This document shows positions 1 through 64,000 of a DNA stretch of 64,000 bases, in pieces. Origin of the DNA: Symbiodinium natans (Eukaryota; Sar; Dinophyceae; Suessiales; Symbiodiniaceae); NCBI GenBank assembly GCA_905221605.1, contig CAJNDS010001668.1, positions 794,276 to 858,275 on the forward strand, written 5' to 3'. The position numbers were made by a program, and so were the translations under genes. The stretch's first letter is position 1. Every line of letters starts with the position of its first letter. A model generated the notes under the pieces. That model worked only from the letters and a program-made list of their open reading frames with translations, made no database searches and was not told where the DNA came from.

Positions 1-151
1 CTTAGGGAGTAGTAGGGTGTATTGGGCAACTTTGGTTGTATACCACCCTTGAGCCCCCTCCCTTACGAACCTAGAATGCAGCATAAACCCCTGCAACAAT
101 GCCAGGCTTTATCGGGGCTTTGGTGTTCAGGGTATGGCGTGCACGTAGCAG

Positions 152-184
152 CCCGGCGACCATCTCATTATCACGGCCGTCAAG
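152..184 (+). CDS. Possible exon of an unknown upstream gene
   Basis: PGDHLIITAVK between acceptor GCAG and donor AAG|GATTTA, the same border style as the main gene. The open frame runs on to a TGA at 259-261. No link to the main gene could be made. Confidence 0.3.
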
Positions 185-925
185 GATTTACCGAGGAACG
201 CAGACCCCAAGAAGAAATGGCAAAAGGGTACCGCTGCCTTGACTTCAACAGAGGGGCTTAAACCTTGAGGTTTCGGAAAAAAAGGCACAGTGAACGAACC
301 TTTCAAACGGTTGCAAGGACGCTGGGCTTCGAGGCTTCCATCGGGATTGTTGGGGGGTTGGGTTCTTCAGGAAGTCAGGCTGAGCCCTTCAACTTTCAAC
401 AGTGATTCAACAATGTCACAAAACCTGAGCGCTATGAAATGTCCGACGTCAACAGGATCGCCAGTTCCGCTTGCAGCTGCATGAACGGGAGGAAGGCTGC
501 TCTACAGTAGCTTCTCTGGTCCTTGGTAGGAGGGCAGGAGGGTTCAAAGGGGGGGTCACCTGACTCTCCTTCTTATTCCCTGATAGTCCCCGACCTGGAA
601 AACTCATCCAGTACTGATTTACAAGTTACCTGGAAACGGGAACAACCGTATACACCCTAAACCCTAAACTCCCTAAGCCCTAAAGCAAAAACTCCTTAAG
701 CCGCAAACTCCGTAAAGCCATTCAACCCTCAACCTTAAACTCCCCAAGCTCTAAACCCGAAACCCCTAAACCCTAAACCCTAAACCCCTAAACCCTAAAC
801 CCTAAACCCCCATATGCCTGCGCAGTGCTGCTTGAGGACGCCCACGGTCAGCGCGAACCTGCAACGCCTTGAGCCTGTCGATCTCTGGTTTTTTTCGGTC
901 GACTTGGAGTATGGTTTAGTTGGTA

Positions 926-1112
926 GGGTTTAGGGTTTAGGGTTTAGGGTTTAGGGTTTAGGGTTTAGGGTTTAGGGTTTAGGGTTTAGGGTTTAGGGTT
1001 TAGGGTTTAGGGTTTAGGGTTTTAGGGTTTAGGGTTTAGGGTTTAGGGTTTAGGGTTTAGGGTTTAGGGTTTAGGGTTTAGGGTTTAGGGTTTAGGGTTT
1101 AGGGTTTAGGGT
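926..1112 (+). repeat. TTTAGGG array
   Basis: About 26 near-perfect heptamers with one TTTTAGGG. Plain sequence continues on both sides, so this is internal, not a chromosome end. Confidence 0.95.
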
Positions 1113-1497
1113 TAGAAACCTTCTTTGGGGTATTTATATTCCTGGGTATAGCTACCCATGAATCTTCAAGTAGGGTTTCGGGTGTAGAAAGAGAGAGGTT
1201 TACGGGGGTTCTGTTTCAGGCTTGTAGGATACCGGGGGTTGGGGCTTATAGGGTCCTTGGGTCCTTCTGTGCTTTCTTATGTGGTATGGCTTAGGGCTTG
1301 GTATGGTTTATTTAGGTATATCTGGGTTTTCGGTCCTAAGCCTACTTTGTGAACCCTGAACCCTGCCCCCCTCCCCCGCTACCGCTGCTTTTCTTTAGTG
1401 TTTGAGGGTATCCTTCTTATTTTGAAGATACTCGTCGGATGTTCTTCGGGGACGGAGTAGGATTTTGGGAATGTTCCTCAATTGGTAGAGTCCTTCT

Positions 1498-4201
1498 GTC
1501 TCGGACAAGATAATTTACTGACTTGTTGGCAAGAGTTGTTGCTGGAATGGCTTTTGGGAAGAATGTCGGAGATGTACCTTTGGCAGATTCAAGCCTAAGC
1601 TCTCCTCTTGCTCGGGTGTGGCCAAGCGCCAAAGAGCAGAAATGCCGCGTTTTTCAAGTTTCAAATTCGTTTCCGTAGTTTCAAATTAGTTTCAAAAATA
1701 GTTTCAAAATCCAGTTGCAAAATCGCTGTTAAGGGGAAACTGCATTTTTCTATGCGCAATTCAAAAAAATGAAGGAATCTCAGAGGTTCCTGGTTTTCAA
1801 AAAGCGCGGACAGAAATTGTAGTTCCCCCTTAACAGCGATTTTGCAACTGGATTTTGAAACTAATTTGAAATTGGTTGGAAACTAATTTGAAACTATAAA
1901 AACAATTTGAAACTTGAAAAATACCATATTTCGGACTTTCTGCCCCCATCCTGGCCCCTCACACACGGCCCTCAGTTGACTGTGGTCAGCCGTGACTATA
2001 GAGACCAGAGTTTCCGAAAACTTGCCAGTCTCCAGACAGTCTCGGACAAGATAATTTACTGACTTGTTGGCAAGAGTTGTTGCTGGAATGGCTTTTGGGA
2101 AGAATGTCGGAGATGTACCTTTGGCAGATTCAAGCCTAAGCTCTCCTCTTGCTCGGGTGTGGCCAAGCGCCAAAGAGCAGAAATGCCGCGTTTTTCAAGT
2201 TTCAAATTCGTTTCCGTAGTTTCAAATTAGTTTCAAAAATAGTTTCAAAATCCAGTTGCAAAATCGCTGTTAAGGGGAAACTGCATTTTTCTATGCGCAA
2301 TTCAAAAAAATGAAGGAATCTCAGAGGTTCCTGGTTTTCAAAAAGCGCGGACAGAAATTGTAGTTCCCCCTTAACAGCGATTTTGCAACTGGATTTTGAA
2401 ACTAATTTGAAACTGATTGGAAACTAATTTGAAACTATGGAAACAATTTGAAACTTGAAAAATACCATATTTCGGACTTTCTGCCCCCATCCTGGCCCCT
2501 CACACACGGCCCTCAGTTGACTGTGGTCAGCCGTGACTATAGAGACCAGAGTTTCCGAAAACTTGCCAGTCTCCAGACAGTCTCGGACAAGATAATTTAC
2601 TGACTTGTTGGCAAGAGTTGTTGCTGGAATGGCTTTTGGGAAGAATGTCGGAGATGTACCTTTGGCAGATTCAAGCCTAAGCTCTCCTCTTGCTCGGGTG
2701 TGGCCAAGCGCCAAAGAGCAGAAATGCCGCGTTTTTCAAGTTTCAAATTCGTTTCCGTAGTTTCAAATTAGTTTCAAAAATAGTTTCAAAATCCAGTTGC
2801 AAAATCGCTGTTAAGGGGAAACTGCATTTTTCTATGCGCAATTCAAAAAAATGAAGGAATCTCAGAGGTTCCTGGTTTTCAAAAAGCGCGGACAGAAATT
2901 GTAGTTCCCCCTTAACAGCGATTTTGCAACTGGATTTTGAAACTAATTTGAAACTGATTGGAAACTAATTTGAAACTATGGAAACAATTTGAAACTTGAA
3001 AAATACCATATTTCGGACTTTCTGCCCCCATCCTGGCCCCTCACACACGGCCCTCAGTTGACTGTGGTCAGCCGTGACTATAGAGACCAGAGTTTCCGAA
3101 AACTTGCCAGTCTCCAGACAGTCTCGGACAAGATAATTTACTGACTTGTTGGCAAGAGTTGTTGCTGGAATGGCTTTTGGGAAGAATGTCGGAGATGTAC
3201 CTTTGGCAGATTCAAGCCTAAGCTCTCCTCTTGCTCGGGTGTGGCCAAGCGCCAAAGAGCAGAAATGCCGCGTTTTTCAAGTTTCAAATTCGTTTCCGTA
3301 GTTTCAAATTAGTTTCAAAAATAGTTTCAAAATCCAGTTGCAAAATCGCTGTTAAGGGGAAACTGCATTTTTCTATGCGCAATTCAAAAAAATGAAGGAA
3401 TCTCAGAGGTTCCTGGTTTTCAAAAAGCGCGGACAGAAATTGTAGTTCCCCCTTAACAGCGATTTTGCAACTGGATTTTGAAACTAATTTGAAATTGGTT
3501 GGAAACTAATTTGAAACTATAAAAACAATTTGAAACTTGAAAAATACCATATTTCGGACTTTCTGCCCCCATCCTGGCCCCTCACACACGGCCCTCAGTT
3601 GACTGTGGTCAGCCGTGACTATAGAGACCAGAGTTTCCGAAAACTTGCCAGTCTCCAGACAGTCTCGGACAAGATAATTTACTGACTTGTTGGCAAGAGT
3701 TGTTGCTGGAATGGCTTTTGGGAAGAATGTCGGAGATGTACCTTTGGCAGATTCAAGCCTAAGCTCTCCTCTTGCTCGGGTGTGGCCAAGCGCCAAAGAG
3801 CAGAAATGCCGCGTTTTTCAAGTTTCAAATTCGTTTCCGTAGTTTCAAATTAGTTTCAAAAATAGTTTCAAAATCCAGTTGCAAAATCGCTGTTAAGGGG
3901 AAACTGCATTTTTCTATGCGCAATTCAAAAAAATGAAGGAATCTCAGAGGTTCCTGGTTTTCAAAAAGCGCGGACAGAAATTGTAGTTCCCCCTTAACAG
4001 CGATTTTGCAACTGGATTTTGAAACTAATTTGAAATTGGTTGGAAACTAATTTGAAACTATAAAAACAATTTGAAACTTGAAAAATACCATATTTCGGAC
4101 TTTCTGCCCCCATCCTGGCCCCTCACACACGGCCCTCAGTTGACTGTGGTCAGCCGTGACTATAGAGACCAGAGTTTCCGAAAACTTGCCAGTCTCCAGA
4201 C
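1498..4201. repeat. Five-copy tandem array, 541-bp unit
   Basis: Units begin at 1498, 2039, 2580, 3121 and 3662; the last lacks one base. Copies are nearly identical; most differences are in one block (ATTGGTTGG versus ACTGATTGG and ATAAAAACA versus ATGGAAACA), where units 1, 4 and 5 match and units 2 and 3 match. Each unit has a 96-residue minus-strand frame, but no domain is recognised and it spans a foldback, so coding is doubtful. Confidence 0.95.
1650..1921. mobile_element. Foldback (MITE-like) sequence inside each 541-bp unit
   Basis: Ends are inverted: TTTTTCAAGTTTCAAA at 1650 and its complement ending at 1921. Inner arms at 1700-1735 and 1827-1860 are almost perfect (TCCAGTTGCAAAATCGCTGT and complement). 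Repeated in every unit at 541-bp spacing. AT-rich and full of TTTCAAA/TTTGAAA. Non-autonomous; no transposase. Confidence 0.75.
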
Positions 4202-4436
4202 TGTTGATGGACGAAATCCTGCATCACTTTTATTATGCAGGTCATCCCTTCCAAACCCTGAATCTTAACATTGCTGTCCTTGCAATGCTTCGAAGTTGCA
4301 TGTGTGTGAATGACCGAAATCCTGCATCACCCATATGCGCACGCAACATTGAAATTCGAGGGGCGCGGGGAGCTCGATTGCCAACCGTCGCACACGTGTA
4401 ACATAGGGGGTCATGCAAGATTTTGTCCATCAACAG
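4201..4436. mobile_element. 236-bp inverted-repeat element next to the tandem array
   Basis: 27-base ends at 4201-4227 and 4410-4436 match at 24 positions in inverted orientation (CTGTTGATGGAC). The word CGAAATCCTGCATCAC recurs inside. It starts exactly where the 541-bp array stops. Confidence 0.7.
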
Positions 4437-4964
4437 TTGCGAACCTCCGGCGATGTCTCAGACCCTGAGCCCTAAACCCTAAACCCTAGACCTCAGCCTT
4501 TAAAACCCCTCTAACCTAAACCCTCAACCCCAAGCCTCTCTCTGGTACCACCCACCCCCACCCCCGGACCTTGACAGCCAAGGAGGCATGTTGAATTTGG
4601 ACATTAAGCCCGAAATCCCAATTGGCCTGATTTGGGGTAGGGGGGATTCATGACGGGGGTAGTATCCCATGAGTCGGGATTAGAGGAACAGTTTAGGTTT
4701 GCTAGGTTGGAGTTGCTTGGATTAGGTTTTGGGGGGCTTTAGGATGCAGGGCTGGTCGGACTTAGACTTCTTTTGGGACTTTTTGCTGAGGGCTTAGAGT
4801 GTGACGAATCGCCCAAGGGAGTTTCAGGGTGGGTTTAGAGTTTTAGGGTTTCATGGTTTCAGGGTTTAAGAGTTTCAGGGTTTCAGGGTTTAGGGTTTCA
4901 GGGTTTCAGGGTTTCAGGGTTTAGGGATAACTTGGCTTGCTTGCACCTCTCTTCGCCCCCGCAG

Positions 4965-5031
4965 ATTTTGTTACAGGGCTCATGTCATCACAGCAGCGAC
5001 GCACGCACGACATGGTCCAGCACACCGGCAG
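4965..5031 (+). CDS. Possible exon: FVTGLMSSQQRRTHDMVQH
   Basis: Acceptor CCGCAG and donor CAG|GTGTCA flank an open stretch with coding-like codons. It may be an early exon of the main gene or belong to another gene. Confidence 0.35.
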
Positions 5032-5720
5032 GTGTCAACGGAGGTTCACTAAGCCCACTTAATTATTCGGCAAGATAAGCACCACTGTATAGAGCTATAC
5101 CCAGCTAGAGTAGCTTGAGGCGACGGTGCGTAAGAGCTTGGAAATTACTTGGCCTCTTGCCCCCCTTTGACAGCGGCAGCAGGGATGATGCAGACGGGGT
5201 CTCAGATAAGCAGGGTTGAGGGGTTTTAGGGCTTAGGGTTTATATTCAGGAGCTGATCGCCGTAAGGTTGTGTTCAGGGAACAAGATAACTTCTGTTCGT
5301 GTTATGTTGGTTTTGCTGGCTTAGCATTCGCAGCATTCCCTTGAATAATGCTCTACTTGAAGTGGGAAAACTGTAATAGTTCACTACTAAAAACTTCAGC
5401 TGTACCCACGAACCTCCCAGCAATCCCTAAACCCTAAACCCTAGACCCCAAACCCTAAACCCTCAACCGAGCTCCCCCTCTGCCACTACTCTCTATCGAA
5501 GGCTGGGAGCTCAAGAAAAGTCAGTGTAGGCAAAGGAGAAGGTATATTTCTCTCAGAGATGTGTTCAGGGTTCTTCGGGCCTATTGCTAGGATGCCCAGT
5601 GGCGGCCCTCAACCCCGTTTTTTTGTCTGGGTTTGGGTTCCCTGACAAGCCCCGTTCAGCAAAAGACATTGCGCCCCTCTTAAGCCCTGGGTTGCATCAA
5701 CCTAGATGGAGTGTAATATA

Positions 5721-5814
5721 GGGGTTGGAATAGTTACTAATAGTATTCCCTTATGGCCCCTTTATAGTTAAACTTCAATAGCCTCCAAAACCCTATTCTA
5801 GTTATTAAGGCCCC
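5721..5814. mobile_element. MITE-like family D, copy 1 (intact reference)
   Basis: GGGGTTGGAATAGTTACTAA at the left, core ATTCCCTTATGG and CCTCCAAAACCCTATTCTAG, right end TTATTAAGGCCCC, an imperfect inverse of the left end. Confidence 0.65.
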
Positions 5815-6213
5815 GGTATTATAGGCCTTCTCAGGGCTGAGAAAAGGGCCTAGTACCAGGTGGCAACCCGACGCGTATGTTTGTTGATGTTGGTGCTTTA
5901 ACCCCTAAACCGTAAACCTCACACCCCAAACTCTGAACCTAAACCCTTATGTAACCCCAAACCCTAAATCCAAAACATGAATGTTAAATCAAACCCTTAA
6001 ACCGCCCAAGCCTTCAAGCACATGCAATTCAAACTTCAACCCTACACCCCAATCACCTGAAACTGACCTTGACAACCTCAGGCTCAAGATCTGTGAACAA
6101 ACCACAAACCCTAAACCCTAAACCCTAAACCCTAAACCCTAAACCCTAAACCCTAAACCCTACACTCTAAATATTTTTGGCACCGGAGCTCAAGCCAAAA
6201 ACTCGGTGGCCAG

Positions 6214-6334
6214 GGTCGACGGCGCGCCGCCTCCGCCTCCCCCGCCGCCCCCTCCCGGGCCGCCCCCGGACGCGGCCGCCGCGGCCGCGGCGGCTCCCGC
6301 TGCTGCGGTGGATCCCGCAGCTGGGGAGGCGCAG
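6214..6334 (+). CDS. Exon 1 (first seen): Pro-run and Ala-run
   Basis: Acceptor CAG ends at 6213, donor GC follows 6334. It begins VDGAPPP, runs through about ten prolines and then an alanine run, and ends AAGEAQ. The GC-rich codons contrast sharply with the telomere-like flanks. It is probably part of a disordered N-terminal region; an earlier exon with the start codon is likely. Confidence 0.5.
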
Positions 6335-8818
6335 GCCATAGGGATTTCTCCCTACGGCTCTACAAGTAGGGGGGCTTTAAGGGATATAATTAAGGAGGGA
6401 CCCCTGAGCCTAGAAGGGGCCCTTAATCTTGTTCCCCTATATAACCCCTGCAATTTGCCGAAATGACCCCTAAATAACCCCTAAGGTCTCTCGTAAGGGT
6501 CCCTCCTTTAGTCTCCTTGAGGGATGTATCCGAGAAGTTTGTCTAAAGTACGTGCTGCATGTGAACTTGGAGTTGCATAGGGCCGTAGGGCCGTCGTCAT
6601 AGTTCGGGCCGCGTGCCGCAATATGCTCATGTCCTTTCTATATCCCCCTTGGGAATTCTTTTTTCATTTTTATATAAAACCCAAGAGGCTATTAAACATA
6701 TTATTTCTTATTAAGGTTCTAAGGGGAGTATAGCTTTCTGCGTTTTCGCGGAGTGAGGGTTTTGGGATCTTCAGTCGAAGGTCTCACGCTTCGGCTTTGG
6801 CGACCCTTGAAGGTGCAGACGCTAAGACCCTAAACCCACCTCCAATGCCTGTAGAATCCCCAAGCCGACAACCCACCAAACCCTGAACTCCAAACCCCTA
6901 AAACCCCCAAATCCTAAACCTCTATGACCCAAACCCTCAATCCCTCCACATGCCGTCGTAGTCTTCTACTTTTTGGGGTAGCAGCCGGGTGCCCTAAACC
7001 CTAATTACACCCTAAACCCTAAACCCTAAACCCTAAACCCTAAACCCTAAACCCTAAACCCCTCGAAGGCTGCTGAAGCCCCCGCTGCGGCACCGGCTGC
7101 CGCGCCAGAGGCGGCCAGTCACAGGGATCAAGCCTTGGAGCCTCGAAGAGGGCTGCACCTCTAAAAGAAACCTAGAGTGCCGCAACCCTAAACCCCTAAA
7201 CCCTAAACCCTAAACCCTAAACCCTAAACCCTAAACCCTAAACCCTAAACCCTAAACCCTAAACCCTAAACCCTAAACCCTAAACCCTAAACCCTACACC
7301 CTCAACCAGACCTTCCTAGAAGCTAAGACATCCTTGACCGGCCAAGACCCTAAGGCCTACACGCTCCGGGCTGCCCGACCTCCACCCTGGGTTTCGGGCC
7401 AATAGGGTTTATATAGGGTTTATATAGGGTTTATATAGGGTCTATATAGGGTTTATATAGGGTCTATATAGGGTCTATATAGGTTGATATATGGTCTTGG
7501 TGTTTATATAGGGTTTAGGGTGACAAGACTTAAGTAAGTCTTCGGACTGGGCCTTTGGATAGGTCGCGAAGGATCCCACGCTTACTCCCGGACCCCTATT
7601 AAAATCTCAACTCCCGGGCGTTGAGAGACTCAGGGTTGAGGGCTCCGGTTTTTGTAGGCTTTACATCGCCCCTTCGTGAGCGTGAACTGGGGTGTAGGGA
7701 AGCCTGCGATGAAGAACAGCCCCGCCGGGCCACTGGATTAGGGCATGTAGGGTTTCGGTTGAGGGAAACCCTCTCATTGAAGGCTGCAGATACGTCTGCG
7801 CCGATGGAGCAGGTCAGAACGGAAGGGCACGTGTATGAGGTGTGTATGCGTCTTAGGGTAGGGTTTAGGATGTAGGATGTAGGATGTTGGGTGTTGGGTG
7901 TTGGGGTTTCGGGGCCAGGGATGAACTCGCTTAGTCGCGCTGGTACTTTGATCACTGTGCCCCAAGGTTACGTGCACCTGCAAGCCATTTCGGGTTCACG
8001 ATGTGCCTTTCAGACAATGTGGTACCCCTGCACCCCATTAACATAGTACGGACCTCATGGCATGATCGACGTTGGAAGGTGAAGGTCAGTTGGGGCATTA
8101 AGAGTGCAGGGCTTGCGGTTCCTAAGCTCTATGTAAATCCTAAACCCTCGACCCTGATGCCTCTCTGCAAGGCGGTGCTCTAAGCCTAAAGAACCCTACA
8201 CCCCAAAACCGCCTGCAAGCCTAAAGGGAGCATGGGGGGGGGGGGGGGGGGGTGGTGAATTCAGCACCTACAGCCTTGGATTTGGGAGTCCTAAGTTTCA
8301 CGACTTCGGCTTCATTCCCGATTTGAGGGGCCACCAGCTTATGCCCACACATGAGTTGAGCACCCTCCAAATTACTTGTCATCCCGCTTATCGCTCTACC
8401 CGTGAAGCTCTAAGTACTGGGCTGCCTGGTTACTCGCTCTTAGTCTGCAATCCAGGGCTCCTGTAACCGACTAGTTAGGATTTAGGACATAGGGTTTAGG
8501 GTCTTTTGTTTCCGGTTGGGGATTAGGGTTTGACCCCGTCACTAAGTATGATTGGTTGCCGAGCCACACTACATGCCCTTTAAGCCCTTTAAGCCCTGTA
8601 ACCCCAAAGCCCCAAAACTCTGAAGCCCTAAAACTGCAACCCCTCAACCCTTCTAAGCCCCAACCCCTAAACCCTCAACCCTAAAGCCTGCAGCCTTAGA
8701 GCCGTTTGGGGTTCAGGGCGGGGGCGGGCGCAATGCCCCAAAAACCCTCATTCCGTAAGCCCCTAGCTTTCAAAGCCCTAAGGCCCTCAACCCTCAACAA
8801 GCCCTAGGACCCTAAACC

Positions 8819-8878
<60 letters not shown>

Positions 8879-11800
8879 ACCCTAAACCCTAAACCCTAAC
8901 CCTAAAAGCTTCGACCAGTGGAGAAGGACACCCCGGCCACGGCCGATGCAGCGCCGCCCCAAGTGGCGCAGGTGGATGGCTCAGTCCTTCGGGGGGGTTT
9001 AGGGTTTAGGGTTTAGGGTTTTGGGTTTTGGGTTTAGGGTTTAGGGTTTAGGGTTAAGTGTGGGGTTTGGGGTTTAGAGGGTTTGTGGAGGTAGGGTTCA
9101 GATGCTTGCGCGTGTCGCTTTCAGCGGTTTTTTCGGCGTTTTGGTTGAGGCCTTTGGGGTTTTCAGCTTCAGGGGGAGTGACGTTAGATGATTGTAGGGT
9201 TTGTTGGGCTTTGGGCTCAGGATTTTGGAGTTTAGGGCTTGTTGTTTGGTTTGGTCGCCTCCCGGAGCGGGAAACTTTTCAGGCTGGGTTTAGGGTTCAG
9301 GGGCAAGGCTCTAAGGGTTTAATTAAGAAGCTTCTAGATTGTCAGTTCCTTGCCCTAAACCCTACACCCTTTAAACCCTAAACCCTCTCCCTAAACCCTA
9401 AACCTTGCTCTGGGTTCCAAAAGTTTTGGGTTGATGACTCCTAGAGTTAGGATCCGATGGGTGCTTCTGATCGGGGTCATGGTCAAGGACTACGGCTGGC
9501 TGAACCTTGCAATGGGTTTAGGGTTTCGGGTTTCGGGTTTAGGGTTTAGGGTTTAGGGTTTAGGGTAACCCTACCCCCCCACCGCCCAAACCCTTGAAAC
9601 GCCCAAGCTGAACCCCAACCCCAACTCAGCAGCTCTACACCCCAAAACACCCTCAAACCCCACCCCAAATTTCCCAACCCTCAGCCCTAAACCCCTGGAC
9701 CCTATGCACCCTATAAAATACTCGTAAACTCTATGAACCCTATAAACCCCTGAACCCTAAACCCTAAACCCTACAGTGCAGAACCCGGGAGGATGCGCCG
9801 CCCCCGCCGCCCCCGGAGCTTCCGAAAGTGCCCGAGCCGCCCAAGGACTTTGGAGAGAGGGCTTTGGAGGTGTTCTTGCTGAGGGTTGGGGTTTAGGGTT
9901 GTTTTTTTCGGGTTCAGGGTTTAGGTTTAGGGTTTAGGGTTTAGCGTTTAGGGTTTAGGGTTTAGTGTTTAGGGTTTAGTGTTTAGGGTTTAGGGTTTAG
10001 GGTCTAGGGTTTAGGTTAGGGTTCAGGGATACATCATCTTGTCCCTCACTGAAGAGGTTCCTTTGCTTGCAGTTCGGAGGTTTCGCGACCCAACCTAGTC
10101 AGGGTAAGGGGTGTGGCGTTTAGGGATTTCAGAGTTTCGGGTGGCTTTGGGATTTGCTGTTGAGGGTTCGGGGCGTAGGGGTTCAGGTGTTTAGGGTGTT
10201 TTTGCAAAGACCTCTTGGATGTTAGGGTTTCAGGCTATGCCCTCCATTCCCTACCCCTCCCACGCATTTGGAGAACTGACCATTTGTCATCAAGCTCTCT
10301 TCAAGGAGGGCCTGAGACTCCGAATTCGGCGCAGGGTGTGGAGCAGTTTGGGTTTGAGTGTTTCGACTAAGTTTTAGGGTTTAGGAGTTTAGTGTTGAGG
10401 GACGCGCCCGAAGAGTCGAGTCGACCCCAAACCCTGAGCCCCAAAATCCTAAGCCCTTACTTGACCCTAGTCCCTTCTAAGCCTTAGACCCTTGACCCGA
10501 GACCCTAAAACCGAGCGACAGGAGCTTGAAGAGAACGCGGCCGACATCACAGGCACTTTAGGGGGGACATGGCTGTAACTCTGGAGATTTGGGGCTTATA
10601 GGGCTTGTAAACCTCAAGCCCTATGCTACACGCGAATTTTGAGCCTTAGCTGGAAATAAAGTTGTGAGGATGATTGAGAGGTATGCGCACATCCACACCG
10701 TTCGACCCGAACCCTATAGTCCCAAAACCCTCAGGCTCCTTGGCGTGGCAACCAGCCCTTCCTCACCACCTAAGGCAAACAAAAAACCACTGAGTTGGTC
10801 AGTTGGTTCTTCTGAACCCTAATTAAACCCTAAACCCCAAACCCTAAACTAGCCCAGAGGGTACCAAACGGACACCTAGGCTAGATCATGCCCCCAGTGC
10901 TCCGTGCGTTGGTCGTGTGTTTGCTGTCCTTCGCTGGCAGGTCCTACGCTGTCGACGCAGGCTCTGCCAGAAGATGGTCTTGACTGACCCTAAACCCTAA
11001 ACCGCCTAATGTGCCAGATGTGGGAGTGTAGGGTCTAGGCTTTCGGCTGAAAGGTTCAGCAATGCTACATGAAGAGGGGCAAGGTTGAAGCTTTCTTGTC
11101 TTCTGTCTGCGGGTGGCTAGCCCCAGCAGCATTCGCTTTCCACGGAAATCCTAGCCCAAACAACTTGCAGCAACAAATCTATGGGGCAAACCCTAAACCT
11201 CCCTTCAAAGGCACCCCCACCCTTAGCAACCTACAGGGTTAAGTTCTTCAGGCCGTGGTTAAAGATACCCCCTGCAGATTTTCGGACCAACAAAACATTA
11301 AACATCGTCAGAAAACTCCTAACCCCTAAACCCTAAACTCTGTGCAAACCCACCTTCATCGTTGAACCTAGGGCTTAGGGCTTATCGTGCTTTAGGGTTT
11401 AGGGATTATAGGGCTCTGGAGTTTTACTAGGGTTGGGGGGTCGCAGCAGGTCGGGTTCAACACGGAGGACACAACGCTGAACGTGATGCCGGCACACAGA
11501 CGCTCGGACCTGGGGTGGGAGGGGAGGGCATGAGGGGCTTAGCCTCGACTTAGAATTTTGGACCAAGCCCAAACCCTGAACCCCACACCCTCAACCTTTG
11601 AACCCTAATTCTTAAAACCCTATAAACCCTAACAACCCCAACCCCCTGACCCTTATTCCCCTTATTCTCAATGGACGAAGCAGCAAAAACAAGCCCCGGA
11701 ATTTTCCAAGCCCTATAGGGCCATGAACTGAAAGCTCTGCCGCGCTGATCCCAGGCGGCACCCTCCTGATGATGCTGACTGATGGTGGCATGCAGCGCCA

Positions 11801-14077
11801 TGGCGTCATCACTGTGGGGTTCAACGGTACAGGGTATTCTGTAGAGGGCTAAGAGGGTTTAGGGTTCAAGGCTAGCGTTCAGGGGTTTCGGGGCCAAGGG
11901 GACAAGGCTTAGGGATTGTGGTAGGAATTTCGGGCTGAGTTAGGGTTGATTCCATGTGGGGGGGCGGGGGGGGTGGGGGGGGTTCTGCTTTTTGGGATCC
12001 TGTGGGGTGGTGATCCTTCTGGGCTTGCAAAACCCGGCTCAGGTACCTCTTAGCTGGCGCCCGTGCCAACGTGGGTATCAAGGCGGGGAGCAGTCTGCAC
12101 AAGAGGATGGGAAGAGCTCCCGAAATCTGCCCATCCGCAAGCCCGAGATCTAGGGAGCGATAAGACCCCAAACCCGCAACCCCACCGGCATGCCCAAGAG
12201 ACCCTCAAACCAGTCTCCGAGACCTCAGGGACTTCGGACCTGCAACCCTATCAGGCACTAGGAACAAACGAAAGCCCCAAAGACCGTAGATTTGGCTTTG
12301 AAAGGGTCTTGAGGACTTCAGGAGGGTTTCAGGAAAATTTCAGGAAGGGTTTCAAGGGCTTTCAAGAGGGATTTTCAAGGGTTTCAGGGGTTCTTAGGGT
12401 TTTTGAGCCGTTCGCCATCGAAGGCGGGCCGCTACCTCTTCGAGGTGAAGATCATCGAGGTCCTTGATCCACAGGACTCTCAAGGCCATCCTTGGGCCGA
12501 GGGTTGAGGGTCTTAGGGGGCTCTTGGCTTTGGAGCTGTAAGTTTAGGGTGTAGGGTTTGGGGTTTAGGGTTTAGGGTTTGGGGGCGTTTCCGGTTTGCC
12601 CCGCAATGTGAAGACTTCGATTCGAGTGGCTGGGGTTGAGATGATTTAGCTGCTTAAGCAGACTAAGAAAATTTCAAGCCCTCAGCTCCAAATTCAAGCC
12701 TTGACCCTAAACGGGTTTTTCCTCAAAGAAAAAGCTCAGGGCGGATCTAGGACCTCCTAGTACCCTAAGCCCTAACCCTAAACCCTAAACCCTCTGTAAA
12801 CTGCGCATCGTCTGGGAGGCCCTCACTCCAGGGTGGTGCAGCCCAAGAACTTGCTTCGGTTAGGCCGGCAGAGGAAGGGGAAGGTGGCAGGGATTAGGGT
12901 TTAGGGTTTGGGTTTAGAGTTTAGGGTTTAGGGTTTGGGGTTTAGGGTTTAGGGTTTAGGGTTTAGGGTTGGTTTGGCTTCTGAGAGCTGGTCCTGGTGG
13001 CAGGCTTTAGGGTTTTGGGTTTTGAATTTGGGGTTCAGGGTTTAGGGTTTTGGGTTTTGGTGGTTGGCTTTTGTTGGAGAAGGCTGGAGGGTTTAGTATA
13101 GGCGTGTTTTCTTGACGGGTTCTAGGAATTGGGTTCGGGGTTCAGGGTTTAGGGTTTTGCGTGGATGCCCCTTAGCTACCCCAAAACACAAGCATCCTTC
13201 TTCAACTTCTACAGTGCATACTGTAGGGTTTCCGTCTCCACGAAGAGAGAAAAAGTTGCAATGGCCGGGCGAAACTGGAACCGTCGGACACATTCAGAAA
13301 ATGTCTGCATCTGACGCTGTGCTGCTGTGCCCCTGAATGGGCAAGTCATAGCAGGAAACAGGAGTGAGCATTGTCAGCTCTAAACCCTAAACCCTAGGCA
13401 ACTGGAGTCAGCTATTTTTTCGTGTTCAGGGTTGTGTGAGATTTCAAGTGTAGGGTGTCCTTTGGCCTGGCCCCATCGAAGCTCTGGATCCTAAACTGCA
13501 GCGTCCTAAGCCCCAAACTCCAGAGACCAAACGCCAAGCTCCAGAACCCTGTTCCCATCGAATCTCCTGATCCTAAACTCCAGAGCTCTAAGCCCTGAAT
13601 CCTACGTATTGAGCTGTGGGCCGACCTCGGAGCAAGTTCTTAGGATGTAGTTTAGGATCAAGGGTTTTCGGGCTTTGGGATTCCAGATTGCCATGACTTG
13701 TTGCAGGCTTCGCCACTAGCAGTTCCAGCCTACTGCTGGGCGAAACAGAGGACGCTAAGTGTGGGGACTGCAGCCACAATGGAGAGTTCGTATTGCTGGT
13801 CTTCTTTGGGGTGTCCTACATATCACCACATGATGTAGGGACCCCCCCCAAAAAAACAAAATGTATAAAAACAAACACCTACAAAAAGGAGCTTCCTGAC
13901 TCCTTCCCCTTCATGAAACTCTATGCACCACGACACTTCACGAGCTTTGCGCCAAGCCTCCTTTGGTCCATCCATACAAACACATGTACATATTGCAAAC
14001 CCAAAGCTGGTTTACAGAGGGTCCATAGAGCTGATGGGGGAATTAGTCACGGACTTGGCCGAGGCGCATAGAAGGGC

Positions 14078-14120
<43 letters not shown>

Positions 14121-17100
14121 TCAAAAGGGGGTTGCAAGTATTCGATGGGTGGGAGTTAGCTTCTGCGGCTCGCCCAGACTGAAAGCTGGGACTATGCAAA
14201 GGATGTGCATGTTTAGTCCCTTTGTGGGGTCGCTGTCAAGCTTGACCCGGGTTCAGGGTTTAGGGGTTTCGGGTTCTACCCTAACCAGGCTCAGAGAGAG
14301 AACGATGTGCAACGAGACAAAGTTCTCCTTGAGCCGAATCCTGGCTCTGGGTGCCCTCACCTCGGAGTTTGTAGTAGGCGTGGACGCGCACAGCTGACAG
14401 ATCCAGGAGCCTAACAGGCCCATTTCTGAATGCTGACTTTCGCCAGCGCTGTCGCTGATGGAAGGATTGGCAGGACTCTGGACCTAAGAAGCCGACCTGT
14501 CAGAAGACCTTTTTCCGAGTTTGGGCTTCCACAAGGTGCAGCTCGATCTTGGCTGGCTGCAGTTGCAGCTGGTGTGGCAAGGTTCGGAAGCGCTTCCTCT
14601 AAGCTCACCCGTAGGTGCAAACCTGCTGTCAGGGGGCCCGATGAGAGGGACTTGCAGCTTGACGGCCGCGGCGCGAAGGCTCTCCGCTCCCTGGCTTGGA
14701 GTTCCTCAGCTCTTGAAGTGCCGCAGAGGAAGAAGCAAAGTAGAGAGGCAGTGAAGAGGGCTGCGCTCCGGAGGTTGAGGGACCATGCGGCCAGCAAGGG
14801 CGGGCGATGTATCTCTGTGGAGTACACGAACAGCAAGACGAAGGTCCAGTGGGAGTGCGAATTCGGGCACAGGTGGCAGGCTACACCGGACAATGTGCTG
14901 CATCGGGGGTCCTGGTGTCGTCGCTGCGGCATCAACAAGCAAAGCCTCAGCTTGCACCAACTCAAAGAGCACGCGAGGACAAAAGGTGGCAGGTGCTTGT
15001 GTGACCACTACGGGAACGCTCGGACTAAGGTTCGCTGGCAGTGCAAGCTGGGACACACCTGGGAGGCCACAGCAAACATGGTTCTGAACCAAGGGACCTG
15101 GTGCCCCGAGTGCGCTCGCACAACGAAATCACCATTTGATGAACTTGCAGGAGCATGCCGCCGCCCGTGGTGGCAAATGCTTGGCTACTGAATATGTTGG
15201 CATGAAGGCGAAAGTTCCGTGGCAGTGCGACAAAGGCCACACTTTGCGTGCGAGAGCAGACAGCGTGCTGAACCACAACTCCTGGTGCCCGGCCTGCTCG
15301 AAGAACGCACCCTTGGGATTGGAGCGACTGCGGAGCCACGCGGCCCACCTTGGTGGAGAGTGCCTGGCCGAGGACTACAAGAACAACCGCATCAAGGTGC
15401 GATGGAAATGCAGCTCTGGCCATATATGGCGAGCAACTGCGAGCAATGTCATCCACAATGGCACCTGGTGCCCCGAGTGCCAGAAGATCGGCCTGGCACG
15501 TCTTCAGGGACGCGCCGGGTCGTTGGGCGGGAGGTGCCTGGCCAAGAAGTATAGCAACCGTGAAGCGAAAGTTCTTTGGGAATGCCAGCTTGGCCACAGG
15601 TGGAAAGCCAGCGCCAGGAGCATCCTTTGTCAGAAGACCTGGTGCCCTCAATGTGCAGTCAGTGCATGGAAGACGGAGGCCGAGATCCGCAGCATTTTGG
15701 AAGCCATCTTCGATCCCGCAAGGTTTGAGTCGTCCTATCCAAAATTTCTGGGAGGTCTGCAGCTGGACGGGTACTGCTCCAGGCTGTCCTTGGCTTTTGA
15801 GTACCAGGGGGAGCAGCACTTCGATCCTGACAACTACTTCCATTTCGGAGACCGCTCAAGCTTTCAGAGCCAGCTGGAGAGGGATGACAGGAAGCGTCAG
15901 CTTTGCGAAGAGGCCGGCGTGCGACTGGTGCTGGTGCCGTGTTTTGCTAACGACAAGCGCCTTTTTGTGCTCACGGCTCTGCTTCAGTGGTTCTCCATCG
16001 CTCAGATCACGGCCCCGATGTTGGCGCTGCCAAGAAGTGCCTGAGCCAAACACGGTATTGAAGAGGCTTGCTATTGTCGGGCCGGGCAGCGTCAGTCATA
16101 ATTAGCGTCTTTGTCCAGAATTCGGTGCAAATCACGCAGGGCCCCCATGTGGCAAGGAGCATCTACACGTGAATCCCAATGTTTGGAGGCCACAGCGCTA
16201 CTTCTTCAGCCTTTCTTCAGCCTTTTGACTTCAACGTCCTTTGTTCAGGTAGCAACTAATATCCTTTATATAAGACCCCAAAGGGATAATTGAAGATTCA
16301 CGTGCTTAAGTCTTAAAATGAAACTCTAAGCAGTCCTCCACTGCCACATTTCTAGATGCTGCCGTGGTTCCCTTCGTCCCGGCCAGCCACGAACTTTGGC
16401 AGAACACGCCACCAGAAATGCTCAGCTGAGGTCTTCTAGAGCCCGTGTGCCCTATGTCAAAAGCAAGGGGATTCTTCAGGAAAAGGAGCTAGATGGTTTA
16501 GGTGTTTTAGGTGGTTCGAGAAAGTCTCTGCAGAGGGCTACTAGGATTGCATCGTGGGCTCAACCCTCAACCCAAAACCCTGAACCTCCTGTGTTAGGGT
16601 TTTGGGTTCCGAACTGGGGTCTGATTGGAGCGCAGAGGCTAGGGGTTTGCAATCTAGCTTAAGTCTTAGGTCTGCCAGGGCGTTAAAAGTATGGGTTTTT
16701 CGTTTATGGACATCAGGCGTTTTTATATACCTTCAAGGGTTGTTACATTATTTCGGTTATATTGTTTCGAAAAAAGGCGGTGACAAGGTGTTTAGGGTTC
16801 AGGGTTCAGCTGAGGTTGTAGACGGCTTGAGGAGTTCAGCTAAAGGGTTTCGGGAATCGGGTTGGCCTCATGTTTTGTAAAGTTTAGGTCGAGCTTCAGG
16901 GTTTAGGGAGTTTTGGGTCAGGGTCGGGTCTTGGGTTTAGGTTTTAGAGTTTCGGTTTTTTTTGGGTTTAGGGTTCCCAGCGCCCTTGGCTGAAGGACTC
17001 CGTGTGCTTTGACTCGGAGGGCTTCTTCACACAGAGCAAGACCGCACATGCGATGAGGGTTTGTTTAGGGTTTTGGATTTGGGTTTAGGGCGGCTTCACC

Positions 17101-20100
17101 TTATTTTTAAGGGATTCTGCTGAAAAAAGGGACCTTCGTACCCTAAGTAGAGTGAAAAGAGGCCCTGCAACATCCCCCAGCGCCCCTCAGATGGGATGTT
17201 TCTTCTAGACCCTCACTCAGTTAGCGTCAGGAGAATCCTAAACCCTAAGCCCGACTAACCGATGATAGCATTTTCCGAATTCCTTTTCGTAAAACCCCAT
17301 GTAACGGTCATTTCCGAGTTCAGGGTTTTCGGCTTCAGACCCCAGTTCTGGTTTGAATTGAATTATGGATAAGGTTAAGGATATGATTATTGGTTATGAT
17401 CTGGTTATAGAAGGGAGAAGGTCATGGTGCTGGTTATTGGTTCTGGTTTAGGGTTTGTGATGTGAGGTTGGTCTTAGGATACTGTTTTAGAAATACGTAG
17501 GGCAGAAGCGTTGGGTGGGGGTATTGAGTGTGAGGTCTGGGGGAAGGGCGGTGCTTCGGATTTTGTTTTGTGCTTTGGGGTTTGGTGTTGTCTTGGGGCC
17601 CGAACCTTGAACCTGAAAGTCGTGAAAGTTAGGGTTTAGGTTTGTGGGTTTAAAGATCTGAAACCCCGAAACCCTAACCCCAGCAGAAGCAGCGAGGGCC
17701 ACTTCAAACCCCTCGACCTACACCCTAAACCCTAGTGAAACCCGGCACTGTAGAAAGGCGACGCTGACGTCGACAGACCTGGATTTGCCGCGAACACCTC
17801 TGTGGAGTTCGTGTGGGATGGTTTTCGTGCCGCCCTGCTGAAGTTTGAGCCGGTCTGGCGCATCCTCATGCTGCAGCTCTTGGATTTCTTGGTGCGCGGC
17901 TTGAACTTGGAAGAAGATATCCTCGGGCGGAAGGTTCACGAGCTTTTCGTGTGGTTGTCCGAAGATTGAGGTCATCAAACTGCCACTGCCGCAGTTTGCT
18001 GCACACGTGAGCACGCTGCTGCAGAGTGCCTAAACCTTACAACCCTAAACTCTAAACCCTAAACCCCAAACCCGAAACCTTATAGATGGGCAAACCTCAA
18101 TCCGACGCCAATTGCTACGACTCGTGAAAGCTAGGCGCAGACCGCAAGAACCCAAAGCCCTTGAGCCCTCATTAGCATGACCCTCAACCTTATGACCCCT
18201 CAACCTCAAGTCCTCAACTCCAAAGCCCTTAAACTAAACCTTAAATTAAATCCCTAAGTCCCAAATCCTCAGCCGGAACCGAGGGTTTAGGGTTTCGCGT
18301 CACCCAAGTTTGTCCTGGAGGACCCGCGTCCAGGCAACCCAGCGTTTCGGGCGAGACCAGGCTCCCGCTTTGCTTGAGTTTCGACTGCCTACGTGCAGAG
18401 TATGGGAACTATAGGTCGGCCCTTTTGGGATATGAGGGGGGGGGACCCTAAACCCGAAGTCCTACACCCCTTTCTGATACAGCTTCTCTTCTTGGCCTTA
18501 AGAGGATCGTGCTTAGGAGTTGTTTTTCAGAGGCTTTGAAGGGCCATCCCAGGGAACTAGGGAAGAATGGCTCAGGGTTTAGGGTTTAGGTTTAGAGGTT
18601 AGGGTTTAGGGTTTAGGGTTTAGGGTTTAGGGGGTGGATGCGGGGAACAGCGGGTTTCAGAGGTCCTTGGCTTGCTCTTGAACCTCGACGCGGGGAGCGC
18701 CAATGCCTTCGCCCCGAGGGGGTTCGGGCTTTTGGGTTTTTTTTTTCAGAATAGGGTTTAAATAGGGTTTAGGGTTTCGGGGTTTCGGGTTTAGGGTTTC
18801 AGGTTTTTTGTGGCTTTGGTGGTTTTAGGTGTTTGAAACTGGGGTGTTGAGGGCTTCGGGGTCTGTGTTTTTTTGAGGGCCTGTGCGGGCTCTTGGTTTT
18901 TCTTTCGGGGTGTTGAGGTCTTCAGGAGCTTTTGTGGCCTTTGGGAGGTTGGGTAAGAGTTTAAGGACCCCCCCCATTACAACTTAGAGAGCTTCCCCTA
19001 GTCCAGGGACATTGGGGTGTCTGGCGGAGTTGGGCGTAGGATTCAAGGCTTTTAGGCTTTTTTGCAAGGGTTACACGGTTTAGGATTTCATGTGCGGCAC
19101 GGAAAGGGAAGAGAGGCCAGCAGCACAAGAAGAAGCTGGCGTGGAGGGTTGTGCGAAATTCAACAAATTAGTCTAGTCTTGCTTTTCTGGCAGGGACAAT
19201 ATATTTTTGGGCTTTAGGAGGCTTTTTTTTCGGTTTAGGCTGTACTGAGTGTAGGGCTATGCCTGGAGTTCGCGGTTCCTAACCTACGAACTTGTAGGCC
19301 TTTTCAACGTAGTCGTAGGTTTCTGGTTTGTGCAGTTGGAAGTCACAACCCTAAACCCTGCACCTCAAACCCTAAACCCGATGCCAATGGTTTGTGCCCC
19401 AACCCCGCCTAACCTGCTTGCAGCTCTTTGAGTTGAGGGTTGAGGGTGTTCTCGGCACCTATGACCCCAATTATTCAATTCCAACTGCACTTACAAACCC
19501 CCTAAGTCCCCTAAGTAGGTTCTAGGTAGACTTACAAGTGGGGTTATAAGTACCCATGAACCTCCAAGTTGAGACAGGCGAATCCCCCCCGCTCCCCTCG
19601 CCTTGGAGCCGTCAAGCCCAAACTGTTCAAGCTTAGCCTCCCGTGGAAAAGGCGGTCACCGGATAACCTCCTGATCCGATGGCACATAAGGGCCTGTTTA
19701 TGACATTGCTTTGCGTATTTTGATATGGGGATGAGTCATGGTTAATACAAGGGGATAAAGTTTGTACCAAGCGGAGCTCATCTTCATGGGCATTTTAGGT
19801 TTGATTGCTCAGAGGAGCAAGGCGTCGAAGGTTTTACGAAATTCAGGTCTCTGCTAGCCAGGTTTGTTAAGGTGATTCCGCGAGCTACGCTTTCAGTACT
19901 TTCTTGGGTATAAGCTTCTTCTTTGTTTATGTCTTAGACATTCTATTTTCAGCTGTATATCTATGGGCTTCAATGGGCCTAAGCCCACACGTGCCTGGAG
20001 GCCAACACGGTGAGCCTCTTCCGGGACGGCATGAGGGCCGCCGCGGCTGCAATATCTTGATAGGGCTTAGGGCTTAGGGTTTAGGGTTTGGGGTTACGGT

Positions 20101-23025
20101 TTGGGGTTTAGGGTTTAGGGTTTAGGGTTTAGGGGGGGTGGGTGGGAGGATGATGGGGGGTTCCGAGCTGCCGGAAGGACAAGGAGTCTTTTGACTGAGG
20201 CTCTCGCAGATTCAGGGCTCGGGTCTGTCTGCTGGTACGGGCCTTCAGGGGCGACGGAGGAAGGGCGTGTTTGGCAAAAACCCTAAACCCCTCAACGCCT
20301 AAACCCCTAAACTCTAAAACCCTAAAAAACCATGTAATCCTCTGGCCCCCCAGGCTGCCGGAATCAGCTTCTCATATGCGGTGGCAGAGGGGGTTGCAGG
20401 GCGAAGGCTGTGTAGGCTTTGCGGAGTCGGGATATTTGGGGCATGGGTTTGTATTACCTAAACCCTGAACCCTAAAGCCTGAACCCTAAACCCTAAACCC
20501 TGAACCCTAAACCCTAAACCTGGTGAGAGAGACAGGCGAAGCCGAGCCAAGATGGGCACGGGATGTCTGAAGTGAGTGCAGCTACTTTGTGAAGGTTCAC
20601 GTGTTGCTTCTACCTTGAAAGCCGGTGGACGGGTTTCGGGCTCAGGGTTTAGGGTTTAGGGTTGTGGTTTCCTATTTTGGGAGTGTAATCAGTAGCCTCT
20701 TGGTCTGGGTAACAAGGCTTTTAAGGTAAAGCCCTCTTCTAACTACTGATTGCCGCAAACCCTACTTCTAACCCGCCTAAACTACCCGTGAACCTCCAGT
20801 ATCAGGGTCGGGCTTCTGTTCCTGGAATGCAAAAGGGCGTTTCGGGTTATTAGGGGCTTGGCTTTGGCCCTAAACCCGAACCCTAAACCCTAAACCCTAA
20901 ACCCTCCAAAGCCAAATCCCTCCATACGCATGGCCCCGCAAACACCTCCGAGGTCTCCCAGCCGCTGCCGCTGCCGGAGGCTTGCAACTCCCTGAGCAAT
21001 TTCGTTTGGGGTTTAGGGTTTAGGGTTTAGGGTTTAGGGTTTAGGGTTTAGGGTTTAGGGGTTAGGGGTTAGGGTTTAGGGTTTAGGGTTTAGGGTTTAG
21101 GGACTATAGGGGCTTGTAGGGGTTTTGATAGGGTTTATGGGGTTATAGGTTTTTTACAGTGTTTTTAGGGATAATAGCGTTTATAGGGCTTACAGGAGAT
21201 TGTAGGGATTATAGGGTTTAGTATGGTAGGGGTTTATACGGATTACAGGGTTCCATTGGGGTTTATAGGGGTTATAGGAGTTTATAGGAACTAATAGGGC
21301 TGATTGGGTTTGTATTGTTTGCTAAATTTCGGGCTTTAGGGGTTTAGGGGGTTTGGCTTGAAGGTGCAGGGCTTTATTAGGGTTTATGCTTTAGAGCTTT
21401 AGGCTTCAGGGCTTTAGGCTTTAGGGCTTGAGGGTATAGGGGTTCAGGGGTCAGTGGTTTATAAGGATTAGGGTTTAGGGGTTCAGGGTTCAGGTCCCAA
21501 TCTAAAGGCAGAGCTTCTGGCTGCCAGTAGAAAGAGCATTGTTCTGTTCAAAGGCTTGCTCATCCATCAGCCTTCTGAAGCGTCACATTATAAGCCCTAT
21601 GGACCCCAAACCATCAAGCCCTAAACTTTACCCCAAGAATCTTAACCTAGTCTAGGGTCTTAGGGCTTAGCCCTCCCAGCCAAAATGTCGCAGGCGCTCA
21701 AGGGCAAGACGCTCTTCCCGGCGGTGACTTTCCGGTGCGCTGGAAGGGATGTGATCGTATTAAGAGTGGATTGGTTCACAAAAAGACATATTTTTGGGCG
21801 AGTTAGCTTCTGCCACCTTCTACTTAGGGTTTTGGTTTTTTTGGGGTTTATACCAGGTCCCGTCTTGTTTCGCAAGAATCAAGCCCAAGAACGTTCTTGG
21901 GGATGGCCACAGGTACATCTCCTACCAAGGCCATAAACCCTAAAACCTAAGCCCGCAATCTTCAACCCCCAAGCCTAGCTGAGTGCCTCCAGGAACGTCA
22001 CCCTCAGCTTCAACTTTGGCCCTACGCCAAAGTCGTGCACCGAGACGGGATTGGGGTAAGCTAGAGTTTGGCATCTGAGGCTTAGGGTCTTAGGGTTCAG
22101 GTTTTAGGGTTTTTGTGAAAAGTTCACTGTGGCTTTAGTGGATCTTCAGAAGACCCTTTAAGCCCCTAAGCTCTGACCCCTCAATCTTTAAGGTCCGAAC
22201 CTTCAAACCACATGTAAACCCTAAAGTCTGACTCTCAACCCTTCACCCAAAACCCTCACCCCTAAACACAAGGTCCTTAAACCTTATCTGGGAGCTCTGA
22301 ATCCAACGCATACACGGACCACCCTGCTTAGGGCATATGGTTTAGGGTCTAGGGTTTTGGTAAAATCCCCACATCCCTGTCGGAGCCCCAAAACCCAGCT
22401 GCAACCGAACTCATCTCCGGTAAAAGCTCCTCACAGTCCATGGCGCGAAGCCCAGTCAAGGGCAGCTTCATGGTTGAGGGTTTAAGGTTTAGGGTTTAGG
22501 GTTTAAGGTTTGGGGTTATGGCCATGGGCCCTTCATATGGTCCCTTACCTTCTTTACAGGCTTGTGATGTAAGGGCCCTTGGGTTTGATAATCGATTATA
22601 TAAGGCCCATACGAAGGGACCATGTAACTACCCTGAGATGCAGCCGGCAGACGCGCAGTTCCCTTTCAGGACGGCGCTTCCCTTCAAGTGCCACATGCTG
22701 GGCCAGGCTGCCGCGAAGGACCTTTCCAGCGACCCGTTATGAGGGACCTTAAATTTAGGGGGTATTTAGGGGCTACTTAGGTATAGAGGGGTTATATAAG
22801 GTATATATAGAAAGGGGAATAAAAATAAGGATCTCTTCTCGGGGTCCCTCCTTATAGCCCTTAAAAAAGCCCTAAACACGACCAAGCCTCGAGCCCTAGT
22901 TCTCGCAGTGATTCGAGGGTTTCGAGTTCAGGGGTTGATTGAGGGTTTAGGGACCTTTTAGCTTTTAGGACCCCGTAGAGGAAAAGTTCAGGATTTAGGG
23001 CTCCCTTACGTTTTCCCCTTAAACA

Positions 23026-23086
<61 letters not shown>

Positions 23087-26000
23087 TTGCATTTCTACGA
23101 ATACTCAAACCCAAGAAGGAACAAACATGATCATGCTGAATAGTATCCCAAACAATGGTGCAGTTGAGGGTTTAGGGTTGAGGGTTTAGGGTTTAGGGTT
23201 TAGTGCTACAGTTTCCGATTTTGAGGGGTATAGTACACAGGGTGTTTAGGGTCTAGGGGCCGGCCCCCCTCCTGGCGTGCGAGGACACGGAAGTCGTGGC
23301 CCCGCGCCAGCCCAAGGATGGCAAGTTCGAGGCAACCCCCACCCAAGCCCCCTTGAGGTGTTAGGGGTTTAGGGGTTTAGGGGCTTGGGTTTTTAGGGGT
23401 TTAGGGGTTTAGAGGTTTAGGGTTTAGGGGTTTAGGGGTTTAGGGTTTAGGGCGTGTAGGGTTTGGGGTTTGGAGTGTGTGGCTGAAGGTGGCTGTTCGA
23501 AGGGCGCAGGGTTCAGGGTTCAGGGCTTAGGGGCATCAGTACGGTTCCGTCACGGTGTCCACCTTTGTCTCTTGCTTGAACTGCGCCTTCGTGGCGCGAA
23601 GCCCTGAACCCCCAAACGTTTTCGACCCCGCAAACCTCCACACCTTCCAGTTTCAAGTCCTGATCGCGACCCAAGAGGACCGCTTGTGGGTTTACACCTT
23701 CCTGATGCCCCAAACCCAGAACCTTTTTTGCTCCTAAACTCTATAAACCTCAGACTCAGAACCCCCAGAACCCTGGAACCCTGGAACCCTGAACCGGGAA
23801 CCGACCTGCCCACAACCCCCTAGAGCCCTCTTGAGACCAACAGCTTGAACACGGTGAAAGGCTCGTGACGTAGAGGCTAAGGGCTCATTCTTGGGCGTTT
23901 TGTAGACCACACCTTAAGGCCTAAACCTTAAACCCGTAAATCCTAAACCAGAGCTTTAGGGCTCGCTAAGTAGGGTTTAGGAGGTTTTGGTGGTTCCCTA
24001 TCCTACACCCTAGACCCTAGATCCTAGATCCTAGACCCTAAACCCTAAACCCTAAACCCCAAACCCCAAACCCTAAACCCTAAACCCTAAACCCTAACCC
24101 CAAACTCTAAACCCTGAACTGGTAGATTGTGCCAGGTCATCTTCCCGATCTTGCTGCCGGATGAGGGCTCCTTTGACTGGGCCACTCGGGCTGAGATAGT
24201 TTAGGCTTTAGGGTTTAGGGTTTAGGGTTTAGGGCTTAGGGCTTAGGGTTTAGGGTTTATGGTTTAGGGTTTGGGGTTTGGGGTTTAGGGTTAGGCAATG
24301 GCTTAGAGTGTTTGGGTTTGGGGGTTTGAGATTTAGGGTTTGGGCTTTAGTGGCTGAGGGTTTGGGGTTTAGTGGCTTAGGGTTTGGGGTTTAGTGGCTT
24401 ACGGTTTGGGGTTTAGTGGCTTGGGGTTTGGGGTTTTGGGGTTTAGGGTTTCAAAAGTTGTGTCATCCTGTACCACCCCCACCCACCCAAACCCAACAGC
24501 CCCCTCCCCCCCCCCCTCCCTGCTCAAAATGGCCCGAGTTATGGCGTATGGGCGCAAAGCTCTTGGAGGGTTCGTTTCTTTAAATTTTGTGTGAGGGGTT
24601 TAGGTACAAGATGGAAGGTTTTTGGGTTAAGGGGCTAGGTCTTCTGACCTCTTCTTAGCTCCCCTGCCGCTGCCAAACAGTTGCTCAGGTGGACCTTTTC
24701 CTCCAGCAGCATCCGGACTTCACGGTGCCTGGCCCAGGGTTTAGGGTTTTAGGGTTCAGGGTTCCGGGTTTAGGGTTTAGGGGGGTACAGTGAAGGAATT
24801 TCATTGTTTCCAGTAGGTTTGTGCAGGGCACGATGAGACGGGGCCATTCCACATTATGGGATGTTCTAACCTGCAAACAGGGACAGAGGCCTAGACCGGC
24901 GAGACATGTGTACGCAGCTATATACATATATACATATCTTCATATTCCAATATGCTTGGTTTCTTATGTGCCTTGTTTGTTGTTTCTTCGCTTGTGTTTA
25001 TATTTAGTATCTGCATAGTTCAAGGTTCCCTTATCAAGAAAAACCCAGACCCAAACAGGGTGCACTTATGATGATATGCTTCCTGGGCTACCAAGTCAAT
25101 GCTATGACTTGAAGCCAAATTCTCGCGTACTGGCTCCTGATGTGAAATGGGGCTCAGGGGCTGTGGGACAAGAACTTGCAAACGTACGGGAAATTTTGCA
25201 TACGCCCTGTTTGGGCCCTTTTGAAGCCTCAGAGGCTCCATATAAGCTCCATAAGAAGCCCTCAAACCTTTCTAAGCACCAGGTAAGCGCCCCCAGAGGA
25301 AGCCCGAAAACTCAAGGTCCCTCTCCCTAGACCCAAACCCCATAACGTAAATCCGAAACCCTAAACCTCATAACATGGGTTGCTTGGCAAGTTAAGAGGG
25401 CTTCGCGGGCCCAAAATGCAACAAATTGCAAAGCAGGAGCTGAGCGACCGAATGATCCTGGAGTGGCTTGGAGCATTAGGGTTTAGGGTTTAGGGCCTAA
25501 TTAGGGTTTAGGGTTTAGGGCTTAGCGTTTTCGGACCCGGAGCTCGAAAAACGTGAAGCCAACATCGGTTGAGGTGTGGGTTCATTTAAGGCTTTGGTTC
25601 TCTCCACGCGCCCCCCCCTGTTCGTTTGAGCTTTTCAATGGGGCGGTTGGGGTGCTTTCGCATCAGTTCGGTCAGGCATTCCAACATGGATAAGAAGAAG
25701 GACGTTCACCAGCCTTTAAGACCCTAAAAACTCCGAAAAGCCTCCACACCCTAGACCCTAAACCCATATTACCTTTTGCTAGGCTGGCCCACTATCCATG
25801 GTTGGGAGTTCACCCTTGGGCCTCAGAATTTCGTGTTTGCTTCTCCAGAAGTATCGTAGAAGCCTTATAAACCCTACACTTAGACTTCGTCACTGCTAAG
25901 CCCCGCAAGCCCTAAACTCCAGCCCGCCAATCCTCAACCCCAAACCCAAAACCCTAATAAGCCCCAAGCCCTAAGTTACTAAGCCCTAAACCCTAAACCC

Positions 26001-29000
26001 TAAACCCGCAACCCTAAACCCGCAACCACCAACACAAACCAGCACCCAGTGCCGCCCAGTTGGTGCGAGAAGAGCGGCATCAGCCGGAATCGCGGCTACC
26101 GATGGAGGCCAGGGGAAAGGCTACACACAAGAAGCTCAGCAAACCCTTAAGCCCCTAAGATTTTAGGGCCAAAGCTTTATAGGGCCTAAGGCTTTGAGAA
26201 CCCGGCACCTGAAGCCTACGCCAAACAACTGTGTAAACTTAAGCTTCAAGTGCCGCCAAACCCTAAGCTCTAGAACGCGTAAGCACTAAAACCCGAGGTG
26301 AGGAGGACCTACAGGGTGGGGCCCCCTTACTATACTAACTGTAGTTAAGGGACTTATAACCTAACTTAGGGTCCTTATAACCCAATTTAGGGCCCCACCC
26401 TGTAGAGCCTCCATGCCCATGCCCAAACGCTCAACCCTAGAGCCCTGAACCGACATCAACCACATGGAATCCTGAACGGGGGGCCTTGCTCAGAAAGTGA
26501 GGGTTGAAGGGTTCAAGGGTCGAAAGGGATTAGTTAGGGGTTTAATGGTTTATAATGCTTAGGGGCTTATTAGGGCTTATATGGGTTTATAAGGATTTAA
26601 AGGTTCAAGGGTCTAGGGTTTGCACAGATACATTGTTTCATCCGGGTTCTTTTAAGGTTCTAAGGGTTCAAGGGTTAAGGGTTTAGGGCTGTCCGCCAGA
26701 GGACCTCGAACGATCGGCCGGACATGCAGATGAACGTGCCCGAGCTGGACAACCTCAGCATCCGAAGAGCGCTCAGGACGCCAAGTCCTCAAGGGTTTAG
26801 GGGTTTAAGGGGTTTAGGGGTTTAGGAGTTTAGGGGTTTGGGGTTTAGGGTGGGGGGGTTTAGGGTTTAAGCTTAGGGCTGTTGGGCTTCATATCTTAGG
26901 TTCCCTTTATACTAACAGTCCTCAATTGGGATTAAAGTACCCCCTGTTACAATCGCTATCAAGGACTGTCAGGAATTATAAGGGGGAACATCCCAACCCA
27001 TGAGACGATAAGAGGGTGGCTTTCGGGTTTGGAGTTTGGGCCCCCTAAACCCTAAACTGTTTGGGGCTTTTGGTGGGCATCGTCCTGAGGGCGCATCCAA
27101 TTTCTTTGGGCGTGCTCTGGGGGTTTAGGGTTCGGGTCTTGACTTGAAGCCAAGAAGTCAGCACACTTCGCTCTGTTCGAGAGTACAATCCCTGCAGATG
27201 CTCCCGTAAGGGTGTTTTTCATGTCCCCTGACATCTCAAAACCCCCCAAACCCATAAGATCTTAAACCTAGACCCTAAACCCCTAACCGCCAAATCCTAA
27301 ACCCAGACGCCTAGACCCCAAAACGCCGCAACCCTACCCCTAGGGTTTAGGGTGTACCCCAAATCCCCCAAATCCCCAGGAAACTGCTCCCAGACCCCCG
27401 CTCGCGCAGCCGCAGGAGCGTAGCACCTGCCCAGCGGAGGTGAGAGTCCTGGCGTGCCGTCGGTTTTGGGGTTTAGGGTTTAGGGTTCAGGGTTCAGGGT
27501 TTAGGGTTTAAGATTTAGGGCTAGGGTCTGGGGTTTAGGGTTTCGATGTTTGCGTTAGGGCTTTATGGGTCTAAGGGTTTTAGGGCTTATAGGGTTCCGG
27601 TTTCTAGGGTTGCTAGGGATTCTAGGGCTTCTTGAGATCAAAGGGTTTTGTAGGGCGTTTGAGGTTTTATGACGTTTTTCAAAGGGCATCCTCAAGGAAT
27701 TTAGAGGGTGTTGTAGACTTGATCATATAGACTGTCAGGTTTACAGGGCTGAGGGGCCATGTAGCCATAGGACGTGGAGCAGTCCATCTTGGAGACGAAG
27801 CTGGATGCTTGTCCTGCTGACGTATAACTCCCTGGTGCTTCGTAGGGATTGAGGGGACTAGAGCCCTATATTTCCCTAAACCCTAAACCCCAACCCTTCA
27901 AGGGAGTACATGGGTACCTCATTCCCTTTTTCCCTAGTAAGAAACAGATAAGGCCGTGGGCAAGCATAGGTATAGGGCTGCCCTGCCCTTCCTCTGGGCC
28001 GTGGCGAGGGTTTAGGGTTTAGGGTTTAGGGTTTAGGGTTTAGGGTTTGGGGTTTGGGGTTTGGGGTTTGGGGTTTGGGGTTTGGGGTTTGGGGTTTGGG
28101 GTTTGGGGTTTGGGGTTTGGGGTTTGGGGTGTAGGGTTTTAGGGTTTTAGGGTTTTAGGGTTTAGGGTTCAGGGTTCAGGGTTCAGGGTTCAAGGTTCAG
28201 GGTTTAGGGTTTAGGGTTTAGGCTTTAGGCTTTAGGCTTTAGGCTTTAGGGTTTAGGGTTTAGGGTACCTGTACTTGTAACTGTACTTATAACCATATTA
28301 GGGCACTTCTGGGGCTTATAGGTGGGTTATCAGTACATGTTATAATTGGTAACTAAGTACCATGAAGCTCCAAGTGGTTGTTGCCGACTTCCAGTGCCAG
28401 TTCCGGGCCGTCAGCAGCATTCCGAAAGGAAGCTCACGGTTTCTGGAATCCAAGCGCTTTGGCAAAGACCTGCTCCAAGATGTACAACGATAAGGCATTG
28501 TCTGCCCCCTCTGAAGAAGTTGATGAGAACTTCTAACCCTAAACCCTAAACCCTAAACCCTAAACCCTAAACCCTAAACCCTAAACCCTAAACCCTAAAC
28601 CCTCGCAACACCAGAGCCTTCCGCCTCTCAAGGTCCCTAGTTTAAGGGCTAGGATGTGGGAGTATGGGGGGGGGGGGGGGTGTATGGGGGTCCGATGATG
28701 CAAAACGGGCTTATGGGGTTTTTCGGGGGCTTTCACTGTTTCTCGGGCTCAGGGTTGACATGCGGCGTATCGATGGTCATGGGGTTTACAGTTTGGAGGG
28801 CCCTTAAACCCTAAGCTCTAAACCCTAAACCCTACACCCTAGACCCTAAACCCTCAACCCCCCTAAGGTGTGTAGGGCTTTTGTGGCTTATAGCGTTTAG
28901 GGCAGGTTGCTTGCCTTCGGGTCTAAATGAAACCCAAAAGGGTCTATGGTCCATTTACCAGAATTCTAGCATAGGGTATGTGACCTAATCTTTCCCTAAA

Positions 29001-32000
29001 CCCTAAACCCTAGACCTAGACCCTAAACTAAGTAGACCCAACTCAGGGTTTAGGGTTCAGGGTGTAGGGTTTAGGTTTAGAGGTCCATGCCCCTCTCTCG
29101 GGGTTGAGGGTTTAGGATTTAGGGTTGTGAGTTGTGAGGGTTTGGGGCATCTCTAGGTAGCGTTTTTTCGACAAGCCTCGACAGGAATTTCCTGGTCGTC
29201 GAGATCAAGTCCAACCTGCTTCCTGCCGAACGCAAGGAGCGTTTCCAAAAACCAAACCCCCAAAAAGCCCTTCAAACCTGAAAAACTCAACCCCCCTAAC
29301 CCCCTCACCCCTAACCGGCCCTAACCGGCCTCAACCGGCCTCAACCGGCACTCACCCCCCCCCCCCCCCACCCCTCACCCCCTAACCCCCCTCGCACACC
29401 CCTCCCTCCCCCCCCTTGAGCCCCCCCCCCCTAACCCCCCCCCTACCCCTCCCTAACCCCCCTCAACCCTCGAACCAGGAGCTGCTGGCCCGTTTTGGCG
29501 GTCCCCACTTCCGAAGAGTGGCGCAGGCGCGGGATTATTAGGGCTTCAAGTTTAGGATTTAGGGATTAAAGGAGGGACCCTTATAAGAGACCTTCAGGGT
29601 GATTTAGGGGCTAATTACTCAGGTTGTTAGGGATTAGAATTCAGAACAATGGGCCGATACACTCTTAAAATTCCTGAAGCCTGGGTTCGTAGGTCATGGT
29701 TATTAGTTATGGTTCCAGCTATGTTTAGGGTTTAGGGCTTTGGGCTTAGGGTTTAGGGTTTAGGGCTTAGGGTTTCCCCTGACTTTCTGGGCGGCGGGAT
29801 TCGTTTCGATAAGCACACCTCTTGGAAGGAGCTGTTTTTGGTGGCGAGAAAAGAAACCCAAGAGCTGCTCTTCCGAACCCAAGAAGAATTGGAAGCACCA
29901 AAAAGGCACTAAAACCGCATAAACGCCTTAACCTGGAAGCTCAAAATTCTTAAGCCGCTGGCTTTGCCCAACCAAACCCTAAACCCGAAGTCCGCATGAC
30001 CGATTGCATACACCGTAAACCCTAAGCCCTCAACCCTACACCCTAAGCCCTAAACCCTAAACCCTACACCCTACACTCTAAACCCTAAACCCTAAATCCT
30101 AAACCCTAAGCCCTAAACCCTAAACCCTAAACCCTAAACACCCAAACCCTAAACCCTAGCCTATTTCTAAGACTGAGAAGCCGCTGCAGGTCATGGCCGG
30201 GGATCCCACCGCCGACTTCAAGAAGCGGACACAGGATGGGGTGCCGTGAAGAAGTGTGTGCTTATGGTTTAGGGTATAGGGCTTAGGGGTTTTGGGGTTT
30301 TGGGGTTTAGGGTATCGGGTTTAGGGTGTAGGGTTTAGGGCTCTATTTTCAGGATCCCTTATCCTCGTAAACCCCCAAGTCTTCAGGATTTGGGTTTTGG
30401 GGTTTCGGGTTTAGGGTCAGTGTAGGATCCTATTTTTGGGGGTTTGGGGGTAAATTTAGGGGTTTGGGTGTAGGTAGGGCTCGTTTAGGGTCAGTGTAGG
30501 ATCCTTTTTTTTTTTTGTTGTTGGGGGGGGGGGGGGGGGTTAGGGCGTTAGGGGTTTTGGTGGGTAGGTAGGCTGTGGGAGCCTTTCAAGTGAATCGTGT
30601 GGGTGTAGTGTTCGGGGTTTGGATTTCGGGGTATCCAGGGATTCAAACTCGTACCCCAAAGGTTCGCCTCACTATATCCAAAATATGGCCCTTCTATTCC
30701 CTTAGGGATCCTTCAAAAGGGAACCCCTAGAGGGTAGAGTTTAGAAAGTTTCTTTGCGTGGCCCTTTTTGGAGCGGGGTCGATCGTAAAAGTGTGTTTCT
30801 TATCCGGTCCTGCACATGCAATGCCAAGGGCTCAAGGTTTTTGAGGCTTCAGGTTTTTGAGGCTTCACTGCTAGGTAGGCCCTTGGGACATTTTGGATGT
30901 TCCCTTGTAGGGGTTTAAGGGGGTCATATCTGGGAATATTAACCCTAAACCCTAAACCCTGAACCCTAAACTCTAAGAATCTTTTCCAGAGGGTTTTTCA
31001 GGGCCATCCGAGACTGCGTGAACTGGAGGAGCTCCTCTTGAAGCAGAAGCAAGAGAAGGCATTGGAAGTCGTTTTTTCAGGGCATAAACCGTAAGGGTCC
31101 ATGTACCTAAATGGGGAATACTTGGGCCTTAAAGTACCTCCTATTTATGGACTTTGGGTCCCAAGTACATCATAGTGGGTACATGGACCCTGAGGGTAAA
31201 CCCTTATCTCTAAATCCTGAACCCTAAACTCTGGCAGCTTTGCAGGGGTTTGGGTTCTGAGGTTTGGAGATGGTCCGTTCTCGTTCCCGGAATTCGGAGC
31301 AGGCATGTGGGGTAGATGATCCCGATTGCCGCGCAATCTCCCTAAAGCCTAAACCCCGAGCCCCAACTCCGAAACCCAACCCCACACCCCAACCCCAAGC
31401 CCTAAACCCTACATGTTGAGGGCTCGGGGATTTGGAGCTTGTTCCAAGACCAGGTGAACGCAGAGTTTGAGCTGCAGCAGGCTCGCAGCTGCATTTGATG
31501 AACCCTAAATCCTAAACCCTAGAATTCGGGACTATGTACTACAAAGAGCCCAGCTAGGGAAGAGGACCTGTCTATCGACTCTACTCAGAGTCCCGAGGTT
31601 CATGACGACGCATACCTAAGTTAGAGGAATAATGCCCTAAGGCTCCAAGGACCCTCCTACAGAGGGACTGGTACCTGCTAGGAAGGGATCTGGGGTCTCA
31701 ATTTTGCGGGCCCACGAGCATTGGGTGGTAGTTCTCTAAGTTAGGATCCCTTGTCCCCTTTCCCTCAGGGTCCGTGTGCCTAAAGAGAGTAGACTTGAGC
31801 CTTAACGTACCTCCTACGTAAGGAGTTTGGGGCCCAAGTTTTTTTCAATAAGGGTCTCGGTGAGCAGGTCACAGGAGGGTCTAGGGGTTTGGGGTAATTA
31901 CCAGGGTCCACTCGAAAAAAGAATGCTTGCGCCCCCGAAGAATCAACATGGCTGTTGCTCAGACTCACTCCTATCAGCAGCCGACTCACGATCTGTACGC

Positions 32001-33815
32001 GGGTTAGGGGTGTAGCAGGGCTTCGGAATATACAGCCATCAACGCAACACGCAGAATCTCCGAAACTAGGACCCAGTGGTGGCCTTCTTTCATTAAGTGC
32101 TGGGGAACCAGAAGCCCGAGTAAACCCTAAACCCTACACCCTAAACCTTGTACAAGCATGGCCTGCGGCTCCAAGCTTAGGCGGAGGAAGTGCGAAAGCA
32201 CTTGGCCGAGAAGAAAGAGAAGGCGGGGGTTTCGGATTTTGTGGTTTGTGGTCCGGGGCTACTTGCTTAAGAACCAAAAGTTCAGGATATATTCCCTTTG
32301 TATTGCCCTTGGAAGGAAGAAAATATTTTTTTTTGGGGTGTTCTGCCCTAAGGTTCCAAAAACCCTCCCATAGATGGACTGGTACCTCCTGAAGGGATCT
32401 GGTGTCTCTGAGGGTACATCCATATGGTCCCTAACCTCCTACAAAGGGTTCTGATGTATGGGCCCTTAATGAATTTGTATAGGGTATATAAGGGCTATAT
32501 ACGGGGTACCCGTTTACGGGCCCATATTCAGGGACCATGTACCTACCCTAAGCCTCAATTCCTGCGGTTTTGATGAGGGCCCACGAGCCTTGGGGTCGGG
32601 TGCAACCTTTCGGACAAAACCGGCCCTCAACGGGCCCAATATAGGGGTCGGAATAGTTAGTAAGATTATCCACCTATGGTCCCATTATAGTTATACTGTA
32701 ATAACCCTCCAAAACCCTATTCCTAAACCCTAAACCCTAAACCCTAAACCCCTAATTATTCAGGCTCCTACATGATGGCCCACGGAAAGCTTTGATCCCG
32801 AATCTACGTTTCACGTCGTCCGGGGAGTCCGACCTGACGGCAGAGAAATAGACCTCAAACTATAACTAAACAGGGCCCCGCTTTTTTGCGTTTGTATACA
32901 TTCAAGTACACTTAACTATGCAGGCCCCTTTAATTGTGTATAGATTTAATCTCCTCCCCCTACTATTATCCCCCCCCCGCCGCCCGCTGCCCCCTGACAT
33001 AAAAAACTCCCGTATTCGAGTACATGGGTATTAAATATTCGGGGGGTTGGGGGGGTGTAGTGTTTGCGCGTAAATTTAGGTGGTACACTTCCTAAGTCAG
33101 GGGTCTTGAGCCAAACAATCCAAAGCTCTATCCAGTTGCCTTCGACCAGCATGCGCAGGTTTAGGGTTTAGGGTTTAGGGTTCGGGGTTTAGGGTTTAGG
33201 GTTCGGGGTTTAGGGTTTAGGGTTTGGGGTTTGGGGTTTGGGGTTTGGGGTTTAGGGGGCTGAAGGGTTCAGATTTTGCTTGTCCCTCGACCTGAAACCC
33301 CGAATAGTTCAATCCCAAACCCTGAAACCCTAAGAACCACACCAGGAGCTGCTGCGAGCAGCCAAGAAGGCGCCGAGTCGGATTTAGGGTTTAGGGTTTA
33401 GGGTTTAGGGTTCAGGGTTTAGGGTTTAGGGCGTAGGGCCCTCCACTCTGAGTACTTTTCAAGATTCGCTCGGAGTAGGGTTTAGGGATTTGGGAATGGG
33501 GTCCTTCATCAACTTGGACAGCATACCTGGACAAGCAACCCTGAACCCTAAACCTCAAACCCTAAACCCTAAACCCTAAACCCTAAACCCTAAACCCTAA
33601 ACCCTAAACCCTAACCCCAAGCCCAAAACAGCAGCCCCAAGTCCTGGAAGCCCTTGAGCCCTGTTGGAAGTGTTCCGGTGCTTCGCAGGGAAGGCCGGAT
33701 GTGACGTATCATGCCTGAGTCGGTATCGTGCGGGTTTAGGGTTTAGGGTTTAGGGTTCAGTGTTTAGGGTTCAGGGTATAGTCATCATCATCATCATCAA
33801 CATCATCATCATCGT

Positions 33816-33902
<87 letters not shown>

Positions 33903-36900
33903 GATGTGCTCCCTCGTTCGAGGGATCACCAGCATCAGGTAAGCATCTGCGGGCTGGCTCAGCGTCTTGAGCGCTTCGTGACTTCGTGAGCCGGGGTTTG
34001 CCGTTTATTCGGCAGATACTCTAGCTCATGTGAGTATCTAACCCTTCAACCCTAAACCTTAGACCCTGGGGCCTATAGGCCCATTTCTAGTTTTCGGGTC
34101 AGGATCCCTCTCTGAGGCCAACCTGGTACCTTGCTTCTTCTCCTAGGGTGCTGGGCAGCCTAAGGAGTTGAACGCCCACTTTGTCGTTTCCCCTTCGTTT
34201 CTCTGAGTAGGTTCAAGAAGGCAGAACTACTGCCTTTTGCAGTACCGAAATCCCTAAACCCCAAACCCCTGAAACCTTGACCCTAAAACCCTAAACTAAA
34301 CCAACGCACAGTACCCAACCCTCACGTCTGAAAACCCTCACAACCCTACAATACTCCCCCCCCTCGCCCCAGACAAGCCATAAGCCATGTTAAAAGCCAA
34401 GCCTTATGCATAACCCAAGTAGAACCCAGGCTGCTTATGGAGACTTACAATGCAGGTCATCTCCACAGTGCTGCGTAATAAAAATGCACCAGCGGCCTCC
34501 AAGTAAACCCCCCCCGCGGGTTTAGGTTCGGGCCCTAAACCCTAAACCCTAAACCCTAAACCCTAAACCCTAAACCCTAAACCCTAAACCCTAAACCCTA
34601 AACCCTAAACCCTAAACCCTAAACCCTAAACCCTAAACCCTAAACCCTAAACCCTAAACCCTAAACCCTAAACCCTATACTAACAGGCCTGAATCGATAT
34701 CATAATGGGGGTACGATAATCCCTATTAAGGACTGTTAGTATAAGGGGGCACATCCCAAGTTTCCTGTTTTTTTACAGCCCTCCTCCCTCCTCCAAACTC
34801 GAAACCCTATGGGCCCCTAAACCCTAAGCCCTAAGCCCTAAACCCTAAACCCTAAACCCTAAACCCTAAACCCCTACGTCCAGCATCTTGTGGCGAGGCA
34901 CGACGCGAGGCTGCCGAGGCGGCGCGACAGGCTCGGCATCGGGTCTAGGGTTTTAGGGTTTTAGGGTTTTAGGGTTTTAGGGTTTTAGGGTTTTAGGGTT
35001 TTAGGGTTCTAGGGTTCTAGGGTTTTAGGGTTTTAGGGTTTGAGGGTTTGAGGGTTTGAGGGTTTGAGGGTTTGAGGGTTTGAGGGTTTGAGGGTTTTAG
35101 GGTTTTAGGGTTTTAGGGTTTTAGGGTTTTAGGGTTTTAGGGTTTTAGGGGATTTGGGGATTTGGGGATTAGGGGTTTAGGGGTTTAGGGGGTTTAGGGG
35201 CTTAGGGTTCTAGGACTTTAGGACTTTAGGGTTTTTGGGTTTTTGGGTTTTTTGGGTTTTTGGGTTTTTGGGTTTTGGGTTTTTGGGTTTTTGGGTTTTG
35301 GGGTTTTTGGGTTTTGGGGTTTTGTACACTTTTCGGGATGCTACAATCCCCTATAGAACTGAACAAGCCTTGTTTTCAGACACAGGTTGCAACTGCTAGT
35401 GCTCACTACCTAAACTCTAAACCCTGTCGCTGTATAGGGTAGTTGTTTCTCTGCTTCGCCGCGGCCCGGAGTTCAAGTACGTTCACTTAGTAGCTGAGTG
35501 AGTACACTTTACACTTTTTGGGATACAATAATCTCTACAAACTAAAAGTGTACACTTTGGGGGGGGGGTGGGGCTTATGAACTGAGCAACTAAGTATAAA
35601 AGCACCGGCTTTGGGCACATTTTCCTGATACTGAGGGAGCTGATTGGCGGTGCGATTGGGACATTTGGATTAAAGAAGGAGGCGCTACCGGCAGGCGCTT
35701 GTGCCAGCTACCACCTACGCCACAAACACAGAGACACGCTCTCTGTGCTCATGTGTGGTTCATTCTCCCAGAAGATTTGTGGTTTAGCGAGTCAGGGTTA
35801 GCTTACCATTCAGGATTTCGGGGTCCAGGGTCCCGGATAGGGCGGATAGGGTATGTGACAGCTATTTGTGCATCATGTTCTAGTATTCCCGTCTTCTGTA
35901 CATGTAGATCTTTTTGGCGAGCGATGAATGTTTGCACGCTTTTGCCATCATCTGTAGACCAATTCAGGGCTTTGGTCAGCCTCAGTACGTAAGACTCGCT
36001 GATTTTCAAGAAGTGGGCCCGAGGGTTGTGCCGTCTGATGTAGTCAGGATCTCCTCAGAAGAATGCTTAGATCGCTGGCTCATGAAGAACCGACATGCGA
36101 ACATGTGTGGGTTGCTGCAAGCACCTTTGCTGGGCCGGGTGTTGTTGCAAAAGTTCGTGGGCTTTTTTCCCGGAAGCAAGCGAAGTCGGCCTGCAAGTAT
36201 CTTCAGTCCAAGCTAAGACTTCCCACGCACCCACCCCACACCGGATTGCTGCGCTCCTGTGATTTTCGAGAGCTTCAAATCTCGACTGGGGAGGTTACAG
36301 GAGGAACGAAGATAAGCTTCAATGACCCAGGGTCAGGGTCCTCGAGTTTTGCTTGCACAGCTCGCGCGCAAGAAAGACGTGTTCGCATGCATTGTCAATG
36401 GGCTGTCCCGCACCTGGCGAACAACAAGCTGTTGCTCGAAGCCCCATTCCGCAGGCTCGCACTCAGAGCACTCAACGATTGTAGCGTGCCATACACTTGT
36501 GTGTGAACTTTCGAGACATCTGTCGTTCGGTTTCACTTTGGCCACCCGAAGTCCTAAGCCTTAAACCCTAAACCCGCCCGAAACCCTGCAGAAACCCAAA
36601 CCTTAAGACCCTAAGCCCTAAACCCTAAACCGCAATTTGTAAGCGCGTGCTTCTGCCGGACCTTGGTGCTTCAGAGAAAAAACAGAGAAAGCTTCCTACG
36701 CCCCTACGCATCAGACGGGGCTTGGCCCGGCCGCACTTTAGAAGCGGTTTAGGGTTTAGGTAGTATATGGGGGGGTTTATGGTGTTAGGGGCGGTCCTCA
36801 TTATAAGGGGTTGAGGTATATTTTCGGGGCCCCGTATTTTCGTAAACCCCAGATGTCCCTGAAGTCCCTGAAAGCAACATCTCGAAAACTAAACTTTGAA

Positions 36901-39900
36901 CCCCACGAACATGTATAGTTTTGGGGTCCTTATTCAAGGCTCGAGTGATCTAATTGTTAGGTCCCAGGACCCTAAACCCTAAACCCTAAACCCTAAACCA
37001 GGAAGTATAGGGCTGGTTTGGAACATTTTTCCACACATCACCTGGAACTGGCGAAGGCCGAAGTCGAGCGCCGCGCAGCAGCGGGCGAGGCGGACGTTCT
37101 ACCAGGTTAGGGTTTAGGGTTTAGGGTTTAGGGTTTAGGGTTTAGGGTTTAGGGTTTAGGGTTTAGGGTTTAGGGTTTAGGGTTACCAGGTTCTCAAAAA
37201 GTAGGCTACCATAAGAGGGTTGTACAGAATTATGAATTGGGTTTAGGGTTTAGGATTTAGGGTTTCGGGTTTAGGGTGTAGGGTTTAGGGTTTAGGGTTT
37301 AGGGTTTTATAGAATCTTGTGTACGTATACATGTCACAGTAAGGTTGCTGCTAAGGCAAATACTAAGTCATATCTGTCTGTAGTATGGTAACTTCCTGTA
37401 AGCTCCTGAAAAAAGACTCATTCGGCGGGAGGGTGACGACTTTGGATTCCCAAATCCGCAAGCCCTAGGCCCTGGACCCAAACCTCAAAACTTGCAAAAC
37501 CTAAACGCTAAACCCCTAAACCCGTAAAACCGCCAATCACCCGGGATATTATTATTACGAAGTGAAGTACATGTGAACACAGTTATAAATGAAGTGCATG
37601 AACTGTGTGAGCATGAATGAACGAAGTGGGGCCTTTGGTGGATTGGTTAATAAGTCCAGGGTTAATAGTACGTAGTGAGCAATATTAATTGATTTACAAG
37701 GAGTGAAGCGTACGCGTGAAATCAATTAAGATGTGAACGAAGTGGGGCGCTCATTTAATATTTTACAGGCGCCCCATTCATTATATTAATATCGCACGGG
37801 CTTTATATTAACTAGCCCGTATTATTGTATGTGCAAGGAATTTAAGACGCGCGAAATACAATAATGGAGAGAACGAAGTGAAACAAAGGATTTTAAGGGG
37901 GCCACAATATTATTATTACAAAAGCCCCCTTAATAGTAAAACAACCAAAAGATAGGAAAGTTATTCCTGATCCAATAGATGACAGGGAATTCCAGGAATT
38001 AAAAGAATCTGGAAAGGATGGGATTCTTCTTGGCATAACATTAAATCCTAAGAAATGCATTGGGGAAAAGGTAAGAAGAATACCAATAGATATTAAATGT
38101 AGATGAAAAAGAGAAAGTGTACTAGAGGATGAAAGTAATAAATTCTTAGTACCAACAATCTTTTCTCCATTAAAAATTATTCCAGAGAAGATAGAAATTA
38201 TAGCTCCTAAAGAAAGAACAAAATGAAAATGTGCTACAACATAATATGTATCATGTAATCCTAGATCTACTGCAGCATTTCCAAGAATTATTCCTGTAGA
38301 ACCACCTATAGTAAACATTAATAAAAGAGATGTGAGAAGAAGACAGAACTAATTCTAAGGTGTAATAATGGTGGATTTCCAAAAAAGCCAATTAAAGATT
38401 TTTGTACCAGTTGGTAAGGATATTAAGATTGTAACTCCTGTAAAATAAGCTCTTGTATCACTTTCTAAACCTACAGTATACATATGATGCCCCCAAACAA
38501 GACTTCCAAGAAGAGAAATAGATGACATGGCAAAGATCATTGATTGGTTACCAAAGATTATTAATTGTAAAATCCCAGAAATTATTATGGAAATGATCCC
38601 AAATGCAGGAATTATTAAGATGTAAACTTCTGGATGTCCAAAAAACCAAAATAAATGTTGATAGAATATAGGATCCCCTCCAAATATAGGATCAAAGAAA
38701 AGTGTATTAGAATGAAGATCACCCAATATTAAAAGAAGTGTACCAGATAAGATTGGTAATGTTAATAAAAGCATGAAAGCTGTAATCAAGAAAGCCCAAG
38801 GAAATAATGGGATAGTCTTTAATGTCAGATAATAAGATCTCAGATTTAGAATTGTTGTCCAAAAGTTAAGAGATGTAAGACATGAAGATATACCAGAGAT
38901 TAATAATCCAAATATAAAATTTCCTGTACTTGAAGGTGATAAAGTCATAAAAGAAGTGGATAATGGTGGAAAAAATGTTCATCCTGTACCACCTCCAAAT
39001 TCTGAGATGCCCTAAACCCTAAACCCCAAACCCTAAACCCCACACCCTAGACCCTAAACCCTTAGCCTGAAACCCTAAACGCGTCCGAGGAGCCCCTCAA
39101 GGATGACGAGATGAAAGTTCCAGAGGCATCCCCCTTGTGGCACGTGATGTGTTTAGGGTTTGGGGTTTGGGTTAGGGGTGTAGGGTTTGGGGTTTGGGGT
39201 TCAGGGTTCAGGGTTTAGGGTTTGGGGTTTTGGGGTTTGGGGTTTGGGGTGTGGGGCATAGGGTTGTCCTAATACTGTAGTGCCAGGGTGCGAGCAGGAA
39301 ATGCCCATGCGGCCTGCATTCATAACCCGAAGCCCCAAAAGCCCTCAACCAACCCTGCAAAGAGCCGCGTTGTGCCCTAAACCTAAACCCTAAACCCCAA
39401 ACCCAAAACCCCAAACCCCAAACCCTAAACCCTGAACCCTGAACCCTGAACCCCAAAACCGAAGGAGGAGGAGCCAAATGAGCCGATGGTGGATCCCGCG
39501 CAGGCTGGACTTCGGCGGTTGAGAAGGCTTAATATACAGGGGTCGGAATAACTTGCTGTTGGTTAGTAGGGTTTAGGGGGTTTAGGGTTTAGGGTTTAGG
39601 GTTTAGGGGTCGGAATAAGTGGGGAAAGAGGGAATGAGGTATCCTCTACGGGATTATTTAGGGTACAGCATTCCCTCTTTCCCTACTAACCAACAGTAAG
39701 ATACTTTCGTATAGTATTCCCTTAGGGTCCCTTATAAGTATACTATAAGAACCCCACCCTAAAACCCTATTCTAAAAATGAAGGCCCTTTAAGCGGATTA
39801 GTGAGCAAAGACCTGAATCAATTACCAGCCTGTGAAGGTGATTTCAGAGTCTACGAATATACTACGAAGAGAGAAGTGAATCAGAGAACGAGATGAAGAT

Positions 39901-42900
39901 ATGCATGAAGTGAGCGTAATAACGCCAGAACGAAGTGAAATGAGCTCTGGGGTAGTAACAAGAAGCTTGGAAACAGATGAACGGAGTGAATCCCAAGCCT
40001 TATTGACTGTCTGATTCACGCTCTTGTAACCGCTAGAGAACTGGCCCAAAGACCCCATTGACAGATACCACCATGAAGAGAATTTCTCTCTAGGAGTTGA
40101 TTATTCTCTCGTGAAGGTATTATTCTGGTGTTCCTTTCGCTGAGACCTGAACTTACCCCTGTTCCCTTGGGACGTTCTACAACCTTCGTTCTCACGCTCC
40201 TGATAAAAGCACGCGCCGTTTATGTTGCTCACTTCTTGTCTTTTATCACTCACTGTGTTCACTTACTAAGTTACTACGAAGAGAACTCAATATTATACTT
40301 ATAAGTGAACATGTGAACGCATGAACTATAACATTGGGGGGAGCGAAGTGCAGGCCGTTTATTATTATCTGTACGGCCCGGAAATACTAAAACTACGTAG
40401 AGAGCTAAATGAAGTGCACGAAATGCATGAATTTAATGAACGCAGTAAAACCACCATTGACAAGTTACTGCATTAAAGGACTCATTGGTTTCGTTTGCTT
40501 CGCTTATTATTTTGCTTCGTTCGTGTGTTCGTTTCACTCTCACCGTTTTAGTATTAATTATTGATGAGGCTTTCCAAGGATCTTTGCGGCGATTCCAAGA
40601 ACACAGCGCGCATGACATGTGAATATAATGAGTGAAGATAATAGTACTTGAGAAGATGAAGGATATAATGTTGAATACCCCGCGAGAAAAATAGATTACT
40701 AATTCGCTCGCAGGATGCATGAAGATTAGTTCAGACGGTACCCTCATTACGTTCTCTAGTTATTCTTCGCTCATGAACACAACCTTAATACCCCAACAGT
40801 TCGGGTCATGAATCTAGTAGTTTGGAAAGGTGCTGTGGGGACGATACTAATTTGGTGTTGTACTCATGAAGGTGATCAGCCAAGCTGGTACGGTCACTAG
40901 ACATTAAGGTACCAAGTGAGTGTTCCACATTGACAGTTGTTTGGAGTTGCGAACATAACCGCCGTTTTACACGTTTGCGCCTGTTTTTTGTTTTCAGAGT
41001 TTGTGCGTTTAATTCTGCAACATATGTTTTCGAACATGTAGACACAGTGCGTTTAATTCTGCAACATATGTTTTCGAACATGTAGACACATACTGTGAAG
41101 GACACACACATACACCGTAAGGTTCGGACGAGATGGCCCACGAGAGAAAAAACGCCCAACCAAAAAGCTTGCCTCTGCACCCCCAGCCTGCGACCCAGAA
41201 CCTGGTCTAAACGGCACAGGCCCCACCCCCCAACCCGACACCCTAAACCCTAAACCCTAAACCCTAAACCCTTAACCCTACTAACCCTACTAACCCTACT
41301 AACCCTACTAACCCTACTAACCCTACTAACCCTACTAACCCTACTAACCCTACTAACCTACTAAAACCCTCGGCCCTCAACCCCAGCATCCTAAGCCACA
41401 AGAGGCCAAGCCACCTGTGGCCGAGCTCACAGAGGCCTCCGCCAAAAACGCCAGTGCCCGGAATGTGTTCAGGGGCTGATTTGGGGTTTACGAACATAGG
41501 GGGGCCCAGAAATAGACCCCCATATAGTAGGATTCCCTTTAGTAAGGACCCAAAAATAAGGTACCCCTATTCTAGGAAACCGCCATTTATTGTTGGGTTA
41601 CAGGGTTTAGGGTTATAGGGCTTATAAACCCTAAACCCTAAACCCTAAACCCTAAACCCTAAACCCTAAACCCTAAACCCTAAACCCTAAACCGGGTTCA
41701 GAGTTTGGGGTCTGGGGTCTGGTAGCAGGGGCTTCGCCTGGGAGTTAAGGAGCCTGTGGAGCGAACTCGATTGGGGTTCGCCGTACCAGGGGTTTAGGGT
41801 TTAGGGTTTAGGGCAGGCTTGGTAGTATTGGCGTGGGCTGTTGGTGATCATCCTTCCCTGAGCCCCGGCCAAGACAAAAACGACGTCACGGGGCTCCATA
41901 TTTCAGGATTCCATGAGCGGAGCTGCTGAATTGGGTTCCTGGTATTTCCAGCTTCTACTTTCCGCTTTTGGGTGCAGGGTTGAAGGTTTGGTCCTACCTC
42001 GTGACCGATCTCCACCTGTGGCTGCCCAAGCAGAGACCGGTTTAGGGTTTAGGGTTTAGGGTATAGGGTTTAGGTTTTAGGGGTTAGAGGTTTAGGGGTT
42101 TAGGGGTTAGGGGTTTAGGGAAAGTCCTCGGCTATTTGCCCTGCATCCCAACGCGCGGCGCGCCAGGCGGAGATGAAGGTCATCTTCAGACCCACTGCCC
42201 CCCGGCTTGGCTCTGGGTTTGGACGGATAGGGTTTATGGTTTAGGGTTCAGGGTTTAGGGTTTAGGGTTTCTGGATGTTTTGGGTTTAGGTTTATGGATG
42301 TTTAGGGTTTAGGGTTTAGGAGTTAGGGTGCCCGTGCATGCGTGACGGGCAATCGGCAAGCCTTCAATGATGTGGCACTCACTGCCCGTGGCTTCCACAA
42401 CGCTTCTTTCTCTTGTTTTTCGTAGGGAATGAGGGACTGACGTTCTCCTCATTCCCTTCTAAGAACCAGGGGGTCCTTCTCTTCTCGATCTCAGACTTAC
42501 GAGTTTTGTTGTAATCCTTGAGAGTTGTTTTAACGGCATGACATCTTCTGCGGTGAGGATTGCCCTAAACCCTAAACCCTAAACCCTAGAAACTACACCC
42601 TACAGTCATGGCTTGGGGCCCCTTGCAGCCGTGTAAAGCTCCTGAACATGCCCGTTAGATTTTAAGCAAAGGACACGGCTAAGCCCGGGAGCTTTCAACC
42701 GCTAAGCTGCCCAAAAACCTCAACCAGAAGCCCTCCAAATATTCTAGGCATCCCCCACACCCCCAATACCCCAAGACCCTGGACCCTCCCTAAATCCCCC
42801 AAACCCGAACCCTAAACCCTAAACACCCTCACCCCCTTCCCCCCAGCCCTAAACCCTAAACCTTAAACCCTAAACCCCCCCAAAAAAAAAACAATCAAAA

Positions 42901-45900
42901 TACAAAATAATAAAATGCCAAAACCCTCCCCCGAAGTGGCGCCAACGAGAGCCTAGCCAAGGAGTCGCCAGACGTGCTGCAGCCCCAGCGGCCCCAAGCA
43001 GGGTTTGGGGTGTTAGGGTTTTGGGGTTTAGGGTTTTGGGGTTTAGGGTTTGGGGTTTAGGGGTTTTAGGGGTTTTAGGGGTTTGGGGTTTAGGGCGTGG
43101 GGTTTAGGGTGTTGGGGTTTTGGGGATTTGGGGTTTAGGGTTTAGGGTTTGGGGTTTTAAGGTGCAAGGGTTTTGGTTTTAGGGTTCAGGCTTTAGGATG
43201 GCTCTGGGGCTCTGGGGTTTGGGCTTTCGGGTGTAGGGTGACGGTTGAGTAGGCGGGTGTGTGGTTTCAGAAAACTTCTGTGAAGAGGCGCTGCTTGGTC
43301 TTGAGGGGGGTAGAGTTAGGGTTTAGGGTTTAGGGTTTAGGGTTTAGGGTTTAGGGTTTAGGGTTTAGGGTGTAGGGTTTAGGGTTTAGGGCTTAGGGCT
43401 TAGGGCTTAGGGTTTACGGTTTAGGGTTTAGGGTTTAGGGTTAGGGTTTAGGGTTCCCTCAAGCGGCTTAGCCCTTGATTGGATGCACGAAACCTCACCT
43501 GTCACGGCCTGTTCAGCAAAGGGTTGGCTGAAGTGGTATCCAAAATGGGGGTTTACGAAGATAGGGGACCCCGAACATAGACCCCCCTAAAGTAGGATCC
43601 CCTTGTAATAAGGACCCCAATCAGGTACCTCTTTTTCGTGAATCCCCAAGCTCACATCGAACCGGCGTGGAGTGCCGAAAGGGTCTCCCCCTGCCCCCCA
43701 AGTGCTGACATGGAATTCAGGCTTTCTGGTGTAGAGCATCTGATGCCTTGGTTTTGGGGCTTGGGGGTTTGGGCTTGAGGGTTTCATCGACTTACGATTT
43801 GGGGCTCGAGGATTCAGGGTTTAGGGTTTAGGGTTTAGGGTTTGGGGTTGAGGGTTTAGGGTTTAGGGTTTAGGGTTCAGGGCATTTGTCCAAGGTGCGA
43901 TTGGGTCCTGGCGAAGTGCCTCAACGACCTGGCCTTGCCTGACAAGTCCGAGGGCTTCGACAACGCCGCCAAGCTGGAAATTTCTGGGGTTTAGGGTTTA
44001 GGGTTTAGGGTTTCGGGTTTAGGGTTTAGGGTTGAGGAGTTTGGGCTTTGGGGCTTTGAGGGTCTGAGTCTGAAGGTCGTTTAGACCTTGGCTTTTGGGT
44101 CCCCAAACCTAAGCCCTGAAAAGTTTTCCTGAACCTGCCGGAACTCTACCTAGACACCAAGACAAGAAGTCCTAAACCCATAACCCCAACCCCTGGAAGC
44201 CCACCACCCTCAACCCTAAACCCACCCACAAATAATCCAAAGCCCCAAGCTTGGAAAATCTCAAAGTCCTGGCCACATGTGCCCAACAATTTCAAGAAGG
44301 TGACCTACGCCTGGTCAGCACGGACGAAGGCCGAGCCGTACTTCAAGGCACCATCGGGTCATGGGCAAGTTTAGGGTTTAGGGTCAGGGGCAGGGTTTTC
44401 TGGCTCCAGGGCCGTGGGGCGGGGGAGAGGATTGAGGGTAATGTTGGACTCGCTTTAGTACGTAGGGGTCCCCCCCCCCCCCGCCCCCCAAACAATTTTG
44501 GGGTTTTCGGGGATCCTGAATAGTGTGGGCTGGGGCTGGGACGGGGCTGGGGGTAGGGCGGCTAGGGGTCGAGGGTTGAGGGGAAGCCTTGAAGCTTGAG
44601 GGTCTAAGCTTTCCAGGCTTTGTAGCTCCACGGTCGCCGGGGCTCCGCATAAATGCGGACCACCGAAACAACTTGCTAAAGCGAATCAGGGCAGCTCGTG
44701 GGCTACTCCCTTGGAAAATTGTTTGGGGGCCTGTTTCGTAATGAAATTTTAAAAGAATTTAGATAAGGCTGGACACCAAAAAAATCCGGAGTTTCTTATT
44801 CAAAACTGTTTTTAGTTTTTGGCTCCCCGGCCCCCCGCCCTTCAACCCCGGCCGGCAAACATCGCATAATTGAGGACCACCCTAAACAATGGGGGGTCCC
44901 CCATAGGATTTCCGGAACATCGCATAATAGTGCCCCTTCTCACTAAAGCCAGTCCAACATTAGATTCCAACAACGCAGGAAAGCCTTGCAGTCCATGACC
45001 TAACCCTAAACCCGAAGACGCTTACATTAACGTTGGGAGGAGGAGGGTCCTTGTTACTCAAACGGCGCCCAGTACTTACGAAGCAGTCTGTGTAAGGGGG
45101 GGGAGGGGTGAAGGGGGGGGGGGGGGGGGGTTAGGGGTTGGGGGTTAGGGGTTAGGGTTTAGGGTTTAGGGTTCAGGGTTTATAGGGTTTAGGGTCTAGG
45201 GTTTAGGGTTTAGCGTTTAGGGGACCCTCAGTTCGAACCTTCGAACCACGCCACACGAGCCCTAGTCGCCCCTTAACGTGCTAGGGTTTTAGGGTTTAGG
45301 GTTTAGGGTTTGTATAGGGATTAGGGTATATAGGGTTTAGGGTCTTAGGGTTTTAGGGTTTCAGGGTTTCAGGGTTTCAGGGTTTTGGGGTTTTAGGGTT
45401 TTAGGGTTTTGGGATTCGGGCCCGATTTGGGTTTTGGGCTTTCGGATTTGTTCTGGTGTCTGAATGGTTTTGGGTGTTCTGGGGTGGCGGAACTAGGGTT
45501 TTCAGGCTTGTGGTTTAGGGTCAAGGCGTTTAGCCTGCTTCAGGGTCTTCAACCCTAACCCTTAACCCCTAACCCCTAACCCCTATAAGCCCTAAACCCT
45601 AAACCCTACTAAAATTTCGGGCTCAGGAGTGGAAACTCACGAAGAAGCTCACCACTCGCGTGGACGACCTGGTCGTGGGCGAGTGGTCCCGCCCTCAGCT
45701 CACAACTTCGGCAGCATCCTTTACTTTACCCCAAAAACTCTGCAACCACACAAGAAAAAACAGAAATAACAAGCAAAAGTTGGGATGTTCCCCCTTGATT
45801 ATTACAGTCCTTAAGAGGGATTATAGTATCCACTATTTGTAATCCCTATTTAAGGACTGCTAGTATAAGGGGTGAACATCCCAAAACAAAAGCCCCAAAG

Positions 45901-48900
45901 TCCTTGACTTGAGAAGTTTCTTTAATTCGCCGAACATTCAACTCCCAGACCCTTCTCTGCGGGATAGGGTCGTGGGTCGCCTTGATGATGGCCTTAGGGT
46001 TTATGTAGGTTCAGGGCCTAGGGCCGAGGGCCTGGGGTTTAGGGGTTAGGGTTAGGGTTTAGGGTTGAGCGTTTAGGGTGTCAGGTTTAGGGTTTATGCT
46101 TAGGGTTTAGGGTACAGGGTAGGTTTACGTGAGTTTTTTCCGGCTTCTTCTCGGTGCATGTCGGGGTTAGTAGGGTATTGCAGGGTATGAAGGGTTTGGG
46201 GGTGTGCTACAATGTACTGGTGGGTTTGGGGGAAAAGTAATGGACAGCGTGTTTTGGGGGATTAGTATTCCAACCCTAAACCGGAATTGCAGCGCCAAGC
46301 TCCTGCTTTTCGGACTCAGGTTCAACACGCACTTGAACTCCTGGAAGGACATCCGGCCTAAACCCTAAACCCTAAACCCTAAAGCCTAAACCTATAGAGA
46401 AGCAGAAGCTGCGTGAGACTCCCCAGCAGCAACTCGGAAAATCTTAAACGGGTTACAGTTGCTTATGGAAGCAAACCCGCAACCCCTAAACCCGCTGTCC
46501 CCAAATGGAGATGGGATATACCGCGAGTTTGGGTCTTTACGGATACCAAGAGAGACCCTTCAAAGGAGCCCTTAATCCTACTTTGTACCTTTCTACCCTA
46601 TATAACCTGAGCATTGCTTGATCCCTAAACCCCAAAATCTGAAGTACCTGTCAACGTCTAGTCCATCTTTTCCTTATATGTAAGTAAACAATGAAGAAAG
46701 AAGAGTAGCCCCCCCGCACCATTAGTTAGGGTCCCTTATATGGGGTCCCGCCTTGAGTCCCTTAAACAGGGTTTAGGGTTTAGGGTTTAGGGTTTAGGGT
46801 TTAGTGTTTAGGGTTTAGGGTTTAAAGTTTAGGGTTGAAGGTTCAGGGTTCAGGGTTTAGGGGGCTTCCACCCAATTTTTCCACACCTTAGAACCGCGAG
46901 CCTCACACCGTGAGCCACTTTTGGTGTTTGCCACTCTTGCAGCCGAAGACCATTCTTTGTAAGGGCTGAGGGCTTCTTGTTTTGGATTCCTTCTGCATTT
47001 GCATAACATTCCTTACACTTGGGTTCAGGGTTTGAGGCTTTTGAGCCCGGAACGACCCGCCCTCCCACAATCTCGGCGTGCCTGGGGCAGGAGATCTTGA
47101 GCACCTGGCGGCAGAGGCAGTCGATTTGGAAGGCTTGGTGGGGGGAGACAGGGGGGGGGACCTTGACCCACACTGGGGTAGTTTTTTTTTGATTGTGCCG
47201 GCAATGGGCCTCTAGGGTTGTACAAGGCTCGGGAGACTCCCGCTTTTGGCCAGCTTCGGATGAGGGTTAGAGTTTCGTTCTCAAGGTTTGGAAGGCTTAG
47301 TGTGTAAGGTCCGCACCAACATCTTCTCCCGTGAGTCCCGAAGAGCTTATACGCTTGCAAGCTTTAGGGTTTAGGGTTTAGAGCTTGGGCTAGTTCAGGA
47401 TTTAGGGGTTTGTTGGGTTTTAGGAGTTTAGGCTGAGTTTAGGGGTTAGGGTTTCGGGTTGTCGAATTAGGGCTCTCGGTGCTTAGAGGGTTTACACAGA
47501 GCCACACCTCCAGGCTGGGGGCAACAAGAAAGAGAAGGCTCAGGACGGCGGCTAGCAGGGCTTACAGGGGCCTCCCAAACCAGCAACCCTAACCCCTGAA
47601 CCCTAAGCCCTAAACCCCAAAACCCTGGCCCTGAACCCTAGGTTTTGGGGTTACATGCCTACACCATACCTCTGCCCAACATGTGGTTTTGTCACTTTAA
47701 GGCGCAGTCTTGTAAAGGGGCACGAGCGGTTATGGATGTGTGGCTGGAGGGTTTAGGGTTTAGGGTTTAGGGTTTAGGGTTTAGGGTTTAGGGTTTAGGG
47801 TTTAGGGTTTAGGGTTTAGGGGATGGGTCGGCTCATGAAGCGAAGCCGGCATCCATGCCATGGCCGGCGCCGCTGAGTCTCGGGTTGACGTCTACGTCCT
47901 ACACTCGATAACCCTACGCCCTAAGCCCCAAGCCTGAAACCCCATGCGGAATGCACCAGCAGGGCCAGCAGGGCCTAGCGTGCTTCAACTTCAAGTTCAG
48001 GGTCTGGGTCTAGCCTTTGATCGATGAAGCCCTGTGGCCCATATGCCCCGACCCCTGAAACCTAAACCAAGCGCAGGAGGAGCCCGGACCCGAGATTCCC
48101 GAGGTGCCCGTCGAAGAGGCTCCGTTGTTTTGGGCTGGGGGGGCGGGGGAGGGGGGGGATGTGTTCCGTTTGTGTTTTTGCTTTGAGGCGGCGGCGGGGG
48201 AGCATTTTTGTGGGTGGGGGTGGAGGGGCGAGGGAGGGAGGGTTGGTTGGGGCTTAGGGCTTTGGGTTTTTGAGGGTCGCGGTGTGTGCGTAAGGTTTTT
48301 TGCCTTCGGGGAGTTCGTAGAGTCGGACTTCAGGTTTTCAAGGTCTCAAGGTACGAATCGCTTCCGAAACTTCCAAGCCCTCTACCTCCAAAATTTGGAA
48401 TTCCAGATCCACAGGCCCAAAACCCCAAACCCCACCCCCCAAACCCTAAACCCTAAACCCTAGATCCTAAGCAATCCTAAGTCGTGAACCCTAGATATCC
48501 CATAAACCCTACATACCCTATAGGCCTTACAAAAACTGGAAAAAACACACTATAAAAATCCCTAAGCCCAAACCCTGAGTCCGAAACCCAAACCCCACAA
48601 GCCCTTAACATCCCCTAGAAACCCTGAAAACTCTAAGCCCCCTAAACCCTCAACCCTAAATCTAAACCCTAAGCCCTAAGCCCTGAGCCTTAAACCCTAA
48701 ACCCTATAAACCCTATAAACCCTATAAACCCTATAAAGCCTATAAACCCTATAAACCCTATAAACCCTATAAACCCTATAAACCCTATAAACCCTATAAA
48801 CCCTGTAAACCCTATAAACCCTATAATCCCTATAATCCCTATAATCCCTATAAACCCTATAAACCCTATAAACCCCATAAACCCTATAAACCCCCTAAAC

Positions 48901-51900
48901 CCCTAAACCCTAAACCCTAAACCCTAAACCCTAAACCCTAAACCCTATAAACCCTATAAACCCTAAACCCCCCCTGCCCCCCAAAAGGCCACGGTCGAGG
49001 AGGTGCAGCCCCAGGAGCCGAAGGCCGGCGGGGAGTTAGGGTTTGGAGTTTCGGGTTTCGGGCTTAGGGTTTAGGGGTGTAGGGTTTAGGGTTTAGGGTC
49101 TCAGTCTTGAGCCTCTGTTTAAGGTCTAAGCCTTTCTTGGTGGTTCTTTAACAATTGCAGGAAGATGCAAATCATCAAAAGTCGGAGCGTCATGTACAAT
49201 AACACCTATCTCCGAGGCGGCACTGAAGTCTCGTGGGTCCGTGGAGGGATGTTCAGGGACCATTCTAAGCACTCAACCCAAACCCTCAACACCCACATGT
49301 ATGTTCAAGATAGCAGATGAGTCTTCAGAATTTGATGGCATCTTCCGCCCTGAGGTAGAAGGTTCTTCAGGGAAGGAGGCTCAAAACAACCAGCTGCCTT
49401 ATGGGGGGATGTAGGGAGCCTTGCTGAGAGAACATGCAGTAACTTAGACCCTAAACCCTGAAACCCTTGGTGGCGTAATGGTATCCTCTTGCCCCTTCTT
49501 GGGTTCTGGGTTCCTTGATAATGGTAGCCAACACCGAAAAGGGCCACCATCAGAACCATATGTTTGCTGGGCTACCAAGACCCTATAGCTCTCAATCCAG
49601 CACCTTTTAGATCTCCAAACGCCCGGCACCAACCCTAAACCGTAAACCCTAAACCCTAAACCTAGTTTGGGCGTTTGTTGATGACGGAGGCTCGACGCAC
49701 CACTCGTTTAGGCCCTGTTTCAGCCCAGGACGAGCCAATGACAGCTGGCGTGGCTGATGAGGACCCTAAACATGATTCCTTATAAGCCGCACACCCGAAG
49801 CTTAAAACCTAAACGCACTGACCCTCAACCCTAAACCCTAATTAACCCCTCAACCCGAACCTCCAGAAGCCCAACCAATTCTTTAATTAAGGGTTATATC
49901 ATGTGTGAGGGGGGCTTGGGAGTGATACAGCTTGGGGTTTTTCTCAGGGTAAGGGCTTAGTGCATTCCGCCCTCACTCCTCGTGGCAACCCCAAAGCCCT
50001 AAACCCGCCTTGCCTTTTTTTATGTTTAGGGTTTAGGGCCTAGGGTTGAGGGCCGAAACCCCTAACCTCCAACAGTTCTGGGAGGATCTGGACGTTTTCG
50101 GTGTGGCAGACGTCCTCGACGTGGGAAATGGCGAGCCGTCCGGGACCTGGTCGGATCATCATTTTGGCAAACATACTCTGGCGGTAACCAGCCCCCCCTG
50201 CGAGACCCGCACAAAGCGACCCCTAAGCCCTAAACCCTAAGCCCCAAAACCTACGCCCCAAACCCTAAACCCTAAACCCTAATGCTAGGCCCACACAAAG
50301 CGACCTTGAGCCTGGCTGCAGCAGATACGATTACAGTTGCCTCACTTTGACAACCCCAGCGCTACCCCAAGCAATCACAAGGAGCTGTACCGTGAGGACT
50401 TCTGCTTAAGAACATGCGTCAAGATGCTTTATTGGGCGTAGGGAGTTGTAGCTACGCAGCCCTGTAAAGCGTGCACAAGCAAGCCCTCTGGGGTACACTA
50501 AACCCTAGACACTAGACTCTTGAAGCAGCTCGACTTCTGAACACTTAACCCCAACTCCCAAACAAATTCCAAACTCGCTAAATCCCTAAACCCGCCTTCA
50601 ATTCCTCCACCCAGAAATTCCAACACCCAATGAAGCCCTAAACCCCTGAACCCTAAACCCTAAACCCTTCAACCCTAAACCCTTCAAACCCAAGCTGCAT
50701 CCGAGGCTCTGCAGCCAATTCGCCTGGGAAGACTGGATCCTTCTGAGCCTCAGGGTAGAGCTCCACCTCATGGCCCACTCCTTCAAGAAGGCGCCGGGGG
50801 TTCGGGGTTTGGGGTTTGGGGTTTAGGGTTTATAGGGTTTGGGGTTTAGGGTTCAGGGTTTAGGGTTTAGGGTTTAGGGTTGAGGGTTTAGGGTTTAGGA
50901 TTCTCAGAGGCCAGGGTTTAGCCGTTTGGGGTTTAAGGTTTAGGGTTTAGGGTCAGGGGAAAGTACTGTAGGCAATTTTGGGGCTGCTGGGTGAGGGTTT
51001 CGGGCTTGGGGTTCGGGATTTTGGAGTTTAGGTTTTAGGGTTTAAGGCCAGGGAATGCTTGCACTGAAGCTCCACACGACTTATTCATGCTTCCTTGAGA
51101 TTCATTCGGGGTTTGGGGTTCAGGGTTTGTTGGTTGTTTACAACTCACTCCTTCTCGACGGTGTTGAGGGGAACAGGAGGAAGTATCCTGAGTCCCCAAG
51201 TTATTGCCTGCCCTGTGGGAGCTGTACCTCGTCTAGGCGCGAAGACCTAAACCGCACACCCCAAGAACTCAAAATCTGGTTTCTCGCAAGTTGAACTTGC
51301 CAAGCTCTTATATACAAGATAAGCCTGACACTGAACCCTAACCCCAAAACCCTAAAGTCCTGAATCGCGCATCCCATGAACCACCTCCATGAAATGAAGC
51401 CTGGAGGACTGCACCGATCCCGACCGGCCGGGCATCCACGTTGAGAACATTCCCTTCTACTACAACAGGCAAGTTACATTTTGACGGTTACATGTTGGCG
51501 TTTGAGGGTTTAGGGTTTCGGCGTAGCGGCGTAGCCTGGCCACTCAGAATTGCAGGGCGTCTAGTCTTGTAGTCATGCTGCTCCGAGCATTGCCGGGGTT
51601 CGCAAACAGGGCCTATAGACTCCAAGCCCTGAGCCCCCTGAGCCCTAAGCATCGAGCCTTATTAAACCCTAGACCATAAGCCCTTCCGAGACAGGTTTCG
51701 CGCACAGGCGCAGGTGTGGTTGTCGGGAAGTCTGGGTTCTCTGGGGCTTGCTTGGCTGTTCATAGGGGTACCCTAAGCCTAGGCCCGGAAAACCCTGCAG
51801 AAACCGATAAGCTCTGCACACCCTGAAACCCCAAGCCCTGCACCCTTAAACCCTAAACCCCCTCAGACTTAAATCCTCATATTTCGAGGCCTAAACCCTA

Positions 51901-54900
51901 AACCCCAAAGCCTAAACCCTAGACCCCAAACCCTAAACCCTCAACCCTAAACCCTACGCCGAACCCTACACCCGAAGCCCGAAGCTGCAGGTACTTCAGG
52001 AAGACCTTCGCAGCGCCAGCCTGAGAGGGGTTTAGGGTTTAGGGTTTAGGGTTTAGGGTTTAAAATTTGCTTCGGGAGGGCTTGTTTTGGGGGGAGTTTT
52101 TTTGGAGAGCTGATTCGGGTTTAGGGTTTAGGGGTTTAGGGGTTTAGGGGTTTAGGGGTTTAGGGGTTTAGGGGTTTAGGGGATTTAGGGGCCCAAACCT
52201 ACCCGATAAACCCTATACCCCTCACCCGAAGATGCGGTAGCTTCCCTTCAACAGTGTAAGTATCCCAGTCATTGGGATCAGATGGGCCCCTGTCCAAGCT
52301 TAGCCTGCACCAAGGGGAGTGTTGGGATGGATGTGGGGTTCAGGAGTTTAAGGGTTCAGAGTTTAGAGTCTAGGGTTTGGCGTTTAGAGTATACGGCTAC
52401 AGGGTCATAGCGTTAGAGGGTTATAAGGTTCCCCGAGACCCAAGCCACGAGTCTGCCACGCTGAGGCCAGCCACTACGGCTTCGAAGCCAACGAGAAAGT
52501 CATCGATCTCGTGAAGGAACGCCCGCATCTCCCTAAACCCGAGACCCTAAATCCCTAAAACCCTAAACCCAGAGGCCACTGCACTTAAAAAAGAGAGCCT
52601 AAACCCTAAGCCATACTTCTCAGGGTTTGGGGGTTTAGGAGCCACAGTCTTGAGGGTTTGGGGTTTCGGGGTCGCAGTTTTGAGTTTCGAAGGGGTTGGG
52701 AGTTTTGGTGTCCATAGTTTGGAGGGTTTGGTGCTTAGGGACCACAGTGGGGTTCTTTAAGCTACACCCGTCCATGATCAGCACTTCTGTCAGACTCGAT
52801 GTCCACACCCTCTACAGCCTGCACCCCAAGGCCACACCCGAAGCGCGGAGCGCAGGGTTTAGGGCTTAGAGTTTAGTGTTTAAGGTTTAGGATTTAGGGT
52901 CCTTATTCGGATTTAGGGTGTAGGGTTTAGGGAGCACAGAACGTCTGGGTTCGATCGTGTTGGCCTTTATTCGACTTGCAAATGCAGGACACGGTGTCCC
53001 TGGGCGAGAGGAACATGCTGACTGCTGAGCTGGATGAGGCCCTTGAAGCCTAAACCCCCAAGCCCTTTAGGGTTTAAGGTTTAAAGGGTTTAGGCGTTTA
53101 GAATAGTCTCTCCATCCTGGCTTCTGGATGCAGGTGGAGCTTGATGATTCAGGAGGGTCAGTCTTGCCACATGGAGTTGCGCCTTTTTTCTCCTAGGGCA
53201 CCGGGTAAGCTACGCAAGCAAGTGGCGGCGGGCGGGGTTCTTGGCAGTGTGAGGTTTCGGGGTTTAGGGTTGTTAGCTTCGCTGGCGGCCGTCGACTCTT
53301 GAAGTCTTCGATTCAACCTAACCCTGAGCCCTTTGAGGGGCTCTTTGGGCATCATAGTGCGAGGATCTTTGAAGGTAGCTTCATGCAAACCAGGCAATGC
53401 CAGCGCTTGCCCTCACCCTCCAAACCTCCAAATCCTAAACCCTAAACCCCAAGCCTCACTCCCCCAAACGCTAAACCCTAACCTCTCGAACCCAAAACCC
53501 TGAGCAGCGAACCTGCAAGCCGACTTCCCTTCACAACGGCCTGAAGTGCCCTCCAGTTGGAGCAGGGGTTTAGGGTTGGGGGTTCACAGGGCAATACTAT
53601 GGGGTTTAGGGTTTAGGGTTAGGGTTTATAGCGCCATGTTATAAGGTTATGGGGCTAACAGGCTTTACAGGGTTTTCAGCGTTTATAAGACCAACCGGGC
53701 TTATAGGGCTATTAGGAACCGGGTTTGTAGGGCGTTTCGGGCTTGTAGGGCTCAATGCGTTTAGAGGTTCGAGGGTTCAGGGGTTTCGCGTTCCAGGATC
53801 TCGACAGCTTCGACCTTTTCCTGAAGCTTACGGAAGAGGGCCGAAGAGAAAGAGAACTGATTCTTGGCCTTTGGGAAATCTAGATTGACCCTAAACCCTA
53901 AACCCTAACCCTAAACCCTAAACCGTCAACCCTAAACCCTAAACCCTAAACCCTAAGTTTAGGGTTCCCCGTCTGCATCCAAAGCTCCAGAAGGAACGTG
54001 TTGCTTGCAGCACCTCCGCCGACCGTCAAGCTGGCTTGCTGTTCAGGAATCTTCAAGTCGGCTTGGCACGGTGAAGAACCGATACTGTTCGCTAGTTATC
54101 TAAGCCACTTCGGCACAAACCCTAAACCCGAAAGCTAGGGTTGGGTGCAGGGGGGGAGGCCCGCGGAAACGGGACCTCTTTCAGGGGTGAGGGAATACCT
54201 CCCTACACCCAAAACCATGTAATACGGTTCAAGGCTTAGGAAAAAGTAGACATACCTCCGGCTGGCGCATCTGATTCAGGGCGCGGTTAGGGAGCAACGA
54301 TTGAAACACAAGCTTGTGAAGATGCTCCAGGGGTCGCTTTTGCACCGCATGTGAGCTCGCAGATGTGCAAAGTGACTAAGCTTCTCATGTTCTTCGGTTC
54401 AGGGTTTATGGTTTATAGTTCTTGTTTTTGGTTTAGGAGTTTGGGTGCAAGATTCTTGGGTGCAGGGATGCTGCCCCTCCTCCTCCTCCTCCTCCTCCTC
54501 CTCCTCCTCCTCCTCCCCGCCCTCTTACCCCACTAACGTCAAAAAGAATTAGAAGCCTGGCACCACGCCAAGGAACATCGACCTCGGGGCACGCCGATGT
54601 CTGTTTGAGCAGTGGCAGTGGGTTTGGGGTTTTGGGCTTGTGGCTTGGGGCTTTGGGCTTTGGGGCTTTGGGGTTGAATGTCTGTTTCGGGTTTGCTCTT
54701 AAGCCCTCACCCCCCCCCCCCCCCCCCCCTAACCCAAAGACCAAAGTGCCCCCCAAATAGCCCCCGGAATATTGTGTGTGTACAGTCTCGCACCCAGGGT
54801 GATGTTTCTTTTTCCAGGTGAAGGTGATTGGCAGTGGGGGTATCAATTTTCGCAAACCCAGTATTCTTGTCTGGGGGGGGGGGGGGGGGGGAACTCCTAC

Positions 54901-57900
54901 TGTTTCTAGCTGCATGTTGTTTGTAAGGGGGGGTTGTTGGGAAGATACGCTTCTCGCGGCCGAGTTAGAGCACGACAACGTCTTGCTCTTGCATCTCCCT
55001 GCAGCTTGAAGTACACGGGATACATGGGAGCTTTGGCATCCTGAGCTTGATTCTGGATGAGAACATGTCTGGGGGTCTATGAAAATGGGGGACCCCCAAA
55101 AAGAACCCAAAGAGTAGGATTCCCTGATAAAAAGGACCCCCAAGAAGGTACCCCCAATTTCGGAAACCAGCCTGTCTTTGTTGGAATGTAGTAGTATTGG
55201 AGATTGAAGGACGAGGTACAGAGACCGCTGCGAGGGGGGGGGGAGGGGGGGTGGCTAAACCCTAAACCCTCAACCTAGCAAACAGAGCATCCAAACCTCA
55301 AGCCGCCTCATGATGGTTTGGGATCTGGATGGTTTGTAGGGTTCAACCCTAAGCCCTAAACCCTAAACCCCAAACCCTAAACCCTGAAACCTTTTTTTAT
55401 TCGGTAACCCGCCAACTGAGCCCCAATGACAGGAGGACAAACCCTAAACCCTAAACCCCAAATCCTACACCTTAAACCCCAAACCCTAAACCCTAAACCC
55501 TAAACTTTAAGAAGATGAGCCCCAATGGCAGGAGGACGACGCGATCCTGAAGTTCAACCAAGCGGTGCTGATGGCCGCGCACCTCAGTTCTGGCCCGGGT
55601 TTTTTGTCTCCTCAAGAGGCCGCACAGGTGCTAGAAGAGGGTTTAGGGTTTAGGGTTCAGGGTTCAGGGTTTAGGGTTTAGGGTTTAGGGTTCAGGGTTC
55701 AGGGTTTAGGGTTTAGGGTTTAGGGTTCAGGGTTCAGGGTTTAGGGTTTAGGGTTTAGGGTTTGGGGTTTGGGGTTTGGGTTTAGGTCATTTTGGGAGCC
55801 CTCAGGGCTGTTCGAGTTGGTTTTGTTTCCAAAATCGGGGGCATCGAAAATAGACTACTTCAGAACCCCTTAAAGGAAGCAAGGGACCACATTACGGGAC
55901 CGTGTAGCTACCCTTAGACAGTTGGGGGTTTCCGAAAGTCGGGGGTGCCCTTGTTGGTCACTTTAAGGGCATTCCGTTCTATTTGGGGTAGAAAAGGGGT
56001 ACCCCTATTTTGAGAAATGCCCATGTCGTGAAAAAGCTGTGCAAATACCTTGCTCAGTTTCCTCGTTCGCAAAGGGAAATTGTGGGTTAGGTTCCTTATT
56101 CTCAAAAAGAGCATGTGTGTTACCGAGCTCCCTAGTAAGCTTCACTGATACTCCGGCTGCCTGCCCCGCCCTGAAAATAGTAGGGTGCAGCGTTCCACCC
56201 CACGCCCTACAAATATTCCTTGGCCCCAGGCTACAAACCCGTCCCTAAACCCCAAACCCTAAGCCCTAAACACCAAAGCCTAAACCCTAAACCCTAAACC
56301 CTAAACCCTAGACCCCCCTACTCCTTTCGCCGAGTCCGGTCTGCCTGGCCCCGGCGCGCAGAACAACAAGGGCAGGGCCCCCCAGATTCCTTTGCAGCCC
56401 AGTCGTGCCCCTTCAGGGTTTGGGGTTTAGGGTTTGGGGTTTAGGGTAAATGGCTACTGGCTTATGCGACTTATGCAGGCGTTGGGGCTACACATGCCAA
56501 AATCCCTCGAGGCACTGAAACCTAAACCCTGAACCCTGGAGCCTTGGAGTCCTGAAAAAGTCTCCGGCATTGTCCCTTTTCTCGGTTTGGGGTATAGGAT
56601 CATGGGTTTTGTCCCTTTGCTCGGTTTGGGATACAGGATCACGGGTTTAGGGTTTGGGGCTTCGGGTTCCAGAATTTTGGTAAGTAGGGTCTGAAGCTAA
56701 GTCCCTAAACCCTCAAAGGCCTCAACCCCTAAGCCCGGGTAACACAAAGCCAGACCCGGAATACCAGAAAGGTCCGAACACCCTGAACCTAAACCCTGAA
56801 CCCAAACCCCAAACCCTAAACGACCCAGGATACCAGAAAGGTCCGAACAAGGGCTACCCAGACCAGAAGGCAGGTCGCGTTGAGGCTTTAGGGCTTGCAA
56901 GGGATTTCTGGGAACCACTAGGACCAGAGGAGGCCCTCCTTCCCCTTTTTGTTGGGTTTAGGTTCCCCTAGAAGCTTTCTAAGCCCAAAAAAGGGCTTCC
57001 TTTGTATTTCTATGATGTTGCTCTTGGGTCGAGTCGAGTTTCAAGGGTGCTATGTGAGACATGTTGGCAGGGCAAGGACACTAAGATTCAACACCGCCCA
57101 TCCACAGCGCAAATGCTGACGGACGTTTTCCGTTGAGAGGGAGGGCCTGGGGCGTAATCAAAGACTTGTTGTTTGTTAGTTCTTTGTGGTCTAGCATAGA
57201 GAAGGACTGGGCTTTCTGTTCTTCAAGGCCAATAAAGCTTAGACCTTACACCTAAACACTATATAAGGTTTCGGAAAGCTATACCTGCAGGATGTGTGCG
57301 CAAGGTCGGGAGAGAGGGCCAAGAGGCCCTCTCCTATGCAATTCGGCTTTAGGATTCAGGCCATAGGGCTTTTAGGCTGTTTGGGTTTTTATGTGTATAG
57401 GATCATACACTTGTAGCCTAGGCAAGCAGCCTGCAACACTCCAACCCGGAAACCCCAGAAACCCCTCAACTTGGGATGTTCCCCCTTATGCCAAGTCTTT
57501 TATAGGGATTTTCGTACGAACCGCCTCGTACGAACCCCCCCCCCCAATTCTCATCCCTAGTAAGGACTGTTAGTATAAGACGGAACATCCCAATCCTCAA
57601 CCTAACCTCAAGATTCTTTCAGGAGCCCGAGTCCTCTAGGCAGGTCTTAGATGCCACGCATCCTTGAAACGTCCTGGAGGGCCAGTGCCCAAAGATGAAT
57701 TGCTCTAAAATGTCAGGGCCGTGCAAGCACAGCGGACCCCAGAAGGAGGCCTGACCCCTAAACCCTCACCCCTTAACCCCTAAACCCTTCGGCCGAACTT
57801 TCCTGGAGTCCGATTCCGACTCTCCCAACCCCCAAAGCCGCCCCAAAACCTTCCTTGAGCCCCCGAAGGTTTAGGGTTTAGGGTTTAGGGTTTGGGGTTT

Positions 57901-60315
57901 AGGGTTTAGGGTTTAGGGTTTAGGGTTTAGGGTTTAGAGCCTTGCCCCCCCCAGCCCTTCTCTGGGAGCTTCTCAGCCTTCAGGGCAAGGGCAAGCCTGG
58001 GGGCTGGCCCATGCAGGCCTAGGGGGAGGGAGGGGGGTTTAGGATTTAGGGTTTAGGGTTTAGGGTTTCGGGCTAGGGTTTAGGGTTTAGGGTTTAGGGT
58101 TTAGGGTTTAGGGTTTAGGGTCTAGGGTTTAGGGTTTCGGGTTTAGGGTTTAGGGTTTAGGGTTTCGGGTTAGGGTTTAGGGTTTAGCCTGTTTGGGCTT
58201 AGGGTTCAGGGTTTAGTGGGAGTGGGGGGGGGGGGGGGGAGGCTGAGAGGTTTCGGGTGGGCTTTGGGGCTTGAGAGCGTCTGGATGCTCAATTTTAGGG
58301 TTTCGGGTTTAAGGTTTGTTCATCTCGTTTTCTCCCTCACCCTGTGCCGCTCGATTGTTATGCGGTAGGGGGCGGGCGAGTGGGGACGACTGCTAGGTGG
58401 AGGTATTAGGATTTGGGGCTTCCTGTCTTGTCTGGCAAGCTCATTTTTTTTGGTCGGGTTGCAGGGTGAAGGCTTTGGTGTTCGGGTAAGGTCCCCCTGT
58501 CAGCATCGCGAGACCTAGCACGAATACACCCTAAACCCTAAACCCCAAACCCTAAACCCTAAACCCTTAGACAAACTCCGCAGGGCTTCGACGGCAAGGG
58601 CTTCGGCTGGGGCGGCAAAGGAGGCTGGCGAATGCTTGGGGTTTTCTAGGGCTTAGGGTTTAGGGTTTAGGGTTTAGGGATTAGGGTTTAGGGTTTAGGG
58701 TGCCCTAGATTCGAGTTGGGAGTTTAGGGGTTTGGGGCATTGTCGGGTCGGGGTCGGGAGTACTCTCCAGGCTGCGAACCCTAAGCCTCAAAATCATGCC
58801 AGTGGGTTTAGGGTTTAGGGTTTAGGGTTTGGGGTTTGGGGTTGGGGTTTGGGGTTTGGGGTTTGGGGTTTGTTTTTTTTTGCTGAGTGCTTCTCTGTTT
58901 TTTGGCGGGGGCTACTTAGAGCCAGTAGGCAACAAAGCTCGCAGACTGGTCGTCATTGTTTTGGCTTTCAAGTGCTGCATATCCAGAAGCCCCAATAACT
59001 CGGGGCGGTTTCGGCAGCAGGAACCTGGTAGAAGGGTACCGCCCAGCCCAAGTACCGAAACCCGAAGACCTCCTAAACTCGAAAGCTCCACCCCCCCCCC
59101 CCCCCCCAATGGGAAAAATAACAATTCCCGTAAACCCTAAACCCTAAACCCTAAACCCTAAACCCTAAACCCTAAACCCTAAACCCTAAACCCTAAACCC
59201 TAAGCCTTACGTCCCCAAACCCCCCAAAGTCACCCCCGCAAATTCAGGCTGCATGGGCCCCATGGGCCCCATGGGCCCCATGGGCCCAGGCGGCTGCCAC
59301 TCGGCTCCCTTAAGGATGGGTTTAGGGTTTAGGGTTTTAGGGTTTAGGGTTTAGGGTTTAGGGTTTAGGGTTTAGGGTTTAGGGTTTAGGGTTTAGGGTT
59401 TAGGGTTTAGGTGTGCCGAATTCCTCTAAGTTGTGATTTTTTATGGTTTGCAGGCTGGTGTGGGGTAACATCGTTTGTTGCGGGGCTTTGTGTGCTGAGG
59501 GTTTGAGGCTTGGTCTGTCCGGCTTATAATTGCTTTACACTTTGTGGGCCTATTCTGGTGGGGGCTTGTCACTAGGTATGAAGTGGTTTCGTATCCAGCT
59601 TCCGGCTGTTGACAGCGTGCTCAGTTCCAAGGTCGTTCGCTCGTCCTTCTTTAGTGCGCATCCTTGACTGATGTGGAGGGTTGTGGAATAGAACGTCCCT
59701 TCCAAGTTGAAACCAACACTCAAAACCCCACACCCCCCCCCCCCCCCCCAAACTCAAGCGTTCATAAGTGAGTTTTTTGCTGCGCCAAGCCGCCCTGCCA
59801 GGCAAAGGCGGAATGCCGCCCCTCGGTATGCAACTATGCAAAGCAGGCAGAATGGTCGGTCTGATGGCCGGCCAGCGAAGAATCCGTAAGCCCTCAAAGC
59901 TTACACCCTAAAGCCCCAAACCGTACACCTTAGACCCTAAACCCCTCAACCCTAAACCCTGAAACCCTCAACCCCTCAACCCTACACCGTCCTACACTCT
60001 GGACCCCTCAAGTGCAGGAGATTTTGGGGTGTTTTCTCTTTTTTGGGGGTTTGGAGTTCACGGGCAGCTGTGACTCCCTGCAGCTTTGAGTGCGATTTTG
60101 GCCACTTCGGCCCTAGGGGGTCATGGATCCCTTTTAGGGAAGCGCTTGGGACGCCTCCCAAACCCTCCCCGAACCTAAACCCTAAACCCTAAGCCCTAAA
60201 CCCTAAGCCCTAAACCCTAAACCCTAAACCCTCCCACGCCCGAAGCCTGCGCTTCCTTGAGCCAAGGCCGAACAAAGGCAAGTTCAACAACTTCGGCAAG
60301 GGCTACGGGAAGTGA
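6214..60315 (+). CDS. Split gene for a SPRY-domain (hnRNP U-like) protein, about 60 micro-exons
   Basis: Overall model; the exons are listed separately. About 2.7 kb of coding sequence is spread over 54 kb, with exons averaging about 45 bases. The frame holds across nearly every junction from about 11.45 to 53.04 kb without an internal stop. SPRY motifs appear in the right order: [85 protein letters not shown]. Later motifs match, from memory, a protein type abundant in dinoflagellates. The tail is Gly/Lys-rich, as in RNA-binding proteins. The likely role is nuclear RNA binding; this is inferred from SPRY plus the Gly-rich tail. Most donors are GC, some GA or GT; all acceptors are AG, mostly followed by G. 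The start codon was not found. One short exon appears to be missing between 53.84 and 55.53 kb, and exons between 55.64 and 57.98 kb are unresolved. Confidence 0.85.
6390..6510. mobile_element. MITE-like family F, copy 1
   Basis: TAAGGAGGGACCCC left, GGGTCCCTCCTTTA right, with TATATAACCCC and CCCCTAAATAACCCC inside. Right after exon 1. Confidence 0.75.
7069..7117 (+). CDS. Exon 2: Ala/Pro-rich
   Basis: Lies between acceptor AAG and a GT donor. Encodes [16 protein letters not shown] and ends on one base, which joins exon 3 as ATG. CCCTAAA repeats run almost to the acceptor. Confidence 0.5.
7189..7293 (-). repeat. CCCTAAA array
   Basis: About 14 perfect heptamers in the intron between exons 2 and 3. 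Confidence 0.95.
7402..7492 (+). repeat. 11-bp tandem repeat GGGTTTATATA
   Basis: Eight units, with GGGTCTATATA variants toward the right. Confidence 0.9.
8919..8971 (+). CDS. Exon 3: Pro/Ala-rich linker
   Basis: Acceptor CAG ends at 8918; GT donor at 8972. Encodes [24 protein letters not shown]-type repeats precede it and TTTAGGG-type repeats follow within about 30 bases. Confidence 0.55.
9777..9869 (+). CDS. Exon 4: Pro-rich, ends in PPKDFGE
   Basis: Encodes [18 protein letters not shown] followed by KDFGE. Acceptor CTACAG gives phase 0. The 3' end may be at 9860 (GC donor) or 9869 (GT donor). Confidence 0.55.
10522..10552 (+). CDS. Exon 5: [10 protein letters not shown]
   Basis: Acceptor ACAG just before GAGCTTG, or alternatively GAG at 10513-10515, which would add RQ. 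Donor GC at 10553. Acidic and helix-prone. The join to exon 6 is not in phase, so at least one small exon between 10.55 and 11.45 kb is missing from this model. Confidence 0.45.
11450..11498 (+). CDS. Exon 6: start of SPRY region, [16 protein letters not shown]
   Basis: Acceptor CAG ends at 11449; the best donor is GA at 11499, giving a one-base overhang that fits exon 7. [14 protein letters not shown] is a motif I associate with dinoflagellate SPRY proteins. Confidence 0.75.
11755..11794 (+). CDS. Exon 7: [13 protein letters not shown]
   Basis: Acceptor CCAG ends at 11754; GC donor at 11795. Ends on CA, and exon 8 supplies G to make Gln. Phase agrees on both sides. Confidence 0.8.
12043..12082 (+). 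CDS. Exon 8: [13 protein letters not shown]
   Basis: Acceptor CAG ends at 12042. The donor is AAG|GCGGGG and the next acceptor is AAG|GCGGGC, so both intron edges carry the same eight bases. Joined to exon 9 it reads [12 protein letters not shown], the start of the SPRY fold. Reading on past the donor reaches a TAG at 12151-12153, which is intronic. Confidence 0.88.
12424..12484 (+). CDS. Exon 9: SPRY strand, [20 protein letters not shown]
   Basis: GRYLFEVKI is the classic SPRY signature (G-x-YxFEV). Donor AAG|GCCATC; the next acceptor is GAG|GCCCTC, so the edges again repeat. Confidence 0.9.
12819..12863 (+). CDS. Exon 10: [18 protein letters not shown]
   Basis: Acceptor GGGAG ends at 12818, donor TTAG|GCCGGC. 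Starts with two bases and ends with one; both fit the neighbours. NLLRLG is the SPRY segment usually seen as RVGF/RIGF. Confidence 0.88.
   Translation, partial: ALTPGWCSPRTCFG
13707..13750 (+). CDS. Exon 11: [19 protein letters not shown]
   Basis: Acceptor TTGCAG. The donor is most likely GA (GAG|GACGCT), with the next acceptor AAG|GACTCC; this gives GETEDSVCFD and the shared edge GGAC. A GC donor three bases later would add one Asp. The intron after it holds the zinc-ribbon nuclease gene. Confidence 0.88.
14082..14118. repeat. (AT)n microsatellite
   Basis: About 18 AT units, upstream of the zinc-ribbon nuclease gene. Confidence 0.97.
14430..16044 (+). pseudogene. Zinc-ribbon repeat / PD-(D/E)XK-like nuclease gene, one frameshift
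   Basis: Five tandem units of about 53 residues share the pattern L-x2-HA-x3-GG-x-C-(I/L), then KV-x-W-x-C-x2-GH, then (T/S)WC-x2-C. Cys-His-Cys-Cys is the expected zinc set of this treble-clef family (known in giant viruses and some algae). Units start at about 14775, 14955, 15142, 15320 and 15499. A nuclease-like domain follows (15665-16044): [35 protein letters not shown], resembling Vsr-type and related endonucleases. Units 1-2 and units 3-5 are in different frames; a single extra base near 15147 explains it, but a tiny intron or assembly error is possible. The ATG at 14430 is the first in frame; the first 110 residues show no motif. It lies in the intron between exons 11 and 12, on the same strand, without telomere repeat inside. 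Confidence 0.75.
16996..17058 (+). CDS. Exon 12: [24 protein letters not shown]
   Basis: Acceptor CTGAAG, donor [19 protein letters not shown] is the central SPRY motif in this protein type. 21 codons, phase 0 on both sides. Confidence 0.88.
17752..17972 (+). CDS. Orphan coding-like segment inside intron 12
   Basis: Follows an AG; open for 72 codons to TGA with GC-rich third positions, including [19 protein letters not shown]. The opposite strand is also open (17718-18014). The main gene joins without it. Function unknown. Confidence 0.3.
18309..18333 (+). CDS. Exon 13: FVLEDPRP
   Basis: Acceptor CCCAAG, donor CCAG|GCAACC. It has one overhanging base, completed by exon 14 to give Glu. It is the weakest link in the SPRY part, but both phases fit. 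Confidence 0.65.
18661..18698 (+). CDS. Exon 14: [16 protein letters not shown]
   Basis: Acceptor TTTCAG. Donor AGC|GCCAATG; the next acceptor is GAG|GCCAACA. The same GCCAA at both edges looks like a target-site duplication. Joined it reads [19 protein letters not shown]. Confidence 0.9.
20001..20036 (+). CDS. Exon 15: [16 protein letters not shown]
   Basis: Acceptor TGGAG. Several GC donors lie in the following GCC/GCG run; AGG|GCCGCC gives the family-like spacing to PLPE in exon 16. Confidence 0.9.
20953..20979 (+). CDS. Exon 16: VSQPLPLPE
   Basis: Acceptor CCGAG, donor GAG|GCTTGC; the next acceptor is CAG|GCGCTC. 27 bases. Bounded upstream by CCCTAAA repeats and downstream by TTTAGGG repeats. 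Confidence 0.88.
21694..21734 (+). CDS. Exon 17: [17 protein letters not shown]
   Basis: Acceptor TCGCAG. Donor CG|GTGCGC leaves two bases, completed by exon 18 to Arg. [14 protein letters not shown] is a strong SPRY C-terminal motif. Confidence 0.92.
21993..22031 (+). CDS. Exon 18: SPRY end, [12 protein letters not shown]
   Basis: Acceptor CTCCAG, GT donor at 22032. FNFG is the closing SPRY strand as in hnRNP U. Two trailing bases plus G of exon 19 make Lys. Confidence 0.92.
22513..22637. mobile_element. MITE-like family C, copy 1
   Basis: CATATGGTCCCTTACC near the left end and AAGGGACCATGTAACTACCC near the right, inverted. Central AATCGATTATAT. Lies just before exon 19. Confidence 0.6.
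22670..22718 (+). CDS. Exon 19: [16 protein letters not shown]
   Basis: Acceptor TTTCAG, donor AAG|GACCTT (GA type); the next acceptor is GAG|GACACG. It sits between two inverted-repeat elements that lie in the flanking introns. Confidence 0.88.
22738..22860. mobile_element. MITE-like family F, copy 2, inverted
   Basis: The reverse complement of copy 1 in order: GAGGGACC, GGGGTATTTAGGGG, GGGGTTATATA, GGGGTCCCTCCTTATAGCCC. Begins about 20 bases after exon 19. Other family ends are at 29560-29585 and at the window edge, 63984-64000. Confidence 0.75.
23026..23086. repeat. (ATC)n microsatellite
   Basis: About 20 units. The methionine run it gives on the minus strand is not a gene. Confidence 0.97.
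23284..23331 (+). CDS. Exon 20: [16 protein letters not shown]
   Basis: Acceptor GCGAG, donor GAG|GCAACC. 16 codons, phase 0 on both sides. Confidence 0.87.
24136..24180 (+). CDS. Exon 21: [15 protein letters not shown]
   Basis: Acceptor GCCAG, GC donor after [11 protein letters not shown] followed by VDLFL of exon 22 is a conserved post-SPRY motif. Confidence 0.9.
24689..24724 (+). CDS. Exon 22: [12 protein letters not shown]
   Basis: Acceptor GCTCAG, donor ACG|GTGCCT. A TTTAGGG array begins about 14 bases into the intron. Confidence 0.9.
25437..25472 (+). CDS. Exon 23: [12 protein letters not shown]
   Basis: Acceptor AAGCAG. GC donor at 25473, with TTTAGGG repeats starting within ten bases. 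Joined to exon 22 it reads [15 protein letters not shown]. Confidence 0.88.
26073..26107 (+). CDS. Exon 24: [11 protein letters not shown]
   Basis: Acceptor AGAAG, donor AG|GCCAGG. Two trailing bases join G of exon 25 to make Arg. Confidence 0.78.
26304..26410. mobile_element. 107-bp inverted-repeat element (family G)
   Basis: AGGACCTACAGGGTGGGG at the left, complement of AGGCTCTACAGGGTGGGG at the right; repeated TTATAACC inside. In the intron between exons 24 and 25. Confidence 0.75.
26702..26776 (+). CDS. Exon 25: [15 protein letters not shown] region
   Basis: Acceptor CAGAG; donor CTCAG|GACGCC (GA type), with the next acceptor CCCAG|GAAACT. 25 residues, including [20 protein letters not shown] and then RRALR. 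Confidence 0.9.
26882..26996. mobile_element. MITE-like family A, copy 1
   Basis: Right end AAGGACTGTC...GGGGGAACATCCCAA; left end a degraded inverse with ATACTAACAGTCCT. About 115 bp, in the intron between exons 25 and 26. Confidence 0.7.
27380..27439 (+). CDS. Exon 26: [19 protein letters not shown]
   Basis: Acceptor CCCCAG, donor AG|GTGAGA, the most canonical GT donor in the gene. Basic and Arg/Ser-rich. Phase fits both neighbours. Confidence 0.82.
28006..28266 (+). repeat. Stepwise-variant telomere-like array
   Basis: Blocks in order: TTTAGGG, then about 13 TTTGGGG, then TTTTAGGG, TTCAGGG, TTTAGGG, TTTAGGC and TTTAGGG. Variants are clustered, not mixed, which points to local expansion. 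Confidence 0.9.
28429..28536 (+). CDS. Orphan coding-like segment inside intron 26
   Basis: After [24 protein letters not shown] and then [15 protein letters not shown] and TAA. It looks like the C-terminal exon of another protein; not recognised. Confidence 0.3.
   Translation, partial: EAHGFWNPSALAKTCSKMYNDKALSAPSEEVDENF
29176..29236 (+). CDS. Exon 27: [20 protein letters not shown]
   Basis: Acceptor ACAAG, followed by C rather than the usual G. Donor AAG|GAGCGT (GA type); the next acceptor is CAG|GAGCTG, edges sharing AGGAGC. Confidence 0.88.
29479..29526 (+). CDS. Exon 28: [16 protein letters not shown]
   Basis: Acceptor ACCAG, GC donor. Joined to exon 27 it reads [20 protein letters not shown]. 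Confidence 0.9.
29778..29911 (+). CDS. Orphan coding-like segment inside intron 28
   Basis: [20 protein letters not shown], then a charged stretch ending in TAA. It resembles exon 44 loosely (RF-x-TH...SWK), so it may be a decayed relative. Confidence 0.3.
30190..30234 (+). CDS. Exon 29: [15 protein letters not shown]
   Basis: Acceptor CTGCAG, GA donor (CAG|GATGGG); an acceptor nine bases upstream is possible. Begins the charged helical region. Confidence 0.8.
31029..31067 (+). CDS. Exon 30: [13 protein letters not shown]
   Basis: Acceptor CTGGAG, GT donor after GAA. The open frame extends further upstream (LRELE), so the acceptor could lie earlier. Coiled-coil-like. Confidence 0.8.
31094..31196. 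mobile_element. MITE-like family C, relative
   Basis: AGGGTCCATGTACC left and GGTACATGGACCC right, with inner CTTGGGCC / GGGTCCCAAG. A related half copy follows at 31757-31840. Confidence 0.65.
31454..31480 (+). CDS. Exon 31: VNAEFELQQ
   Basis: Acceptor ACCAG, donor CAG|GCTCGC; the next acceptor is TAG|GCGGAG. Coiled-coil-like. Confidence 0.8.
32181..32222 (+). CDS. Exon 32: [14 protein letters not shown]
   Basis: Acceptor CTTAG, GC donor after AAG. Strongly charged helix. Confidence 0.82.
32405..32553. mobile_element. MITE-like family C, copy 2
   Basis: AGGGTACATCCATATGGTCCC left, GGGACCATGTACCTACCC right, with ATGTATGGGCCC / GGGCCCATATTC inside. About 150 bp. Confidence 0.6.
32644..32768. 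mobile_element. MITE-like family D, copy 2, interrupted by CCCTAAA repeats
   Basis: Same left end and core as copy 1, but CCTATTC is followed by about four CCCTAAA units before the right end resumes as CTAATTATTCAGGCTCC. In copy 1 these two parts are contiguous. Confidence 0.7.
33346..33369 (+). CDS. Exon 33: ELLRAAKK
   Basis: Acceptor ACCAG, GC donor AAG|GCGCCG. The frame stays open a few codons longer, so the end is not certain. Confidence 0.7.
33782..33942 (+). repeat. (CAT)n-(CAG)n microsatellite, possibly an exon
   Basis: CAT run (33782-33812), then about 28 CAG (33816-33900). In one frame it gives poly-His, poly-Gln, then [13 protein letters not shown] followed by GTAAGC, an excellent donor, after an acceptor TATAG. 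Exon 33 joins exon 34 without it, so it may be an alternative exon or chance. Confidence 0.6.
34532..34676 (-). repeat. CCCTAAA array ending in a MITE
   Basis: About 20 perfect heptamers, fused to the family A copy at 34675. Confidence 0.95.
34675..34759. mobile_element. MITE-like family A, copy 2, left end replaced by telomere repeat
   Basis: Right end matches family A (GGACTGTTAGTATAAGGGGG, then ATCCCAA). The left end starts only at TATACTAACAG, fused directly to a CCCTAAA array of about 20 repeats. Confidence 0.7.
34898..34930 (+). CDS. Exon 34: [11 protein letters not shown]
   Basis: Acceptor GGCGAG, donor CAG|GCTCGG. Ala/Arg/Glu helix. A TTTTAGGG-type array begins about 20 bases downstream. 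Confidence 0.8.
34944..35326 (+). repeat. Octamer-drift array (TTTTAGGG, TTTGAGGG, TTTTTGGG)
   Basis: Starts about 15 bases after exon 34 and passes through homogeneous blocks of TTTTAGGG, TTTGAGGG, TTTTAGGG, TTTAGGGG and TTTTTGGG. Confidence 0.9.
35803..36051 (-). CDS. Orphan coding-like segment, minus strand, intron 34
   Basis: Minus-strand frame with [20 protein letters not shown], then [20 protein letters not shown]. Stops lie just upstream, so an exon border would be needed. The region 35340-36560 is unusually free of telomere repeat; plus-strand frames there are also partly open. Confidence 0.3.
   Translation of the reverse strand, partial: DPDYIRRHNPRAHFLKISESYVLRLTKALNWSTDDGKSVQTFIARQKDLHVQKTGILEHDAQIAVTYPIRPIRDPGPRNPEW
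37057..37089 (+). CDS. Exon 35: [11 protein letters not shown]
   Basis: Acceptor GCGAAG, donor GAG|GCGGAC. The following intron carries the cox1 insertion. Confidence 0.8.
37107..37183 (+). repeat. TTTAGGG array
   Basis: About 11 heptamers beginning 17 bases after exon 35, bordered on both sides by ACCAGGTT (GTTACCAGGTT on the right). Confidence 0.9.
37549..37892. other. Mitochondrial-type noncoding DNA with GC-stem hairpins
   Basis: AT-rich and continuous with the cox1 copy. Perfect inverted repeats: 37685-37695 with 37719-37729 (11 bp), 37744-37750 with 37769-37775 (GGGGCGC), 37796-37802 with 37814-37820 (ACGGGCT); another spans the cox1 3' end, 37893-37902 with 37924-37933 (10 bp). The word GAACGAAGTG recurs three times. 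Such hairpins are known between dinoflagellate mitochondrial genes. Confidence 0.7.
37893..39012 (-). pseudogene. cox1: Nuclear copy of mitochondrial cox1, 5'-truncated
   Basis: Minus-strand reading shows cytochrome c oxidase subunit I from EFGGGTG through [47 protein letters not shown] and [10 protein letters not shown]. Roughly the first 120 residues are absent; at 39012 the sequence switches to CCCTAAA repeats. Three in-frame stops occur: TGA at 38979-38981 where Trp is expected after GGTG, and TAG at 38355-38357 and 38349-38351. The sequence is AT-rich, unlike its neighbours. It lies in the intron between exons 35 and 36, on the opposite strand. In the mitochondrion the protein is the catalytic haem-copper subunit of complex IV; this copy cannot be expressed in the nucleus as such. 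Confidence 0.92.
39090..39125 (+). CDS. Exon 36: [12 protein letters not shown]
   Basis: Acceptor CCGAG, GC donor. Lies about 80 bases from the right end of the cox1 insertion, with CCCTAAA repeats between. Acidic. Confidence 0.82.
39126..39464 (+). other. Intron 36: model case of paired telomere-like ends
   Basis: GC donor, then TTTAGGG/TTTGGGG repeats from about 39150; CCCTAAA/CCCCAAA repeats from about 39376 to 12 bases before the AG. Only about 125 bases of ordinary sequence lie between, so the RNA ends could pair. Confidence 0.8.
39465..39503 (+). CDS. Exon 37: [13 protein letters not shown]
   Basis: Acceptor CCGAAG, GC donor. The intron before it is only 339 bases and shows the paired TTTAGGG...CCCTAAA layout very clearly. 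Confidence 0.82.
39539..39788. mobile_element. Family D copy 3 carrying a nested family E element
   Basis: Outer ends are family D (GGGGTCGGAATAA left; ATTCCCTTAGGGTCCC, AAAACCCTATTCTA right). Inside are inverted arms CTTGCTGTTGGTTAGTAGGG (39552-39571) and its complement (39680-39699, 19 of 20). The left arm continues as GGAAAGAGGGAATG only after about 50 bases of TTTAGGG repeat plus a piece of GGTCGGAATAA. Confidence 0.7.
39800..40800. other. Second AT-rich tract of probable mitochondrial origin
   Basis: No telomere motif for 1 kb. Shares GAACGAAGTGAA-like words with the tract beside cox1 (39930, 39973, 40325) and small hairpins: CCAGA/TCTGG and CTTGG/CCAAG near 39925-39995, GGCCGT 40353-40358 with ACGGCC 40373-40378. 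No recognisable gene. It sits in the intron between exons 37 and 38. Confidence 0.5.
41003..41090. repeat. 44-bp tandem duplication
   Basis: Two identical copies (41003-41046, 41047-41090), each containing the palindrome-like CATATG and TTCGAACATG. Adjacent to the AT-rich tract. Confidence 0.9.
41272..41358 (-). repeat. 9-bp tandem repeat ACCCTACTA
   Basis: About nine units growing out of a CCCTAAA array. Confidence 0.9.
41405..41434 (+). CDS. Exon 38: [10 protein letters not shown]
   Basis: Acceptor AAGAG, donor GAG|GCCTCC. The open frame extends upstream (PQE), so an acceptor at 41394 is possible. ELTE precedes a hydrophobic/Arg-Pro motif in exon 39. Confidence 0.78.
41483..41584. mobile_element. 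MITE-like family B, copy 1
   Basis: Left GGGGTTTACGAACATAGGGG, right complement of GCGGTTTCCTAGAATAGGGG. Core words TAGGATTCCC, AAGGACCC and GGTACCCC recur in all copies. Confidence 0.75.
42167..42196 (+). CDS. Exon 39: [10 protein letters not shown]
   Basis: Acceptor GCCAG, GC donor after ACT. Joined to exon 38 it reads [21 protein letters not shown] array begins about 55 bases into the intron. Confidence 0.78.
42962..42981 (+). CDS. Exon 40: ESPDVL
   Basis: Only 20 bases. Acceptor CCAAG, donor CTGCA|GCCCCA. Chosen because both phases fit; a longer version ending before GGTTTGGGG is possible. Confidence 0.55.
43547..43647. mobile_element. MITE-like family B, copy 2
   Basis: GGGGGTTTACGAAGATAGGGG start, core TAGGATCCCC and AAGGACCCC, right end TCGTGAATCCCC. 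Confidence 0.75.
43895..43964 (+). CDS. Exon 41: [15 protein letters not shown]
   Basis: Acceptor CCAAG, donor AAC|GCCGCC. Begins [18 protein letters not shown] is conserved in this protein type and fixes the frame. Confidence 0.88.
44300..44347 (+). CDS. Exon 42: [16 protein letters not shown]
   Basis: Acceptor AAGAAG, donor AAG|GCACCA; the next acceptor is CAG|GAGTGG. TTTAGGG repeats begin about 20 bases into the intron. Confidence 0.88.
45627..45685 (+). CDS. Exon 43: [19 protein letters not shown]
   Basis: Acceptor GCTCAG. Donor TG|GTCCCG leaves two bases, completed by exon 44 to Trp. Upstream CCCTAAA repeats end about 20 bases before the exon. Confidence 0.9.
45780..45884. mobile_element. 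MITE-like family A, copy 3 (complete)
   Basis: Both ends present: TTGGGATGTTCCCCCTT at the left, complement AAGGGGTGAACATCCCAA at the right, with inner AGTCCTTAA / TTTAAGGACT. 105 bp. Confidence 0.85.
46320..46347 (+). CDS. Exon 44: FNTHLNSWK
   Basis: Acceptor ACTCAG, GA donor AAG|GACATC. Joined to exon 43 it reads [14 protein letters not shown]. Confidence 0.85.
46403..46414 (+). CDS. Exon 45: QKLR
   Basis: Acceptor AGAAG, a possible GA donor after CGT. The preceding intron would be only 55 bases, nearly all CCCTAAA repeat. Both ends are uncertain. Confidence 0.45.
47514..47543 (+). CDS. Exon 46: [10 protein letters not shown]
   Basis: Acceptor CTCCAG, GA donor CAG|GACGGC; the next acceptor is CAG|GAGGAG. 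Reading on reaches a TAG at 47553, so an alternative is a terminal exon of a separate upstream gene; the in-frame join to exon 47 favours splicing. Confidence 0.72.
48077..48118 (+). CDS. Exon 47: [14 protein letters not shown]
   Basis: Acceptor GCGCAG, donor GAG|GCTCCG; the next acceptor is AAG|GCCACG. Acidic linker. Confidence 0.82.
48697..48895 (-). repeat. 10-bp tandem repeat CCCTATAAAC
   Basis: About 19 units with a few AATCCCTAT variants, passing into CCCTAAA on the right. Confidence 0.9.
48988..49023 (+). CDS. Exon 48: [12 protein letters not shown]
   Basis: Acceptor AAAAG, donor AAG|GCCGGC. Acidic linker. The TTTAGGG-type array begins about 15 bases into the intron. Confidence 0.82.
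50085..50137 (+). CDS. Exon 49: [17 protein letters not shown]
   Basis: Acceptor TGGGAG. GT donor leaves two bases, completed by exon 50 to Pro. [17 protein letters not shown] is a conserved motif that opens the third block. Confidence 0.9.
50706..50790 (+). CDS. Exon 50: [20 protein letters not shown]
   Basis: Acceptor CCGAG, donor AAG|GCGCCG. 28 residues starting LCSQ before the named stretch and ending SFKK. One of the most distinctive motifs of the gene. Confidence 0.92.
51407..51468 (+). CDS. Exon 51: [20 protein letters not shown]
   Basis: Acceptor CTGGAG, donor CAG|GCAAGT (GC). Two trailing bases make Arg with exon 52. Confidence 0.92.
51991..52009 (+). CDS. Exon 52: YFRKTF
   Basis: 19 bases. 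Acceptor CTGCAG, GC donor TTC|GCAGCG. Joined it reads [19 protein letters not shown], which fixes both borders. Confidence 0.88.
52466..52516 (+). CDS. Exon 53: [17 protein letters not shown]
   Basis: Acceptor CTGAG, GA donor AAG|GAACGC; the next acceptor is CAG|GACACG. Confidence 0.9.
52988..53038 (+). CDS. Exon 54: [17 protein letters not shown]
   Basis: Acceptor ATGCAG, donor GAG|GCCCTT; the next acceptor is CAG|GATCTC. Joined it reads [20 protein letters not shown]. Confidence 0.9.
53797..53856 (+). CDS. Exon 55: [20 protein letters not shown]
   Basis: Acceptor TTCCAG. The 3' end is not fixed; open frame continues to a TAG at 53881. A short exon carrying the residues between RRERE and EDDAILKF appears to be missing from this model. 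Confidence 0.85.
54476..54517. repeat. (CTC)n microsatellite
   Basis: About 14 units, in the intron between exons 55 and 56. Confidence 0.95.
55071..55168. mobile_element. MITE-like family B, copy 3
   Basis: GGGGGTCTATGAAAATGGGG start, core TAGGATTCCC, right end ATTTCGGAAACC. Shortly upstream of the duplicated exon 56 border. Confidence 0.7.
55417..55537 (+). repeat. 22-base direct repeat around a telomere-like array at an exon edge
   Basis: Copies at 55417-55438 and 55516-55537 differ at one base. Between them are mainly CCCTAAA repeats. The second copy holds the exon 56 acceptor and first codons. Confidence 0.88.
55532..55640 (+). CDS. Exon 56: [18 protein letters not shown] region
   Basis: Acceptor TGGCAG. 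36 codons, closing with [14 protein letters not shown]; the GT donor is the first base pair of a TTTAGGG array (G|GTTTAGGG). The 22 bases around the acceptor also occur 99 bases upstream, with telomere-like repeat between. A shorter exon ending before GTGCTG is possible. Confidence 0.72.
55924..56022. mobile_element. MITE-like family B, copy 4 (divergent)
   Basis: GGGGGTTTCCGAAAGTCGGGGG start and GGGGTACCCCTATTTTGAGAA end; core diverged. Confidence 0.6.
57471..57593. mobile_element. MITE-like family A, copy 4 (complete)
   Basis: TTGGGATGTTCCCCCTTAT at the left and a complementary right end. The central region has its own inverted pair, TCGTACGAAC twice around CGCC. 123 bp. Confidence 0.85.
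57984..58016 (+). CDS. Exon 57: [11 protein letters not shown]
   Basis: Acceptor TTCAG, donor CAG|GCCTAG. Gly/Lys-rich tail. Other tail exons may lie between 55.7 and 57.9 kb (for example EPESSRQ at 57623-57643). Confidence 0.72.
58584..58623 (+). CDS. Exon 58: [13 protein letters not shown]
   Basis: Acceptor CCGCAG. Donor GGAG|GCTGGC and next acceptor TCAG|GCTGCA share AGGCTG. CCCTAAA repeats end about 15 bases before the exon and TTTAGGG repeats start about 20 bases after it. Confidence 0.8.
58624..59247 (+). other. Intron 58: paired telomere-like ends
   Basis: TTTAGGG repeats start about 25 bases in; a CCCTAAA array (59130-59203) lies near the 3' end. AGGCTG at both borders. Confidence 0.8.
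59248..59289 (+). CDS. Exon 59: Gly-Pro-Met repeat
   Basis: Acceptor TTCAG, donor CCCAG|GCGGCT. Encodes [13 protein letters not shown]; the frame used here fits both neighbours. The other joinable frame would give HGP repeats. Confidence 0.72.
59290..60277 (+). other. Intron 59: paired telomere-like ends
   Basis: A TTTAGGG array of about 12 units (59317-59409) near the donor and CCCTAAA repeats (60175-60233) near the acceptor. The middle is ordinary sequence with short poly-C. Confidence 0.8.
60278..60315 (+). CDS. Exon 60 (terminal): [11 protein letters not shown] and stop
   Basis: Acceptor CAAAG, stop TGA at 60313-60315. An acceptor 12 bases upstream (CCAAG) would join exon 59 in its other frame. 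The C-terminus FGKGYGK is typical of Gly-rich RNA-binding tails. No polyadenylation signal was identified. Confidence 0.8.
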
Positions 60316-62668
60316 CGCCCGCTGTGTGGGGAAGCGTATCTATGGGACCGTGTACGTTTAAGCTCTAGGGGTGTAGGGTTTAGGGTTTAGGGTTTGGGAC
60401 CCGAAGCCCTAAACCCTAAACCTCTAATATGACCGTAAAGACTGTAAGTTCTACGCTCGGGCCCAAGCAAATATATAGTCCTTGCTTGTATTAAATTGCC
60501 CTCGTCCCCAGAGTTTGCCTGGAGCTTCAAACATAAAAAGGGTTCTTGGTTTGGGGTGTTAACTTCGGTTGTCTATGGACCCACAAGAACTTCCGAGCAT
60601 GTCTTGTAGGACATCGGGGTTCAGGCTTTGGAAAGAAAAACATCTCGGACTTATGTGCGGAGGCGGTCAGCAAAACAGTGCAGCTTTGCAAGCGGTCTGG
60701 GATGACTTAGCAGCGCTGTCCGGGTGTTCAGGATTCGTGGCACGGTGCCTGAACCCAAAAATCCGAAACCCAAACACCCTGGACCCCTAAGTCCGCCAGC
60801 CCGTTGAAAACCCAAGCCCCTGAAACCCCAAACCCCCCTAGCCTTTAATCTCGCTTGCCTTCTTGAAAGGGTTCTGAAGTATGGGCCCATGGGTTGTAAG
60901 GGGTCCCCTTATAAGGGACCCAAGCCCAAAAACCCAAAAACCCAAAACCCTACCCTAAGAACCCTACACCAATCCTTGAGAGCAACAGTCCGAAGCCCCT
61001 GAAGCCGGAAGAAGCCAGCGCCTAGGTTTAGGGTTTAGGGTTTAGGGTTTGGGGTTAGGGGTTCGGGTTGAGGGTTTAGAGTTTAAGGTTCAGGGTTCAG
61101 GGTTTCGGGTTTGGGTTTTAGGTTTTAGGGTTAGTTTCTTCATCGGCCGCCGGCAGAATCTCTTCAGTGCTTTATAACCAATAAGTTTGTGTCCTGAACC
61201 CTCAACACTGCACCCTTAACTCTCAACCCTCACCACACCCTTCCCCGGCCCTGCCCAAAGACACAAATCATATCAAGTATTACATAAGTATATCTATACA
61301 TTTTTGTTTTTTCATTTTTGTAGTATGTATGTATCTTATGTTGGTTATTTACACATGCATCATGGAATAAAAGTGAAAATCAATACATTAAAGCCATTGG
61401 ATTCCCTTTTCGAGAGGGAGGAGGAAGCCCGAAACTCGACCAGCGCCTGAGCTTTTGGGCTCAGGTCGACGTGGGGGTCTCCCGCCAAGTGCCAGCGCGG
61501 AGACAGCCTTGAGGTGTAAAAAGGAGGGGAAAGGATTCAGTGTGTAGGGTTTAGGGCGCGCGGGCTAATGAAGCCAACCGTGTTTAGTGTTGGGGTCTAG
61601 GGTTGAGGGTTTAGGGATTAGGGTCTAGGGTTTTGGGTTTAGTGTTTAGTTTTTAGTATTTCGGGTTTAGGGTTTATAGGGGGATAAGAGAATATGTTGA
61701 TGGTGAAAGCTCTTCATAGCCCGAAGGAGAGCAACTGCTCTAACAGGGCACCCCAAATTTTCGCAACTCCCCACATCTGACCTCGAGAGGCAAAGCCCGG
61801 TCTGAGCATTTTGGGCTTAGGGTTTAGGATGTTTTTTTTTTCATGAAGTCGGTCGCACCCTTGCCAGTTCCTGTGCTTTAAAACTTGTCTATCTTTCCCG
61901 AAACCCCGAAGCCCCCTAAAACCCAAAACGTTACAGGCTTTCTGTGTAGTACTGGCCGGGGTCTAGTCTCCAAGTTTCAAGGGTCATCAACCCTAAACCC
62001 TGTATCCTAGATGCTGAACCCTGTTCCCTCAATCCCAAGCCCTAATTCAACCTTAAACTCCTCAGAATTGAAGCGAGGGTACTTCGTCTGCAGCATTTGC
62101 AAGCAAGCTTTGTTTTTTGCCCCGGGCCTTGCGCGCACGCCCCTTCCCCGCCCAAGAAGAAATCAAATCCGCAAATACGAAGCCCTGCAGCCAAGGACTT
62201 CGCAAGCACAGCTGAAACCCTCAACCCTAAACCGCCTAAACCCTAAACCCTAAGAGCTGAACCTGAAACTAAACCCTAAAACGAAGTTTGAACCCCAGAA
62301 GCCTCGCAGAAACCCCATAAACCCAGTAACGCCGATGTCAAGAGTGCGAAGCACTCCGAAGTTGATTGATTCCCCTTCTGACAGACCCCCGACAGCCCCG
62401 TAAAACCGCTGCGGCCTTGCCCTAAACCCAAACCGTAAACGCTGAACCCTGAACCCTATACCCGAAACCCTAGCCCTAAACCCTAAAAACTCTGAAGCAT
62501 ACATACCCTAGGTGCCTTATATACCCCAAACCCCAAACCACGCTTGAATTCCTGGCCTCATCGCGGCGGTTTCCAAGTCCGAGGCCGCAAGCTTTTGGAG
62601 CTCCAGTGCTTTTGAGTAGGGTTTAGGGTTCAGGGTTTTGGGTCTTGGGCTTTGTGTTTGGGAGACTT

Positions 62669-62724
62669 GGGGGGTTTCCGAAATAGGGCGTACCGTATTC
62701 GGGTCCTTCTTTTCGTAAACCTCC
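62669..62724. mobile_element. MITE-like family B, short copy
   Basis: GGGGGTTTCCGAAATAGGG and complement of GGAGGTTTACGAAAAGAAGG with the middle deleted; 56 bp hairpin. Confidence 0.6.
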
Positions 62725-63378
62725 ATTTCTGGGGCCTAGGGAGGCTTCGACTTTAGGAGTGTATAGTGTTGGGGGTTTGGGGCTTAGGGTTAGGGTTTAA
62801 GGTTTAGGGTTCAGGGGTTAGGGTCTAGGGTTTAGGGTTTAGGGTTTAGAGTTTAGGGTAGGAATAGGGTTGAAGCTTTACGGCTTAGAGGGTTTAGGGG
62901 GCTTCGGCTGTCCGTGTAGGGTTGAGAGGAAATGATGAAAGTTCGGGGTTTGCGGGGAGTGTTTGGGGAGCTGTTTGAGGGTTTAGGTTGAGCTCGTTAT
63001 GGCCAAACTTTACGGTTTTCTTGTAGACAGGTTGTCTTTGGGGGCCCTCCCGACTTCCCCTAAAGGGGTTCTACCTTAGATCGGGGTTCAAGTTTAGAGT
63101 TTACCCTATGTTAGGGCCTGCTTACTCCCTGCACCCCTTTCGAGGGTTTAGGTTTCGGGTCTCCTTCTGCCCTGAGGCTTAGGAGTCCAGTTCTGCAGGG
63201 CTAAACCCCAAACTGCTTCTCTGGGCCCTGCGATATAAGCCTAAATCCTCAACCTTAAGCCCTAACCCTAAACCCTAAACCCTAAACCCTAAACCCTAAA
63301 CCCCAAACCCTAACGGCTGCAGGTCATGGCGACAGCCCGACCCTTAGCACCACCGGGCAACCAGAGAACAGCGATTTA

Positions 63379-63476
63379 GGGGTTTACGAAAAAAGGAGAC
63401 CCCTAGTATAGTCCCTCAAATAGTAGGATTCCAGAAGGAAAAGGACCCCAATAAGGTACCCCCCCCCATTCTGGGG
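63379..63476. mobile_element. MITE-like family B, copy 5
   Basis: GGGGTTTACGAAAAAAGGAG start, core TAGTAGGATTCC and AAGGACCCC, GGTACCCC near the right end. Confidence 0.7.
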
Positions 63477-64000
63477 TTTGCGTTGAGTTTTGGTTGGTTT
63501 TGGGTTTTTCCGGGTCGGCTGGTCCGCTATAGTTACCTACCATTTGCAGGGGCCAGACTTTTGGCTTTAAGTCTCCGGTTTGCAACCTACCAGACCTCGT
63601 AGAGCACGCTGGTATCCTAAACCCAAAAGCCAACATTGGGGGATTGAGGGGCCAATAAGGTTCTGGGCCAGCAGCTGTGCTTATGACGTCCTTGGCTGCG
63701 AAAGCCCTACCAGACACAACCTATGGCGTAGAGGGAGCCCCCCTCTTCCCCTCAGCCCCCTTGGGGAGGAAAACAGCTTCCGGGCGAGCCCAACACAAAA
63801 GTCACAGGAACAGCCTCTGAACCTGGCCCTAAACCCCCTAAACCCTAAACCCTAAACCCTCAACCCTAAACCGTAAACCCTAAACCCTACAAACACTGGA
63901 AAGGCCCTGAAAGAGCCGAGGCGTCCAGCAGCAGGGGCCCGGCATCATCCGAGGCAGGGTCTTAGGCCACAGTTGATTCAGGGTCCTAAGGAGGGACCCC

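What the first reader, a model, noticed from the sequence alone, without database searches (positions are those of the whole stretch)
18699..60277. Introns with complementary telomere-like ends
Many introns carry TTTAGGG-type repeats just inside the 5' end and CCCTAAA-type repeats just inside the 3' end (clear in the introns after exons 15, 20, 23, 36, 39, 41, 42, 51, 58 and 59). In RNA the ends would pair, bringing weak GC/GA splice sites together. This could be a structural aid to splicing, or the mark of an intron-forming mobile element with telomere-like inverted ends.
Basis: partly seen in the sequence, partly recalled or inferred. Interest (0 to 1): 0.92.

Follow-up and report, generated by a model that had tools for sequence, protein, structure and literature searches.

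The report
Telomere-like arrays oriented around algal exons
In a dinoflagellate alga, short chromosome-end-like repeats scattered through the genome tend to sit beside gene segments in one preferred orientation, which suggests that they are shaped by, or help, the cutting-out of introns.

Summary
The repeats are real and their orientation is not chance. The genome is a dinoflagellate (205 exact spliced-leader copies). It holds about 3.58 million TTTAGGGTTTAGGG starts, equal on both strands. In 170.5 kb (window plus 19 fetched loci), neighbouring arrays 80-160 bp apart are ordered CCCTAAA-gap-TTTAGGG 64 times and 26 times in each other order; shuffled labels give 35.5±4.5. Outside the window it is 31 against 14.5±2.8. 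Genome-wide, 143,611 against 54,154 starts at a 90-120 bp gap, reversed at 0-30 bp.

Its two causes are not well supported. Pairing cannot set orientation, because C-first/G-last introns would pair equally well. The two ends of one intron are not associated in the ab initio set, though they are in 26 kinesin introns (p 0.027, both cases in one gene). Inner arrays are orientation-random (G 92: C 92). Little filler is shared; a palindromic introner-like family exists separately. I favour a local splicing constraint. Its effect on splicing is untested.

The parts
18600..60400 (+). Intron-rich gene region (approximate limits); ab initio chain of 73 exons, last exon ends in ...[14 protein letters not shown] near 60315
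   Evidence: no Pfam or PDB match that identifies it, so exon edges are provisional
36969..36999 (-). CCCTAAA (C-type) tract abutting the acceptor side of an exon-like segment
37000..37106 (+). Exon-like segment between C-type and G-type tracts, bounded by AG and GTTAGGG
37107..37307 (+). TTTAGGG (G-type) tract starting at the donor side
55345..55505 (-). C-type tract upstream of an exon-like segment
55506..55637 (+). Exon-like segment ([27 protein letters not shown]...) in a C-G gap
55638..55786 (+). G-type tract downstream of that segment
59131..59203 (-). C-type tract before exon-like segment 59204-59317
59318..59411 (+). G-type tract after exon-like segment 59204-59317
43778..43877 (+). 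Counter-example: G-type tract ending 17 bp before a coding-like segment (43895-43988, [20 protein letters not shown]...), i.e. on the acceptor side
54117..54129 (-). Counter-example: small C-type tract (7 hits) just after a coding-like segment (within 53967-54116, [22 protein letters not shown]), i.e. on the donor side; upstream of that segment lie a 50-hit C-type tract and a 4-hit G-type one
45780..45884 (.). About 105-bp palindromic introner/MITE-like element, a separate repeat family without telomere-like ends
37903..38923 (-). Fragment of mitochondrial cox1 (nuclear insertion); the nearest tracts on both sides are C-type (37500-37523 and 39010-39080)

Best explanation
The arrays are interstitial telomere-like repeats scattered genome-wide in a dinoflagellate nuclear genome. 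Their orientation is neutral inside introns, but at exon edges they are kept, or expand, in the orientation that suits splicing. G-type (TTTAGGG in the RNA) lies just after the donor. C-type (CCCTAAA in the RNA) lies just before the acceptor. Shown: orientation, position, excess over local tract density, GC and GA donors beside GT, and no pyrimidine excess upstream of array-free kinesin exons. Inferred: G-runs beside weak donors act as intronic splicing enhancers, and CCCTAAA gives an AG-free, C-rich, CTAAAC (branch-point-like) stretch before the acceptor. In the wrong orientation TTTAGGG would bring decoy AG and GT sites next to the acceptor. Each end is probably set on its own; pairing between the ends is then a by-product.
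For: Pooled 170.5 kb, 356 tracts: at 80-160 bp gaps CG 64 against 35.5±4.5 (p 0.0002); at 160-600 bp GC 48 against 30.2±4.3 (p 0.0002); without the window, CG 31 against 14.5±2.8. Whole-genome CG:GC ratio 0.38 at 0-30 bp, 2.65 at 90-120 bp, 1.99 at 210-240 bp, as expected if an exon sits between C and G. Near ab initio exons, G-type downstream 33 (random placement 10.8±2.9) and C-type upstream 24 (11.3±3.1): correct orientations are in excess. Homology-defined kinesin introns: 5' tract G in 3 of 3 (2, 21, 22 nt from the donor), 3' tract C in 3 of 3 (12, 20, 53 nt from the acceptor), of 26 introns. Inner tracts random (G 92: C 92). Ends not associated within introns in the ab initio set. Upstream flanks of 52 kinesin exons without tracts have C+T of 0.50 (flanks taken from match edges, so approximate).
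Against: No transcript or splicing data. 22 of 26 kinesin introns have no tract within 200 nt of either end, so arrays are not needed for splicing. In those 26 introns the two ends are associated (p 0.027, both positives in one gene), which fits pairing or paired-end origin. Counting all 61 kinesin exon matches with tracts within 150 bp, the bias is milder: downstream G 8: C 4, upstream C 7: G 3. Exceptions exist: 43895-43988, 53967-54116, and kinesin exon L028:179-304 followed by C-type. Outside the window the open-frame test does not separate CG gaps (p 0.17; coding score p 0.033). A decoy chain on the minus strand also leaned G-type downstream (G 18: C 10). Scarcity of C-type after donors is not explained by AG avoidance. 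A bias tied to intron birth could give the same pattern.
Confidence: 0.5

Rival explanations
1. Intron birth by repair: telomerase adds TTTAGGG to one or both 3' ends of a break in an exon (left end reads G-type, right end reads C-type on the coding strand). Only products that can be spliced survive, so G-type is favoured after the left exon and C-type or G-type before the right exon.
For: Gives the right polarity from chemistry alone. The donor-side rule is strict and the acceptor-side rule loose in the ab initio set (G 33: C 8 against C 24: G 17). GC exceeds CG 2.7-fold at 0-30 bp (7,810 against 2,937). Telomeric repeats inserted at breaks are documented in mammals (PMC2246262, abstract and outline; PMC7215372, search listing only).
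Against: Short C-G gaps are scarce anyway if an exon must fit between, so the 2.7-fold excess is not specific. Inner tracts are orientation-random, although breaks inside introns should also give G then C. In three kinesin introns the array starts 2, 21 and 22 nt inside the donor, not flush with it. The cox1 insertion has C-type tracts as nearest neighbours on both sides, so it does not show a G-filler-C layout. No empty orthologous site could be seen.
Confidence: 0.18
2. Structural aid: the 5' G-type and 3' C-type arrays pair in the pre-mRNA and bring weak splice sites together.
For: 13 of 13 folded introns (those up to 900 nt among 33 inter-anchor stretches) pair end to end in the minimum-energy structure, and reversing the C tract weakens the energy in all 13. 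Donors are often GC or GA. In 26 kinesin introns the two ends are associated (p 0.027). Amoebophrya introners carry terminal inverted repeats with the same proposed role (PMC7789003, passages).
Against: Pairing is blind to orientation, yet C-first/G-last is disfavoured. With the C tract reversed 11 of 13 still pair end to end, so the folding test discriminates poorly. In the ab initio set co-occurrence is not enriched, if anything reduced (7 both, 25 and 17 one only, 23 neither; OR 0.38, p 0.08 at 60 bp; OR 0.29, p 0.018 at 100 bp). Both kinesin introns with two arrays are in one gene.
Confidence: 0.14
3. The introns are a transposable introner family whose terminal inverted repeats are telomere-like.
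For: Introner elements with inverted repeats at intron ends are known in dinoflagellates (PMC7789003, PMC10666404, PMC9860276: passages). Arrays lie at intron ends.
Against: In the window the masked self-comparison gave 4 rows besides the 541-bp tandem, so few array-bearing introns share sequence; for the other loci only part of the rows was printed (81 in all). Tract lengths at the two ends are not significantly correlated. Ends not associated in the ab initio set. A palindromic 105-bp element is distinct from the arrays. Copies of intron bodies elsewhere in the genome were not searched for.
Confidence: 0.1
4. Artefact: chance order of abundant simple repeats, or my tract and gap definitions.
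For: Arrays are everywhere, and gaps between adjacent arrays are often about 100 bp in all four classes.
Against: Label permutation within loci, replication outside the window, two tract thresholds, and whole-genome counts agree.
Confidence: 0.03

Closest known systems
Introner elements of dinoflagellates (Amoebophrya, Prorocentrum, Symbiodinium)
   Same: Inverted repeats near both ends of introns; intron-rich genes; GC/GA donors; proposed hairpin joining the exon boundaries (PMC7789003, passages; PMC10666404, passages; PMC9860276, passages).
   Different: Here the repeats are long degenerate telomere-like arrays, not family-specific 8-20-nt repeats, and are often at one end only. In the passages I read, telomeric sequence is named only at scaffold ends (PMC7789003); the word does not occur in the main text of the other two.
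Interstitial telomeric sequences (ITS) inserted at double-strand breaks
   Same: Short arrays of the organism's telomere repeat at internal sites, on both strands; the dinoflagellate telomere is TTTAGGG (PMC11453091, PMC11508785, passages).
   Different: About 3.58 million 14-mer starts in 759 Mb, with a preferred orientation relative to exons, which I have not seen described for ITS.
Hairpin-ended non-conventional introns of euglenids (recalled, no call)
   Same: Intron ends thought to be brought together by base pairing.
   Different: The kinesin introns here fit AG acceptors (20 of 26 followed by G) and GT/GC/GA donors, and most lack arrays.

Membership tests
Dinoflagellate nuclear genome | Spliced-leader sequence present in many copies | tested here: met
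   CCGTAGCCATTTTGGCTCAAG 104 + 101 exact copies, reversed control 0
Dinoflagellate nuclear genome | GC and GA donors alongside GT, acceptor AG|G | tested here: met
   GC 9, GT 8, GA 5 of 22 unambiguous kinesin introns (26 of 27 pairs resolved; only these donors and AG were allowed); first exon base G in 20 of 26
Interstitial telomeric sequences | Arrays of the species' telomere repeat at internal sites on both strands | tested here: met
   1,788,098 forward and 1,787,600 reverse 14-mer starts; control 257 and 280; the telomere repeat itself is taken from papers
Interstitial telomeric sequences | Inserted by telomerase or repair: empty orthologous site in a relative | not testable with these tools
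   The genome has no relatives in the collection
Introner elements | Inverted repeats at both ends of the same intron | tested here: inconclusive
   7 of 72 ab initio introns have both within 60 bp, not enriched; 2 of 26 kinesin introns, enriched p 0.027 but one gene
Introner elements | Shared body sequence among copies at different sites | tested here: inconclusive
   Little within the window (4 rows besides one tandem); rows for other loci cut at 81; whole genome not searched
Introner elements | Direct repeats or target-site duplications at exon borders | not tested
   Exact borders known for only 4 array-bearing introns
Base-paired intron ends | Ends complementary and co-occurring in one intron | tested here: inconclusive
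   Complementary yes; co-occurrence not enriched in 72 ab initio introns, enriched in 26 kinesin introns through one gene

The most novel reading that the evidence does not exclude
A genome in which telomere-like arrays act as a strand-specific mark of exon borders: perhaps tens of thousands of exons are bracketed CCCTAAA-exon-TTTAGGG, either because the spliceosome reads the arrays as donor-side and acceptor-side signals, or because telomerase-made repair tracts were converted wholesale into intron ends.
Probability: 0.25. Interest if true: 0.88.

Novelty: new variant of a known kind. Interest (0 to 1): 0.62.

Why it matters
Dinoflagellates splice very intron-rich genes from GC, GA and GT donors without an obvious acceptor tract; how the sites are found is open. 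An array orientation rule tied to exon edges, countable genome-wide, makes two questions directly testable with transcript data. One is whether telomere-like repeats serve splicing. The other is whether telomere-type repair feeds intron gain. It also warns that 'inverted repeats at intron ends' in dinoflagellates may partly be oriented telomere-like arrays rather than transposon ends.

Tried and rejected
Gene identity: Pfam on two read-through frames of 18001-32998 and on spliced pieces, and PDB, gave only weak matches above E 0.1, so the window gene model stays ab initio. A first gene finder without exon costs called 447 exons on one strand and 435 on the other and was dropped. An EM that learned donor context drifted to GTTTAG because arrays lie at donors; dropped as circular. 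The + strand chain scores 262 and the - strand 213, so single exons must not be trusted; the decoy - strand chain had C 15: G 13 upstream and G 18: C 10 downstream. Segments were judged by eye only.

A general G-to-C composition gradient in introns was not seen in array-free kinesin flanks. Head-to-head telomere fusion as the main origin is not favoured by the short-gap counts, but that comparison is rough: counts at different gap lengths are not comparable, because long arrays are counted several times, and only CG against GC at the same gap is used. AT-rich stretches of L019 and L028 turned out to hold runs of N and were not used. Pattern scan of viral contigs: 0. Gap classes under 60 bp hold no GG or CC by construction (merging) and are not used. 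Loci left out of the pooled counts: L001, L003-L008, L010, L012, L013 (overlapping copies or a single array) and L030-L035 (intron-free kinesins).

The kinesin association of both ends was missing; pairing went from 0.12 to 0.14.

Full report
WHAT THE SEQUENCE IS. The window is G000:C1668:794276-858275 of a 759.4-Mb assembly in 2,543 contigs. The 21-base dinoflagellate spliced leader occurs 205 times exactly and its reversed control 0 times, so the organism is a dinoflagellate. Size and contig number resemble an assembly of 761.6 Mb in 2,855 scaffolds that I take to be Symbiodinium natans from a table in PMC8045281 (passages); this is an inference, not a test. TTTAGGG is the known dinoflagellate telomere repeat (PMC11453091 and PMC11508785, passages). 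The 14-mer TTTAGGGTTTAGGG starts at 1,788,098 forward and 1,787,600 reverse places against 257 and 280 for the reversed control. The arrays are genome-wide and strand-balanced.

IS THE OBSERVATION THERE? The window has 467 TTTAGGG and 350 CCCTAAA heptamers. With a tract defined as at least four heptamer hits in any register, there are 208 tracts, 102 of them G-type. The segments between a C-type and the next G-type tract were listed and look, by eye, largely like exons. In 170,525 bases (the window plus 19 fetched loci, 356 tracts) the C-to-G gap distribution peaks at 100-140 bp, while G-to-C gaps are broad. At 80-160 bp the counts are CG 64, GC 26, GG 26, CC 26; shuffling orientation labels within loci gives 35.5±4.5 for CG (p 0.0002). 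At 160-600 bp GC has 48 against 30.2±4.3 (p 0.0002) and CG 17 against 30.3±4.3. Without the window CG at 80-160 bp is 31 against 14.5±2.8 (p 0.0002; all). Five thousand shuffles were made, so 0.0002 is the floor. The 19 loci are not a random sample: five are arbitrary stretches, ten are kinesin genes, four came with earlier matches.

GENOME-WIDE. Counting starts of two 13-mers at a fixed gap range gives: 0-30 bp, CG 2,937 and GC 7,810; 90-120 bp, CG 143,611 and GC 54,154; 210-240 bp, CG 328,832 and GC 165,048. Both patterns are their own reverse complement, so gene strand does not matter. A long array is counted several times, so only CG against GC at one gap range is meaningful. The ratio flips from 0.38 to 2.65 as the gap becomes long enough to hold an exon.

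ARE THE C-G GAPS EXONS? Codon scores trained on kinesin genes of this genome (3,629 codons) are higher in the 34 window CG gaps than in the 49 others (p 0.0007; p 0.009 with either strand allowed). In other loci the coding score also separates them (18 CG against 12 others, p 0.033), but the open-frame fraction does not (p 0.17). The score hardly tells the strands of window CG gaps apart (medians 4.4 and 4.0), so it is weak evidence. G+C is 0.581 (CG) and 0.579 (GG) against 0.537 (GC) and 0.526 (CC). GG gaps in the window also hold coding-like segments, so the donor-side rule is firmer than the acceptor-side rule. Homology gives a small independent set. The kinesin search returned 131 matches, and ten intron-rich genes were fetched. 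Of 61 matched exons, tracts within 150 bp downstream were G 8: C 4 and upstream C 7: G 3. Of 27 adjacent exon pairs, 26 gave an intron; donors were GC 9, GT 8, GA 5 among 22 unambiguous ones (only GT, GC, GA and AG were allowed). A 5' tract occurred in 3 (all G-type, 2, 21 and 22 nt from the donor) and a 3' tract in 3 (all C-type, 12, 20 and 53 nt from the acceptor). Twenty-two of 26 had none within 200 nt, so arrays are not required for splicing. One of the array-bearing introns (L029 2553-3858) rests on a weak score of 15.0.

LOCAL, NOT INTRON-WIDE. Between consecutive C-exon-G anchors, inner tracts (not touching the anchors) were G 92 and C 92 with no trend along the intron. The order 'all G then all C' was no more frequent than expected: 7 of 9, 2 of 4, 17 of 33 and 7 of 10 against 7.4, 2.2, 17.4 and 5.9. 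Around 73 ab initio exons of the window, a tract lies within 60 bp upstream of 41 and downstream of 41, against 23.9±4.3 and 23.7±4.0 for random placement. G-type downstream is 33 against 10.8±2.9 and C-type upstream 24 against 11.3±3.1 (400 draws, p floor 0.0025). So correctly oriented arrays are in excess near predicted exons; this is more than a purge of wrong ones. Array-free kinesin flanks show no such gradient.

PAIRING AND MOBILE ELEMENT. Thirteen of 13 folded introns (up to 900 nt, of 33 inter-anchor stretches) pair end to end; 11 of 13 still do with the C tract reversed, at weaker energies. Pairing is equally good for C-first/G-last, so it cannot set the orientation. In the ab initio set G at 5' and C at 3' do not co-occur more than expected (7 both, 25 G only, 17 C only, 23 neither; OR 0.38, p 0.08; at 100 bp OR 0.29, p 0.018). 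False exons could hide an association. In the 26 kinesin introns the ends are associated (2 both, 1 and 1 single, 22 neither, p 0.027), but both positives are in one array-rich gene. The question of paired ends is therefore open, leaning to no. A masked self-comparison gave 4 rows within the window besides a tandem, and for the other loci (81 rows printed in all) tandems and a few short dispersed families. One family is a 105-bp palindrome; it makes up about 101 of 185 bp of a kinesin intron (L021 363-547). It has 1,919 first-look candidates in the genome, 40 scored (the query among them), all matching on both strands. This resembles the introners described in S. microadriaticum (PMC9860276, passages), and it carries no telomere-like ends.

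MECHANISM. I favour a splicing-linked constraint acting end by end on telomere-like arrays that arise without regard to genes. Steps shown: abundance, orientation, position, excess, GC and GA donors. Steps inferred: that G-runs help weak donors, that CCCTAAA helps or does no harm before acceptors, and that TTTAGGG (which contains AG and GT) harms acceptors. The roles of G-runs and branch points are recalled general knowledge. The main rival is telomerase-assisted break repair that made the introns.

NOVELTY. Searches of the held library for dinoflagellate introns with telomeric repeats, introners with telomeric repeats, interstitial telomeric repeats in dinoflagellates, and Symbiodinium with TTTAGGG gave no description of oriented arrays in the listings or passages I read. 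Roy et al. 2023 (Curr Biol), a main study of dinoflagellate introners, is cited in papers I read but I did not see its text, and no supplementary files were read. The claim of novelty is therefore limited.

Noticed in passing
window 37903-38923 (-): AT-rich nuclear insertion of a mitochondrial cox1 fragment (COX1, E 4.7e-53, from a query of two joined pieces with about four residues not read from the window).
   Followed up: partly
window 45780-45884; partial copies 34717-34759 and 57553-57593; L017 32-137; L021 391-491: About 105-bp palindromic MITE/introner-like family; in L021 it makes up about 101 of 185 bp of a kinesin intron. 1,919 first-look candidates genome-wide, 40 scored.
   Followed up: partly
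window 55095-55168 and 41504-41586; L014 2659-2740; L002 1134-1203; L028 6857-6925: A second short dispersed family, about 70-85 bp, about 82-86% identical.
   Followed up: no
window about 1400-4150: Tandem copies (about five) of a 541-bp unit; a 64-residue piece of its reading frames has no Pfam match.
   Followed up: no
window 15094-16042 (+): Long open reading frame with repeated DUF4379 treble-clef zinc fingers (E 4.3e-13) and a C-terminal part like an endonuclease (the latter recalled, not tested).
   Followed up: no
window 33816-33901 and 23026-23086: Perfect CAG (28.7 copies) and CAT (20.3 copies) runs.
   Followed up: no
G000 kinesin family: Several full-length kinesin domains lie in one open frame (e.g. 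C1951, C2377, C233) beside very intron-rich copies, as would be expected of retroposed genes (recalled).
   Followed up: no
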